Of a stretch of DNA of 64,000 bases, positions 1-64,000 are shown piece after piece; within the stretch, counting starts at the first letter, position 1; every line of letters starts with the position of its first letter. The stretch covers positions 34,651,883 through 34,715,882 of the forward strand of contig NC_088789.1 in NCBI RefSeq assembly GCF_949628265.1, written 5' to 3'. This stretch comes from Cloeon dipterum. Lineage: Eukaryota; Arthropoda; Insecta; Ephemeroptera; Baetidae. The translations under genes were made by a program, and so were the position numbers. The notes below the pieces were generated by a model. That model saw only the letters and a list, made by a program, of their open reading frames with translations, did not search any database and was not told where the DNA came from.

Positions 1-117
1 AAATATCGACTTAGATCGATACGTTAAAAGTTAATCGATTTTTTCAAAATGGATGTGTCAGTGGCCTTCAAAAGCTGCCGTTCAGTTCACAAAATAATTA
101 GGCATGGTAAAAGGGTG

Positions 118-430
118 CGAAAAGAAAGCGGCAAACCGATATCTATTCTATATAAATGGCCACCGCGAGTCCACCGAAGTCCCCCGAGCCCACTCCAGGG
201 GCACTGACGAGGCTAGTTATTTTGTAAAAAAAGCCAAAAATCATCAACTTCCTGTGAGTCTCATCCTTATCTGATGCTTCTGTCAGCTTTTCACTCAAAT
301 ATTGAAAGCGCTTTCTTATCTAGTGCTCTATATACGTGGGTTAATGCAACCTTGTCTTTTTTTATCTCTGGTTTTCACGTCGCGGGAACAAACAAAGTCC
401 CTCTTGTTTAAAATTTTCTGATCTATTAAC
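118..430 (+). repeat. Dispersed repeat, partial copy
   Basis: The stretch contains a GATA-rich segment with a CTTATCTGATGCTTC-type motif followed by AAAGCGCTTTCTTATCTA. The same order of motifs recurs at about 50640-50880 on the + strand and in reverse complement at about 4970-5440. With the 4970-5440 copy it forms an inverted pair flanking the 5S rRNA gene. No coding capacity is visible. The element class is unknown. Confidence 0.6.
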
Positions 431-3004
431 TTACGCAACTTTCAATATAGTTTTAGTTGAAACTAGAAGTCTCAGCCGGAAAATTTTGGGTCGGGTTTGC
501 AGCAGCCAGGAAAAAAGGGTAAAAAAGTAAAAAGTGCAGGAAACAACTGTCTTATCTGATCCCTCGGGCCGTTAAGCACTACCAAACTTCACGTTTAAAA
601 TACTGTCTGCCGCCGCCTTTAATCTCACGACTGAGACTTCTAATTTTAACATATTTTTATGGCACCGCATTTATCATTCAGGTAAAAATATGAAATATCT
701 CCTGACTTCTGACGTGCATATCCATCCGCGTGGGTTTCTAACTCCGTGTAATTTCTACACCAATGAATTAAAATTTAGGTCTGTATATGTTTTTAATGTA
801 AGTAATGAATTAATAAGGTGTTTGGAATTGTTAATTTGAGTGAAAGCTGACGGCAAAACAAGCAGTAAGTGAAAAGACTTTTTAAAATCAAAAAAATTGC
901 CCTCGAGATTTGGAAATTAGGTAAATTTCCTATCAATATTATTACCTCAAATCATTTCTACAAAAAATGGCTGATATCAACACATTGCGATCGCAGATTC
1001 AGTGTACTCACATATTATAGCTGTCCGTGCGTCCTCTCGAAGTGACTGAGAAGCGGAATCAGTCCATATTTTTCCCACGAAATGAGCCTATTTTTGCTGC
1101 GCGTCTCTTTTAAACGCGCGCGATAACATCTAAAATTTGGACTTTTGACACCACGGCCGATAATGTTTTCTAGGCCAGCAATAATTTTACTGCTTTTCTT
1201 ATCTCGGCTATGAAGATTTCCGACGCTGATAAATCTTGTGTAGAATTTCACGAGTAAAAATCCCCCGAAACGCGGAGAAAAAAACAAACAAACAAACGTG
1301 ATCTCCTAAATTCAAAGGCAGCGGCCAAATCGAAGCGAAGGTCAAAGTCAAAGCTCTTCGTGGCCCGATAGAAATAATAATAATTCACGCCTCACGCCTC
1401 TCCCTCCACTGCTTAAAATGTGCGTGTGTGCGTTTGTGAGAGAGATAGAGAGAGTTTGCGGCAGCTGCGTGCTGGCATAAAATTTGGGATCGACTGCTAT
1501 TTTTATTCTGAGCTTCAAATAATTTGGGGACAATCATACGATTTTATGCTATTTATTGAAGCAAACTAAAAACTTCTAAATATATTACTAAGGACTTTGT
1601 GCAAGAAACAGCACAATTATACTAATAATAATTAACTCTGCTCATCTGCAGATCAATTTATGGTTAGAAATTAGTTTCGTTTGAACTCTCACCGCTGCAG
1701 CAGGTCGAAGGTGGACCTAATTCTCGTCTTTTTCTCCGCACAAATCACGCCGCGATCCTATCAGATGATACTTTGGCTCGCACGGCCGGCTCACTCAAAA
1801 GACGCACCGCGCGGCGTGTTAATGCTTTCGAGATCTAAAAGCGGCAGAAAGAGACCATCACTCGTTTGCTGGCAGGAGAGCCGTCGCGCTCCATCTGTCA
1901 CCCGCCGCGTGATACACGCAACAATTGGCATCCGCGGGTTTTTAAAAAGAGAAATAATAAACAGCATCGAAGCAAAGGGCCTTTTTCATCATTTAAAATC
2001 TTTTTTTTTAATGTATTCGAATTGAAGGTTATTAAATTTGTAAAAAAATATGCCTCATTTTCAAAATGTAGGTATTTTTTCAGTTTTCTCATGGTGATTT
2101 GAGTGAAATTGCAATTTTGGGGACAAATTAAGACTCGACAAACAGTGGCCTGCATATTTAATAATTAAAATGCTGGAACACAATAAAAATAAAACATAAT
2201 TATTTATTATATTTCTCCCTTCAATGTGGTTCGGCTGGCTGCTCGTGCTCGAGACTCGAGAGCTCACCGCGGCGCGCAGGAAAATTTATTCTCTCCTGAA
2301 AGCCAAGAAAAAGCGAGTCGAATCAATATAATATTAGATAAGGCGCGTGTCGCTGTTAAATTCACACACTCACTCGCGCGGTGGCAGCCAAAATTTGTCG
2401 CCGCTGCAGCAACAGAGAACAGAGAGCAGAACATTGTTTCAACTTCTTAAATCATCCTCAATTATCATGTTTCACGAATAAATATTTCCCTTCTCATCAA
2501 GAAGCATCAATGTTAATTTATTAATTGATATGCATTTTTTCATTTGATTTTTAAATAGCTATTAAAAATTATTTTTGTCAAGGGAATGACTATATTTGTC
2601 ACAGTTCAATAAGTATTTTATCTAAAAACTTTTCTAAATTAAGACCCGAGCCAAAAACAGAAAATTATTTTAAAATTAAATGCAATATTAATACAAAAAT
2701 CCAGGAGCATAAAATATTTAACTGTTTCTGTAGGGGATTAAAATAATATAGAAACTTAGGGGTGCACTGCTGGAAAGGATTGGCGCCGAAAGGGAAAATT
2801 CATTCGTTTTTCCCGCAGGTTTTGCACTCGCAGTCGAATTATTTGCTCTAGAGATAATTAAATAGGGCCTTTTTATCGCTGCTGTGACGTCTATAGGAGC
2901 AATCGCTACCATTCCCGCGCTTCGCGATTCTCTCGCCATCTATCGGTGAATCAGGGAAACATAATCCTTTGAAAATACGTAGAATTTCTTATCACATTGA
3001 TAGT
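431..3004. other. Intergenic, no gene recognised
   Basis: Only short open frames under 120 codons occur here, none with a recognisable domain, convincing splice sites or a paralogue elsewhere in the window. Base composition swings between AT-rich stretches and small GC-rich islands, for example around 1800-1920 and 2230-2280. A short AG-rich microsatellite lies near 1438-1455. I see nothing else that can be supported. Confidence 0.5.
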
Positions 3005-3122
3005 GTCTACGACCATATCACGTTGAAAACACCGGTTCTCGTCCGATCACCGAAGTTAAGCAACGTTGAGTGCAGTCAGTACTTGGATGGGTGACCGCCT
3101 GGGAACACTCCATGTTGTAGAC
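3005..3122 (+). rRNA. 5S ribosomal RNA
   Basis: This 118-nt stretch has the full metazoan 5S pattern. The 5' end GTCTAC pairs with the 3' end GTAGAC to close helix I. The conserved core with CGGTTCTCGTCCGATCACCG, the box A region AAGTTAAGCAACG and the box C region GGATGGGTGACCGCCTGGG are all intact. A T5 run at about 3131-3135 can act as a Pol III terminator. Odd point: the roughly 540 bp after the gene are shared with other copies in the window that keep only a relic of the 5S 3' end, so this locus may be the head of a 5S-derived retroposon rather than part of an rDNA cluster. Confidence 0.88.
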
Positions 3123-3880
3123 CAAACTCGCTTTTTGCCACACGGCTTTTTGCTTCTGATTGCGACAGTTTAATTTTTATCTTTCTATTAGTCAGGTATT
3201 TTTAGATGCAATTGAAAGCTTTCAGGGGGTTTATAAAAAATAATAGTCATCAAATTGAATTATTTATCAAATGGCGCGATTTATTTTTTCTCCGAGCACA
3301 AAAGACTCCGTCAGGCGTCGGGTAAAAGTGCTTTTGCCCTGCTCGTTCTTCATCCCCTCCATCACCGCTCTCTCGGAGTCAAAAATTGATGATTTTTTGT
3401 TCATTATCGGACTGCCGGCTGTCCGTTATTTCTACTTGTTTAAATTTATTTCTCACTAAAATGCGCAATTATGGCCTTTTTTCGTCGCTGCTTTTTCTTC
3501 CAGCTGCCGGCCGCTTCACTGTTCCCTTTTTTTTATCTTGAAAACTGCCACCCTCCACTCTGATGACGCAAAAGCGGCCTTGACACTCAACTTCTCTCCA
3601 ATCAGCAGCCAAAATCAAACAAGATTAACCGGCTTATAATTTTTTCACATCAAAACAATTTGATCAAAAATAAAATTTCCACTTTTCCGATAATTTATCC
3701 ACTCAGCAGAGCCCAAATTCACTCAGGAAAATTGGTGTAATTTTATATTTGATTTTTAATGTTTCACAATATATAAAAAACTGTTGCATTGTTTTTTCTA
3801 TTGAATTTTACGACTGCTGCTCTCTTCTATTTGTCTTGTTCGAAAATTACGCGATCGACACCAGTCTATAGCAAACACAA
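3123..3880 (+). repeat. 5S-linked dispersed repeat tail
   Basis: The sequence after the 5S gene is closely matched at about 31008-31570 on the + strand and in mirror image at about 23290-22735. More diverged copies lie at about 50990-51250 and 56580-56730 on the + strand and about 4640-4430 on the - strand. Landmark motifs are the TTCATCCC block, the CTTCCAGCTGCCGGCCGC block and the CAATCAGCAGCC...TTAACCGGCTT block. Conserved short open frames inside it drift by frameshift between copies, so it is not treated as coding. Confidence 0.65.
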
Positions 3881-3984
3881 TAATTATTATAAATTGTAAA
3901 ATTAATAAATCAATTTTATATACCTATGGAATAAACATTAATGTACTTTTTATGAAACTAGGACGTGAACAATTACTAATCTGT

Positions 3985-5440
3985 GCAATTCGCGAGATAA
4001 ACACGGCCGCCGGCTCGATTAGCTGCTCTGCTGGCCGCAAACGCTGACAATCTAGAGCAAAAAATGAGCGAAGCACTCGGTGAGGCAGGTGCTGCCCTCG
4101 CGTGCCAAATGCCAGAGTTTTTTACTGCTAGCAACAACTATGAAGTCTCTCAATTCCATCTTTTTAGGCGCGAAGGCCACGTTTTCTACATGGAAGAAGT
4201 TGCAACCCCATCGTTTTCAAAAGAGACAAATTTAATAGAAGCGAGAAACAGTCGAAAATTTAAATAGAAAAAACGTCGACATCGCACCATGATACATTTT
4301 TTTATGTTATGAAATACTATTTGAAATTAAATAAAAAATGAAATTGGGCACTGCTGAGATGATGATATTATTTTACAAAATAGAAAGCAACTACCGGGCA
4401 AGTGGACACTTCATTTTCGATTAAAATAAGCCGGTTAATCTTGTTTAATTTTTGGGTGCTGATTATAGAAAGCAGTTGAGTGTCAAGGCTGCCGCTTTGC
4501 GCTATCGCGATTGGTTTGTTCAGAGAGGAAATTTTGGCAGTCGCGGCAGGATAAAAAAAAACGAAAATCAAAGCAGCCGGCAGCTGGAATAAAAAGCAAC
4601 GTCGAGAGGAGAGACGGAAGAAATAGCCAAGTGTCGCGAGATAAATAAATTTATTTGAAGTAACGCGAGCAGCAATTAAAGGCGAACTGGCCTCGGCACG
4701 ACGGACACGGGCATGTGGTCACCGGCGGCCATTTCGGCCGCAGCTGACGGCGAAAGGTAAATCCACAGACGCAAATTATTGTAGTGACGCTTCGACACCG
4801 CGGATTTTCAGGGCGAAATGCTTAATCTCAATTTTTTACTGATAGAACCTGCGAGGCCGGCGGAGCAAAGAGCAAGGAAGAAACAAACCACGCATTGCCT
4901 GATTAGACTGATTAGAAATTTCAAATTGATTAAAAAAATCTGAACAAAGGAGGACTTTGTTCACTCTCGCGACGCATTAACCGCAGAGATAAAAACAACA
5001 AAAGTGTTTGCTTTCAATCACGTAGATAAGAAATTACCCGTTCTCAATATTTGTTTAAAAATCTGTCTGAAGCATCATGAGATAAAGATAAGACTAACAG
5101 AGGTTCTCTCTTAGTTTGATGAATTTTTTTTGCTATTTTACAAAGCAAATAACGTCCGGAACGGAGGGACTGGGCTCGGGGGACTCCCGGAGGCTCGAGA
5201 TCGCTTCGCGCCGTCCGATTGATCCCACGGGCGTCTCGGACCATTTTGTACAATCCCCCGATGGGTGGGTTCACCCGTTTCTCGGGTCGTCCAGCTCGGA
5301 CGGCTACCCGCTCGACGCGTTATTATAATATTTAATTAAAAATTCAGGGCCTTTTTTTCCCGCAAGCGAATGACGTAAAATAGTGCGGCACTCGCAGCGG
5401 CCATATATAAATCGGTTTCCCGCTTTGTTTTTCCACCTTG
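3985..5440 (-). repeat. Dispersed repeat copy, inverted to the 3.1-3.9 kb copy
   Basis: Read on the - strand this follows the same order of motifs as 50300-51470 on the + strand: a TATATAAATCGG-type segment, the GC-rich GGGCTCGGGGGACT block, the GATA-rich block, the CCGTCTCTCCTCTCGACG block, then TTAACCGGCTTA. It lies tail to tail with the 5S-linked copy at 3.1-3.9 kb. About 200 bp of GC-rich sequence near 5190-5320 is extra compared with the 118-430 copy. Confidence 0.55.
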
Positions 5441-8400
5441 GTCCAAATAAAGTATTTTATTTCCTTCGTGACATCGCAGCACGCACGCCACGCACGTAGA
5501 ATATTTGTACATTTTTCATTTCTTTCTGATAGAACGGTCAATTATTGAGCATCACGATCAGATTTAGATGGACTGTTGATTGCAAAATAAGGCAATAAGT
5601 ACTTACAAAAAATGATAGGAAGAGCGGCGCGTGTTGGCCCTTGAAAGATTATCAGCACATTCCGCGCGTCACTGAAGGAAAGTCCAACTTTTGCATGGAT
5701 GCTTAAAAGCGATGCGCAACAAAAAATGCGGCTCATTTGACGGAGAAAATAAAGGACTGATTGCGCACCCCATCCACGGCGAGAGGACGAGTACAGCTTC
5801 AATGTAAGTACCTTTAATCTGCGTTACATAAAAAATAGTCATCATTATTTTTGCAATTAAATTTCGCGCGTGCTCGTGATTTACATCGGAATATGATCTG
5901 TTAATAACCCCACAATTCATGCATACCACTTTATCGCTTTCCAGTGGTGTGCTGAAAATCTTTTTAGGCCTAAAACTATCTAAATAATAGCAGACAAAAA
6001 GTGAGAAATTTAGTTAGTTTTGCACCAGTAAATCTCGGGTTCTAATTATCAGAGTTGCATAAACTGCCCACCGTTGGACTTGTCTCGACCTCCCCTGACC
6101 TGCTGAACGGTTTAAGGGGCTTAATCTGCACCCCCAAAATGCTATTTTGACGTTTGGTGCCGGTTATTATTTTCGAGATCGGAGAGCGGCGTCGGAAAGT
6201 CCGCAAAGTTTGGCTCCGGGACAAATTTCAGGGTGGGGTACCCTGAAAAAGGTTGTCAGGGTAGGTCAGTTTGTAGGGCTAGGCAAGACCTTTCGATTAA
6301 GAGCTTGTGACGTGATATCCATCAACCTGTTGAATTATTAGAAAATTAAAACCGTTTCCTTTTTGCGCGTCGAAATAGTCGGACAGTCGAAACCACCGGC
6401 CGGCCTAGCAAAGGAGACTTAATAAGAAAATGGGTTTGGGGGCTGGCGGGGGTGTTCGTCACACGCAGAATTTTACCACGAGTTCAACCATGAATTTGGG
6501 TTTTGCCCGTACGACCCCTAGGAGCCGAGCAATGAATTTTTAAATGTGAAAAACCGCGGTTTGTGACATTTCAAAATTTAGTTTTTGGGGCCTGGCCGGG
6601 GCCCCGAGGGCCGGCGGGCTGTGATTGCTCCACCAGTCGATGCGCCTAAATTGAGCGTGTCCGTCTGTGCGTGGTTTTGCAAAATCAGACCGTTTTTCGA
6701 AACACAGCGAATTGTTTTCTTCAAAATTTTTAAAAAAAGGCAAACTTTTCGGATTTTTTTTTGCACCGAGACCCAGATTTTAGTTGGATATGCCGCCTAG
6801 CCATCTGAGCTATAGTTATCGTATGAAGATCTCTTTTTAAATTTTAAATTACGCGGTTTGGTTCGTGCTTTGATGGGTGGTGGATGTTTTGCGTTTTTGC
6901 GAAATCTCGCGCACGGCGGAGGCCATATCTCGCGATTGGGGAACAAAATCGAGCAAAACTCACGATTAATTGATGCGAAATTTATCTGCTAATCATTTCT
7001 AACCAATTACTACCCGATCCCATTGTCAGATTTTTACAAGACAGAAATTGAAGACTAAAAAACGTGATTTTTAAACTTCACACGGAAAATAAAATAATTG
7101 GCGATTATTTTTTAAACATGGACCCTTAATGTTTAGCCACCTGTTCCACCGAACGCGGAAGACCAACACGTGTCTGCATACCGAATTTGAGAAATTTGGA
7201 GCCCAAAGAAAAATTAAAATTAATTTTTTCGGTTTTTGAGCTGTCTGTCGCAACGAGAGCGGAGCCGACAGTGGTTTTATTTTTGTCAAATTTCGACCGC
7301 ACATGTTACCCTCGACCACGACCCCTCATCAGATAGGTCTTTGTCTCGGCTTTCATGGGAAATACCCTGACGACCTATTTCAGGGTACCCCGACCTGAGA
7401 TCGCTTCAGAGGCGTGTTTTTGGTACTTTTTTCTTCACTTTCGAGCATACGGTTCGCGGTCGTTGATTTTTCTCCCTCGCCTCCGACTGACCTTCCTCAG
7501 GTAGCCCCACCTGAGGGCTACTATTACGCGGTTTGGCCGGTGCAGTCGCTTCTATTCGGCTACTGTGAGTTCCGCAATGCTCATTTAATCGCTAAAATCA
7601 GCAACTAGCAAACGGGTTCGGGGCGGCGCGGCGTGGCGCCGCTCTGACTTTATTCGGATTTTGGGATTTTCCATAACGAAATTGACGAAGGCATCCTAAA
7701 CATGGTGAAATTATTTCGACCCGCAGATTTCTCCCATGTTAATCTTACGGGGAGTTTTGCACACGTCCTGAAAAAATGGGCACCTGGCGCCGCCGACTCC
7801 GTGAGCATTGAATTTCCGTTTTGACGAATGCACAACACCGTGGGCGTCAACACAAATTCAAATCTCGAGTTTCATCACTGTGTCTTTTCTAGAATTTTTT
7901 ATTTAGATTTTTAAGAATTCGCTCTCGTGCCGACGACGTGTGTGAAATGCGGCAGGCGCTCGGCCCGCTCGCGACCACACGGTTTTTCTTTATTAAAATT
8001 CGACCGTTCATCTTGTAATCAACCACGACCCCTCATCGGACAGGTCTTTTTTCAAATTTTAACCCGCATACCCAAACGACCTTTTTCAGGGTACCGCAAT
8101 CTGAGAGATCCTCTCCGCGGCTCGTTTTTAATGCTATATTTCTTGAGTTTCTCGCACATTTGACGATACATGGCGATGATTTTTTAACCCTGGCCTTGCT
8201 CAGGTCACGCCACCTGCCACCTGATGACTGTTTCTGCGCGGTTTTGCCGGCGCCGTCACTTATTTTTGGCTCTTACTGCGTGCTGTGTGGTGGGGAAAGA
8301 TGTGTGTTTTCACGCGTTTCGGGCGGAGCACTGAGGGGTGGCACGAGGGTTGGCTTTCGGTTCGGTGCAGTGGCTCCAAAGGTGGCGGCGCGCGGTTCAT

Positions 8401-9579
8401 GATTTGCGATGCAGTGGCTTGCTTTTTTGCACCATTTTTTTCACTGCCCAACGCAGTTTTCGATCCTGAACAACTTTCAATATAAACAAAATTCAAAGAT
8501 CAAGGTCACCTTTTGTGACCTTCTTTTGAAAATTCAAAATTAATTCGATTTTTTCGGGGTTCAGAGCTGATATATAGCCCGTAAAATTGTTTCATAGGTG
8601 CAATCGCGACAGTTTTGCTGCAATTCAAATTTAATATTTAAAAAAAATTTTAATTTTTCCCATTTAATGTCCCCCATCACCTTGAAACTCATTTTCTATT
8701 CATTTGTTATCACTTTTATCACTTTTTGTTAATTCAGAGTAAAAGAAAACTGAAAAATTATAAGCGAAAAAGTGAAAAAATTCTCGTTCTCCTTGTTAAT
8801 CATATTTTCAGGGTAAAAATTTTGACTTTGGCATGCCCTAATTATCTTAATATGATTTTACGCTGTCCATTAGATTTATCTTCGCAAGCTCTCCTTTACA
8901 TAAAACAAATACCCTGGTTCCATGAGTAAAATCCTAAAATTTTAAAGCGCATCCAAAAACTGGTCCCTTACATTTGGGAGCAAGTGGCGCCGCGAGACTG
9001 CCAATTTAAATACGAGGAAAACTAATTGAACTTTTCTATATCATCCCTGTTGCAGATCTCGAAAGCATCAGACGCGTAGAGCAGCCAATAGGCAACAGTG
9101 CGTCTTGTGAGTGAGCTGGCAAGTCTCACGTGTGACAAGGCGGATCAGGTGCATCCCTCTTCGCTCTGCTGAAGCGGTGAGTGTTGATAAAGAATTTCAT
9201 TTCCGCAGCAATGAATCGATCTGTACAAGAAGCAGATTTGTTTGCGTGCGTAGCAAAAGTAAAAGTTTGTTACGTGCAATTCAAAAACAAACAAACGCTT
9301 TAGGTACGCTTACGCACCAATTAAAGCTCACAAGCTTTAATTTTAAACAGAGGGTGACGGCTGGCGGGAGCAGCTTAGGCCCGGATAGCCCATCGGGCGC
9401 ACCGGGCGATTCCCCGGTGGGCCGCCCGACACTCGATTAACTCAATTCCTCAAAATGGCACGTCTCGTTGTACGTCCCGCGATCAGGGTTCACAAACACC
9501 CAGACTGAAAATTATGTTTCGCTTCGAAATTTAAAATTTAGCATGACATTTTTTATTTTTCGGGTTTTTTGTATTCTCT
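5441..9579. repeat. Repeat-rich intergenic region without a recognised gene
   Basis: No credible gene is visible. A second dispersed family, marked by the phrase CGACCTTTTTCAGGGTACC followed by ACCTGAGA, appears at about 7360-7400 and 8065-8105, reversed at about 6225-6260, and again at about 24350 and 50345. A single terminus resembling the MITE at 9580-9974 lies at about 6031-6130. The longest open frames are under 110 codons and have no domain. A GC-rich hairpin lies at 9393-9429. Confidence 0.5.
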
Positions 9580-9974
9580 AAATCTCGGGTTCCAACCTTC
9601 AGAATTACGAAAACTACCCACCATTAGACTCGCCGTAACCTCCACTAGCCAGCCAAAGTTTTTAGGGGGTGATAACCCTATTGCTGCAACTTTGATAATA
9701 AAAATTTTAGCATCCTAAAATAAATTCTCCAAGACATCTTCCAAATTATCATCCCGTCCTTTTTCAAAACTAAAACAGAAAATCGTTTTTTAAACTAAAT
9801 GCATAATTAAAACGTTCAGTTATAAAGGGTTTCAATTTTTTCAAAGGGGTTGAAGTATAGCAACCTATTATTGGTGGAGGGTAAGTGTAAGCCCTTCAAC
9901 TGGTCAAGGGGAGTCGAGGCGAGCCCAACAGTGGATAATTTTTACTATGCTGATAGTTTTAGAACCCGAGATTT
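9580..9974. mobile_element. MITE-like element with long terminal inverted repeats
   Basis: The left end AAATCTCGGGTTC and the right end GAACCCGAGATTT are inverted copies. The similarity continues inward for about 90 bp through a segment resembling CCACCATTAGACTCG on one side and its reverse on the other. The element is 395 bp and has no open frame. A lone copy of the same terminus lies at about 6031-6130 and a more diverged one at about 23540-23570. No clean target-site duplication is visible, so the superfamily is not assigned. Confidence 0.6.
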
Positions 9975-10326
9975 GGCGTTGAAAAAACAACGAAAATTGA
10001 AAAAGTACAGAGTGCATGCCCTTCCCGGTCCCCGGACAGGGATAAGACTAAAGAAAATTAAATAAATATAGCTACCAGCGGGGACCAGATTCGTGCAGAT
10101 ATGGCGTCGGGTGGACTATTTTTTTCCCGTAATTTCACGCCGCATTTAATGTGACCATACCTACATTCCGTCAAACAATGACCATTCTGCGACACACAAA
10201 TCACATTGTTTCGACAAGCAAATATAAACGGAATGGTAATCGGGCGCACCGCCAGGCCAAACCTCAGTGGGCCGCCCGGACCGCCCAATACTTCCAAGAC
10301 TTGACTGTCAAGTGTCAAGCGGCCCG

Positions 10327-10879
10327 CGTTTGCGGCCCTAATTTTTTTAATTGCTTTTCCGTGTTGGGACTGCGGCTGAAGGCAACTCAAGTTCCTATTA
10401 TTCAATGCTTAATTATATAAGGGCGGGGGTTGGAGTGGGCCGCGGTTGCTCGGTTGGCCGTAAAAATCAACAGCCCCGGTAAACAATTTGGCAGCAGTGT
10501 CTGGGCCTGGTTTCACCCCTCTTGTTGCTATTTCGGATATTTATGGTCGTTTCGCCGCGAGCGAGGGACGTCACGAGGTTCATCGCTTGCGGCGGCCACA
10601 GCGGCGCCATATTCGGTTTCCTGCTTCATTTTCGCGCTCGTCCCGCACGAAAATGCAATGAATTTTTTACATAATTGATTCAATGTCCCACTGGTTCTTT
10701 TAAAAAAACGCTATTAACTTACTGACATCAGTAATTTTTGTGTTTGGTCAGCCAAATAGGAAAATGTTTTTAGGGTTAACGCTTTAGACTTACAAAGGAT
10801 TGTTGCATATTTCATAGATTTTTGGCAGCAAAAAAACTCATCGCTCGTGAGGGCTGACATAAGACTTTTTACGTGTACT
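10327..10879 (+). repeat. Border direct repeat, left copy
   Basis: This block abuts the outer border of the left inverted arm. It is matched in the same orientation at 48893-49572, next to the outer border of the right arm. Shared landmarks are TTGCGGCCCTAATTTTTT, CTTGTTGCTATTTCGG, a GACGTCACGAGGTTCATC segment and CGTGAGGGCTGACATAAG. The right copy has about 140 bp extra near 49183-49322. The GC-rich middle with a GACGTCAC (CRE-like) site could be an old promoter, but no gene is visible. Confidence 0.65.
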
Positions 10880-11057
10880 TAAGAATTTTTTCTCTATTTT
10901 CCTGGATGAGGAAATTTGGAGATCTCGCCTCCACTGGTCAGCAGCGCCGAATCCTCACGAGTAATGAGCCTTGTTCTCTTAGCCATAAATATAAAGAGGG
11001 GTTGACGGCTAAGTCAGCGCGTCCGTAAAGCAGGGTTGAGAATTTGAAAACCATACC

Positions 11058-11310
11058 TGTGGTTATTCATTGTAGCGGGACGTCGACGCAAGTTGTACAG
11101 AGCGGTTGCTCCAAAGGTTGAGCGAGGGGGAGAGAGCGAGAGCCAGCGTCGAGCACAATCTACGGTCGGAGGAAGAGTCAGGTGGCGTCGGGCCTCGAGA
11201 TCCGTGAATGTCTCGAGCCCTCTTCGTGCGGGGTAGTTTTATATATCAGGCTCCTCCCCTCGCTCTCCCTTTGGGTGCCCAAATAGTATACATCCTTCAC
11301 ATCGGTAACA
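11058..11310 (-). mobile_element. Putative solo LTR or promoter block upstream of NLR-A
   Basis: On the - strand the block starts TGTTACCGATG and ends AATAACCACA, i.e. TG...CA ends. A TATA-type GATATATAAAAC lies inside, with GC-rich sequence downstream. The right-arm copy at 48426-48688 has a canonical AATAAA near the end, as expected of a 250-bp insect-type LTR. No target-site duplication or primer-binding site is evident. An alternative is a host promoter or 5' exon, because the - strand end CACAG|GTATGG is also a good splice donor. Confidence 0.4.
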
Positions 11311-11491
11311 AAAATATTGATTGTATTCTCGTTAGGTAAACCCCAGACAATTTTTAACCGTGCATAATTTTTTAAGTATGAATGACAGCTTTTTAAACTC
11401 TCCCGTTTTGTCAATTTCTTTCATTTCAGTTTGTTTAGTGAATTGGAAATATAGCAGCTACTGAAAACGATGTTGTAGTCATCCCAGTAAG

Positions 11492-14400
11492 ATGGAAACA
11501 GAAGGAAATTATTTCGCTTACTGTCTGGACGCGAACACCAGATTACATTACTTCATTGTACCATCAGAGTATTTGAATCCAAGACCAAAATCAAGACATT
11601 CGAATCCAGGAGTTGCTTGGGACACTCTTGGACAACATTTCTGGGGAGCTGTGTTGCAATCAGCATGGCATGAATCTTTGGAGGTAGACCCTGACGATGG
11701 GTCTTTCCTGGACCAAAGCCACAAAACTGACAAAGATTTCGAGCACTTGCTGACCGAGGCAGATCACAAAGAATGTCTCGTTCTTGCCACTGCTTCCTCC
11801 GTCGAAGAACTGCAAGTGTTCGTTCAAACGTGCAACATCAAAGTTCCAAAGAATTACAAACGTTTGGATTTTTCTGACGCTTCAGGAAGTCAACAACACG
11901 ACCAGCCGCACCAGGTACGTCAAGAGTTTAATTTCTTTAAAACCACTATTATCAAAAGTATATCTTGATATCTAGTATCGGAAACTTCAGAAAAAATTAT
12001 AAATAAAACATAATTTTCAACGACAATGTTTCAGCAAAACGTGCAATTCGGGAGTAGCGAATCCTATCAGCCAACGAAAAATAAGGATTTCTCAGCGCCC
12101 TCAAAATGCTTGGAAGAGCCAAACTCTACACCTAAAAATGTTCCTACAGGAGCAACTCCTTTCGTTCTGTCATCAGAGGACAAAGATATTGTAATGGAAG
12201 ATCCGATCGAGTCGCATGATGTCTCCGAGAATGACGAAAGAGGTAATTTCTCATTGATGCGTGTTTACTAATAAGATTTCAACCTCCGGCATTACTTGAG
12301 TTCTGTGGAAATAATATTATATTTATTTAACCAAACACCCATTACAGAAATGAATATAATAAATTTACAGTTTACTTGCACAAATCAGAGTAAATGGGAC
12401 CTTCTCGTATTTAAAAAAATGATAGAAATTCACCTATTCATAACAAAACACGCATTTACAATCAATACCGGCCCGGTCTTATTATGATATTACTACCTGT
12501 ACAGTAAACATAGTGATAGTCGTGGCAAGTGTGCCTTGGAGAAAAAATGTCTATTTGGAAAACAGGCATTTTTCCAGCCATGATTGCCCCTGTTCTATCG
12601 CCCATTACCGGAGTGTCATAAAAATCCCTACATCGATCTGGGAGAGCTTGAAAAGTCTGTTTTTAATTAATTAATTAATTAAAAGCAGCAGTCTCTAGAA
12701 GTGAAAACTTTAATGCAGATCATTAAAAACAAAGTTAATGTCAGCTAGCTCGTATGCAAGTGTCTTGATTTCAAGAATTTTGACAAAGCTAAGGCTTTTT
12801 TGACAAAACGAGATTTGGCAAATTCTAACTTATTTAAGTCGGTCAAAGTAAGATTTGGTCAGATTGCTTGTTTGCTGTAACTAGTAATAGGTACTATGGC
12901 TAAGTTGAAAAGCTTTCATGCTGTACTGAAAGATGACTTGGAGATTTTTTTTTTAAATTTGAGGCATAGCGAAAATTGCGGCTCTTAATTTCTTAACCAC
13001 GTATTTGTTAAAAGAAAGGCCTGAGGATGGAAAAGTGACACTCAAATACGATAGTTCTCTAACAAATTCAATATTCTCATTTGTTATCATCATCATCATC
13101 ATCAATGGGTAAATAAACAAAATTTTGAATCTAACTCTTCTTTAATATGACCTTTGTTCCTGAATTTTAAAATTAACATTTGGTCATAATAAATTTGAAT
13201 TCACGTTTGCTAAGGTAAATTGTCAAACAATGCACGAAAACACTCAGATCATCTAAGCAGTAAAAGAGCAAAACAAGGTCATCGGCATAAATTATCAATT
13301 TTGCATTTGGAGCAAAATTTAAGTGGAGGTTGATATCGTTATCACAAATTGATTAAATGAAGAAGAAAGGGGAAATAATGGCTCTTCATTTTTTCCAGAC
13401 GATTCACACATTCGGCCTGAAGGCGTAGCAAATCTTGGATTTTTTGAATCTGAAATAGATGGACGTGTCACCAGACAAAACGCAGACAAGTAATTATCCA
13501 GAGCTATGATCTAATTAAAAACTAATATCGCTCTTTCAAGTGTTTGTGTCCTGGTCATTCACTACGAGTTCAAAAACAATCCTACGTATTTCCGAAAGGG
13601 AGACGCCTGTGACGTAGAAAACCTCAAGACTTCCTTCGGGAAAAACCGGAATTGCAATTTCCGTAACTTTCCGTCACCGGGCAAAAAGACTTTGCTCCAA
13701 CTTCTTGGCGACCAAGAAAAGCTTTTGCAGATGTTCAACGTACAAGGTAAAACACGTTCAAATTAAAATCCTTCAAAATGAATGATAATATTTTTTTTCA
13801 GATGAAGTGCCCTCTGTTTTCATGCTTTTCATTCTCTCTCATGGGTCTGAAAATGGAATAATATGGACCGACCACGTCAAAAGTGAAACCAATGAACGCG
13901 AATATTTCACAACAGATGAAGTCTTTGACTCATTACAGAAGCTACAGAGATTTGACAAATGTTTGAAAATCGTGAATTTTGGGGTAAGTTTCGAAAACAC
14001 AATTTCTTCTATAATTAACATGGTAAAATGTGGGAATCATAAAATATAAAAATATTCATTTTTGTTTCAGTCATGTCGGGGGAAATTGGATGATTCAAAG
14101 TTTGACTTAAAGAAATCATACAAAGACTATGAAAACAAGAATTCGTGTAGAATTTCCACTCGCCCAGGAATGCACAACTATATCGTGTTCTATTCGACAG
14201 TAGAAAGTAATTTTTAACGGCAACGATTGCACTTTCGTTATGTTTATTCTTTAATTTAATATTGTTGCAGCGACATTAGCGAACACTGATGAAAAAGGTT
14301 CATGGTTTGTTAGAAACATCTGCACAAGACTGAACGAAGCTAATGATGAGTCCTTGTTGAAATTCTTCACAATTGTTCAGAATCGAATGCATCAAACGTC

Positions 14401-17400
14401 ACGCACTTTCACAACCTTTGAAAAAAACATTCCATTGGGGCAGACACCAGAGCTCAAAATGTTTCAGCAGGACAGAAAATTCATAATCTCAAAGTTAGTA
14501 AATATAGCGAATTTAATTGAAACAAAAGAAATCCTAGTTGACTCGAAAAAATAATCTTAAGACTCTAGCAAACAGTATAACAGTTAATTGAGAGCTTTTT
14601 TTCAGGGCAAAAATCACAGCACAACCTATCTCCAACCATGATTCCTCGACACCTAATTTGAGCAAAGTCTCAAATGAACGAATGTCTGCAAATTTCTCCT
14701 GGAAATCGGATGAAGAACATAATATCAGGGGTCGTAAAGGTTTCATTTTATCCGTGGTCCAAGGCAAACAAGTGCAAGAAATGAAAAGGGTTCTTCGCAA
14801 ACTAGACTTCGAAATTAGAGACTGGATACTGAGCGGGACATCAATGGATTTCTATTTTAAGATGGGTCAGTATCAAAATTAAACAAAATGTAAGAGCTCA
14901 AAATGGATTAATGCTGGTTTTGCAGTGGCCGAGTTGGAACCGGACGTTGGCTGCATAATGACCTGCATATTGGGCCCTGTGTGTGAAAACGAACACAAGG
15001 AGGTTTGCGTGCGCGTGCAAAAGGGTCAAGATATTCCAATATCGGACATCCTACGCAGTTTGGTCGGCCCAAAAAACGATAAATTGATAGGGAAGCCGAA
15101 AATTCTGTTCGTTGTCAACGTGAAAGCTCCACAAACAGACAATGTAAGCTGTACCCAAACTAATGTAAAATATGAGTTTTTATAAATTTAATTTTTATTT
15201 AGATCACTGTGTCCATGAAAGATTTACAAGTCTCCGCAACAAACCACAGTGGCTGGCTAGTATTGATTCTAAAATATGAAGGTAATGATAAAGTACTTGC
15301 ATGTTTTTGAGGCATTGACAACTAAATTCTGTCACTTAGATGCATTAGAGAAGCTGATTGAAATCTTTGAAAACATCGGTGAGAAAAGCCTGCAAGAACT
15401 TCTGGAGCCTCTGCTAACTCGTGAGTCCAACAAAGAAGACGTGGTTCTTCTTAATTCTACATTGCAATATCTCATCCAATTTCCTACTTGGACAAGAATA
15501 TTTGTAAAACCAGATTTCAAACTTAAAATGACAAAAAATTCCCGGGGGCAAATGATAAGAAATATAAATTCTATGGAATCTCCTTATGAGAAAAAGATCG
15601 ATTTTGATACATTAGTGAAAGAGGCCAAACGATTGTTTGAGGAAAACAAAAAGTCGATAGTGAGTCCGCTTAAGACGATGAGTCGTGTAGAAAATCCAAA
15701 CATTTTGAGCAATGTTGAATCTTCAATACAGTCGCTGCCCGTCAAAAACATAGAATCTACCTCTACAACGAGCGATTCAACTGAAGAAAGCATTTTTTGG
15801 TGCTTTAATTCAGTTGCTGGAGCAGGAAAATCGACTGTATTCGTGGAAATGGCGCACGAACTCACCCAATTTGGCGAAGGGTTTAAAATACTGCTGATTC
15901 CTCTAAAAAAATATTATCGGTACTTATTTGACATGCCAGCTAAGAAAGTGAATGTAATCGAATTCCTCGCTAAGACAACTTTCAATTTTCATGACGACAT
16001 CAAGAACTGGATAATGAAGAGTGAAGTCATTGTTTTCATTGACGGATTTGACGAAGTTTGCCCAGATTTCAGAGAAAAAATCATCAACATTTTGATTGCA
16101 ATAAATAATGCTGGAGTCCCACTCTTTGTCGGAACAAGGCCATACGAAGTGCACCACATTCAAGAGAGGATAAAAAACACGACGATAGTTGAGATCGAAC
16201 CCCTTGATGAAGCAAAGCAAATCGAGTTCCTGCAGACCGTTGCACGAAAGAATGAAAGAGATATCAATCAATTGAGGGAAAACTTCAAAGACAAAGATAT
16301 TCTGGGAAACCCACTCTATCTCAATTTGTTGGCCGAATACAACGGCGATGGAAACTTGTACGAAATCTTTGACACAATAGTGAGGCGAAAAGTAGAAATT
16401 TGCTTGAAGAGAGAAAACGGTGGCAATGATGTTGGAGACGAGACGATTAAAAAATCATTGAAATTCTTACAATTGGTGGCCTCTCGTTTCGTAACAGGAG
16501 TGAAGATCGAAGAAGGCAGTGTTACAAAGGAAGAATTGGAAAAGATCAATGCTTTTGGAGTTGTGACATACTTCAATGAACAAGTCAATTTCACTCACCA
16601 AACGTTTGCAGAATTTCTTACTGCACAAAAATTTTTATACGATTTAAAAAACCCAGGACCTGAAAGTGTTCCCTTGTTCAATGAGGAATTGGCGCAGTGC
16701 AGGAAGTTCGTCGACCTTTTCTTTTCTACGGAGAAGGGGAAGGACGTGACCTACGCAGAGGATTTTGTGGAATGTGCTAAATTAAGCGACCCTGTAAAAT
16801 TACTCAAGCAAATTTGTCGAGAGAATTTGAGCCAAATGTTCAGGTTGCTCAACCCCGATCTCTCGTTAAAAGATGAAGACGGTAAAAACGCTTTGCACTT
16901 CGCTTTGCGGCACCTTGAAATGGTCAAGAAGGTTCACGAAAAGAACAGCAATTTAGCGATCGAAACAACCAAGAATGGAGAAAATTGTCTTCACCTGGCG
17001 ATTGGCGATAACAAATGCAGCGAGGAAGTCGCTATTTGGCTCTTGAAAAACACTGAAGCGGACAAAAACGCTGAAACTGAATTTAAAGAAACACCACTTC
17101 TGCTGGCAGGCTTAACACAAAAATGGGAAGTAGCACGACAACTTTTGTTGTACAATATTGAAATTAATCAAATTGGTTTTTATGGAAAATCAATTTTCCA
17201 CTATGCCGTTTGCTCTAATGATATAGTTTTAGTGCAAGAACTTCTTGATAGGGGCGACATTGTTAATTTTAAAGATTCAAATGGAAACACAGCTCTTCAC
17301 CTAGCTGCTATGTTAAATGAAAACCCTAACATTGTGAATTTATTGCTTGAAAAGGGTGCCAAAGTAAACATAAAGAACAATGGAAAACGAACAGCACTGC

Positions 17401-18827
17401 ATTACGCTGCTGTAAATAACGAAGGTACAGAAGAAGTGTTCCAACAGCTGATTGTATACGACGCCGACGTTAATTCACAAGACGAAGTAGGAAACACAGC
17501 ACTTCATCTAACTAGTGGATGGAATGGAAACCCAGAAAAAGTAAAAATTTTGCTCGAAAAAGGTGCCAAAGTAAACGCACAAAACAATGAAAAATGGACC
17601 GCACTGCATTTTGCCACTAGACATAACCCAGCTTCAGAAATTGTCCAAACGTTGCTGGAAAACGGTGCCGACATTAATTTACAAACTCAATATGGATCAA
17701 CAGCCTTGCACCTAGCAGCCGGGTGGAATAAAAACCCTGAACTAGTGAAAATTTTGCTTGAAAATGGTGCCAAAGTAAACGCACAAGACAATGACAAATG
17801 GACAGCACTGCATCTGGCCGCTAGATATAACCCAGCTTCAGAAATCGTCCAAATGCTACTGGAAAACGGCGCCGACATTAATTCACAAACTCAATATGGA
17901 TCAACAGCCTTTCACCTAGCAGCCGTGTGGAATAAAAACCCTGAAATAGTGAAAATTTTGCTTGAAAATGGTGCCAAAGTAAACGCACAAAACAATGACA
18001 AATGGACCGCACTGCATTTTGCCACTAGAGATAACCCAGCTTCAGAAATTGTCCAAATTTTGCTGGAAAACGGCGCCGACATTCATTCACAAAATAAATA
18101 TGGATCAACAGCCTTGCACCTAGCAGCCGGGTGGAATAAAAACCCTGAACTAGTGAAAATGTTGCTCGAAAAAGGTGCCAAAGTAAACGCACAAGACAAT
18201 GACAAATGGACAGCACTGCATCTGGCCGCTAGATATAACCCAGCTTCAGAAATCGTCCAAATGCTACTGGAAAACGGCGCCGACATTAATTCACAAACTC
18301 AATATGGAACAACAGCCTTTCACCTAGCAGCCGTGTGGAATAAAAACCCTGAAATAGTGAAAATTTTGCTTGAAAATGGTGCAAAAGTAAACGCACAAAA
18401 CAATGACAAATGGACAGCACTGCATATTGCCGCTAGATATAACCCAGCTTCAGAAATTGTCCAAATTTTGCTGGAAAACGGCGCCGACATTCATTCACAA
18501 AATAAATATGGATCAACAGCCCTTCACCTAGCAGCCGGGTGGAACGAAAACCCTGAACTAGTGCAAATTTTGCTGGAAAAAGGAGCCAAAGTAAACGCAC
18601 AAAACAATGACAAATGGACCGCACTGCATTACGCTGCTACACACAACCGACGTCCTGAAGTGGTCCAAAAGCTGCTTGATAAGGGTGCCGAGATAAATGT
18701 AGAAAATGCTCGTGGAGAGACTCCTATATTTCTCGCCGCTAAGCATAATCCAGCGAAAGAAGTTGTTCAAATACTGCTCGAAGTAAATAAAAGGACTAGA
18801 AATGACAAACAATGCACCGTTGTATAA
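11492..18827 (+). CDS. NLR-A: caspase / pseudo-caspase / NACHT / ankyrin-repeat protein
   Basis: Probable cytosolic sensor protease of 1837 residues. Coding exons by GT-AG sites and phase: 11492-11914, 12035-12242, 13399-13489, 13541-13746, 13802-13983, 14071-14206, 14271-14493, 14606-14865, 14926-15143, 15203-15281 and 15340-18827. An upstream acceptor at 11429 and a donor at 11335 suggest a 5' UTR intron. Residues 1-210 match nothing I recognise. Residues 211-489 are a caspase domain with RKGDACDVENL, catalytic His in LSHGSENG (323) and Cys in GSCRG (372), and p10-type DEKGSWFVRNIC. Residues 490-675 are a second caspase-like fold with no His or Cys. NACHT has Walker A AGAGKST (about 835-841), Walker B FIDGFDE (about 908) and sensor FVGTRP. 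A winged-helix-like HQTFAEFL segment precedes about 19 ankyrin repeats (about 1180-1830). The frame stays open through all joins. A poly(A) signal lies at 18868. Domain calls are firm; the immune or cell-death role is inferred. Confidence 0.88.
12700..13345 (-). mobile_element. Decayed LINE reverse-transcriptase relic in NLR-A intron 2
   Basis: On the - strand the sequence encodes the reverse-transcriptase active-site motif in LIIYADDLVLL (YADD at 13290-13279). Further on it encodes a LAIVPITSYSKQAI segment that matches LAIAPIASYGVQVI in the NLR-B intron copy. In-frame stops show it is dead. It lies antisense to the host gene inside intron 2. The rest of the intron, 12243-12700, has only AT-rich sequence and a TTAA-repeat tract near 12664. 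Confidence 0.75.
17520..18640 (+). repeat. 408-bp higher-order ankyrin repeat array in NLR-A
   Basis: Within the last exon, four-repeat ankyrin blocks of 136 residues recur at 408-bp spacing with near-identical DNA; for example 17687-17878 aligns with 18095-18286. Repeats alternate between a DKWTALHLAARYNPASEIVQ type and a YGSTALHLAAGWNKNPELVK type. The low divergence between blocks points to recent unequal exchange or gene conversion within the array. Confidence 0.85.
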
Positions 18828-18867
18828 GGTCAGATGAAAATCAACCTTTAAGTTCTTCAAAGAACTA

Positions 18868-18873
18868 AATAAA
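18868..18873 (+). terminator. Poly(A) signal of NLR-A
   Basis: AATAAA lies 41 bp after the stop codon. It is conserved in the NLR-B 3' flank at 35429-35434 on the opposite strand, in the same context after GTTCTTCAAAGAACT. Confidence 0.75.
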
Positions 18874-18879
18874 AATTAC

Positions 18880-21800
18880 TCTGACCTATTGATAATCAAT
18901 CGTATATTTTGTTAGTAAAAATTTGCGTAAAGAAAATGAGGCAAAGTTGAGGAGGACGATCTTTACGTTACAATGAATTTCGAAGTCGAGAATAATGGCC
19001 AAAAAACTGCACTTTTCGATCAGAATGACACAGGCTCAAATTTTCGCATGCATTCTTTACTTCCACTACTTTTAAATAAAACATAAGAGCTTTTCAATTG
19101 TATATAAAAATAAGTAACTTCATTTAAGTGTAGTTTTGGAGTACTGCTGAACCTATTATGAGTTTTTTATATGACATTAAGAAATAAATAATTAATTACT
19201 GTCTCCATCTAGTAGATCAAGAAGTTGCTTTTTAAGAAATGTAAATGAATTGCTGTTATCTTATTTTTAGTTTTATTGTATTACAGGTTATGTTAAATAT
19301 TGTGTACTTATGTTTAAAATAAAAATGTATTCTTACTGGTTTGTTGTAAAAGATTTGTTAGAATTGTATAATTTTTGCTAACCACTAGGAATGTAGTGAA
19401 AATAGCTGTGGATAATCTAACTTGACCCTTTTGCGTGGGAGTTGTTGTCCATTCAGTTTGGATCGGATAAAATTAAAATATATTGATTTTTACAATAAAA
19501 TTTCAGAGATTTGTTTGCCTGAAAAGGGGTTTCATCCATCATCGCATTACATTATTGATGGAAGAGAGGAATTCAAGAAAATACGAGATGAATAGTTTAA
19601 TATTAGATCCCAGTGTTAACGAGTGGTGTTGCTTCCAACCTAAAAATTGCATCACTTTGTCGACAAGTTCATTCCAGAGGTGCATTATTTGCTGCTGAAC
19701 TGACGTTGCTAATTTCAAAAGCAGTTTTTCGTCAGCCCGATTAAGACAATGGTAGATTTTGCGAACAAACCAAACTCTGCCCTTGGCTATATTGAACCTA
19801 CGAGAAAATCTGCTGGGGTTTGATTGATTGAATACATATGTTAAAGAGCCGTAAAAGTTGACCGCGAGGAAAAGTAACATCAAGCTACACTGTTTGGTTT
19901 GAATCCCTGCTTCCTTATTTTTATTTGCAGCAAAACCCCTTTCGAGATTTTCGCGTTTAGCAACAGATGGAGTGGTGAGTTGGTATAGGCTAAAATGTTG
20001 AGGCCTCACTGTATAGGAAAGTGACGATGGTTCACTTTGTCTCTTGCGCGGTGCCAGAGGATTTTGCTGCTCGTGCTTCGGATCAGCGAAAACAGCGGAT
20101 GCGGAGGGCCATTCCTGTGCTTCAAGTCGAGTAAGTTCATTTCAATACGCGTTTCTTGCAATTAAGAAAACGGAATTTTATTTTAATTATACCGATATTT
20201 GAAAAATATTATTTGCCAGTGCTGAAACCGACCAAAATTAAAAAGATTAGAGCAACGTTGGACTTTGTCTAAAGCGAGTTTTAATTTAATTCATATTTAC
20301 CTTAATTTATTTCTTGCCTGAAATAAAATTAACTCCTTCATTCTAATGGCACGATCTTCAGGCCTTCCATATATTTTCTCCTAGCTTTAAACTCCTGAAT
20401 ACATTTAAAATTGATAAAAAAAATTAGCACGTATTTGGTGAATTTAAGTATTTTTTTAAGTAAACGCCATAAGCCATAAATGAAAGCAGATATACAGACG
20501 GCTGTCCAATTTTTTTTATTTTTCTCGTGCTGAATTTAGCAGTCTGCTTATGAATAAATTATTCTCAACAATTCTAAACAATTCTAAACGTTGCTCGGTG
20601 GCGCCAACAGCGGCGCCGTGAATAAGTGACAGATTCCGCTGACATTTATTTCTAAATTAGCCTTTTATTCGTCTCGTGTCGCACTTGTTGTGGGGCAACG
20701 CGAAAGCTTACAAAAAATTCGAGACGCGCTTAAAAATAACAGACAATCCGAGACTTTTCAGGACTCGGGGAAATGTTGAGGAAAGCATAAACTTACATTT
20801 TTGCTATAGACTCGATTTAAAATAAACAACGATTTCAGATTTTCATTATTTCCAATAATTCACAATAACTTGAATTAAGATTAATAATTTTTACTGTCTA
20901 ATTGTGAGAGAAAATAAAGCAAATGATGAACTTATTCAAAGCTCTGATCAAATAAAGAGAGCGAATTTCGCATTCTAGTTATCGAAGTTAGCTCAATTTC
21001 TTGTTAAAAACGAGAGCAAAAAGGCATGTCAAGAACACAACCCTTTAAACTTTGACAACCCTTGAAGAAAAGCCAGCTCCAGTCGGCCTCCAATGTGCGT
21101 CTCCACCTCTGAGAAGGGAAAAGATCAATTCCAGGACTAGCGACAGGTTAGTAACACTTTTACTTTAAATATCTAGGAAAAATCACCAAAATCAAGCTGC
21201 AACAATTTCACCGTCATTCCCAGGTGACATTTTAATTCATAGAATGCAATAATTAACCATAAAGCTGAAGAGCTCCCATGCATGTAATTATTGAAATAAA
21301 TTTGTAGCAGGCTTAATCAATGTTAAAATAAAATCAAAGTACCAACTAGCGAAATTGAACTTATCTTGATCGAAATACGGGTATTTAAATTTAATTCAAG
21401 TCTTAATTATTTCTTAAATTTTCTGCTCGCTCCGTGCTGATGTTACAAAATTGCATAAAAAATTCCGTTTCCTTGCAAATCCGAGACATTTTTTAATTAA
21501 TTTTTAAAATTATGTTTGCACTTTTGGTGATCTTATTTTTAATCGCGTTATATCAAATTTTAAAAATATATAAATTACTTTACAGTTAATTAAGCATGGA
21601 AATAGGTTACAAAGTACAACTTAAAACCAGATTGTGCAGCTTACTGTCGTCTGCAAACTTGATAAATTACGCATTACGCAATCTAGACAAAGGCTTAATT
21701 TATTAGTATTGACTTATTACAATGGGAAAGTTCCAGCAGTTTTTCTAAAAAAATTTTGAATTTTTAACGTGCTCTAGAATTGATTTTTTATTTTCCTCTT

Positions 21801-22250
21801 AGTCTTTTTTCCGATTATTATCTTTTCAAATTAAACTTCCGTGTGCCAGCCAAGAATTAAGGCATATAAAAATAAAATAGGCGTTTGATTTGTTTAAAAA
21901 ATACGTAGATTCTTCAATTAAATAAAAATGCACAAGCTGCAAATAATTCAGTTTGAACTAGCCTGCCGATTTTTTAGGTTGCAGCTCCACTTTTCTTGGC
22001 AAATCAAAAGACTAACAATAAGTCGTTACTTCCACTGATGTGCTGAAGCGATTCCTTTTGTAGCTATTCTCAAATTTTATTTCCAAATACTGCAACAATT
22101 CGCACCAACAAATGTCAAATCTGTAATTATTGAGAAAGAGTGTTGAAGCAGCGCAGCCAAGAACCTGCTGTTTGACTATTTTTTGCTCCAAATCATAGTA
22201 CGAAACGTTGGTTGAAAAGAATGAAAAGTCGAGATTTTTTGGTCAGTCAA
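18880..22250. other. Downstream flank of NLR-A, mirrored in the right arm
   Basis: This AT-rich stretch is matched in reverse complement by about 32060-35420. It includes an open frame at 19539-20009 (-) whose right-arm counterpart is truncated by a stop, and a possible short exon at 20027-20130 (+). I do not recognise any product. The mirrored similarity reflects the arm duplication and is not itself evidence of coding. Confidence 0.45.
19539..20009 (-). pseudogene. Unrecognised ORF, probably not intact in its mirror copy
   Basis: A 156-codon frame with a segment FNIAKGRVWFVRKIYHCLNR. The mirror copy at about 34310-34760 (+) keeps much of that segment but has a stop replacing Glu near the C-terminus and indels near the N-terminus. 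Changes between the copies include replacements such as Glu to Gly. No domain is recognised. It could be a fragment of an old gene or a chance frame in duplicated DNA. Confidence 0.25.
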
Positions 22251-23330
22251 CGCAGTGAATAAATATTTTTTGAGTAGGGGAGGGAGGGAGGGGAAAGGGT
22301 GAATCACAGACAATGGCTAGACAACGCCGACGCCTGAAGCCAAAAAAGCACTCGGTGAGGGAGGTGCTGCCCTCGCATAGCAACTGCCACAGTTTTTTGA
22401 TGCGTGGCGTGCAAGAACTATATTATTTAGTCTCCCAATTCCAACAACTTTGGGCGCGAAAACCACGTTTTTTCTTTGGAGTTTCGCTTCGATCGCGCAA
22501 TTTTCGACAAAAAGAGAAGAAAAAGCCGGAAAAAGCAAGGACCAGTCGTAAAAATTAAATAGAAAAATCGTCAAGATCCAAACCATGCAATAATTTTATG
22601 TTATGATACATTTGAAAAATCAGATTAAACAATTTTCTGAATGAAAATTGGGCTCCGCTGAGATGACAAAATATTTTTTTAATAAATTAAGAAAGCAACT
22701 ATCGGAGAAAAAGCAGTTACTCCCTTTTTGATCAAATTGTTTTGATGTGAAAAAAATTAGAAGCCGGTTAGTCTTGTTTGATTTTGGCTGCTGATTGGAG
22801 AGAAGTTGAGTGTCAAGGCCGCTTTTGCGTTATCAGAGTGGAGGGTGGCAGTTTTCAAGATAAAAAAAGGGAACAGTGAAGCGGCTGGCAGCTGGAAGAA
22901 AAAGCAGCGACGAAAAAGGCTTTTATTGCGCATTTTAGTGATAAATAAATTTAAACAAGTAGAAATAACGGACAGCCGGCAGTCCGATAATGAACAAAAA
23001 TCATCAATTTTTGACTCCGAGAGGGCGGTGATTAATGGGATGAAGAACGAGCAGGGCAACCCGATTTAAAATTACCCAACGCCGGAGGAAGGAGTATTTT
23101 GTGCTAGGAGAAAAAATTAATCTCGCCATTTGATAAATAATTCAATTTGATTACTTTTATTTTTATCAAACCACCTGAAAGCTTTTAATTGCATCTAAAA
23201 ATACCTGGTAAATAAATAAAGTAATTTAAAAGATAAAATTAAATTTTCACAATCAAGAAGCGAAAAGGCGTTTGGCAAAAAGTTTGTTGGGTCTACAAAC
23301 ATGGATTGTTCCCATACAGAGCAATAAATT
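22250..23330 (-). repeat. 5S-linked dispersed repeat copy in the left arm
   Basis: This is the mirror image of 30980-32060. On the - strand it begins with a relic of the 5S 3' end at 23316-23291 (TGGGAACAATCCATG then GTAGAC). It continues through the CTTCCAGCTGCCAGCCGC and TTAACCGGCTT blocks, and ends near the AATAAATATT...CACTGCGTTG segment that is also found at about 27850-27890 and 55030-55060. Compared with 25.9-27.8 kb it lacks about 1.8 kb, including the EF-Ts exon. Confidence 0.6.
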
Positions 23331-26090
23331 GAAAATTATTTGAATTGTTGGATGCAATGAAGCAGTTGGTAAATAAAATAGAGCAGATCCCCACAGGTGA
23401 GGAAAGCGGAATCCAGTTTTTCACTCGGGGCCAGACATATTTTAATAACCAGAACAGGACCGCAGTTTCAACAAGATATTTTTCCAGTTTTTCCTTTTTC
23501 AAATAATAGAAACAAATTATGCCATATAAAACTGCCATTGTTAGACTCGTCTGGACCTCTCCTAAGCGCAGGCAAAGTGCGTAGGCCGCAGACTGCGTGT
23601 GCTGCGCCTCCAGTTGGATTGGAGCGGCGTCTCGTTCGCTTCACCTCCTCCAATCACCGCCCAAATTCTTCAATTTGCAATCGGCTTTCAAGGGCAAAGG
23701 TAAGGTCCGCCATTTTTAATTTAGGTTTTCAGATAACTTAAAATTTGTTACGACGACTATAGTTGAAATTTTATTTATTTTAAATTTGAAAAATAATTTA
23801 TTTGATGAACCTCCCAATAACAAATAAAATAAAATTAAAATAATTTGACTGTTTTCTTTCGCATATCGCATCGCTTTTTATCGAGAAGACTTGAACTCAA
23901 AAGTGGACAACAACTATGTAGATATTCTTCCTGATCAATCTCAAAATTTTAATCTGTTTCTTATTTTTTCAAACTTCTTCCTCACTTTTTGATAATTCAC
24001 AGCGTTTTTGTCGTCGTTTCAGTTTGAAATTTGAAAACTCTGGTGTTCGCACTTGAGCCACGCCGAAATGGAAAATTCGCCAATTTTTTCGTGAATGGAC
24101 CGGTATCGCGATCCTTGCTGTTTCATTGCACACGCAGGCCCGACATCGGTGTGGAAACCGATTTTGAGCTTTCTGGCGGCCGTAGGAAAATTAAAATTCG
24201 GTTTCTGTTTCTGATTTTTGGCTTTTGCGGCTCAGCAAGTGCACACACGGAAATAGTTTTATTTTTGTAACAATTCAACAGATCAATGGATTTCAACTCA
24301 CGAGGCCTCAAAAGAATCATCTCAACGAGGCATTTCAAGAGACGCACCCTGACGACCTTTTTCAGGTTAACGAACCCTGAGATCGGTCCCGGAGTTTGTT
24401 TTTTTATAAATTTTCAGCGATTTCGAGCTCATTTGACGATAGTTTTCACCATCGCCTGCGACCGACCTTCCTCAGGTCGCGTGACCTCAGGGCTGCTCGT
24501 ACGTATTTTTGCCAGTGCAATCGCTTTTTGGCTTTTTCTGAGTTACTCGATGCAGATTTTGCACTCGCGGCGAGCTGCAAAGCGCACACGGGCGCTGGAG
24601 GCAAAGAATAAAAAGCTCACAATCAGTGCTGCGGCGAGAGGCGAGCCAGCGGGAGGAGCGGCCAATTAAGACAGTGTTTTGTTTGTTGCCCTGCGTCTCT
24701 CGACTCTCTCGGCGCTGTGTTGCTCCGGCACACACGCCAAGTGCACAGCCGAGATATAGCTTCTGAAATAAAATATTATTAGAATAATGCAATGCTTTTA
24801 AAAATCACGCGGCCTTGGAAACTATATTTGAGCCGAAATTTTGGTTGCACCGCGGGAATCCTGTTAAAAAATCAATCTTTTTGGTTCTTTCTGGCTGTGC
24901 GCGTAATTAAAAATAATTCTGATCCGGCAAGGAGATAGAAATGCCGGAAAACTTACCAAAACTGGTGATTGCGTGAGTGGGAAAGGTGCAGCTCGTCCGT
25001 CTCTCCTTCTTCTTTGGCTCTCGCTCGGAACTAAAAGGTGCTCCTGCCTCCTTTTCTCTCCTGCTTCCAGTCAGCGAAGAGAAACAGAGAAGAGTGAGAC
25101 TTTTCGTCGTTTGTCCGGCTAGTGGCGAACAGGCTGCGCGCGAGTGTGCGCTAGCTAATCAACTTCCCTCTTTTGGCCCCTCGTCTAAAAAAACAAGACG
25201 GAATGCAATCGCAGCCGCATTTTCATGTAATTATTCTACTGCGACGATTCTCGCCTCTTTAAAAAGCATCTCTTTGCCGGTTTAACCCTTTGGTTTACTA
25301 CATATAATTGCGCGTCGCAGTTGAGCAAATAAATATTTCTACTACTTCTCCAAACTACGCTCTTAATTGAAAAATAACAAGCAACCAGATAAAATTGATA
25401 AAATAAGATTGATGCACGAATTCCCTCGAATTTCTCGTCTTTTGGTTCATGAAAAGCAGGTGTGTGTCCACCAAAAAATGTGGCTCGCAAGGAAATTTGC
25501 TTTTCGTCCGCTCATTTTTTACAAACTCATGTGCTGGCACGTTCCATGCTTAGATTTAAACTGAATTTTAATTAAATTCAATGTGGAAATTATTTTCAAA
25601 ATGAAGAAAACCATCATTAAAGCTCATTCAGTATTAGTTTGATTAATAAATAAAAAATTTTAATCTGCCTTTGGTCTGCGAGCTGCGAGTGACACACGCT
25701 TTTCTATGAATGATTTAATTTCCTAGACTCACAACTTAAAAAATGGTGCAACGTTTGATTCTCGACGTTATTTTTATTTAATTTATACGACTCAATCTTA
25801 ATTACTATTTATTTTCTTTTTAGAAAACGACGCGATCGACACGCAACTACTGCCGCCATACATGCTTAGTAACAAACGTGGTTTTCGCGCCTAAACTGAT
25901 TGAATTGCATGACGTCACAGTTCTTGCCAAGCTGCAGATAACTCTCGCCGTTGCCACGCGAGGGCAGCACCTCTCACGCCCACTCCCTTTTTCTTCTTCG
26001 CGGCCAGCAGAGCAGCTGATTAAGCCCTTGTTTGTGTTTACGTCTCGCGGATTGCGCAGATTTGGCTCGTTTCTCGCGTTTTGCAGAGGG

Positions 26091-26230
26091 ATGCAGCGGC
26101 TGTTGCACTCGTCGGCGCCGCTGTCGGCGCCGCCGAACAAGGCGGTGCTCGGAAAGCTGCGGAAAAAGAGCGGCGACACGTCCAGAAAGTGCAAAAAGGC
26201 GCTCGAGAACTGCGGAATCGCTTTGCAAAG
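26091..26230 (+). pseudogene. N-terminal exon fragment of mitochondrial elongation factor Ts, copy 1
   Basis: From the ATG in AGAGGGATGCAGCGG the frame reads a basic, Ser-rich leader (MQRLLHSSAPLSAPPNKAVL) followed by LGKLRKKSGDTSRKCKKALE. That segment matches the EF-Ts N-terminal UBA-like helix pattern (KLRKKTGY...CKKALE) used to bind EF-Tu. A donor-like CAAAG|GTACAA follows, but the frame shifts near GCGGAATCGC compared with copy 2. No later EF-Ts exon (the core that exchanges nucleotide on EF-Tu) is recognisable downstream. It is therefore treated as a captured or decayed gene fragment; a live first exon with remote partners cannot be excluded. Confidence 0.6.
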
Positions 26231-28461
26231 GTACAAAAAATCATAAATTGGTTCCTGCAGAGGTTTAAAGGGCCTTTCGACCCTTCAGGGCGCACCTAGG
26301 AACTGATTCAGGGCTGCGTGGTGGCTCATTAGCTCCACTGCGATTAGAATTGAGAAAGCTCGTGCATTTCAAAGAGAAATTTTTTAAAAAATTTAAATTT
26401 TCGCATTATTTTAAATTTTATTTAACTTAAAAACGAGCAAACTAAATGGAATTATTTTTTTAAAGAAGGAATAAAATTTTTACCAGGTTCGAATCTCTCC
26501 GGGCATTCCAATTATTCCTTAAAATAATTAATTTTCGACCTTTTCAGGTGGTGCCTTGAGTACCGCGAGCAATTGCTGCCGGTGGCCGTAGGTCAGCGGC
26601 TTTCCCTTCCCTCTGGTGGCGCCAGGTCTCTCAATACTCTCAAAGGTGCGTTTCACCCTGACCCTGAATTTTCACGTATAATTTTTAAAAATAAAATTCA
26701 GGTTCGTCTGGAGGAGCGCGGAAAGTATGAATAATTCGGCTGGCGAGGAGACGGTCCAGGTGGCCAGGTTGGCGCCGCTGTCGGCACACGTCCAGCCCCA
26801 GCCTCAGGTCGGAAAGGTATAGGTGAGAATATTTCTATATTTGTATCAGAGGAAAAAATTTGGTTTATTAAAAATTAAAAATGGCAAAAGTGTCGTCTTT
26901 AGCATATTTGAAAATAATATTTTAATTAAATAAATGCATCTAGTTGCTTCAAAATCATATTAATCTGATATCAGGGTCCATATTACCTTTTTAACCACAA
27001 TTTCATCCTTTATTTTTCTCAGGAACCCTTTGATTAAGGACTGAAAACGCAAATTTGGTAGATTTGGATGTGGAAAAAATTATCGATTTTTAACTTTCAA
27101 TTGAATTTTCCATGACAACCTGACAGGTTTGAAACCTTCCCAGGGCGCTTTTATTTGGCCAAGCTAGTTTTCAGTTTTCTAAGTAATCGAAAACTGGATT
27201 TATCAGTTGTTAATTTGGCCAAAATAGCGTAATTTAGAAAGAAAATTAAAAATCGAGCCTGAAAAATATTTTTAATTTGCAGACACCTGTTGCGCGAGGA
27301 GGTCGCTGACCTGACGAGGGTTGCCATTGATTGGCAGAAGCAGGAGGTAGAGCAAGGTGCGGAGAAAAGGACAACCTGGGCAGCGCTTCACAGCAGCCTC
27401 GTCGTCCGAGACGTCGGTCTCAAGAGGCGGTCTTAAGTCGAACCCTCGGCGCAAGGGCCAGGTGCGCACCAGCAGCCACACTCAAGAGAACGCCTTCAGG
27501 TATGCTCTCCCAAATTCATTTACCTTCCAGTTAAGAGGTACTCAACCTGACATCAAGGTAAAAATTTAAAAGTTTGTAAATAATTGTTTCAAATTTAATA
27601 TCTTTACATTTTAAACAATATTCCGTTTAAATTATATACCCTGAAGGATATTTTTAACGCCATCTCTGTCCCCGCAAAGTTTCAGGGTAATTTAATTGGA
27701 CTTTTGTTGCAGTGTTGTGGCGTCAGGCTGCTTCTCAGACTCGCGCCACCAGCTGATTGCGAGCGAGGCCGAGTGCCACCTTCAGGGACACCACCTTCCA
27801 AATCAACGTCTAGCCATTGCCTGCGATTCGCCCCCTCCACTCCCACCCCTTCTCCACTGCTCAAATAAATGCATTCACAGTGTTGGCTGACGAAAACCTC
27901 GATTTTTCTTTCTTTTCAACCCACTTTATTTAATTTTAACGAAAAATTAATCAAACAGCAGGTTCTGGGCTGCTTCAACACTCCCTTTCGCTACAGCCAC
28001 TTTTACAAACTAACTACAGATTTTAATTTAAATAATTTGCAATAAGTGAGGGAATAAAATTTGAGAATCCCTGCACAAATAAAAGAGTCTTAATTTTTTG
28101 CAAAGTTTTGCAGGAGGAATCGTTTCAGCACACGAGTGGAAATTGCGGATTAGTCTTTTTTTCTGCAGGAAATGCGGCGGCGCAAGGTGCAAAATCATCT
28201 GTATTTCAACAGGCTGGCTAGACTGAATTATTCGAAATTTCTGCATTAATTTATTAAAATGAAGATTAAACTCTGCTTTATTTTATTTAAAATCCCCTTT
28301 AATCTTGGCTATTGGCACAGCAGTTTTATTTTTAGAGAGATGATCAATAAAAATAAAATAAACCCAAAAGAGCAAGATTAAACTCGGACGTTAACATTTT
28401 AAGAGCAAATGGTAATAAATTAAAGCTTGATTTTGGTTATTTTCGGCTGGAAATTGCGAGT

Positions 28462-28888
28462 GGGATTGACCAGCCCGTTGGCTCGCATTGTTAAGGCACT
28501 CTCAGGAGTGTCAAAGCAATGAGAGGTATTTGAGCAGTTGGGGGATCTAATACTGGCTACCCAATGTCAGAAATGGCAAAAAGTGGTTAGTTTAGTGACT
28601 CGAATTGCTCAAATTGCTCAACGGGCTGGGAGGCGCACCGGCGCCGACTCGCTACTTGCTGGTTTGCACCTTTCCAGCATGCGTGATTTGGCTTCACGGG
28701 ACAAATGTCTAGCGTTTCAATGCAGTCCTCGGTGCGGAGGCAAGTGGCCCTTTAGTGGGCCTGGTGCGCCCATGTTATCCGTTCGCGGTGTTATTGGGAC
28801 CCGGGTTTCAGCATTCGTGCTAGTGCAGTGCGCGCCCTTCCCGGTCCTCCGGTCCTCGGACAGGGATAAAAAGAGCAAAAAAAAAAAG
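28462..28888 (+). mobile_element. SINE-like insertion ending in an A-rich tail
   Basis: Aligning this copy with 55640-55690 shows about 425 bp present only here. It starts after GGAAATTGCGAGTGG and ends in an A12 run at 28876-28887. The first 80 bp loosely resemble tRNA boxes A and B. Parts near GCGCCCTTCCCGGTCC...GGACAGGGATAA recur at about 10015-10045, so it belongs to a dispersed family. No clear target-site duplication is seen. Confidence 0.5.
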
Positions 28889-30979
28889 CGATGAATGTTA
28901 CTAACCTGTCACTAGTCCTGCGGAATCGATCTTTTCCCTTCTCAGCGGTGGAGTGGAGACGCACTTTGGAGGCTGACTCTGCAGCAGGCTTTTCTTCAAA
29001 GGTGAGTGTTGGCAACCCTTTTAATTTATTTTTGGCTCCAAATGAGACAAAGCAAGCCGGTTTCGCTCTCGTTTTTATCAAGAAATTGAGCGAGACGAGA
29101 CTGTTGAGATTTGAGATGTGTTTTCAGAATTTGAAAAGAAAAATTTCCATGTTAAAATGTGATAAATTATTTATTTGTATAACTATTCGGTCGGTGAAAC
29201 GAGCTAAAATCTGGAAATATTTGATTATGCCAGGTAAAACTTACGAATAAAAATATCATCAAATTTGGGTTTTAAAATTAATCAATTTTTCCAACTTTAT
29301 TTATTTCTCGCGCGAGGCAAAAGCGGCGGTGGGCGCGTGAGCCGCTGCGGCGTCTCTCGTGCTGCTGCAGCTGCTCACCCGCCGATCGCGAGTCGCTTCT
29401 TTCCTCTTTCATTTCCAATTTCCAAGCCCAACGCGCCATCAATCAGCACTGCCGCAACCCTGAAAATTGCACCCTTAGATTCGACAAATTCTTTTTGTGC
29501 TTTGCTCGCATTCAATTCACAATTTCGTCACGTTTAATCTAGTTTTATTAATCTCTATTTAGTTTCACCGCTGCAAAAGAAGCTTTTCTGTTGCCAGGCG
29601 GAAAGCAGACACAAAGAGTTCTCATCAATTAACCTTTTGGCGCCTTAATTCTCTTATCGAATCGAGATCATTTTCCATTTCGTTTCCAAAATAAAAATCT
29701 AAACCGTAAAACCTTGGGCGAGGCGAAAATAAAAAAAAATCAACTCGAACTACTGCCCATTAAATTAATTGATCGCACGACACTGCTGTGTGAGAACTTT
29801 GTTCGCCTCTCCGGCCTGTCGTCCGCGCGGCCGCCGCTTCTCTGCTCCTTTTTCTCTCGTGCCGACTGCCAGCCTCCACTCCGCCGACTCCGCAAATTGC
29901 AGCTTTCAAGCGGTGTGTTGGTCGCCGAGCCATCCCTCGAGCTCGTCGTTGCTTCTCGCCTGCGCATCTAGCGAAATTAATAAAGTTGCGGCGCAACTGC
30001 CTTGAAAAACAGCTGCACGCTGAGAGCCAAAGGAGGAAAAGTCTGAATATCTGCTTCTGCTCGCCGTCGCCGCGGTCCAGCTCTGCATTTTCTCTTCCTT
30101 TTTTTTTTACAAATGTGGACAGGAAATTAAGAAAAAAATTGTTTCCACTTGAGTGAAAGAAATTTATCTCGTCCTTTTACGTTTTTAGTGTTTTTTTTTT
30201 AAAATTTCCAATAAAGCAGAAAAGAAAGTGCAGCGCTGGGCAAAAATTACATTTGAGCCATTATCAAGAACATTCTTTCTGCTGCTATAAAAAAGCTGTC
30301 AATTATCAAAAGTGAGGAGGAAGTTTGAAAAAATAAGAAACAGATTAAAATTTTGAGATTGATCAGGAAGAATATCTACATAGTTGTTGTCCACTTTTGA
30401 GTTCAAGTCTTCTCGATAAAAAGCGATGCGATATGCGAAAGAAAACAGTCAAATTATTTTAATTTTATTTTATTTGTTATTGGGAGGTTCATCAAATAAA
30501 TTATTTTTCAAATTTAAAATAAATAAAATTTCAACTATAGTCGTCGTAACAAATTTTAAGTTATCTGAAAACCTAAATTAAAAATGGCGGACCTTACCTT
30601 TGCCCTTGAAAGCCGATTGCAAATTGAAGAATTTGGGCGGTGATTGGAGGAGGTGAAGCGAACGAGACGCCGCTCCAATCCAACTGGAGGCGCAGCACAC
30701 GCAGTCTGCGGCCTACGCACTTTGCCTGCGCTTAGGAGAGGTCCAGACGAGTCTAACAATGGCAGTTTTATATGGCATAATTTGTTTCTATTATTTGAAA
30801 AAGGAAAAACTGGAAAAATATCTTGTTGAAACTGCGGTCCTGTTCTGGTTATTAAAATATGTCTGGCCCCGAGTGAAAAACTGGATTCCGCTTTCCTCAC
30901 CTGTGGGGATCTGCTCTATTTTATTTACCAACTGCTTCATTGCATCCAACAATTCAAATAATTTTCAATTTATTGCTCT

Positions 30980-32060
30980 GTATGGGAACAATCCATGTTT
31001 GTAGACCCAACAAACTTTTTGCCAAACGCCTTTTCGCTTCTTGATTGTGAAAATTTAATTTTATCTTTTAAATTACTTTATTTATTTACCAGGTATTTTT
31101 AGATGCAATTAAAAGCTTTCAGGTGGTTTGATAAAAATAAAAGTAATCAAATTGAATTATTTATCAAATGGCGAGATTAATTTTTTCTCCTAGCACAAAA
31201 TACTCCTTCCTCCGGCGTTGGGTAATTTTAAATCGGGTTGCCCTGCTCGTTCTTCATCCCATTAATCACCGCCCTCTCGGAGTCAAAAATTGATGATTTT
31301 TGTTCATTATCGGACTGCCGGCTGTCCGTTATTTCTACTTGTTTAAATTTATTTATCACTAAAATGCGCAATAAAAGCCTTTTTCGTCGCTGCTTTTTCT
31401 TCCAGCTGCCAGCCGCTTCACTGTTCCCTTTTTTTATCTTGAAAACTGCCACCCTCCACTCTGATAACGCAAAAGCGGCCTTGACACTCAACTTCTCTCC
31501 AATCAGCAGCCAAAATCAAACAAGACTAACCGGCTTCTAATTTTTTTCACATCAAAACAATTTGATCAAAAAGGGAGTAACTGCTTTTTCTCCGATAGTT
31601 GCTTTCTTAATTTATTAAAAAAATATTTTGTCATCTCAGCGGAGCCCAATTTTCATTCAGAAAATTGTTTAATCTGATTTTTCAAATGTATCATAACATA
31701 AAATTATTGCATGGTTTGGATCTTGACGATTTTTCTATTTAATTTTTACGACTGGTCCTTGCTTTTTCCGGCTTTTTCTTCTCTTTTTGTCGAAAATTGC
31801 GCGATCGAAGCGAAACTCCAAAGAAAAAACGTGGTTTTCGCGCCCAAAGTTGTTGGAATTGGGAGACTAAATAATATAGTTCTTGCACGCCACGCATCAA
31901 AAAACTGTGGCAGTTGCTATGCGAGGGCAGCACCTCCCTCACCGAGTGCTTTTTTGGCTTCAGGCGTCGGCGTTGTCTAGCCATTGTCTGTGATTCACCC
32001 TTTCCCCTCCCTCCCTCCCCTACTCAAAAAATATTTATTCACTGCGTTGACTGACCAAAA
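30980..32060 (+). repeat. 5S-linked dispersed repeat copy in the right arm
   Basis: It opens with a relic of the 5S rRNA 3' end at 30981-31006 and then follows 3123-3660 closely, including the trailing CAAACTTTTTGCC (5S flank CAAACTCGCTTTTTGCC). The rest of the 5S gene is absent. It is the mirror of the copy at 22250-23330. Confidence 0.6.
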
Positions 32061-35000
32061 TCTCGACTTTTCATTCTTTTCAACCAACGTTTCGTACTAT
32101 GATTTGGAGCAAAAAAAGTCAAACAGCAGGTTCTTGGCTGCGCTGCTTCAACACTCTTTCTCAATAATTACAGATTTGACATTTGTTGGTGCGAATTGTT
32201 GCAGTATTTGGAAATAAAATTTGAGAATAGCTAAAAAAGGAATCGCTTCAGCACATCAGTGGAAGTAACGTCTAAGTTTTCTGATTTGCCAAGAAAGGTG
32301 GAGCTGCAACCTAAAAAATCGGCAGGCTAGTTTAGACTGAATTATTTGCAGCTTGTGCATTTTTATTTAATTGAAGAATCTACGTACTTTTTAAACAAAT
32401 CAAACTCCTATTTTATTTTTATATGCCTTAATTCTTGGCTGGCACACGGAAGTTTAATTTGAAAAGATAATAATCGGAAAAAAAACTAAGAGGAAAATAA
32501 AAAATCAATTCTCGAGCACGTTAAAAATTCAATTTTTTTTTAGAAAAACTGCTGGAACTTTCTCATTGTAATAAGTCAATGCTAATAAATTAAGCCTTTG
32601 TCTAGATTGCGTAATGCGTAATTTATCAAGTTTGCAGACGACAGTAAGCTGCACAATCTGGTTTTAAGTTGTAGTTTGTAACCTATTTCCATGTTAAATT
32701 AACTGCAAAGTAATTTATATATTTTTAAAATTTGATATAACGCGATTAAAATAAGATCTCCAAAAATGCCAACATAATTTTAAAAATTAATTAAAAACTG
32801 TCTCGAATTTGCAAGGAAACGGAATTTTTTATGCAATTTTGTAACATCAGCACGGAGCGAGCAGAAAATTTAAGAAATAATTGAGACTTTAATTACATTT
32901 AAATACCCGTATTTCGATCAAGATAAGTTCAATTTCGCTAAGTTGGTACTTTGATTTTATTTTAACATTGATTAAATAAGCCTGCTACAAATTTATTTGA
33001 CCCTAATCAATAATTACATGCATGGCAGCTCTTCAGCTTTATGGTTAATTATTGCATTCTATGAATTAAAATGTCACCTGGGAATGACGGTGAAATTGTT
33101 GCAGCTTGATTTTGGTGATTTTTCCTAGATATTTAAAGTAAAAGTGTTACTAACCTGTCGCTAGTCCTGGAATTGATCTTTTCCCTTCTCAGAGGTGGAG
33201 ACGCACATTGGAGGCCGACTGGAGCTGGCTTTTCTTCAAGGGTTGTCAAAGTTCAAAGGGTTGTGTTCTTGACAAGCCTTTTTGCTCTCGTTTTTAACAA
33301 GAAATTGAGCTAACTTCGATAACTAGAATGCGAAATCCGCTCTCTTTATTTGATCAGAGCTTTGAATAAGTTCATCATTTGCTTTATTTTCTCTCACAAG
33401 TAGACAGTAAAAATTATTAATCTTAAATCAAGTTATTGTGAATTATTGGAAATAATGAAAATCTGAAATCGTTGTTTATTTTAAATCGAGTCTATAGCAA
33501 AAATCTAAGTTTATGCTTTCCTCAACATTTCCCCGAGTCCTGAAAAGTCTCGGCTTGTCTGTTATTTTTAAGCACGTCTCGAATTTTTCTAAGCTTTCGC
33601 GTTGCCCCACAACAAGTGCGACGAGACGAATAAAAGGCTAATTTAGAAATAAATGTCAGCGGAATCTGTCACTTCACGGCGCCGCTGTTGGCGCCACCGA
33701 ACAACGTTTAGAATTGTTTTGAATTGTTGAGAATAATTTAGTCATAAGCATACTGCTAAATTCAGCACGAGAAAAGGAAAAAAATTGGACAGCCGTCTGT
33801 ATATCTGCTTTAATTTATGGCGTTTTACTTAAAAAAATATTAAAATTCACCAAATACGTGTTAATTTTCTGCGTCAGAATTTTTCTAAAAGTATTCAGGA
33901 GTTTAAAGCTAGGAGAAAATATATGGAAGGCCTGAAGATCGTGCCATTAGAATGAAGGAGCTATTTTTATTTCAGGCTAGAAATAAATTAAGGTGAATAT
34001 GAATTAAATTAAAACACGCTTTAGACAAGGTCCAACTTTGTTCTAATCTTTCATTTTGCGCCGCTTTGGTCGGTTTCAGCACTGGCAAATAATATTTTTT
34101 AAATATCAGTATAATTAAAACAAAATACTATTTTCTTAATTGCAAAAAACGTATTGAAATGAACTTACTTGACTTTAAGCACAGGAATGGCCCTCCGCAT
34201 CCGCTGTATTCGCTGATCTGAAGCACGAGCAGCAAAATCCACTCTGGCACCGCGCAAGAGACAAAGTGAACCATCGTCACTTTCCTATACAGTGAGGCCT
34301 CAACATTTTAGCCTATATACTAACTTACCACTCCATCTGTTGCTGAACGCGAAAATCTCGAAATGGGTTTTGCTGCAAATAAAATAGGAAACTGGGAATC
34401 AAATCAATTAGTGTAGCTTATTGATGTTACTTTTCCTCGCGGTCAACTTTTACGGCACTTTAACAAGAAATTCAATCAATCAAACCCCAGATTTTCTCGT
34501 AGGTTCAATATAGCCAAGGGGAGAGTTTGGTTTGTTCGCAAAATCTACCATTGTCTTAATCGGGCTGACGGAAAACTGCTTTTGAAATTAGCAACGTCAG
34601 TTCAGCAGCAAAGAATGCACCTCTGGAATAAACTTGTCAACAAAGTGATACAATTTTTAGGTTGGAAGCAACACCACTCGTTAACACTGGGATCTAATAT
34701 TAAACTATTCATCTCGTATTTTCTTTAATTCCTCCATTCCATCAATAATGTAATGCGATGATGAATGAAACCCCTTTTCAAGCAAACAAATCGCTGAAAT
34801 TCTATTATAAAAATCAATATATTTTAATTTTATCCGAACCAAACTGAATGGACAGCTCTTACGCAAATGGGTCAAATTAGATTATCCACAGCTATTTTCA
34901 CTACATTCCTAGTGGGTAGCAAAAATTATATAATTCTAATAAATCTTTTATAACAAACCAGTAAGAATACATTTTTTATTTCAAACATAAGTACAAAATA

Positions 35001-35428
35001 TTTAACATAACCTGTAATACAATAAAACTAAAAATAAGATAACAGCAACTCATTTACAATTCTTAAAAAGCAACTTCTTGTTCTACCAGATGGATCGAAA
35101 CAGTTATTAATTGTTTATTTCTTAATGTCATGTAATAAACTCATAATAGGTTCATCAGTACTCCGATAATTCACTTAAATGAAGTTACTTATTTTTTTAT
35201 ATACAATTGAAAAGCTCTTATATTCTATTTAAATGTCTATGGTAGAGAATGCATGCGAAAATTTGAGCCTGTGTCATTCTGATCGAAAAGTGCAGCTTTC
35301 TAGCCTAAAGTCTCGACTTCGAAATTCATTGCAACGTAAAGATCGCCCTCCGCAACTTTGCCTCATTTTCTTTACGCCAATTTTTACTAACAAAATATAC
35401 GATTGATTATCAATAGGTCAGAGTTATT
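32060..35428. other. Downstream flank of NLR-B, no gene recognised
   Basis: Mirror of about 18880-22250. It contains the block shared with 28900-29010 near 33150-33250 (TAACCTGTCGCTAGTCCTGG) and the damaged counterparts of the two doubtful coding stretches noted in the left arm. The counterpart of the 20027-20130 exon-like stretch has a 2-bp insertion near 34240. Confidence 0.45.
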
Positions 35429-35434
35429 TTTATT
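35429..35434 (-). terminator. Poly(A) signal of NLR-B
   Basis: AATAAA on the - strand 17 bp after the stop codon of NLR-B, in the same sequence context as the NLR-A signal. Confidence 0.7.
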
Positions 35435-35450
35435 TAGTTCTTTGAAGAAC

Positions 35451-38400
35451 TTAAAGGTCGATTTTCATCTGACCTAATACAGCGGCGCATTGTTCGTCAT
35501 TTCTAGTCCTTTCATTTACTTTAACACCATGGTCGAGCAGTATTTGAACAACTTCTTTCGCTCGATTACGCTTAGCGGCGAGAAATAAAGGAGTCTCTCC
35601 ATCAGAATTTTCAACATTTATCTCGGCACCTTTATCAAGCAGCTTTTGGATCACTTCTAGAATTTGGTTGTGTTTAACCGCGTAATGCAGTGCGGTCCAC
35701 TTGTCTTGGTTTTGTGCGTTTACTTTGGCACCTTTTTCAAGCAAAGTTTGCACTACTTCAGGGTTTTCATTCCACCCGGCTGCTAGGTGAAGGGCTGTTG
35801 ACCCATCTTGAATTTGTGAATGAATGTCGGTGCCTTTTTCCAGTAACATTTGGACCATTTCTGAAGCTGGGTTATATCTAGCGGCCAAATGCAGTGCTGT
35901 CCAAGTTTTATTGTCTTTTGCGTTTACTTTCGCACCTCTTTCAAGCAAAATTTTTACTTTTTCCGCGTTTTTATTAGAATTAGCAGCCATGTGGAGGGCT
36001 GTCCATCCTTGTTGATCTTGTGCATCAACGTCGGCGCCGTATTCAATCAGCTGTTGGAACACTTCTTCTGTAATTTCTTTATTTTTAGCAGCGTAATGCA
36101 GTGCTGTTCGTTTGTCATCGTCTTGAGTGTTAACTTTTGTTCCTCTTTCAAGCAAAATTTTCACTAGTTCAGGATTTTCATTCCACCCGGCTGCTAGGTG
36201 AAGAGCTGTTGATCCATATAGAGTTTGTGAATGAATGTCGGCGCCGTTTTCGAGCAACATTTGGACAATTTCTGAAGCTGGGTTATATCTAGCGGCAAAA
36301 TGCAGTGCTGTCCAATTTTTATTATCTTGTGCGTTTACTTTCGCACCTTTTTCGAGCAAAATTTTTAATATTTCCGCGTTTTTATTAGAATTAGCAGCCA
36401 TGTGGAGGGCTGTCAATCCTTTTTGATCTTGTGTATTAACGTCGGTGCCGTATTCAATCAGCTGTTGGAACACTTCTTCTGTAATTTCTTTATTTTCGGC
36501 AGCGTAATGCAGTGCTGTTCGTTTGTCATCGTTTTGCACGTTTACCTTTGCACCTTTTTCTAGTAAAATTTTCACTAGTTCGGGGTTTTCATTCCCCGAG
36601 GCTGCTAGCTGAAGGGCTGTTAATCCATTTAGAGTTTGTGAATGAATGTCAGCGCCGTTTTCCAGCAACATTTGGACAATATCTGAAGCTGGGTTATATC
36701 TAGCGGCAAAATGCAGTGCTGTCCAATTTTTATTATCTTGTGCGTTTACTTTCGCACCTTTTTCGAGCAAAATTTTTAATTTTTCCGCGTTTTTATTAGA
36801 ATTAGCAGCCATGTGGAGGGCTGTCAATCCTTTTTGATCTTGTGTATTAACGTCGGTGCCGTATTCAATCAGCTGTTGGAACACATCTTCTGTAATTTCT
36901 TTATTTTCGGCAGCGTAATGCAGTGCTGTTCGTTTGTCATCGTTTTGCACGTTTACCTTTGCACCTTTTTCTAGTAAAATTTTCACTAGTTCGGGGTTTT
37001 CATTCCCCGAGGCTGCTAGCTGAAGGGCTGTTAATCCATATTCAGTTTGTGAATGAATGTCAGCGCCGTTTTCCAGCAACATTTGGACAATATCTGAAGC
37101 TGGGTTATATCTAGCGGCCAAGTGCAGTGCTGTCCATTTTTTATTATCTTGTGCGTTTACTTTCGCACCTTTTTCAAGCAAAATTTTTACTTTTTCCGCG
37201 TTTTTATTTGAATTAGCAGCCTTGTGTAGGGCTGTCCATCCTTGATGTTCTTTTGCATCAACGTCGGCGCCGTACTCAATCAGCTGTTGGAACACTTCTT
37301 CCGTAATTTCTTTATTTTCAGCAGCGTAATGCAGTGCTGTCCGTTTGTAAAGGTCTTGAGTGTTAACTTGTGCTCCTTCTTCAAGCAAAATTTTCACTAG
37401 TTCAGGGCTTTTATTCCACTCGGCTGCTAGGTGAAGGGCTGTTGATCCATATTCAGTTTGTGAATGAATGTCGGCGCCGTTTTTCAGCAACATTTGGACA
37501 ATTTCTGAAGCTGGGTTATATCTAGCGGCAAAATGCAGTGCTGTCCAATTTTTATTATCTTGTGCGTTTACTTTCGCACCTTTTTCGAGCAATATTTTTA
37601 CTTTTTCCGCGTTTTTATTTGAATTAGCAGCCATGTGTAAGGCTGTCCATCCTTGTTGATCTTGTGTATCAACGTCGGCGCCGTATTCAATCAGCTGTTG
37701 GAACACTTCTTCTGTAATTTCTTTATTTTTAGCAGCGTAATGCAGTGCTGTCCGTTTTTCATCGTCTTGCACGTTTACCTTTGCTCCTTTTGCAAGCAAA
37801 ATTTTCACTAGTTCAGGGTTTTTATTCCACCTGGCTGCTAAGTGAAGGGCTGTTGATCCATATTGAGTTTGTGAATGAATGTCGGCGCTGTTTTCCAGCA
37901 GCATTTGGACAATGTCTGAAGCTGAGTTAAAATTAGCAGCCAAATGCAGTGCTGTCCATTTTTCATTGTCTTGTGCGTTTACTTTGGCACCTTTTTCAAG
38001 CAATATTTCCACTATTTCTGGGTTTTTATTCCACCTAGCTGCTAGGTGAAGGGCTGTGGATCCTTCATCATCTTGTGAATTAACGTCAATACCGTATTCT
38101 AGCAGCTTTTGCACCACTTCTGTAGGTTCATAATTTTCACAGGCGTAATGTAATGCGTTTCGGTTTTCATTGTTTTTTATGTTTACTGAGGCACCTTTTT
38201 CAAGCAAAATTTTTACTTTTTCCGCGTTTTTATTAGAATTAGCAGCCATGTGTAAGGCTGTCCATCCTTTTTGATCTTGTGTATCAACGTCGGCGCCGTA
38301 TTCAATCAGCTGTTGGAACACATCTTCTTTAATTTCTTTATTTTCAGCAGCGTAATGAAGTGCTGTCCGTTTTTCATCGTTTTGCACGTTTACCTTTGCA

Positions 38401-41400
38401 CCTTTTTCTAGTAAAATTTTCACTAGTTCGGGGTTTTCATTCCCCGCGGCTGCTAGCTGAAGGGCTGTTGATCCACCTTGAGTTTGTGAATGAATATCAG
38501 CGCCGTTTTCGAGCAACATTTGGACAATATCTGAAGCTGGGTTATATCTAGCGGCAAAATGCAGTGCTGTCCAATTTTTATTATCTTGTGCGTTTACTTT
38601 CGCACCTTTTTCAAGCAAAATTTTTAATTTTTCCGCGTTTTTATTAGAATTAGCAGCCATGTGGAGGGCTGTCAATCCTTTTTGATCTTGTGTATTAACG
38701 TCGGTGCCGTATTCAATCAGCTGTTGGAACACATCTTCTGTAATTTCTTTATTTTCGGCAGCGTAATGCAGTGCTGTTCGTTTGTCATCGTTTTGCACGT
38801 TTACCTTTGCACCTTTTTCTAGTAAAATTTTCACTAGTTCGGGGTTTTCATTCCCCGAGGCTGCTAGCTGAAGGGCTGTTAATCCATATTCAGTTTGTGA
38901 ATGAATGTCAGCGCCGTTTTCCAGCAACATTTGGACAATATCTGAAGCTGGGTTATATCTAGCGGCCAAGTGCAGTGCTGTCCATTTTTTATTATCTTGT
39001 GCGTTTACTTTCGCACCTTTTTCAAGCAAAATTTTTACTTTTTCCGCGTTTTTATTTGAATTAGCAGCCTTGTGTAGGGCTGTCCATCCTTGATGTTCTT
39101 TTGCATCAACGTCGGCGCCGTATTCAATCAGCTGTTGGAACACTTCTTCTGTAATTTCTTTATTTTTAGCAGCGTAATGCAGTGCTGTCCGTTTTTCATC
39201 GTCTTGCACGTTTACCTTTGCTCCTTTTGCAAGCAAAATTTTCACTAGTTCAGGGTTTTTATTCCACCTGGCTGCTAAGTGAAGGGCTGTTGATCCATAT
39301 TGAGTTTGTGAATGAATGTCGGCGCTGTTTTCCAGCAGCATTTGGACAATGTCTGAAGCTGAGTTAAAATTAGCAGCCAAATGCAGTGCTGTCCAATTTT
39401 CATTGTCTTGTGCGTTTACTTTGGCACCTTTTTCAAGCAATATTTCCACTATTTCTGGGTTTTTATTCCACCTAGCTGCTAGGTGAAGGGCTGTGGATCC
39501 TTCATCATCTTGTGAATTAACGTCAATACCGTATTCTAGCAGCTTTTGCACCACTTCTGTAGGTTCATAATTTTCACAGGCGTAATGTAATGCGTTTCGG
39601 TTTTCATTGTTTTTTATGTTTACTGAGGCACCTTTTTCAAGCAAAATTTTTACTTTTTCCGCGTTTTTATTACATTTAGCAGCCATGTGTAGGGCTGTCC
39701 ATCCTTGTTGATCTTGTATATCAACGTCGGCGCCGTATTCAATCAGCTGTTGGAAAACTTTTTCTGTAAGTTCTTTATTGTTAGCAGCGTAATGCTGTGC
39801 TGTCCAATTTATATTGTCTTGCGCGTTTACTTTGGCTACTCTTTCAAACAAAATTTGATCTAGTTCAGGGTTTTCATTTGACCTAGCTGCTAGGTGAAGG
39901 GCTGTTTTACCTTCTTCGTCTTGCAAATTGACGTCGGCACCGTATTCAAGCATCTTTTGCACTATTTCGGTAACTTTGTTATTTTTAAAGGCGTAATGCA
40001 ATGCAGTTCGACTTTTATTGTCTTGTAGGTTTACTTTAGCACCTCTTTCTAGCAAAATATTCACAATTTCAGTGCTTTCATATGACATAACTGCTAGGTG
40101 AAGGGCTGTTATTCCTTCTTCATCTTGTAAATTGACGTCGGCACCGTATTCAAGCATCTTTGGCACTACTTCGGTATTTTTGTTATTTTTAAAGGCGTAA
40201 TGTAATGCGTTTCGATTTTCATTGTTTTTTGTGTTTACTTCGGCACCTTTGTCAAGCAAAATATTCAAAATATCAGGGTTTTCATATGACAAAGCAGCAA
40301 GGTGAAGAGCTGTGTTTCCTTCATCATCTTGTAAGTTAACAATAGAACCCCTATCAAGAAGTTCTTGCACTAAAACTATATTGTCAGAGCCAACGGCATA
40401 GTGCAAAATTGATTTTCCAAATGAATCAATTTGATTAACTTCAATATTGTACAATACAAGTTGTAGTGCTACTTCCCATTTGGCTCTTTGACAAGCCAGA
40501 AGAAGTGGTGTATTTTTACTTTTGGTTTCGGAAATTTTGTCCGCTTCAGTCTTTTGCAAGAGCCACATAGCGACTTCATCGCTGCATTTAATATCGTCAA
40601 TCGCCAGGTGAAGACAATTTTCTCCATTCTTGGTTGTTTCGATCGCTAATTTGCTGTTCTTTTCGTGAACCTTCTTGACCATTTCAAGGTGCCGCAAAGC
40701 GAAGTGCAAAGCGTTTTTACCGTCTTCATCTTTTAACGAGAGATCGGGGTTGAGCAACCTGAACATTTGGCTCAAATTCTCTCGACAAATTTGCTTGAGT
40801 AATTTTACAGGGTCGCTTAATTTAGCACATTCCACAAAATCCTCTGCGTAGGTCGCGTCCTTCCCCTTCTCCGTAGAAAAGAAAAGGTCGACGAACTTCC
40901 TGCACTGCGCCAATTCCTCATTGAACAAGGGAACACTTTCAGGTCCTGGGTTTTTTAAATCGTATAAAAATTTTTGTGCAGTAAGAAATTCTGCAAACGT
41001 TTGGTGAGTGAAATTGACTTGTTCATTGAAGTATGTCACAACTCCAAAAGCGTTGATCTTTTCCAATTCTTCCTTTGTAACACTGCCTTGGTCGATCTTC
41101 ACTCCTGTTACGAAACGAGAGGCCACCAATTGTATGAATTTCAATGATTTGTCAAACGTCTCGTCTCCAACATCATTGCCACCGTTTTCTCTCTTCAAGC
41201 AAATTTCTACTTTTCGCCTCACTATTGTGTCAAAGATTTCGTACAAGTTTCCATCACCGTTGTAATCGGCCAACAAATTGAGATAGAGTGGGTTTCCCAG
41301 AATATCTTTGTCTTTGAAGTTTTCCCTCAATTGATTGATATCTCTTTCATTCTTTCGTGCAACGGTCTGCAGGAACTCGATTTGCTTTGCTTCATCAAGG

Positions 41401-44400
41401 GGTTCGATCTCAACTATCGTCGTGTTTTTTATCCTCTCTTGAATGTGGTGCACTTCGTGCGGCCTTGTTCCGACAAAGATTGGGACTCCAGCATTATTTA
41501 TTGCAATCAAAATGTTGATGATTTTTTCTCTGAAATCGGGGCAAACTTCGTCAAATCCGTCAATGAAAACAATGACTTCTCTCTTCTCAATCCAGTTCTT
41601 GATGTCGTCATGAAAGTTGAAAGTTGTCTTAGCGAGGAATTGGATTACATTCACTTTCTTAGCTGGCATGTAAAATAAGTACCGATAATATTTTTTTAGA
41701 GGAATGAGCAGTATTTTAAACCCTTCATCAAATTGGGTGAGTTGGTGCGCCATTTCTACGATTACGGTCGATTTTCCTGCTCCAGCAACTGAATTAAATA
41801 ACCAAAAAATGCTTTCTTCAGTTGAATCGCTTGTTGTAGAGGTAGATTCTATGTTTTTGACGGGCAGCGACTGTATTGAAGATTGGACATTGCTCAAAAT
41901 TTTGGAATTTTCTACACGACTCATGCTCTTAAGCAGACTCACTATCGACTTTTTGTTTTCCTCAAACAATCGTTTGGCCTCTTTCACTAATGTATCAAAA
42001 TCGATCTTTTTCTCATAAGGAGATTCCATAGAATTTATATTTCTTATCATTTGGCCACGGGAATTATTTGTCATTTTAAGTTTGAAATCTGGTTTTACAA
42101 ATATTCTTGGCCAACTAGGAAATTGGATGAGATACTGCAAAGTGGAATTAAGAAGAACTACTTCTTCTCTTTTGGACTCACGAGTTAGCAGAGGCTCCAG
42201 AAGTTCTTGCAGGCTTTTCTCACCGATGTTTTCAAAGATTTCAATCATCTTCTCTAATGCATCTAAGTGCCAGAATTTATTTGTCAATGCCTAAAAAACA
42301 TGCAAGTATTTTATCATTACCTTCATATTTTAGAATCAATACCAGCCAGCCACTGTGGTTTGTTGCGGAGATTTGTAAATCTTTCATGGACACAGTGATC
42401 TAAATACAAATATAAAAACTATATCATCTATTGCATCAATTCGAGTAAAGCTTACACTGTCTGTTTGTGGAGCTTTCACGTTAACAACGAACAGAATTTT
42501 CAGCTTCCCTATCAATTTATCGTTTTTTGGGCCAACCAAACTGTATAGGATGTCCGATATTGGAACATCTTGACCCTTTTGCACGCGCACGCATACTTCC
42601 TTGAGTTCGTTTTCACACACAGGGCCAAATATGCAGGTCAAAATGCAGCCCACGTCAGGTTCCAACTCGGACACTGTAAAACCAGCATTTATCCATTTTT
42701 AGCTCTTTCATTGTTTAATTTTGATACTCACCCATCTTAAAATAAAAGTCCATGGATGGTCGACTAAGTATCCAGTCTTTAATTTCGAAGTCTAGATTCC
42801 GAAAAACCCTTTTCACTTCTTGCATTTGTTTGCTCTGTACCACGGATAAAATGAAACCTCTGCGACCCCTGATGTCGTGTCCTTCATCCGATTTCCAGGA
42901 GAAATTTGCAGAAAATTGTTTATTTCTGACTCTGCTCTTGTCCTTACGCGCATCAGTGTCTGGAAAAGGTTTTGCTGCGATTTTCGACCTGAAATTGTTG
43001 TTAAGATTCTTTTATACCGCTTGCTAGATTCTTTAGATTTACATGATTTGTCAAGTAGGATTGTTAGTATCGATATTATCCGTTTCATTAGAGAATACTC
43101 ACTTTGAGATAGTGAATTTTCTGTCCTGCTGAAACATTTTGAGCTCTGGTGTCTGTCCCAGAGGAGTGCTGTCAAAGGTCTTGTAATCGCGTGACGTTTG
43201 ATGCATTCGACTCTGAATAATGGTGAAGAATTTCAACAAGGACTCATCATTAGCTTCGTTCAGTCTTGTGCAGATGTTTCTTACAAACCATGAACCTTTT
43301 TTATCAGTGTTCGCTAATGTCGCTGCAACAATATTAAATTAAAGAATAAACATAGCGAAATAAGCAATCGTTGCCGTTAAAAATTACTTTCTACTGTCGA
43401 ATAGAACACGATATAGTTGTGCATTCCTGGGCGAGTGGAAATTCTACACGAATTCTTGTTTTCATAGTCTTTGTATGATTTCTTTAAGTCAAACTTTGAA
43501 TCATCCAAAGACCCCCGACATGACTGAAACAAAAATGAATATTTTTTTATTTTATGATTCCCACATTTCACCATGTTAGTTTTAGAAATAAATGTGTTTC
43601 GAAACTTACCCCAAAATTCACGATTTTCAAACATTTGTCAAATCTCTGTAGCTTCTGTAATGAGTCAAAGACTTCATCTGTTGTGAAAGATTCGTAATCA
43701 TCAGTTTCTTTGTCAAGGTTGTCAGTCCATATTTTTCCATTTTCAGACCCATGAGAGAGAATGAAAAGCATGAAAACAGAGGGCACTTCATCTGAAATAA
43801 TAATTATCATACAATTTGATAATTTTAATTTGAATGCGTTTTACCTTGAGTGTTGAAAAGCTGCAAAAGCCTTTCTTGATCGCCAAGAAGTTGGAGTAAA
43901 GTGTCTTTGTTCGGTGACGGTAAGTTACGGAAATTGCAATTCCGGTTTTTCCCGAAGGAAGTCTTGAGGTTTTCTACGTCACAGGCGTCTCCCTTTCGGA
44001 AATATTCAGGATCATTTTTGAACTCGTAGTGAATGACCAGGACACAAACACTTGAAAGAGCGATATTAGTTTTTAATTAGATCATAGCTCTGGATAATTA
44101 CTTGTCTGCGTTTTGTGTGGTGACACGTCCATCTATTTCAGATTCAAAAAATCCTAGATTTGCTACGCCTTCAGGCCGAATGTGTGAATCGTCTGGAAAA
44201 AATGAAGAGCTGTTATTTCCCCTTTCCTCTTCATTTAATCACTTTGTGATAACGATATCAACCTCATCTTAAATTTTGCTCCCAATGCTAAATTGATAAT
44301 GTATGCCGATGACCTTGTTTTGCTATAAACATATTATGAAAAAGAGCCCAGGTAGCACCAAATGTCACCCAGACATCACTGTGATGTCATACCGAACATC

Positions 44401-47400
44401 ACTATGATGTCTGTATGACATCAGAATATGTCACAGTGATATCATTTTTAGGTACAAATGTCCACTTTTCTCATGTCACTCTGATATCATTTTCTAACAT
44501 CTATCTGACATCACCCTGATGTCAGGGTGATGCCTCCCTTAAATCACCCAGATATCATATAGACAAATGGCCACCGTTGGTGGCCGCCCTGCCCATGGCC
44601 GCCTCGCCCGTGGCCACTGGTGGTGGCCACCTTGCCTGTGGCCGCCGGTGGTGGCCGCCTTGCCCGTGGCCGCTGGTGGTGGACGCCTCGCCCGTGGCCG
44701 CCGGTGGTGGCCACCCTGACCGTGGCCGCTGGTGGTGGCCGCCCCGCCCGTGGCCGCTGGTGGTGGCCGCCTTGCCCGTGGCCGTTGGTGGTGGACGCCT
44801 CGCCCGTGGCCGCTGGTGGTGGCCACCCTGACCGTGGCCGCTGGTGGTGGTCGCCTCCACCATGGCCGCCCTACATGCAGCTGCAGCGCCTTTCCCGTGG
44901 CCGCCGGTCGTGGCCGCCACACCCGTGGTGGCCAGTGGTGGCCGCCTTGCCGCGGCCGCTGGTAGTGGCCGCCTTACTCGCGGCGGCTGCCAGAAATTGC
45001 CTTCTTGCCCATGGCAGCCTGCGATTGCATCTCGAACGATGCTTCCGAAAGTGACGCGTGACAATTCGGGACGGAATAAAATGCAGCATTTTTTCAATTT
45101 TATAGTTGGTTCAATTTTCAATTTTCAGGAATTTCATTCTATACAACTTTTTTAGATTAAGGAAATTCCCTTCATGCTTCCCCACATAATAATAAAGGTT
45201 TAAATTATTAAAATTGATCTTCGAACTATGGAAGATAAATTTTTTTCTGAATATAATATTTATATTTATTATTAAAAAACATGTGAGTGTGCTCAGATTT
45301 AAACATCTAGGTTACCCTACTCAAAAGTAAGAAATCAAACTCAAAAACCCGGATATTTTAGCTCCTCAAGTCACGACTGGTTTACGAGGCGGACAGCGTC
45401 AATGTTGATGACATTGATGACTGGTGGCTCGTCACGTTGCCAGTCTTAGCCTTAAAATAATAATAAAACACAATTAAATTCAGTTCTTTGAACACTGAAA
45501 TATGTAAATAAACATTTTTACTGCATTAAAATTCTTAATTTACACTAAAAAAGTGCGAAAAATTTGACTTACGGCTGCGTTGAAAATGAAGACGGCTGTG
45601 TGCGATCACGTTTGCAGAGGTGTCTACGCTGAAATACAGGAAACTGGCCCCCTGGTCCACATGTCATCCCTCTGAAAGGTTGAAATGGATCTGGGTAGTG
45701 TGCTCGACGTGTTGTTGTCCAAATGAGAAGTGGACATGACGAGCGACAGTATTGATCTCGGGCCACTCAGTCTCACAATCAGCCTAAAACAAAATGCACA
45801 CGCACTAGAGAAACGCCTCAACGTGACGATATTCTAAAAAAATCCCGATCAAAACCTTAAGTTAGACACCAAAACGGGTGTTCAACATTGCGAACATTGC
45901 AAAACATAATCGCTAGAGCCGCTTAACTCACCTTTTGTGATTGCTTGGGACAAAATCTAGATGCTTACGGCCAGAATTGACACCCTGCAGTCTGTAGTTG
46001 CTGCGATTTTAGAACTCCAAGCGGCTTAACCGTCACTTTTTAAACCGCAAAAATTCTTCTATCCGTTGAAAACAACACTATCACACAAAAAACATGGCCG
46101 CGCAACTTCAGTCAGGCTCGCTCGCTCAGCTCGCTGCATGATCGCTGCTGCCGGTGCTGCCGCCTGGTGACCGAGCGCTTGAATGTGAGAAACCGCGCGC
46201 GTCAAATTTTTCTAAGTCCCCATCGCACAGGTCTTGGCTTGCAAGTGGGCCAGAAAATTAAAATTTTCGAAAAATTGTTTCAGATGAGCGCGAATTATTC
46301 ATTTTTAGAACTTTTGAGGCCAGTTTTAATTTTGGACTGTCTGACATCATAGTGATGTCAGACAAACTTCACAGTGATGTCACTCAGATGTCAGAAAATG
46401 AGGTGGGCCAAAAAAATTAAAATTTTCAAAAAATTGTCTCGGATGTGCGCGAATTATACATTTTCTGAACTTTTAAGGCCATTTTTAATTTTCAAGTGTC
46501 TGACATCATAGTGATGTCAAACCAACATCACAGTGATGTCAGCCAGATGTCAGAAATTGATTTTTCAAAATTATTAATTTTTTGAAAAATTCTGACTGGG
46601 TGATCTTTTTAGAGCATAATAGAGTCCCAAAACCTGCTTGGATATCATTTCTCACTTTTAATTTGGATTTTATTGCAAATGTCATTTTCTGATATCACGA
46701 AAGTCAGATTATGACATCATAGTGATGTCTGAGTGATTTTTTGTGCTACCTGGGAGAGCAGCAATTTTCGCCACGGCTAAAATGACCTCCCTCTCAAAGT
46801 CATTCGTTAACACGGCCGTAAAGCTTTTTGATCTTGCAATCGCGCCTATCGCGAGCTATGGTGTGCAGGTGATCTGGCCGCATCTGACACTTAGTGACTT
46901 TGCCAAGTTAGAGTCAGTAAAGTCGAGATTTTTAAAGAGAGCACTTGGCTTATCAAAGTACATGAAATCGAGATTGTCTTACAAACTGGCTCAACTAGTT
47001 TCTTTGAAGATGACTTCGCTGATAGATTTGCTCTTCCTCACACCACAAATTATAATAAATTCATTCCAAAATCAGTGGTTTAAGATTTTCCGGATTGAGC
47101 CGGGGATTTTTCGACACGCCCGCGATGGTTGACCAGAGTAGGAAAGCTGTGTGCTATACAAAACAGGCACGCGCTAACACGTCATGCTTGTCACGGCTTT
47201 CACTATTTACTTTGTAAAATTAAAGAATTTCATACTGAAGCTCTTCCTGGCTGTGTCTGTAAACTTTGTGATAAGAGCATGGAATTCTATCACTTTTTGA
47301 GCTGTGACAAAAATCAGATGAGTCTGACTCAGGCTGAAAAATTGCCAGCCAAATGACTGACCTTATATTTTGTTACTTAATAGAATCTGTTGTTCACTAA

Positions 47401-48244
47401 CTTGTGTTTAATAAACGAATTGATTGATTTCCACAGAACTCGCAAGTAATGCCGGAGATATCTTATTAGCAAACACGCATCAATGAGAAATTACCTCTTT
47501 CGGCATTCTCGGAGACATCGTGCGACTCGATCGGACCTTCCATTACAATATCTTTGTCCTCTGATGACAGAACGAAAGGAGTTGCTCCTGTAGGAACATT
47601 TTTAGCTGTAGAGTTTGGCTCTTCCAAGCATTTTGAGAGCGCTGAGAAATCCTTATTTTTCGTTGGCTGATAGGATTCGCTACTCCCGATTTGCACGCTT
47701 TGCTGAAACATTGTCGTGGAAAATTATGTTTTTTATCATTTTTTTCTGAAGTTTCCTATTCTAGATATCAAGATATACCTTTGATAATAGTGGTTTTAAA
47801 GAAAATAAACTCTTGACGTACCTGGTGCGGCTGATCGTGTTGTTGAGTTCCTGAAGCGTCAGAAAAATCCAAACGTTTGTAATTCTTTGGAACTTTGATG
47901 TTGCACGTTTGAACGAACACTTGCAGTTCTTCGACTGAGGAAGCAGTGGCAAGAACGACACATTCTTTGCTCTCTGCCTCGGTCAGCAAGTGCTCGAAAT
48001 CTTTGTCAGTTTTGTGGCTTTGGTCCAGGAAAGACCCATCGTCAGGGTCTACCTCCAAAGATTCATGCCATGCTGATTGCAACACAGCCCCCCAGAGATG
48101 TTGTCCAAGAGTTACCCAAGCAACTCCTGGTTTCAAAATTGTTGCTTTTGGTCTTGGATTCAAATACTCTGATGGTACAATGAAGTAATGTAAACTGGTG
48201 TTCGTGTCCAGACAGTAAGCGAAATAATTGCTTTCTGCTTGCAT
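35451..48244 (-). CDS. NLR-B: caspase / pseudo-caspase / NACHT / long ankyrin-repeat protein
   Basis: Paralogue of NLR-A, predicted 2943 residues. Coding exons (5' to 3'): 48244-47822, 47702-47495, 44192-44102, 44050-43845, 43791-43610, 43523-43388, 43322-43103, 42988-42732, 42673-42456, 42399-42321 and 42262-35451. Phases and nine of ten short-exon lengths equal NLR-A or differ by one codon, and the joined frame is open. The caspase dyad His323 (LSHGSENG) and Cys372 (GSCRG), Walker A GAGKST (about 834-839), Walker B FIDGFDE and FVGTRP are all intact. The second caspase-like region keeps PISDILYSLVGPKNDKLIGK but has GPV where HG is expected and VNVKAP where the QACRG motif should be. About 51 ankyrin repeats fill residues about 1180-2930. 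Intron 2 (44193-47494) carries a LINE relic and a nested transposon. The gene is convergent with NLR-A. Function as an immune or death sensor is inferred from domains. Confidence 0.88.
35690..39790 (-). repeat. 411-bp higher-order ankyrin repeat array in NLR-B
   Basis: Four-repeat blocks of 137 residues recur at 411-bp steps (for example starting at 36235, 36646 and 37057). Larger duplications sit on top: 37745-37930 matches 39182-39367 (shift 1437 bp, 14 repeats) and 36923-37245 matches 38771-39093 (shift 1848 bp, 18 repeats), with almost no differences. This implies recent unequal crossover within the exon, always in multiples that keep the frame. Confidence 0.9.
44262..44342 (+). mobile_element. 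LINE reverse-transcriptase fragment (YADD) in NLR-B intron 2
   Basis: The + strand reads NFAPNAKLIMYADDLVLL then a stop; YADD is at 44302-44313. It is the counterpart of the NLR-A intron relic and is cut off from its 3' half by the transposon at 44347-46754. Confidence 0.75.
44347..46754. mobile_element. Non-autonomous terminal-inverted-repeat DNA transposon
   Basis: Ends are CCCAGGTAGCAC and GTGCTACCTGGG, and the imperfect inverted repeat extends about 33 bp. An AGAG duplication flanks both sides (44343-44346 and 46755-46758). Within about 200-400 bp of each end there are many copies of short palindromes of the type TGACATCATAGTGATGTCA, which could be transposase-binding sites. No transposase frame is visible. 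The element splits the LINE relic and is absent from NLR-A intron 2. Superfamily not assigned. Confidence 0.8.
44577..44990. repeat. 28-bp GC-rich minisatellite
   Basis: About nine clean units of the type GGTGGTGGCCGCCTTGCCCG plus TGGCCGCT run from 44619 to about 44870, with degenerate units on both sides. A 28-bp period is not a multiple of three, so open frames on all strands here arise from composition and cycling of frames. It lies inside the transposon in NLR-B intron 2. Confidence 0.85.
46759..47431 (+). mobile_element. LINE 3' fragment in NLR-B intron 2
   Basis: The + strand encodes LFDLAIAPIASYGVQVIWPH, typical of the region after the reverse-transcriptase active site in non-LTR elements, then KSRFLKRALGLSK. 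After a frame change it encodes a zinc-knuckle-like CKLCDKSMEFYHFLSC. The 3' end AATAAACGAATTGATTGATTT resembles a LINE tail. It continues the YADD fragment at 44262-44342 and is antisense to NLR-B. Frameshifts show it is dead. Clade not assigned. Confidence 0.75.
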
Positions 48245-48425
48245 TCTACTGGGATGGCTGACACGTCGTTTTCACTAGCTGCTATATATCAATTCCACTA
48301 AACAAACTGAAATCAAAGAAATTGACAAAACGGGAGAGTTTAAAATGCTGTTATTCATACTTAAAAAATTATGCACGGTTAAAAATTGTCAGGGGTTTAC
48401 CTGACGAGAATACGATCAATATTTT

Positions 48426-48688
48426 TGTTACCGATGTGAACGATGCATACTATTTGGGCGCCCAAAGAGGAGAGCGAGGGGAGGAGCCTGATATATAAAA
48501 CTACCCCGCACGAAGAGGGCTCGAGACATTCACGGATCCCGAGGCCCGACGCCACCTGACTCTCCCTCCGACCGTAGACCGTGCTCGACGCTGGCTCTCG
48601 CTAGTCTCGCTTTCTCCCCCTCGCTCAACCATTGGAGCAACCGCTCTGTAGAACTTGCGTCGACGTCCCACTTCAATAAATAACCACA
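48426..48688 (+). mobile_element. Putative solo LTR or promoter block upstream of NLR-B
   Basis: Right-arm counterpart of 11058-11310. It starts TGTTACCGATG, has ATATATAAAAC at about 48492, an AATAAA at 48675-48680 and ends AACCACA. It lies 182 bp upstream of the NLR-B start codon and points away from the gene. The nearby donor-like CGTCAG|GTAAACC on the - strand (about 48403) is conserved with NLR-A, so a 5' UTR exon of the NLR may begin inside or beside this block. Confidence 0.4.
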
Positions 48689-48892
48689 GGTATGGTTTTC
48701 AAAGACTCAACCCTGCTTTACGGACGCGCTGACTTAGCCGTCAACCCCTCTTTATATCTATGGCTAAGAGAACAAGGCTCATTACTCGTGAGGATTCGGC
48801 GCTGCTGACAAGTGGAGGCGAGATCTGGGTGAGATCTCCAAATTTCCTCATCCAGGAAAATAGAGAAAAATTCATAAGTACACGAGAATTTG

Positions 48893-49572
48893 CGGCCCTA
48901 ATTTTTTAGTGGCTTTTCCGTGTTGGGAGTGGGGCCGAAGGCAACTCAAGTTCCTATTATTCAATTCTTTATTGTATAAGGGCGGGGTTGGAGTGGGCCG
49001 CGGTTGCTCGGTGGGCCCAGCCCCGGTAAGCAATTTGGCACCAGTCTAGGCCTGGTTTCACCCCTCTTGTTGCTATTTCGGATATTTATGGTCGTTTCGC
49101 CGCGAACGAGTGACGTCACGAGGTTCATCACTTGCAGCGGCCACAGCGGCGCCATATTCGGTTTGCTGCTTCATTTTCGCGCTCGGATATATTGCCTCAT
49201 TTTTCCAGGATCGCGCAAAACCCTTTCATGGGTCGTTTCGCTTGTATAAAACCAATTGAAAACTGAACACTTTTGGAGTAAATTAACAAAAATTAAAATG
49301 TTGAATAATGCCGATGATAAAGATCGTCCCGCACGAAAATGCAATGAATTTTTTACATAATTGATTAAATGTCCCACTGGTTCTTTAGAAAAAACCCTAT
49401 TAACTTACTGAAATCAGTAATTTTTGTGTCTGGTCAGCCAAATAGGAAAATGTTTTTAGGGTTTAAGCTTAAAGCTTTAGACTTACAACAGATTGTTGCA
49501 TATTTCATAGAATTTTGGCAGCAAAAAAACTCATCGCTCGTGAGGGCTGACATAAGACTCTTTACGTGTACT
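48893..49572 (+). repeat. Border direct repeat, right copy
   Basis: Same orientation and order of motifs as 10327-10879, sitting directly outside the right arm. It carries about 140 bp not present in the left copy (about 49183-49322). Beyond 49572 the sequence departs from that of the left arm. Confidence 0.65.
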
Positions 49573-50300
49573 TCTCGTGTCATAGACGAATATAAAAATA
49601 AAATGAAACCAAGTTTTTAAAATACCGCAGATACTGGTGATGTTGGTGGCTGCGAGGGCGGGCGACGGATGCAAAAGGCGCAGAATTTCACGATGAGTCT
49701 AAATTTCTCTTATTTTTTAATATACTACGCATCAGAGCTGAGCTATTATTTTTTAAAGTCGAAAACCCAAGAGTGACATTACTAATTTTGATTTTCGCAG
49801 TGCAGGCGGGACCCTAAGGGCCCGACAGCACCGATTTTATTACCAATCGACGCCCCACGGTGACGCGCGTCTTCTCTGCGTACGGGGTTTCAAAATCTGA
49901 CCGATTTTTTAATTTTTCAGCTGAATTTTTGAAAAAAAGTCCAAATATTTAATGATTTCCGTCGACCATAATCTCGGTTGCAGGGAAAAACTTGAGCTTC
50001 ATTCAACCCGAAATTTATCTGGGATTATTTTATGATCAAATACGAGCCAATCCAATCAAAATCCTAGAAGGAGATAATTTTTAACTTTAAATAATAAGAT
50101 TTTCGCACTTTCTTCTAAAGGATAACACGGCTTTTATAAACAATTCGTGATTTTTTACAAATTGTGGAAACTGACTTTATTGCACGCAAAGGACCGCTGC
50201 CGGTCTAGTAAATAATTTCTAAATTTTCGCGTCCATAGAAAAATTAACGTGTTGTAAGGGCAAGAAATGGTTTTGCTTTAATTTAAATTCGGCTGTTCGT
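49573..50300. other. Intergenic, no gene recognised
   Basis: The region has weak similarity to the second dispersed family seen at 6.4-8.2 kb (a GGCCCGACAGCACCGATTTT segment, then a poly-T-rich segment). Nothing coding can be supported. Confidence 0.4.
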
Positions 50301-51470
50301 CCGTTCGTCAACCACGACCCTTCATCGGGCGTTTGCTTGGGATACCCGAACGACCTTTTTCAAGGTATCCCGCGACCTGAGACGCTGAGATCCGCTCCCA
50401 GGTCGGGTTTTAATGCTTTTTCAATATTTTCGAGCACATTTTACGATATTTGGGAACGATTTTCCCCCTTGAACGTCGAGGACGGTTTTTTCGCGGTTTG
50501 TTCAGGCACTGCCGAGAATTTCTGGATAATTTCGCCACCTGCCCAAAGGGGTGTCTTAACGGGGTTGTATAAAATAATTGGCGACCTGCCGACGGTCCTA
50601 GAAGCCCGCCCGGTGCGAAGCAATTTCGAGCTCAGCCGAATGTCTTCGCTCCGGGTGCGCCGACAGTGCAATTGGCAATTATTTTTGCGAATAATGAAAA
50701 CCATTCATAAAATCGAGAGATAACCTATTATCTGTTGCTTCGGACAGCTTTTCGCTTAAATATTGAGAGCGCTTTCTTATCTATACGTTCTCTACATACG
50801 TTGGGGATGAAGCAAACACGTCTTTTTATCTCTGGATTTTACGTCGCGAGAACGCACAAAGTCCTTATTTATTATGAAAGTCTAATGTGTATTTTAATCA
50901 ACAAAAATTTCAATCAACCCTTTCGAGGGAAAATTCGAATTGCCAGAGGGACAGTCCACGCAATTGTACATGTCTCGTGTTTAGTTCCAGTTGCTTCCTT
51001 TATATTTATTTGATCATGACAGTTCGCTTTGCGGTATTTCTTCCGTCTCTCCTCTCGACGCTGCTTTTTATTCCTGCCGCAGCTTCACTGTTCTTTTTTT
51101 TCTCCTGCCAGCTGCGCAACCTCCACTCTTAACACACAAATCGTGATAACGCAAAAGCAGCCTTGACATTTTGACACTCAACTTCTTTCCAATCAGCAGC
51201 CATAAACAAATAAGATTAACCGGCTAATTTTTTCACATCAAAATAATTATAAATCATCTCAGCAGTGCCCAATTTCATTCAGGAATATTTGCATAATTTT
51301 TTATTAAATTTTTAATATTTCATTGTTTGTCGTTTTTGAAAACTACGCGATCAACACGGAACTATCAGCTCTTTTATAAAGAAAACGTGCCTTTCGCGCT
51401 TAAAGTGATCGAATTGCATGACGTCATATTTCTTGCAAGCTGCTTATAACTTTGGCAGTTGCTACGCGCA
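50300..51470 (+). repeat. Dispersed repeat copy
   Basis: It combines the CAACCACGACCCTTCATCGG / CGACCTTTTTCAAGGTATCC phrase of the second family with the GATA-rich and TTAACCGGCT blocks of the 5S-linked family. It is the clearest + strand match of the inverted copy at 3985-5440. Confidence 0.6.
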
Positions 51471-51495
51471 GTTGCTTAAAACGTGAAGATTGAAT

Positions 51496-51577
51496 CAATT
51501 GAATGAACTTCAATGATTTGTCAAACGTCTCCTCTCCAACGTCATTGCCACCATTTTCTCTCACCAAACAAATTTTA
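51496..51577 (-). pseudogene. Stray fragment of an NLR NACHT-region exon
   Basis: The - strand encodes VRENGGNDVGEETFDKSLKF, matching KRENGGNDVGDETFDKSLKF of NLR-B (about 41124-41205) with a few base changes. It is closer to NLR-B than to NLR-A, which has TIKKSLKFLQ here. Only about 82 bp are present, with repeat sequence on both sides, so it is a broken fragment. It shows that NLR sequence has been copied into the flanking repeats. Confidence 0.75.
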
Positions 51578-51589
51578 CCGGAGCGCTGT

Positions 51590-54500
51590 GTTGCTCCGGC
51601 GCCGAGATTAGTTTTATTTTTGTAGAAATTCAACGCGTTGAGGGATTTCGACTCACGACGTCTCAAATGACTCGTCTCAGCGAGACCTGCGACCTGACCT
51701 ACCCTGACGACCTTTATATCATTCAAAAATCATATTTGTTGAATTATTACTTGGAATTAAATTTTAGAGACGTTATCATATTCACAGAAATAGAGCCGCT
51801 ATCAAATGAATCTATTTGTTGCCGCACTTCCTTTCAAAAATCCAAAAGTTTGCGGTTCGGTCTGACGCCGATTATCGATTTCCAAAGGCAGCACACTCGC
51901 CGCGTATGCTTCCTGCTGCCCTTCTTATCAGCCCAGAATTTTTGTAACTTTGGACTTTTTACTGCGAAAAGTAAGTCGAACAAATTCCTATGCTAATATA
52001 ATTAAATAATTAGTAATTCTAGGAGGGAATTCAAGCGGTAAAAAATTCTGGTTAAAATTAGAGAATGTGAGATTCTTTTCCTTTTTTAAACGTTCTCTCT
52101 TCAGTAAAAATAACTGGCGGCAAAAAAATTAAAAATTATAGCTTCTGAAATAAAATATCTTTAGAATAATGAAACGCTTTTAAAAATCACGTGGATTTGG
52201 AAAATATATTTGGGCCGAAATTTTGTTTGCATTGCGGGAATCCTGTTAAAAAATCAATCTTTTTGGTTCTTTCTGGCTCTGCGCGTAATGGCGTAATTAA
52301 AAATAATTTTGATCCATCAAGGAGATAGAAATGCCGGAAAACTTACCAAAACTGGTGATTGTGAGTGGGAAAAGTGCAGCTCGTCCGTCTCTCCTTCTTC
52401 TTTGGCTCTCGCTCTCGGCCTCCTTTTCTCTCCTGCTTCTAGTCAGCGAAGAGAAACAGAGAAGAGTGTGGTGACTTTTCGTCGTTCATCCGGCTAGTGG
52501 CGAACAGGCTGCGCGCGAGTGTGCGCTAGCTAATCAACTTCCCTCTTTTGGCCCCTCGTCTAAAAAAAACAAGACGGAATGCAATCGCAGCCGCATTTTC
52601 ATGTAATTATTCTGCTGCGATGATTCTCACCTCTTTAAAAAGCATCTCTTTGCCGGTTTAACCCTTTGGTTTACTACATATAATTGCGCGTCGCAGTTGA
52701 GCAAATAAATATTTCTACTACTTCTCCAAACTATGCTCTTAATTGAAAAATAAAAAGCAGCCAGATAAAATTTATAATACAATTTAATGAAAGGTCCAAA
52801 TTGATGCACCAATTCCCGTTTCTCTTCTTTTTCGTGTTGAAAAGCAGATGCGTGTCCTTCAAATGTGCCTCGAAAGGAAATTTGCTTTTCGTCCGCTCAT
52901 TTTTTACAAACTCATGTGCTGGCACGTTCCATGCTTAGCTTTAAACTTAATTTTAATTAATTTCAACGTGGAAAATATTCAAAAAATTAAGAAAACCATC
53001 ATTAAAGCTCAGTAATAGTTTGATTAATAAATAAATAATTTTAATACGCCTTTGGTCTGCGAGCTGCGAGAGACACACGCTTTTCTATGAATGGATTTAA
53101 TTTCCTAGACAACTTAAAAAATGGTGCAACGTTTGATTCTCGACGTTATTTTTATTTAATTTATACGACTCAATCTTAATTACTATTTCTTTTCTTTTAA
53201 GAAAACGATGCGATCGACACGCAACTGTTGCCGCAATACATGCTTAGTAATAAACGTGGTTTTCGCGCCTAAAGTGTTCGAATTGGGAGACGTCATAGTA
53301 GTGCCAAGCTGCAGATAATTTTGGTAGTTGCCACGCGGGGGCAGCACCTCTCACGCCCACTGCCTTTTGCTTCTTCGCGCCTCGCGGCGAGCACGAGCAG
53401 AACAGCTGATTGAGCCCGTGTTTGTGTTTACGTCTCGCGGATTGCGCAGATTTAGCTCGTTTCTCGCGTTTTGCAGAGGGATAAAGCGGCTGTTGCGCTC
53501 GTCGGCGCCGCTGTCGGCGCCGCCGGACAAGGCGGTGCTCGGAAAGCTGCGGAAAAAGAGCGGCGACGCGTCCAGAAAGTGCAAAAAGGCGCTCGAGAAC
53601 CGCGGAAATCACTTGGCAAAGGTACAAAAAACCTTGCAGAGGTTTAAAGGGCCTTTCGACCCTTCAGGGCGCACCTACGAACTGATTCAGGGCTGCGTGG
53701 TGGCTCATTAGCTCCACTGCGACTAGAATTGACAATTGAGAAAGCTCGTGCATTTGAAATTTAAATTTTCGCAATATTTTAAATTTTAATTAATTTAAAA
53801 ACAAGCAAACTAAATGAAATTATATTTTTATATTTTGTAAAGAAGGAATAAAATTTTTACCAGGTTCAAATCTCTGCGGGCATTCCAGTTTTTCCTTAAA
53901 ATAATTAATTTTCGACCTTTTCAGATGAAGCCTTGAGTACCGCGAGCAATTGCTGCCGGTGGCCGCAGGTCAGCGGCTTTCCCTTCCCTCTGGTGGCGCC
54001 AGGTCTCTCAATACTCTCAAAGGTGCGTTTCACCCTGACCCTGAATTTGCACGTATAATTTTTAAAAATAAAATTCAGGTTCGTCTGGAGGAGCGCGGAA
54101 AATGTAGTCGACTGTGCTGACAACGAGTGAGTGAATAATTCGGCTGGCGACGAGACGCTGCAGGTGGCGCCGACGAGGACGGCGCCGCTGTCGGCCCACC
54201 GCCAGTCCAGGCACCAGGTTGGCGACGTAAGCAAGCTTTTAAAATGTTATTTCAGTTGAAATATGATCTGGTTTGTTCGAAAAATAGCTTCAACCTGAAT
54301 TAAACCATTTTCCGAGGTTGCAGGCCTTGATTTCACTCATTGTCAGGGTAGCAAAAGCAATTACCAGTTCTCTAATTTATCAAAAACTTGATTTAGGGCG
54401 TTCAATTTGCCAGATGAGCATTTTATGACAAATTATTAAAAAATGGACCCTGAAAATTATTTTTAATTGCAGACACGTGAGCGTGAGGAGGTCGCTGACC

Positions 54501-57205
54501 CGCCGAGGGTAGACGCTGATTGGTAGAAGTAGTAGGTGCGGAGAAATGGACACCCTGGGCAGCATCTCGGAGGGGAAGCAGCAGTACACCTCGTTGTCCG
54601 AGAGACGTCAGTGTTGAGCGGCCGCAAGCACCAGGTGGCTCCTCACGCAACCCTGACGAAACCACCTTCAGGTATACTCATCCAGATTCACTTCTAGTTA
54701 AGACGTCCTCAACCTGACGTCGGGGTAAACACCCTGAGTTTGTAAATTTAATTTCTTTTCATTTAAAAAAAATATTCCTTCCTCCTGACTCACAATCAGG
54801 GAAGGTTGTTTTGAACGTCATCCACATCTCCGCCTGGTTCGAGGGTAGTTTCGATTTAAATTTTGGACTTGCGTTGCAGTGTTGCGGCGTGCGAGCGGGT
54901 GCGGCGGTGGCGTCGCGCCGCTTCTCCGACTCGCGCCACGAGCTGAGCGCTGATCGAGGCCGAGTGCCAGGGACACCACCTTCCACAACATTGTCTGTGA
55001 TTCGCCCCTTGCCTCCCCTAATCCACCTCTAAAATAAATATTCACTGCGTTGGCTGACCAAAATCGCGACTTTTCTTTCTCCTGAACCCACTTTTCATTT
55101 AATTTGAAAAAAAAACATCTCGACTGCGCTGTTTCAACACTCTCTTTCGCTGCAGCCGCTTTTACAATTTAACAACAGAATTTGCAGTATATGGGAGAAT
55201 AAAATTTGAGAATCCCTGCACAAATAAAAGTCTTAATTTTGTTTCAAAGTTTAGCTGGAGGAATCGTTTCAGCACACGAGTGGAAATTGCGAATTAGTCT
55301 TTTTTCTGCAGGAAATGCGGCGGCGCAAGGTGCAAAATCATTTGCATTTCAACAGGCTGGCTAGAATGAATTATTCGAAATTTCTGCATTAATTAATTAG
55401 TTTATTAAAATGAAGATGAAATGCGGCTTTATTTTATTTAAAATCCCCTTCAATCTTGGCTATTGGCACAGCAGCATTATTTTGAGAGAGATAATCAGCA
55501 AAAATAAAATAAACCCAAAAGAGCAAGATAAAACTCGGACGTTAAAAATATTTTTAATTTTAAAATTGTTGCAACGTTTACATTTTAAGAGCAAAAAATG
55601 GTAATAAATTAAAGTTAGTTTCTGCTTGATTTTGGTTATTTTCAGCTGCAAATTGCGAGTGGAATCACGATTTATAAAGCGATGAGTATTACAAACCTGT
55701 CACTAGTCCTGCGGAATCGATCTTTTCCCTTCTCAGCGGACGAGACGCACTTTGGAGGCTGACTCTGGAGCAGGCTTTTCTTCAAAGGTGAGTGTTGGCA
55801 ACCCTTTGAATTTAGCAATTTGTTTATTTTGGGTACGGTTTCGCTCGCGTTTTTATCAAGAAATTGAGCGAGACGAGACTTGTGATTTGAGATGTTTTTT
55901 TCAGAATTTGAAAAGAAAAATTTCCATGTTAAAATGTGATAAATTATTTATTTGTATAACTATTTTGTCGGTGAAACGAGCTAAAATCTGGAAATATTTG
56001 ATTATGCCAGGTAAAACTTAAGAATAAAAAGATAAACAAATTTGGCTTTTAAAATTAATCGATTTTTTCAACTTTATTTATTTCTCGCGTGAGGCAAAAG
56101 CGGCGGTGGGCGCGTGAGCCGCTGCGGCGTCTCTCGTGCTGCTGCAGCTGCTCACCCGCCGATCGCAAGTCGCTTCTTTCCTCTTTCATTTCCAAGCCCA
56201 ACGCGCCATCAACCGGCACTGCCGCAACCCAGAAAATTGCACCCTTAGATTCGACAAATTCTTTTTGTGCTTTGCTCGCATTCAATTAACAATTTCGTCA
56301 CGATTAACCTAGTTATGGTCCTTTTCTGTTGCCAGGCGGAAAGCAGACGCAATTAAAGAGTTCTCATCAATTAACCTTTTGGCGCCTTAATTCTCTTCTC
56401 GAATCGAGATAATTTTCCATTTCGTTTCCAAAATAAAAATCAAGACCGAAAAACCTTGGTGTTTAGTGTTGAGGTGAAGGGCGAGGCGAAAATAAAAAAA
56501 AATCAACTCGAACTGCTGCCCATTAAATTAAAATTTATCGCACGACACTTGGCGATGCGTTGTTTCTTCGTCTCTCCTCGCCTCTCGTCCGGCCGCCGCT
56601 TCACTGCTCCTTTTTATCTCTCCTGCCGACTGCCAACCTCTGCTCCGATAACGCGCAAAAGCGGCCTTGACTCTGAACTACTTTCAAAATAAACATCAGA
56701 TTAACCGGATATTTTTTTCCTGTAAAAAATATTCAAGCTGCTTCATTTCCGATTGATATAACTTTCTAATTTATTCCAAAATTACTGGCATCTCATCAAA
56801 TGCATCTTTCATTCAGCTCTAAATAGTAAAATAGCTTTCAGATTTATTTTTCTATTTTATTTTAAAAAAGGCAGACCTTTACAACAACGCACGGACTGCA
56901 TCCGCGCAAAAATGAGTTTTTTTCTCAAAATAATAAAAACCTAAAACTGCAGGCTGAAAAATGTTGCATTAATGTGAACATCAGAACTATTATCATTGAC
57001 TGTCAAATCCACTGTGTTTTATGAAATTTCTGCATGACAGCTAAACCTAAAAGATGTGGTTAATAGTGCCCGCTGACTTCGTAACTTCGAGCTTTCAAGC
57101 GGTGTGTTGATCTTGCCGAAAGCGCTCGCTGCCGCCTAAGGAGAGTAGACTCTACTCTCCTTACTGCCGCCGAGCCGTCCCTCGAGCTCGTCGTTGCGCC
57201 GGCTG
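51590..57205 (+). repeat. Direct duplicate of the 24.2-30.0 kb spacer
   Basis: Direct repeat of 24225-29965 with small indels. It differs by about 400 bp at 51725-52130, by lacking the SINE-like insertion, and by about 430 bp of extra sequence near 56650-57080. It carries the second EF-Ts fragment. A polyadenylation-like AAATAAATATTC lies near 55033. Confidence 0.8.
53481..53621 (+). pseudogene. N-terminal exon fragment of mitochondrial elongation factor Ts, copy 2
   Basis: Same exon as 26091-26230: LGKLRKKSGDASRKCKKALE followed by NRGNHLAKVQK, which keeps the EF-Ts pattern further than copy 1. The start codon has become ATA and the frame runs on into a stop at 53709. No downstream EF-Ts exon is seen. 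Family assignment rests on the KLRKK...CKKALE motif. Confidence 0.6.
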
Positions 57206-58323
57206 CTGCTCGCCATCCTTATCGTTGCTCAGATTATTATTTAATTATTTTTATTTCTCTCTAATTCCATCGACGGCCAGAAGGGGCCAAGCAAGAACCG
57301 TCGAAATAAGGTTTCTCGTAAACAATTGATAAGTCCCGAAAAGCCAATTTTTAAATTATTCAACCCCGAAAAGCGGCAAGCCGAGAATAATCGGCATGTG
57401 CCACGGTAAAAATGAATAAAATTGAATGAGCTTAAAGATGGAAAAAATGCCTTTAATTAATGGTGAAATATTCAGATTACTGCGGATCGTTCCTTCAATT
57501 ATGCTGCTGGTCAGGGATCGAGGACAAATATAAAACGACACAGAGAATTAAGAGCTTGGAAATTAATTCGAGTTTGCAGTTTTTTTTACTCTTAAGTGAC
57601 TGTCAACACGCTGATTTGCAGCCCGGGCGGGAGGCGCGCAAACAGAGCCACGGCGCCGACCAGCCTGGCCGACCTCACAAGCTGGGCCGGCGCCGTCGTC
57701 CGCGCCACCAAGGCCATCCTCGACGCCAACCCTGCAGACAAAATTCTTTTTTCTCCACCGTGGGTGCTGTCGATATTTTATTATTTTTGACGATTAACCG
57801 CGGTGCAAATGGGTTTGGTTGGGAGAATTAAATGACAAGGAAATTTTGAAAAATATATAGTTCGTCGCAGTGGACCAGAGCGAAACTCGGCCAGGCCAGC
57901 CCTGCCGCCGAATCAGAACACCTGACGAGCAAGACCTGCTCACCTGACAATGAGATTGGATTTGGACTCAACCTGCTGCATTATTTATATACTTTGTCCT
58001 GTCTTGGAGATGAGGCTGTAATGGTGATGTGTTTTAAAATTCTAATACTAATTTAAGATGATTAAATTTCACATAAAAATCGCTTAGGTGAGGCATCATT
58101 TTTATTTGTTTCAAGTGTTGAAGTTGTTTTTAAAATAAAAAACCAAAGTTTTTATAAAGAATTTAATATTTCACATCAAACTTTATAAAAGCCTAACAAA
58201 AAGATACAATATTTTTAGTTATTTATAACACGATAAAAACACGAAGTTTATATTTATATGAAGGTCGACGGATAAGCTAAAAAATATTATTTTTCTCTTT
58301 CAAGTTGAAAAAAAATAATCAAA
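57206..58323. other. Intergenic with one GC-rich exon-like block
   Basis: Between 57624 and about 57740 a GC-rich block follows a good acceptor (GCTGATTTGCAG) and reads TSLADLTSWAGAVVRATKAI without stops, unlike its AT-rich surroundings. A second block at about 57868-57960 also follows an AG. I recognise neither, and donor sites are weak. The 3' flank of the ankyrin gene occupies 58050-58323. Confidence 0.3.
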
Positions 58324-61300
58324 TCACTTATTTGCATCGTTTAACACACGCAGTTTTTCCACCAATTCAAAATGTTCTGATTCTTCAGCGTAGTTGAGAA
58401 CGGTTTTACCCGCTCGGTCTGGTTTGGTAATGTCCACGTTGTTGTCCACCAATAACTCGACGACCTCCCACATATTTCTGCGACACGCAAGCAAAAGAGC
58501 GGTCAAACCAAGCTCATTGCTTTTTTCCAGATCAACTTTGATTTCGTCTTCAACGAGCCAACGAATCACTTTGGTTATGCCGCGAATGACTGCCAGGTGC
58601 AAACAAGTGTTGCCTTTTTTAGTAATTTCTTTCACAAGCCCTTTGTTCAGATTGTGAAGGAATTTGACCGTTTCGATGTCGTTCAGGGCATGGTGCGTCA
58701 CGTTCATTCCGTCGCTGTCCTTCAAAGTCAAATCAGCGCCACGCTCGACCAGTCTCTGAACTAATCCCAGGTTTCCAGTCGCTGCTGCCCAGTGCAAAGG
58801 AGTTCTTTCTTTTTTATCTTTAGAGCCGATGTCAGTGTCTGCTCTGGCCAACAAAATATCAATGGCGTCCCATTTACTGTGCTTGCAAGCAAGAAGAAGC
58901 GCTGATTTGCCTTTGCAATTAACTGCATTCAAATCTAATTTGATGTCATCGATAAGCCAGCTAATCACCTTCTTGTCTACCTTTTTGCTTCCTTCCATCG
59001 CCAAGATTAACAATGTGTTGTTTTCCTTGTCAACTTGTTTGACGAGCTCAACGAGACTCTGTTGGATGTTCGACGAGCCATCTTCGACCTCCTTCAGGGC
59101 CAAATGATCAAACAGCCGTTTAATTAAGTCAAAGTGTCCCGATCTTGCGGCGTGGTGCAGAGCAGTTCTTCCTTTGGTGTCCTGATTGCTGACGTCTGCT
59201 TTGTTGTCAAGGAGAATTTGGATGACTTCAAATCTATTTTTTGAACAAGCTGTCATCAACGGAGTCTCACCATTTTCGTTTTTAGCGTTCACGTCTACTT
59301 GAGCTTCATCTATGAGCCAGCGAATCACATCAATCGAATATTCAAACATCCCGATTGCAAGGTGCAACGAGGTGTTTTTATCTTTGGTCAATTCCTTCAC
59401 CAGCGCTCTGTTCAAACTTTTGACAATGTCCAAGTGTTGCAATGCGTAGTGCAACGCATTCTTTCCGAGATTGTCTTTCAAAGACGGATTGAGACCACGT
59501 TTGACCAGCTTCTGCGCCAAATCTGAGTTTCCTGACTCTGCGGCATAGTGGAGAAGGTTTTTTCCATTTTCATCTTTGGCTCGGACATCCACATCCTTCG
59601 TCAACAAAGTATCGACAATATCCCACATTCTCTTCTTGCAGGCAATATTTATTGCTGAATTCCCATCTTCGTCCACGGCATTTAGATCGATTCCGGATTC
59701 CTCGATTAGCCAATGAAAAACATCCCCTTCAACCATATAACTAAATTCGATCGCATAAATAAGTAAAGTGTTTTGAACCGTGTCCACTTCGTTAACAAAT
59801 TCAATGTTTTTCTTGTTAAGACATAAAATCATTTGCAAACTGTTCAATCCATAGAACATTACATTTCTGTGTACATTGTCCTTTTTTGTCAAATCTGCGC
59901 CATGATCAAGCAGATATTGCACTAAATCCACACTTCCTGATCTGACAGCATGGTGCAGGGCAGTCCTCCCACCTAAATCTTCTTTGCTTAAGTCGATGCT
60001 CTTATTTGCCAACAAATATTCGATGACGTCTTTTCGATTCTTACCACAAGCAATCATGAAAACCGTTTGACCGAGTTCATTCGATGCATTCACATCTATT
60101 TTTAATTCTTCGATGAGCCATTGGAACACTTCAAAGGGACAGTCATCGTTTTCAATGGCAAGGTGAAGGGAAGTGCTTCCATCGTTTGTCACTTGTCTCA
60201 ATAATTCACCTTTCTTCTCATGCAACAATTTTACCATTTCAAAGTTCTTCAATGCATGTTGTAAAATGCTTCTTTCGTACTTGTTCAAAAGAGAAAAATC
60301 ATTGCCATTATTCATAAGAATTTCGGTCTCTTTCAAGTTATTTGAAGCGATGGCAAGTTGTAGAGCTGAAGGAGCTGTCGTGGGTTTTAAATTATTACAA
60401 ATAATTCTCTCGTCAAGGAGCAATTCCTCCAGTACTCGATATTTCCATGCTTTGGCTAGTTGAAGGGCGGTGAATCCATCGCCATTTTGTAAATTAACAT
60501 CAGCGCCCTTCACGAGAAGCTTTTGCACTGATTCTGGGCAGTTCATTTCTATAGCCAGGTGCAGCGCAGTACATCCATTTTTGAGTGTTGAATTCACATC
60601 AGCGCCGTGGTCGAGCAGCGTTTCCAATAATTCCGGGTTATACCTAGCAGCGAAGTGCAAAGCTGACCATCCATTTCCTTGCTTTGAATTCACATCAGCG
60701 CCGTGGTAGAGCAGCTTCTTAACTAATTTTGGAAAATTCCTGGCTGCCAAGTGCAGAGGAGTCCATCCAGAACGAATCTTTGAATTTACATCAGCACCAT
60801 TATCTAGTAGCTTTTGACTCAGTTCTGGATAATGCCTTGCGGCAAAGTGCAGAGCTGTCCATCCATCTTGTTTTTTTGAATTTACGTCGGCACCGTATTT
60901 AAGCAGCTTTTCAATAAATTCTGGATTATACCTTGCAGCAAAGTGAAGAGCTGCCCATCCATCTTGTGTTTTTAAATTTACATCGGCACCGTTGTCAAGA
61001 AGCTTTTCGATAAATTCTGGATTATACCTTGCAGCAAAGTGCAGAGCTGTCCATCCATCTTGTTCTTTTGAATTTACGTCGGCACCGTACTCAAGCAGCT
61101 TTTGAATAAGTTCTGGATTGTACCTAGCAGCAAAGTGAAGACCTGCCCATCCATCTTGTGTTTTTAAATTTACATCGGCACCGTGGTCAAGAAGCTTTTC
61201 AATACATTCTGGATTATACCTTGCAGCAAAGTGAAGAGCTGTCCATCCATCTTGTTTTTTTGAATTTACATCAGCACCGTGGTCAAGGATCTTTTGAATC

Positions 61301-64000
61301 AGTTCTGGATTATGCTTTGCTGAGAAGTGAAGAGCTGTCCATCCATCTTGTGTTTTTAAATTTACATCGGCACCGTTGTCAAGAAGCTTTTCAATAAATT
61401 CTGGATTATACCTAGCAACAAAGTGAAGAGCTGTCCATCCATCTTGTTCTTTTGAATTTACATCGGCACCGTTGTCAAGAAGCTTATCAATAAATTCTGG
61501 ATTATACCTTGCAGCAAAGTGAAGAGCTGTCCATCCATCTTGTTCTTTTGAACTTACAGCTGCACCGTTGTCAAGCAGCTTTTGAATCAGTTCTGGATTA
61601 TACCTTGCAGCAAAGTGCAGAGCTGTCCATCCATCTTTATCTGCCAAGTTTACACCAGCACCATGGTCTAGCAGCTTTTGACTCAGTTTTGGATTATACC
61701 TTGCAGCGTAGTGCAGAGCTGTCCATCCATCATTATCTGCCAAGTTGACTCCAGCACCGTGGTCAAGCAGCATTTGAATCAGTTCTGGATTATATCTTGC
61801 AGCTTCGTGCAGAGGAGTCAATCCATCATTATCTTTTGAATTTATATCAGCATCGTGATTGAGCAGCTTTTGACTCATTTCTGGAAAAAAATTTGCAGCA
61901 AAATGCAGAGCTGTCCATCCATGTTTCGTTTTTAAATTTACATCGGCACCGTGCTCAAGCAGCTTTTGAATAAGTTCTGGATTGTACCTTGCAGCAAAGT
62001 GTAAAGCTGTCCATCCATATTGTTCTTTTAAATTCACATCAGCACCATGGTCTAACAGCTTTTGACTTAGTTGTTGATTACGCTCTGCAGCAATGTTCAG
62101 AGCTCTCCACTCCTGCTGTTCATTAGAAGTTAAATCGGAACCGTGGTCTAGCAGCTTTTGAATCAGTTCTGGACAATACCTTGCAGCAAAGTGCAGAGCT
62201 GTCCATCCTTTTTTATCTTGCAAATTGACATCTGCGCCGTAATCGACTAGCTTTTCCACAATTTCAGGATAGTTTTCTAATGCAGCGTGGTGAAGAGGGG
62301 TATTTCCCAAAAACTGATATTCAGCATTTACGTCAGCATTATTTACCAATAGAACTTCCAATAAATCCAGATTTCTATTAACTGTGGCGATGTTTACACA
62401 TGTCAAACCATGTTTGTTCTTTGAATTTACGTCCGCTCCGCACTCTATCAATTTTCGAGATAATTCTGTATAGCCTTTGTAGGCTGTGAGGTGCAGAGCT
62501 GTTTCTCCTCTCGTAGTTTTCGAATCGATTTTAGCACCACTTTCGAGTAACTTTTGAACCAACTCTTGATGTCTCGATAGAATAGCGTAATGCAACGCAG
62601 TCCATCCATTGTGGTCCTTCAAACTCACATCAGCTTTTTGGTTAAGCATTTTTTGAACTATTCCCAAATTTCCTTCTCCTGCAGCATAGTGTAGAGCTGT
62701 TCTTCCATCTTTGTCTTGCCTGTTCATGCTCAAAATTTTTGTGTTGAGCATGGTTTTAACCTTATCCCACTTCTTTTGTTTACAGGCAAGCAAGAGCGAG
62801 CTATCACTCTTTTTTTCTGAGAACTGTACATTACGTTCGTGTTCGTTCTTCTTCAGTGATAATCTAAACTTTCCTTTCTCTTCTATTAATTGCAATGCCG
62901 TTCGTCCATGCTCATCTCTCATTGTAAAATCTCCACCTTGTTGAATCCACTTCTGGAGGGACAGTAAACCACCAGTTTCTGATGCTGAATAATATGATGA
63001 ATTCTTTAAGTCTTTCTGTGCAGTGGGATCAATGTATTGTGCTCTTAGAAACATGGTTAATGATTTGTCTAGTCCTCTTTCAGCAGCTTCTCTAGCAGCC
63101 ATATTAGTTTCGCCGTTCCTGATACTTAAATCAACTCCAGCGTCTTCAAACAAATACCTTGCAATGTCTAAATTCCTCGAAATAGCTCTTCCAAAATCAT
63201 TTATGTCACAATTCTCAACCAAAATATGCAATGCGGTTTGTTCTTCTCTTGTTAGAGTCTTGGCAAGGTGTTTGCTCCGAGAATTTAGTAGTTTAATTGT
63301 CTCAATATTTTTGTCTTTGAGACATGCAAAATGTAATGCGTTCCAGCCGTTAGCGTCCGTGGCTTCGATGTCAGCACCGGCCTTGAGGAACTTGGCAACG
63401 AGATCAGTATAACCGTATTTTGCAGCGTAATGAAGGACCGTTCTCCCCTGTTTGTCCTTTTCTTTGACTCCAACTTGAAGCATCAAGAAATGCTCGTGAT
63501 TTTCAATCTCAAATTGAGTCCAATTTTTTCTATCTCCGTCCGGGATCAAAGATTTGATATCGATGTTTGGTATCTGCGCAAGCCATTCCAGTACTTCCCA
63601 CTTTCTCAGAAGTACTGCCAAGTGCATAGGGGTTTTTCCATCCTTCGTTCTTATGTCAATCAAAGCTGGACACTTTGATAGCAAAAATTTGGCAATTTCT
63701 TTGCGTCCGTACATCACAGCATATTGGAACGGATTCCAAATATCTCGCAGCCCATCGAGAACCAAGGTAGTTTCATCTCGCTTGAATACGCTTGGTTTTT
63801 CCTCCATAAGGAATTTAACCATGTCCAAATGACCAAATTCTGTGGCCACATTCAGTGGATCATAGCGAGTAATACCATAAATCGCTTCTTGAGCTCCGTG
63901 TTTTAGGAGGACTCTCACGCACTTGACACTTCCATATCTGCACGCCGTAAAGAGACTGTTTTCTTCTTCTTCAAATGCATCAACAGCACGAATTCGATTC
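58324..64000 (-). CDS. Ankyrin-repeat-only protein, 5' end beyond the window
   Basis: A single open frame runs from the stop at 58324 to the right edge of the window (at least 1890 residues), so the start is not visible; the GTG at 63918 is only an internal codon. Roughly fifty ankyrin repeats are seen. The first part is irregular. The middle (60540-62260) is a run of exact 33-residue repeats of the DGWTALHFAARYNPEFIEKL type. The last third repeats a longer module of about 165 residues: ALHYALQHLDIVKSL, then TSLHLAIG, then VIRWLIDE, then ETPLMTAC. The same module order opens the ankyrin domains of NLR-A and NLR-B. No NACHT, caspase or membrane segment is visible. It probably acts as a protein-binding scaffold or sensor; partners are unknown. 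Confidence 0.88.
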   Translation of the reverse strand, partial: NRIRAVDAFEEEENSLFTACRYGSVKCVRVLLKHGAQEAIYGITRYDPLNVATEFGHLDMVKFLMEEKPSVFKRDETTLVLDGLRDIWNPFQYAVMYGRKEIAKFLLSKCPALIDIRTKDGKTPMHLAVLLRKWEVLEWLAQIPNIDIKSLIPDGDRKNWTQFEIENHEHFLMLQVGVKEKDKQGRTVLHYAAKYGYTDLVAKFLKAGADIEATDANGWNALHFACLKDKNIETIKLLNSRSKHLAKTLTREEQTALHILVENCDINDFGRAISRNLDIARYLFEDAGVDLSIRNGETNMAAREAAERGLDKSLTMFLRAQYIDPTAQKDLKNSSYYSASETGGLLSLQKWIQQGGDFTMRDEHGRTALQLIEEKGKFRLSLKKNEHERNVQFSEKKSDSSLLLACKQKKWDKVKTMLNTKILSMNRQDKDGRTALHYAAGEGNLGIVQKMLNQKADVSLKDHNGWTALHYAILSRHQELVQKLLESGAKIDSKTTRGETALHLTAYKGYTELSRKLIECGADVNSKNKHGLTCVNIATVNRNLDLLEVLLVNNADVNAEYQFLGNTPLHHAALENYPEIVEKLVDYGADVNLQDKKGWTALHFAARYCPELIQKLLDHGSDLTSNEQQEWRALNIAAERNQQLSQKLLDHGADVNLKEQYGWTALHFAARYNPELIQKLLEHGADVNLKTKHGWTALHFAANFFPEMSQKLLNHDADINSKDNDGLTPLHEAARYNPELIQMLLDHGAGVNLADNDGWTALHYAARYNPKLSQKLLDHGAGVNLADKDGWTALHFAARYNPELIQKLLDNGAAVSSKEQDGWTALHFAARYNPEFIDKLLDNGADVNSKEQDGWTALHFVARYNPEFIEKLLDNGADVNLKTQDGWTALHFSAKHNPELIQKILDHGADVNSKKQDGWTALHFAARYNPECIEKLLDHGADVNLKTQDGWAGLHFAARYNPELIQKLLEYGADVNSKEQDGWTALHFAARYNPEFIEKLLDNGADVNLKTQDGWAALHFAARYNPEFIEKLLKYGADVNSKKQDGWTALHFAARHYPELSQKLLDNGADVNSKIRSGWTPLHLAARNFPKLVKKLLYHGADVNSKQGNGWSALHFAARYNPELLETLLDHGADVNSTLKNGCTALHLAIEMNCPESVQKLLVKGADVNLQNGDGFTALQLAKAWKYRVLEELLLDERIICNNLKPTTAPSALQLAIASNNLKETEILMNNGNDFSLLNKYERSILQHALKNFEMVKLLHEKKGELLRQVTNDGSTSLHLAIENDDCPFEVFQWLIEELKIDVNASNELGQTVFMIACGKNRKDVIEYLLANKSIDLSKEDLGGRTALHHAVRSGSVDLVQYLLDHGADLTKKDNVHRNVMFYGLNSLQMILCLNKKNIEFVNEVDTVQNTLLIYAIEFSYMVEGDVFHWLIEESGIDLNAVDEDGNSAINIACKKRMWDIVDTLLTKDVDVRAKDENGKNLLHYAAESGNSDLAQKLVKRGLNPSLKDNLGKNALHYALQHLDIVKSLNRALVKELTKDKNTSLHLAIGMFEYSIDVIRWLIDEAQVDVNAKNENGETPLMTACSKNRFEVIQILLDNKADVSNQDTKGRTALHHAARSGHFDLIKRLFDHLALKEVEDGSSNIQQSLVELVKQVDKENNTLLILAMEGSKKVDKKVISWLIDDIKLDLNAVNCKGKSALLLACKHSKWDAIDILLARADTDIGSKDKKERTPLHWAAATGNLGLVQRLVERGADLTLKDSDGMNVTHHALNDIETVKFLHNLNKGLVKEITKKGNTCLHLAVIRGITKVIRWLVEDEIKVDLEKSNELGLTALLLACRRNMWEVVELLVDNNVDITKPDRAGKTVLNYAEESEHFELVEKLRVLNDANK
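60540..62260 (-). repeat. 99-bp tandem ankyrin repeat array
   Basis: About 17 units of exactly 33 codons with highly similar DNA, differing mainly at the loop positions (KEQ, KTQ, KKQ, ADN) and at the residues after NPE. The uniform 33-residue spacing contrasts with the 34/35-residue spacing in the NLR arrays, so the arrays expanded separately. Confidence 0.9.

Follow-up and report, generated by a model that had tools for sequence, protein, structure and literature searches.

Two genes on opposite strands of a 64,000-nt stretch of Cloeon dipterum DNA (the window; NC_088789.1, positions 34,651,883 to 34,715,882) each encode, by spliced models and Pfam, one chain with the same order of domains: an N-terminal domain of unknown family, a caspase, a catalytically dead caspase, a NACHT/winged-helix region, and ankyrin repeats (Table 1). 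A first-pass annotation of this DNA had proposed such a single chain, from caspase to ankyrin, and the shared order. The arthropod origin that it assumed is supported by arginine kinase; a COX1 search gave a single fragment, under the cut-off, and turned up no mitochondrial contig. In the reading that we consider rather probable, each gene would encode a single-chain NLR-like immune receptor in which oligomerization unites and activates the built-in caspases, with the dead caspase as partner or regulator.

Gene models and predicted domains

The claimed open frames of 1837 and 2943 residues over 11 exons were reproduced exactly (1837 codons plus stop in gene A, 2943 plus stop in gene B), with GT-AG borders at 10 of 10 introns in each gene and no stop at the exon joins. 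Spliced alignment with the gene B protein independently recovered all of the splice sites of gene A, as well as a homologous intron set in 19 of 20 further NACHT loci, so that the shared architecture is beyond chance. The intron between caspase and pseudo-caspase keeps its phase in 18 of 19 loci, and the intron that precedes the NACHT exon does so in all 19. All introns between exons 3 and 11 of both genes measure 51–114 nt, so that there is hardly room downstream of the caspase for NACHT to have a promoter of its own, and caspase through ankyrin would presumably be carried on one transcript. The extra DNA in intron 2 of gene B is probably an insertion. In 5 of 19 loci the aligner placed one frameshift. 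When exons are simply joined, 5 of the 19 stop at 337–423 codons and one more at 865; part of the copies may therefore be pseudogenes or badly modelled.

Table 1. Predicted features of genes A and B (positions in the window)
Feature	Position	Strand	Remarks
Gene A	11492..18827	+	11 exons, 1837 aa; spliced frame; splice sites independently recovered
Gene A exons 1-4	11492-11914, 12035-12242, 13399-13489, 13541-13746	+	
Gene A exons 5-8	13802-13983, 14071-14206, 14271-14493, 14606-14865	+	
Gene A exons 9-11	14926-15143, 15203-15281, 15340-18827	+	
Gene A exon 1, N-terminal domain of unknown family	11492..11914	+	
Gene A caspase, exons 4-7	13541..14493	+	His in LSHG, Cys in SCRG, GSWF
Gene A pseudo-caspase, exons 8-10	14606..15281	+	extends into exon 11 start
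Gene A NACHT ATPase	15816..16241	+	genome match C4:34667698-34668123
Gene A ankyrin array	16887..18827	+	68-aa (204-nt) higher-order repeat
Left inner arm of inverted duplication carrying A, B	18802..23989		matches in pieces
Right inner arm of inverted duplication	30308..35500		matches in pieces
Gene B	35451..48244	-	11 exons, 2943 aa; spliced frame
Gene B exons 1-4	48244-47822, 47702-47495, 44192-44102, 44050-43845	-	
Gene B exons 5-8	43791-43610, 43523-43388, 43322-43103, 42988-42732	-	
Gene B exons 9-11	42673-42456, 42399-42321, 42262-35451	-	
Gene B exon 1, N-terminal domain	47822..48244	-	AF2 mean pLDDT 85.5
Gene B intron 2	44193..47494	-	3302 nt vs 1156 nt in gene A
Gene B caspase, exons 4-7	43103..44050	-	Pfam C14; catalytic dyad kept
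Gene B pseudo-caspase, exons 8-10	42321..42988	-	family profile matches caspases
Gene B NACHT ATPase	41361..41786	-	genome match C4:34693243-34693668
Gene B ankyrin array	35451..40715	-	137-aa (411-nt) higher-order repeat

The HMM check proposed for Peptidase_C14 was positive, both genes exceeding the Pfam cut-off (E 5e-20 in A, 4e-15 in B), and C14 was matched at E <= 0.01 in 8 of 8 family members scanned. Against the PDB, the family profile of this first caspase found caspase-3/7 (best E 1.3e-11). The catalytic His, the catalytic Cys, and the Arg following the Cys are each conserved in all 21 caspases compared, while the W of GSWF is missing in 7. Three S1 pocket residues, numbered as caspase-3 R64, Q161, and R207, are those that we take to hold Asp; their equivalents are Arg in 21 of 21, Gly in 21 of 21, and Arg in 8 with Thr/Ser in 13, respectively. 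With two of the three changed, the caspase of this family may have a non-canonical specificity or weak activity.

The claimed pseudo-caspase was likewise borne out, since caspases are the top matches of its family profile to solved structures (best E 9.2e-6) and the catalytic His and Cys are absent, Val being aligned to the His in both alignments shown and Gln or Val occupying the Cys position. At E <= 10 the profile matched 117 sequences, and the 60 listed are all caspases. By sequence profile only, then, the second domain appears to be a caspase fold devoid of catalytic residues; hhalign of the first against the second caspase domain detected no direct relation, and single-sequence C14 matches occurred in only 3 of 10 pseudo-caspases.

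The NACHT assignment fared unevenly by HMM. Whole-protein Pfam scans gave 22.6 bits for gene A and 25.7 for gene B, both under the cut-off of 26.7 (by 4 bits for A and by 0.4–1 bits for B across such scans). Support came from the six-frame genome search, where B scored 27.8 bits and A 26.1 (27.2 with neighbors), counted as over, and from matches at E <= 0.01 in 15 of 15 family members scanned, A and B included. The switch motifs are Walker A, a DGFDE Walker B, and a winged-helix FxHxTFxEF, and the Walker A, DGxDE Walker B, and NACHT profile together identify the domain as an NLR-type STAND NTPase. Its best solved relative in sequence is NLRP3, a score summed from weak stretches with single-stretch E of 0.94 and 5.9, and a model of the gene B NACHT region placed NLRC4 first and NLRP3 next among folds, at moderate confidence (pLDDT 63.5). 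Pfam matched neither gene to NB-ARC or CARD, the marks of an Apaf-1-like protein. NB-ARC did cross-match in 4 of 15 family members (best 2.6e-5), and both of the matches in a PF00931 genome search lie at family NACHT loci; no Apaf-1 came up, although exon-split genes can escape such a search.

Ank_2 was over the Pfam cut-off in both genes, as expected from the arrays first described (1.2e-136 in A; 4.5e-14 in B, scanned to residue 1316). The repeats are close to identical inside one gene, and array length differs between A and B. Variability was tabulated over 48 repeats of 34 residues, with 35-residue repeats left out, and blocks of gene B in a fixed 137-residue register are 30–96% identical, a range owing to register slip. 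Ankyrin repeats here occupy the place of the C-terminal leucine-rich repeats of strictly defined metazoan NLRs, so that the proteins are NLR-like rather than NLRs by the definition in the available text of PMC11508797.

The N-terminal domain occurs in 24 genomic copies, each followed by a NACHT on the same strand 2.4–6.0 kb further downstream. Neither Pfam nor the PDB yielded a convincing sequence match for it, and its dN/dS between genes A and B reaches 1.27, on few changes. In agreement with the claimed absence of an adaptor domain, Pfam scans of the whole of gene A, of gene B to residue 1316, and of 16 N-terminal domains contained no CARD, Death, DED, or PYD; by these scans neither gene has the CARD, PYD, or death-fold adaptor domain of an inflammasome sensor.

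A genomic family and an inverted duplication

Genes A and B had been presented as a pair; rather, they are two of at least 86 loci with a caspase upstream of NACHT. Among the matches listed, at least 86 of 103 NACHT loci have a same-strand caspase match within 4.5 kb upstream, none of the 103 has an upstream one on the opposite strand within that distance, and in 10 a caspase match lies within 9 kb, either downstream or on the other strand. In the NACHT genome search 106 of 119 candidates were scored; the two caspase searches, with 274 and 263 matches, scored 150 candidates each, out of 256 and 261, respectively. As the scores cover these candidates and the caspase matches are listed in part, the figure of 86 is a lower bound, and the zero for the opposite strand holds for the same lists. 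Two chromosome regions hold 75 of 101 NACHT matches of the genome search.

Caspase, dead caspase, and NACHT have diverged together: their distance matrices over 21 genes correlate at r 0.92–0.96, with 0 of 5000 permutations as high. Median dN/dS was 0.32 for the caspase, 0.40 for the pseudo-caspase, and 0.41 for NACHT (20 genes, B left out; 38, 36, and 35 of 190 pairs, respectively, with dS 0.05–0.9), and single pairs reached 0.92. One locus, L014, was excluded from family comparisons because it has no caspase block. Genes A and B themselves share 88–93% DNA identity and lie one on each arm of an inverted duplication. The inner arms comprise 12 pairs of pieces that are 88–100% complementary, including 1753 nt at 100% identity.

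Proposed function and alternatives

That the proteins oligomerize and act as proteases, what the dead caspase does, which ligands are bound, and that cell death or immune signaling results are all predictions here. In the proposed mechanism, the ankyrin array would bind either a ligand or some guarded host protein, and recognition would free the NACHT switch to form an oligomer in the manner of NLRC4 or of the Apaf-1 apoptosome. The oligomer would gather the in-chain caspases and activate them by proximity, with no need of an adaptor of the CARD, pyrin, or death-domain type. Most likely, the catalytically dead copy would be an in-chain partner or regulator of its active neighbor, much like cFLIP-L with caspase-8. 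With protease, dead copy, switch, and recognition array on one chain, an adaptor from sensing to killing would be unneeded. Somewhat more tentatively, and as something possible rather than probable, the family may form a large and fast-evolving one-piece inflammasome repertoire that supplants the sensor-adaptor-protease scheme, each chain with a caspase of non-standard specificity, its own dead partner, a NACHT switch, and ankyrin repeats reshuffled in the way of the arrays in fungal non-self receptors.

Other readings can be weighed against the single-chain receptor. It is conceivable that the caspase and NACHT-ankyrin blocks are separate adjacent genes kept head-to-tail, and the NACHT-ankyrin exon, as one long frame, could indeed stand alone; the short introns 3–10, the stop-free joins, and the conserved intron phases nevertheless make this very improbable. 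An assembly artefact, that is, a false inverted duplicate, might account for the identical 1753 nt of the inner arms, but hardly for unequal array lengths, the lower identity between A and B, or 84 further NACHT loci with an upstream caspase match, and of all the alternatives it is the least credible.

Loss of the protease role, leaving both caspase folds as interaction or oligomerization modules on an ankyrin scaffold, would fit the altered pocket residues and the loss of the GSWF tryptophan; on the other hand, the invariant His, Cys, and flanking Arg and the low caspase dN/dS argue for a working enzyme, and we regard such a loss as unlikely. To about the same degree we doubt that the proteins serve development, protein turnover, or self recognition instead of immunity, given the number of caspase-NACHT loci, the clustering of most NACHT matches into two regions of the chromosomes, and ankyrin repeats that are almost identical, a pattern known from fungal NLRs (PMC4986451, in the portion available).

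Comparison with known systems

The absence of NACHT NLRs noted earlier for Drosophila-type insects is correct for Drosophila, and also for C. elegans (PMC2575513, in part), but does not hold for arthropods at large, for NACHT homologues are published in Bombyx, Culex, and Daphnia (PMC5062602) and an NLR in shrimp (PMC12370184), as far as the accessible sections of these papers go. In the accessible text of a 2024 survey, arthropod NLRs are described as having no N-terminal effector, and arthropods are not among the phyla with a possible inflammasome (PMC11508797). Among open-licence PMC papers, none was found that describes an arthropod protein with caspase, NACHT, and ankyrin on one chain. 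If confirmed, the family would be a counterexample to the effector-less arthropod NLRs of that survey text, the effector being built in. It would also provide a natural one-component system for asking whether NACHT oligomerization alone can activate a caspase, a test of what a pseudo-caspase does in cis, and a test of whether animals, like fungi, diversify receptors via near-identical ankyrin repeats.

Searches of viral contigs with NACHT and caspase queries confirmed no relative, phage records matched none, and bacterial and archaeal genomes held none beyond one cyanobacterial NACHT; the bacterial-type similarity is weak (24% identity to that cyanobacterial contig, 26% to one plasmid). Nothing in these searches, plasmids included, thus pointed to an origin in phages or bacteria. 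Bacterial STAND NTPases do share the use of a caspase as N-terminal effector (PMC8195603, from the part available). The LRR-caspase and TNFR-caspase hybrids of amphioxus likewise fuse a receptor part to a caspase and bypass the hub adaptor, and are a partial precedent; as described in the available text, no NACHT-caspase, dead caspase, or ankyrin is named among them (PMC2575513).

Nearest in sequence and fold are the animal NLRs NLRC4 and NLRP3, with the NACHT ATPase, DGFDE Walker B, and winged-helix FxHxTFxEF in common. Those proteins and their inflammasomes, however, have leucine-rich repeats where ankyrin is found here, and a caspase recruited through CARD or PYD where it is in-chain here. 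Caspase-8 and cFLIP-L also pair an active caspase with a catalytically dead one, but as separate proteins with death-effector domains instead of one chain.

Fungal NLRs share an enzyme-NACHT-ankyrin order, with repeats more than 85% internally identical, and the Podospora reference genome has 77 NLR genes (PMC4986451, PMC12881547, both in the excerpts available). In one fungal isolate, caspase, NACHT, and ankyrin domains are jointly enriched, a shared chain not being stated in the text at hand (PMC5915685). Some fungal protease-NLRs carry a CHAT caspase-like domain, whereas the genes described here combine an animal-type caspase and a tandem dead caspase with an N-terminal domain of unknown family.

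Gene structure and the genomic family

In A and in B, the caspase block and the NACHT-ankyrin block are predicted from sequence to be parts of a single gene rather than of two. The first-pass annotation had proposed two intact genes carrying caspase, pseudo-caspase, NACHT and ankyrin repeats on one chain. In silico splicing of the window (G000:C4:34651883-34715882, from an assembly that totals 190 Mb in 10 contigs, five of them of 33-43 Mb) reproduced its models exactly, with 1837 codons in gene A and 2943 in gene B, 11 exons each and GT-AG introns. Introns 3 to 10 measure 51-114 nt in both genes alike.

When the gene B protein was compared, with a custom spliced aligner, against gene A and 20 loci around the best NACHT matches, the family blocks were common to all loci except one, L014. 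Introns at residues 241, 310/311, 371, 416 and 674 have identical phase in 19/19 loci; phase is conserved in 18 at residues 487-497 and in 17 at residue 575, and a phase 0 intron at residues 648-653 occurs in 14. Five loci required one frameshift in this alignment, and simple exon joins met a stop at 337-423 codons in five loci and at 865 in a sixth. Across 21 genes (A, B and 19 loci), caspase, pseudo-caspase and NACHT distances correlate at 0.92-0.96, a level reached by none of 5000 permutations. Median dN/dS, from pairs with dS of 0.05-0.9, was 0.32 for the caspase (38 of 190 pairs), 0.40 for the pseudo-caspase (36 of 190) and 0.41 for NACHT (35 of 190), within a range of 0.14-0.92; between A and B it runs from 0.25 to 1.27 depending on the domain, values that few changes underlie.

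Genome-wide, a same-strand caspase match lies up to 4.5 kb upstream of at least 86 of 103 NACHT loci (101 from a six-frame search and 2 from another); on the opposite strand, the matches listed include no caspase within 4.5 kb of any locus. The former count is a minimum, because at least one of the 17 loci with no caspase match (C4:35283010) has the family N-terminal domain upstream. Two regions, C4 beyond 29 Mb and C2 below 4.8 Mb, account for most of the six-frame NACHT matches (75/101). L014 (G000:C1:9155645), the genome's best NACHT match, has no upstream caspase match and is a NACHT gene of another kind, outside the family. Caspase matches without a NACHT partner are present elsewhere, including a cluster at G000:C5:27147932-27160033, and there is one CARD match. 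The host is an arthropod: when its arginine kinase was compared with solved single-domain enzymes, decapod crustacean ones gave the top scores, ahead of those from horseshoe crab and spider, and two entries matching in two stretches ranked higher still.

Domains of the predicted protein

Exon 1 encodes a 141-residue domain found in 24 genomic copies, every one of them followed by a same-strand NACHT 2.4-6.0 kb downstream. Since there are 24 copies against 103 NACHT loci, this domain is the mark of a subfamily. Its model is confident (pLDDT 85.5); a fold search with it gave no significant match, and its sequence found nothing convincing in Pfam (best E 0.018) or PDB (best E 0.66).

Whole-protein Pfam scans, covering gene B up to residue 1316, bore out the annotated Peptidase_C14 (E 5e-20 in A, 4e-15 in B) and ankyrin repeats of both proteins, and left NACHT under the cut-off (1e-4 and 1.2e-5), which both genes were counted as passing in the six-frame search. 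C14 was matched by 8/8 members scanned, and a profile built from 8 family members recovered PDB entries of caspase-3 and caspase-7 with near-complete domain coverage and a best E of 1.3e-11. The catalytic His and Cys, the Arg following the Cys and the R64-equivalent Arg are invariant in all 21 genes; the Gln of QACRG is replaced by Gly in all, the position equivalent to R207 holds Arg in 8 genes, Thr in 12 and Ser in one, and the Trp of GSWF is present in 14. R64 and R207 follow caspase-3 numbering. The catalytic machinery is thus predicted to be intact, but Asp-specific cleavage should not be assumed.

The second domain is taken as a putative pseudo-caspase, as first annotated. A 10-member profile matched 117 PDB sequences at E <= 10, of which the best 60 are all caspases (best E 9.2e-6). 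Val replaces the catalytic His in both alignments shown, and Gln or Val occupies the Cys position. Single sequences matched C14 in only 3/10 members, and a profile-profile search returned no match to the first caspase.

The scan for NACHT took in 15 members, namely A, B and 13 loci, and all of them matched (best 6.6e-13). The nearest solved sequence is NLRP3 (1.4e-4), through two stretches, one around DGFDE and one at the winged-helix motif, each weak singly. The predicted helical-NACHT-winged-helix structure (pLDDT 63.5, with 70-88 in much of the core) is most similar to NLRC4, NLRP3 and further NLRs.

The ankyrin arrays have a higher-order repeat of 68 residues in gene A and 137 in gene B. 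In gene B, 171 residues recur with 100% protein and 99.8% DNA identity; in gene A, neighbouring 136-residue blocks are 95.6% identical, and the remaining block pairs are less similar. Among 48 repeats of 34 residues, variability peaks at positions 8, 9, 28, 31, 32 and 34, the exposed loop and first-helix sites usual for binding.

The inverted duplication and its surroundings

An inverted duplication carries genes A and B in its outer parts and the inverted repeat as its inner arms; the gene regions are 88-93% identical. The innermost 1753 nt of the inverted repeat are 100% identical around a 6.3 kb spacer, and the whole resembles either a recent inverted duplication or a palindrome subject to gene conversion. 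Through the direct repeat, part of this spacer has a second copy to the right. Gene B has an intron 2 that exceeds its gene A counterpart by about 2 kb, and the GC-rich repeat sits in the extra portion. The NACHT of a third member lies just beyond the window (C4:34716872).

Features of the window and their positions
Feature	Position	Strand	Observation
5S rRNA gene	3005-3123	+	One complete gene, 113.9 bits; sole Rfam match in window
Gene A	11492-18827	+	
Inverted repeat arms	18802-23989; 30308-35500		12 matching pieces, 88-100% complementary
Frames like a degenerate caspase p10 exon	19539-20141; 34417-34728	-; +	By eye; no tblastn support at 1e-3
Direct repeat	24755-29883; 52137-56647		In pieces, 82-91% identity
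Gene B	35451-48244	-	
GC-rich repeat, gene B intron 2	about 44560-45060		GGCCACCACC-like units; 6 exact in 44500-45100
Piece of family winged-helix region	51478-51591	-	74% identity, E 6e-13; probably a relic copy
Third family member, ankyrin end	58324-63999	-	Enters at right edge

Comparison with known receptors

Published work describes arthropod NACHT genes (PMC5062602, PMC12370184), receptor-caspase hybrids in amphioxus (PMC2575513) and protease-STAND fusions in fungi (PMC12881547) and bacteria (PMC8195603). According to one survey, the N-terminal effector is missing from arthropod NLRs, and its set of phyla in which an inflammasome is possible does not include arthropods (PMC11508797). 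No report of a caspase-NACHT-ankyrin chain in arthropods was found in the open-licence PMC literature. Judging by sequence, we call the A/B family NLR-like STAND receptors with a putative built-in animal caspase and pseudo-caspase; strict-sense NLRs have leucine-rich repeats, whereas this family lacks them and so is not one of these. Work on fungal NLRs used a criterion of >85% identity over 100 residues, for which only 0.8% of metazoan repeats are reported to qualify (PMC4986451), and the near-identical ankyrin stretches of A and B exceed that threshold, as in some fungal receptors.
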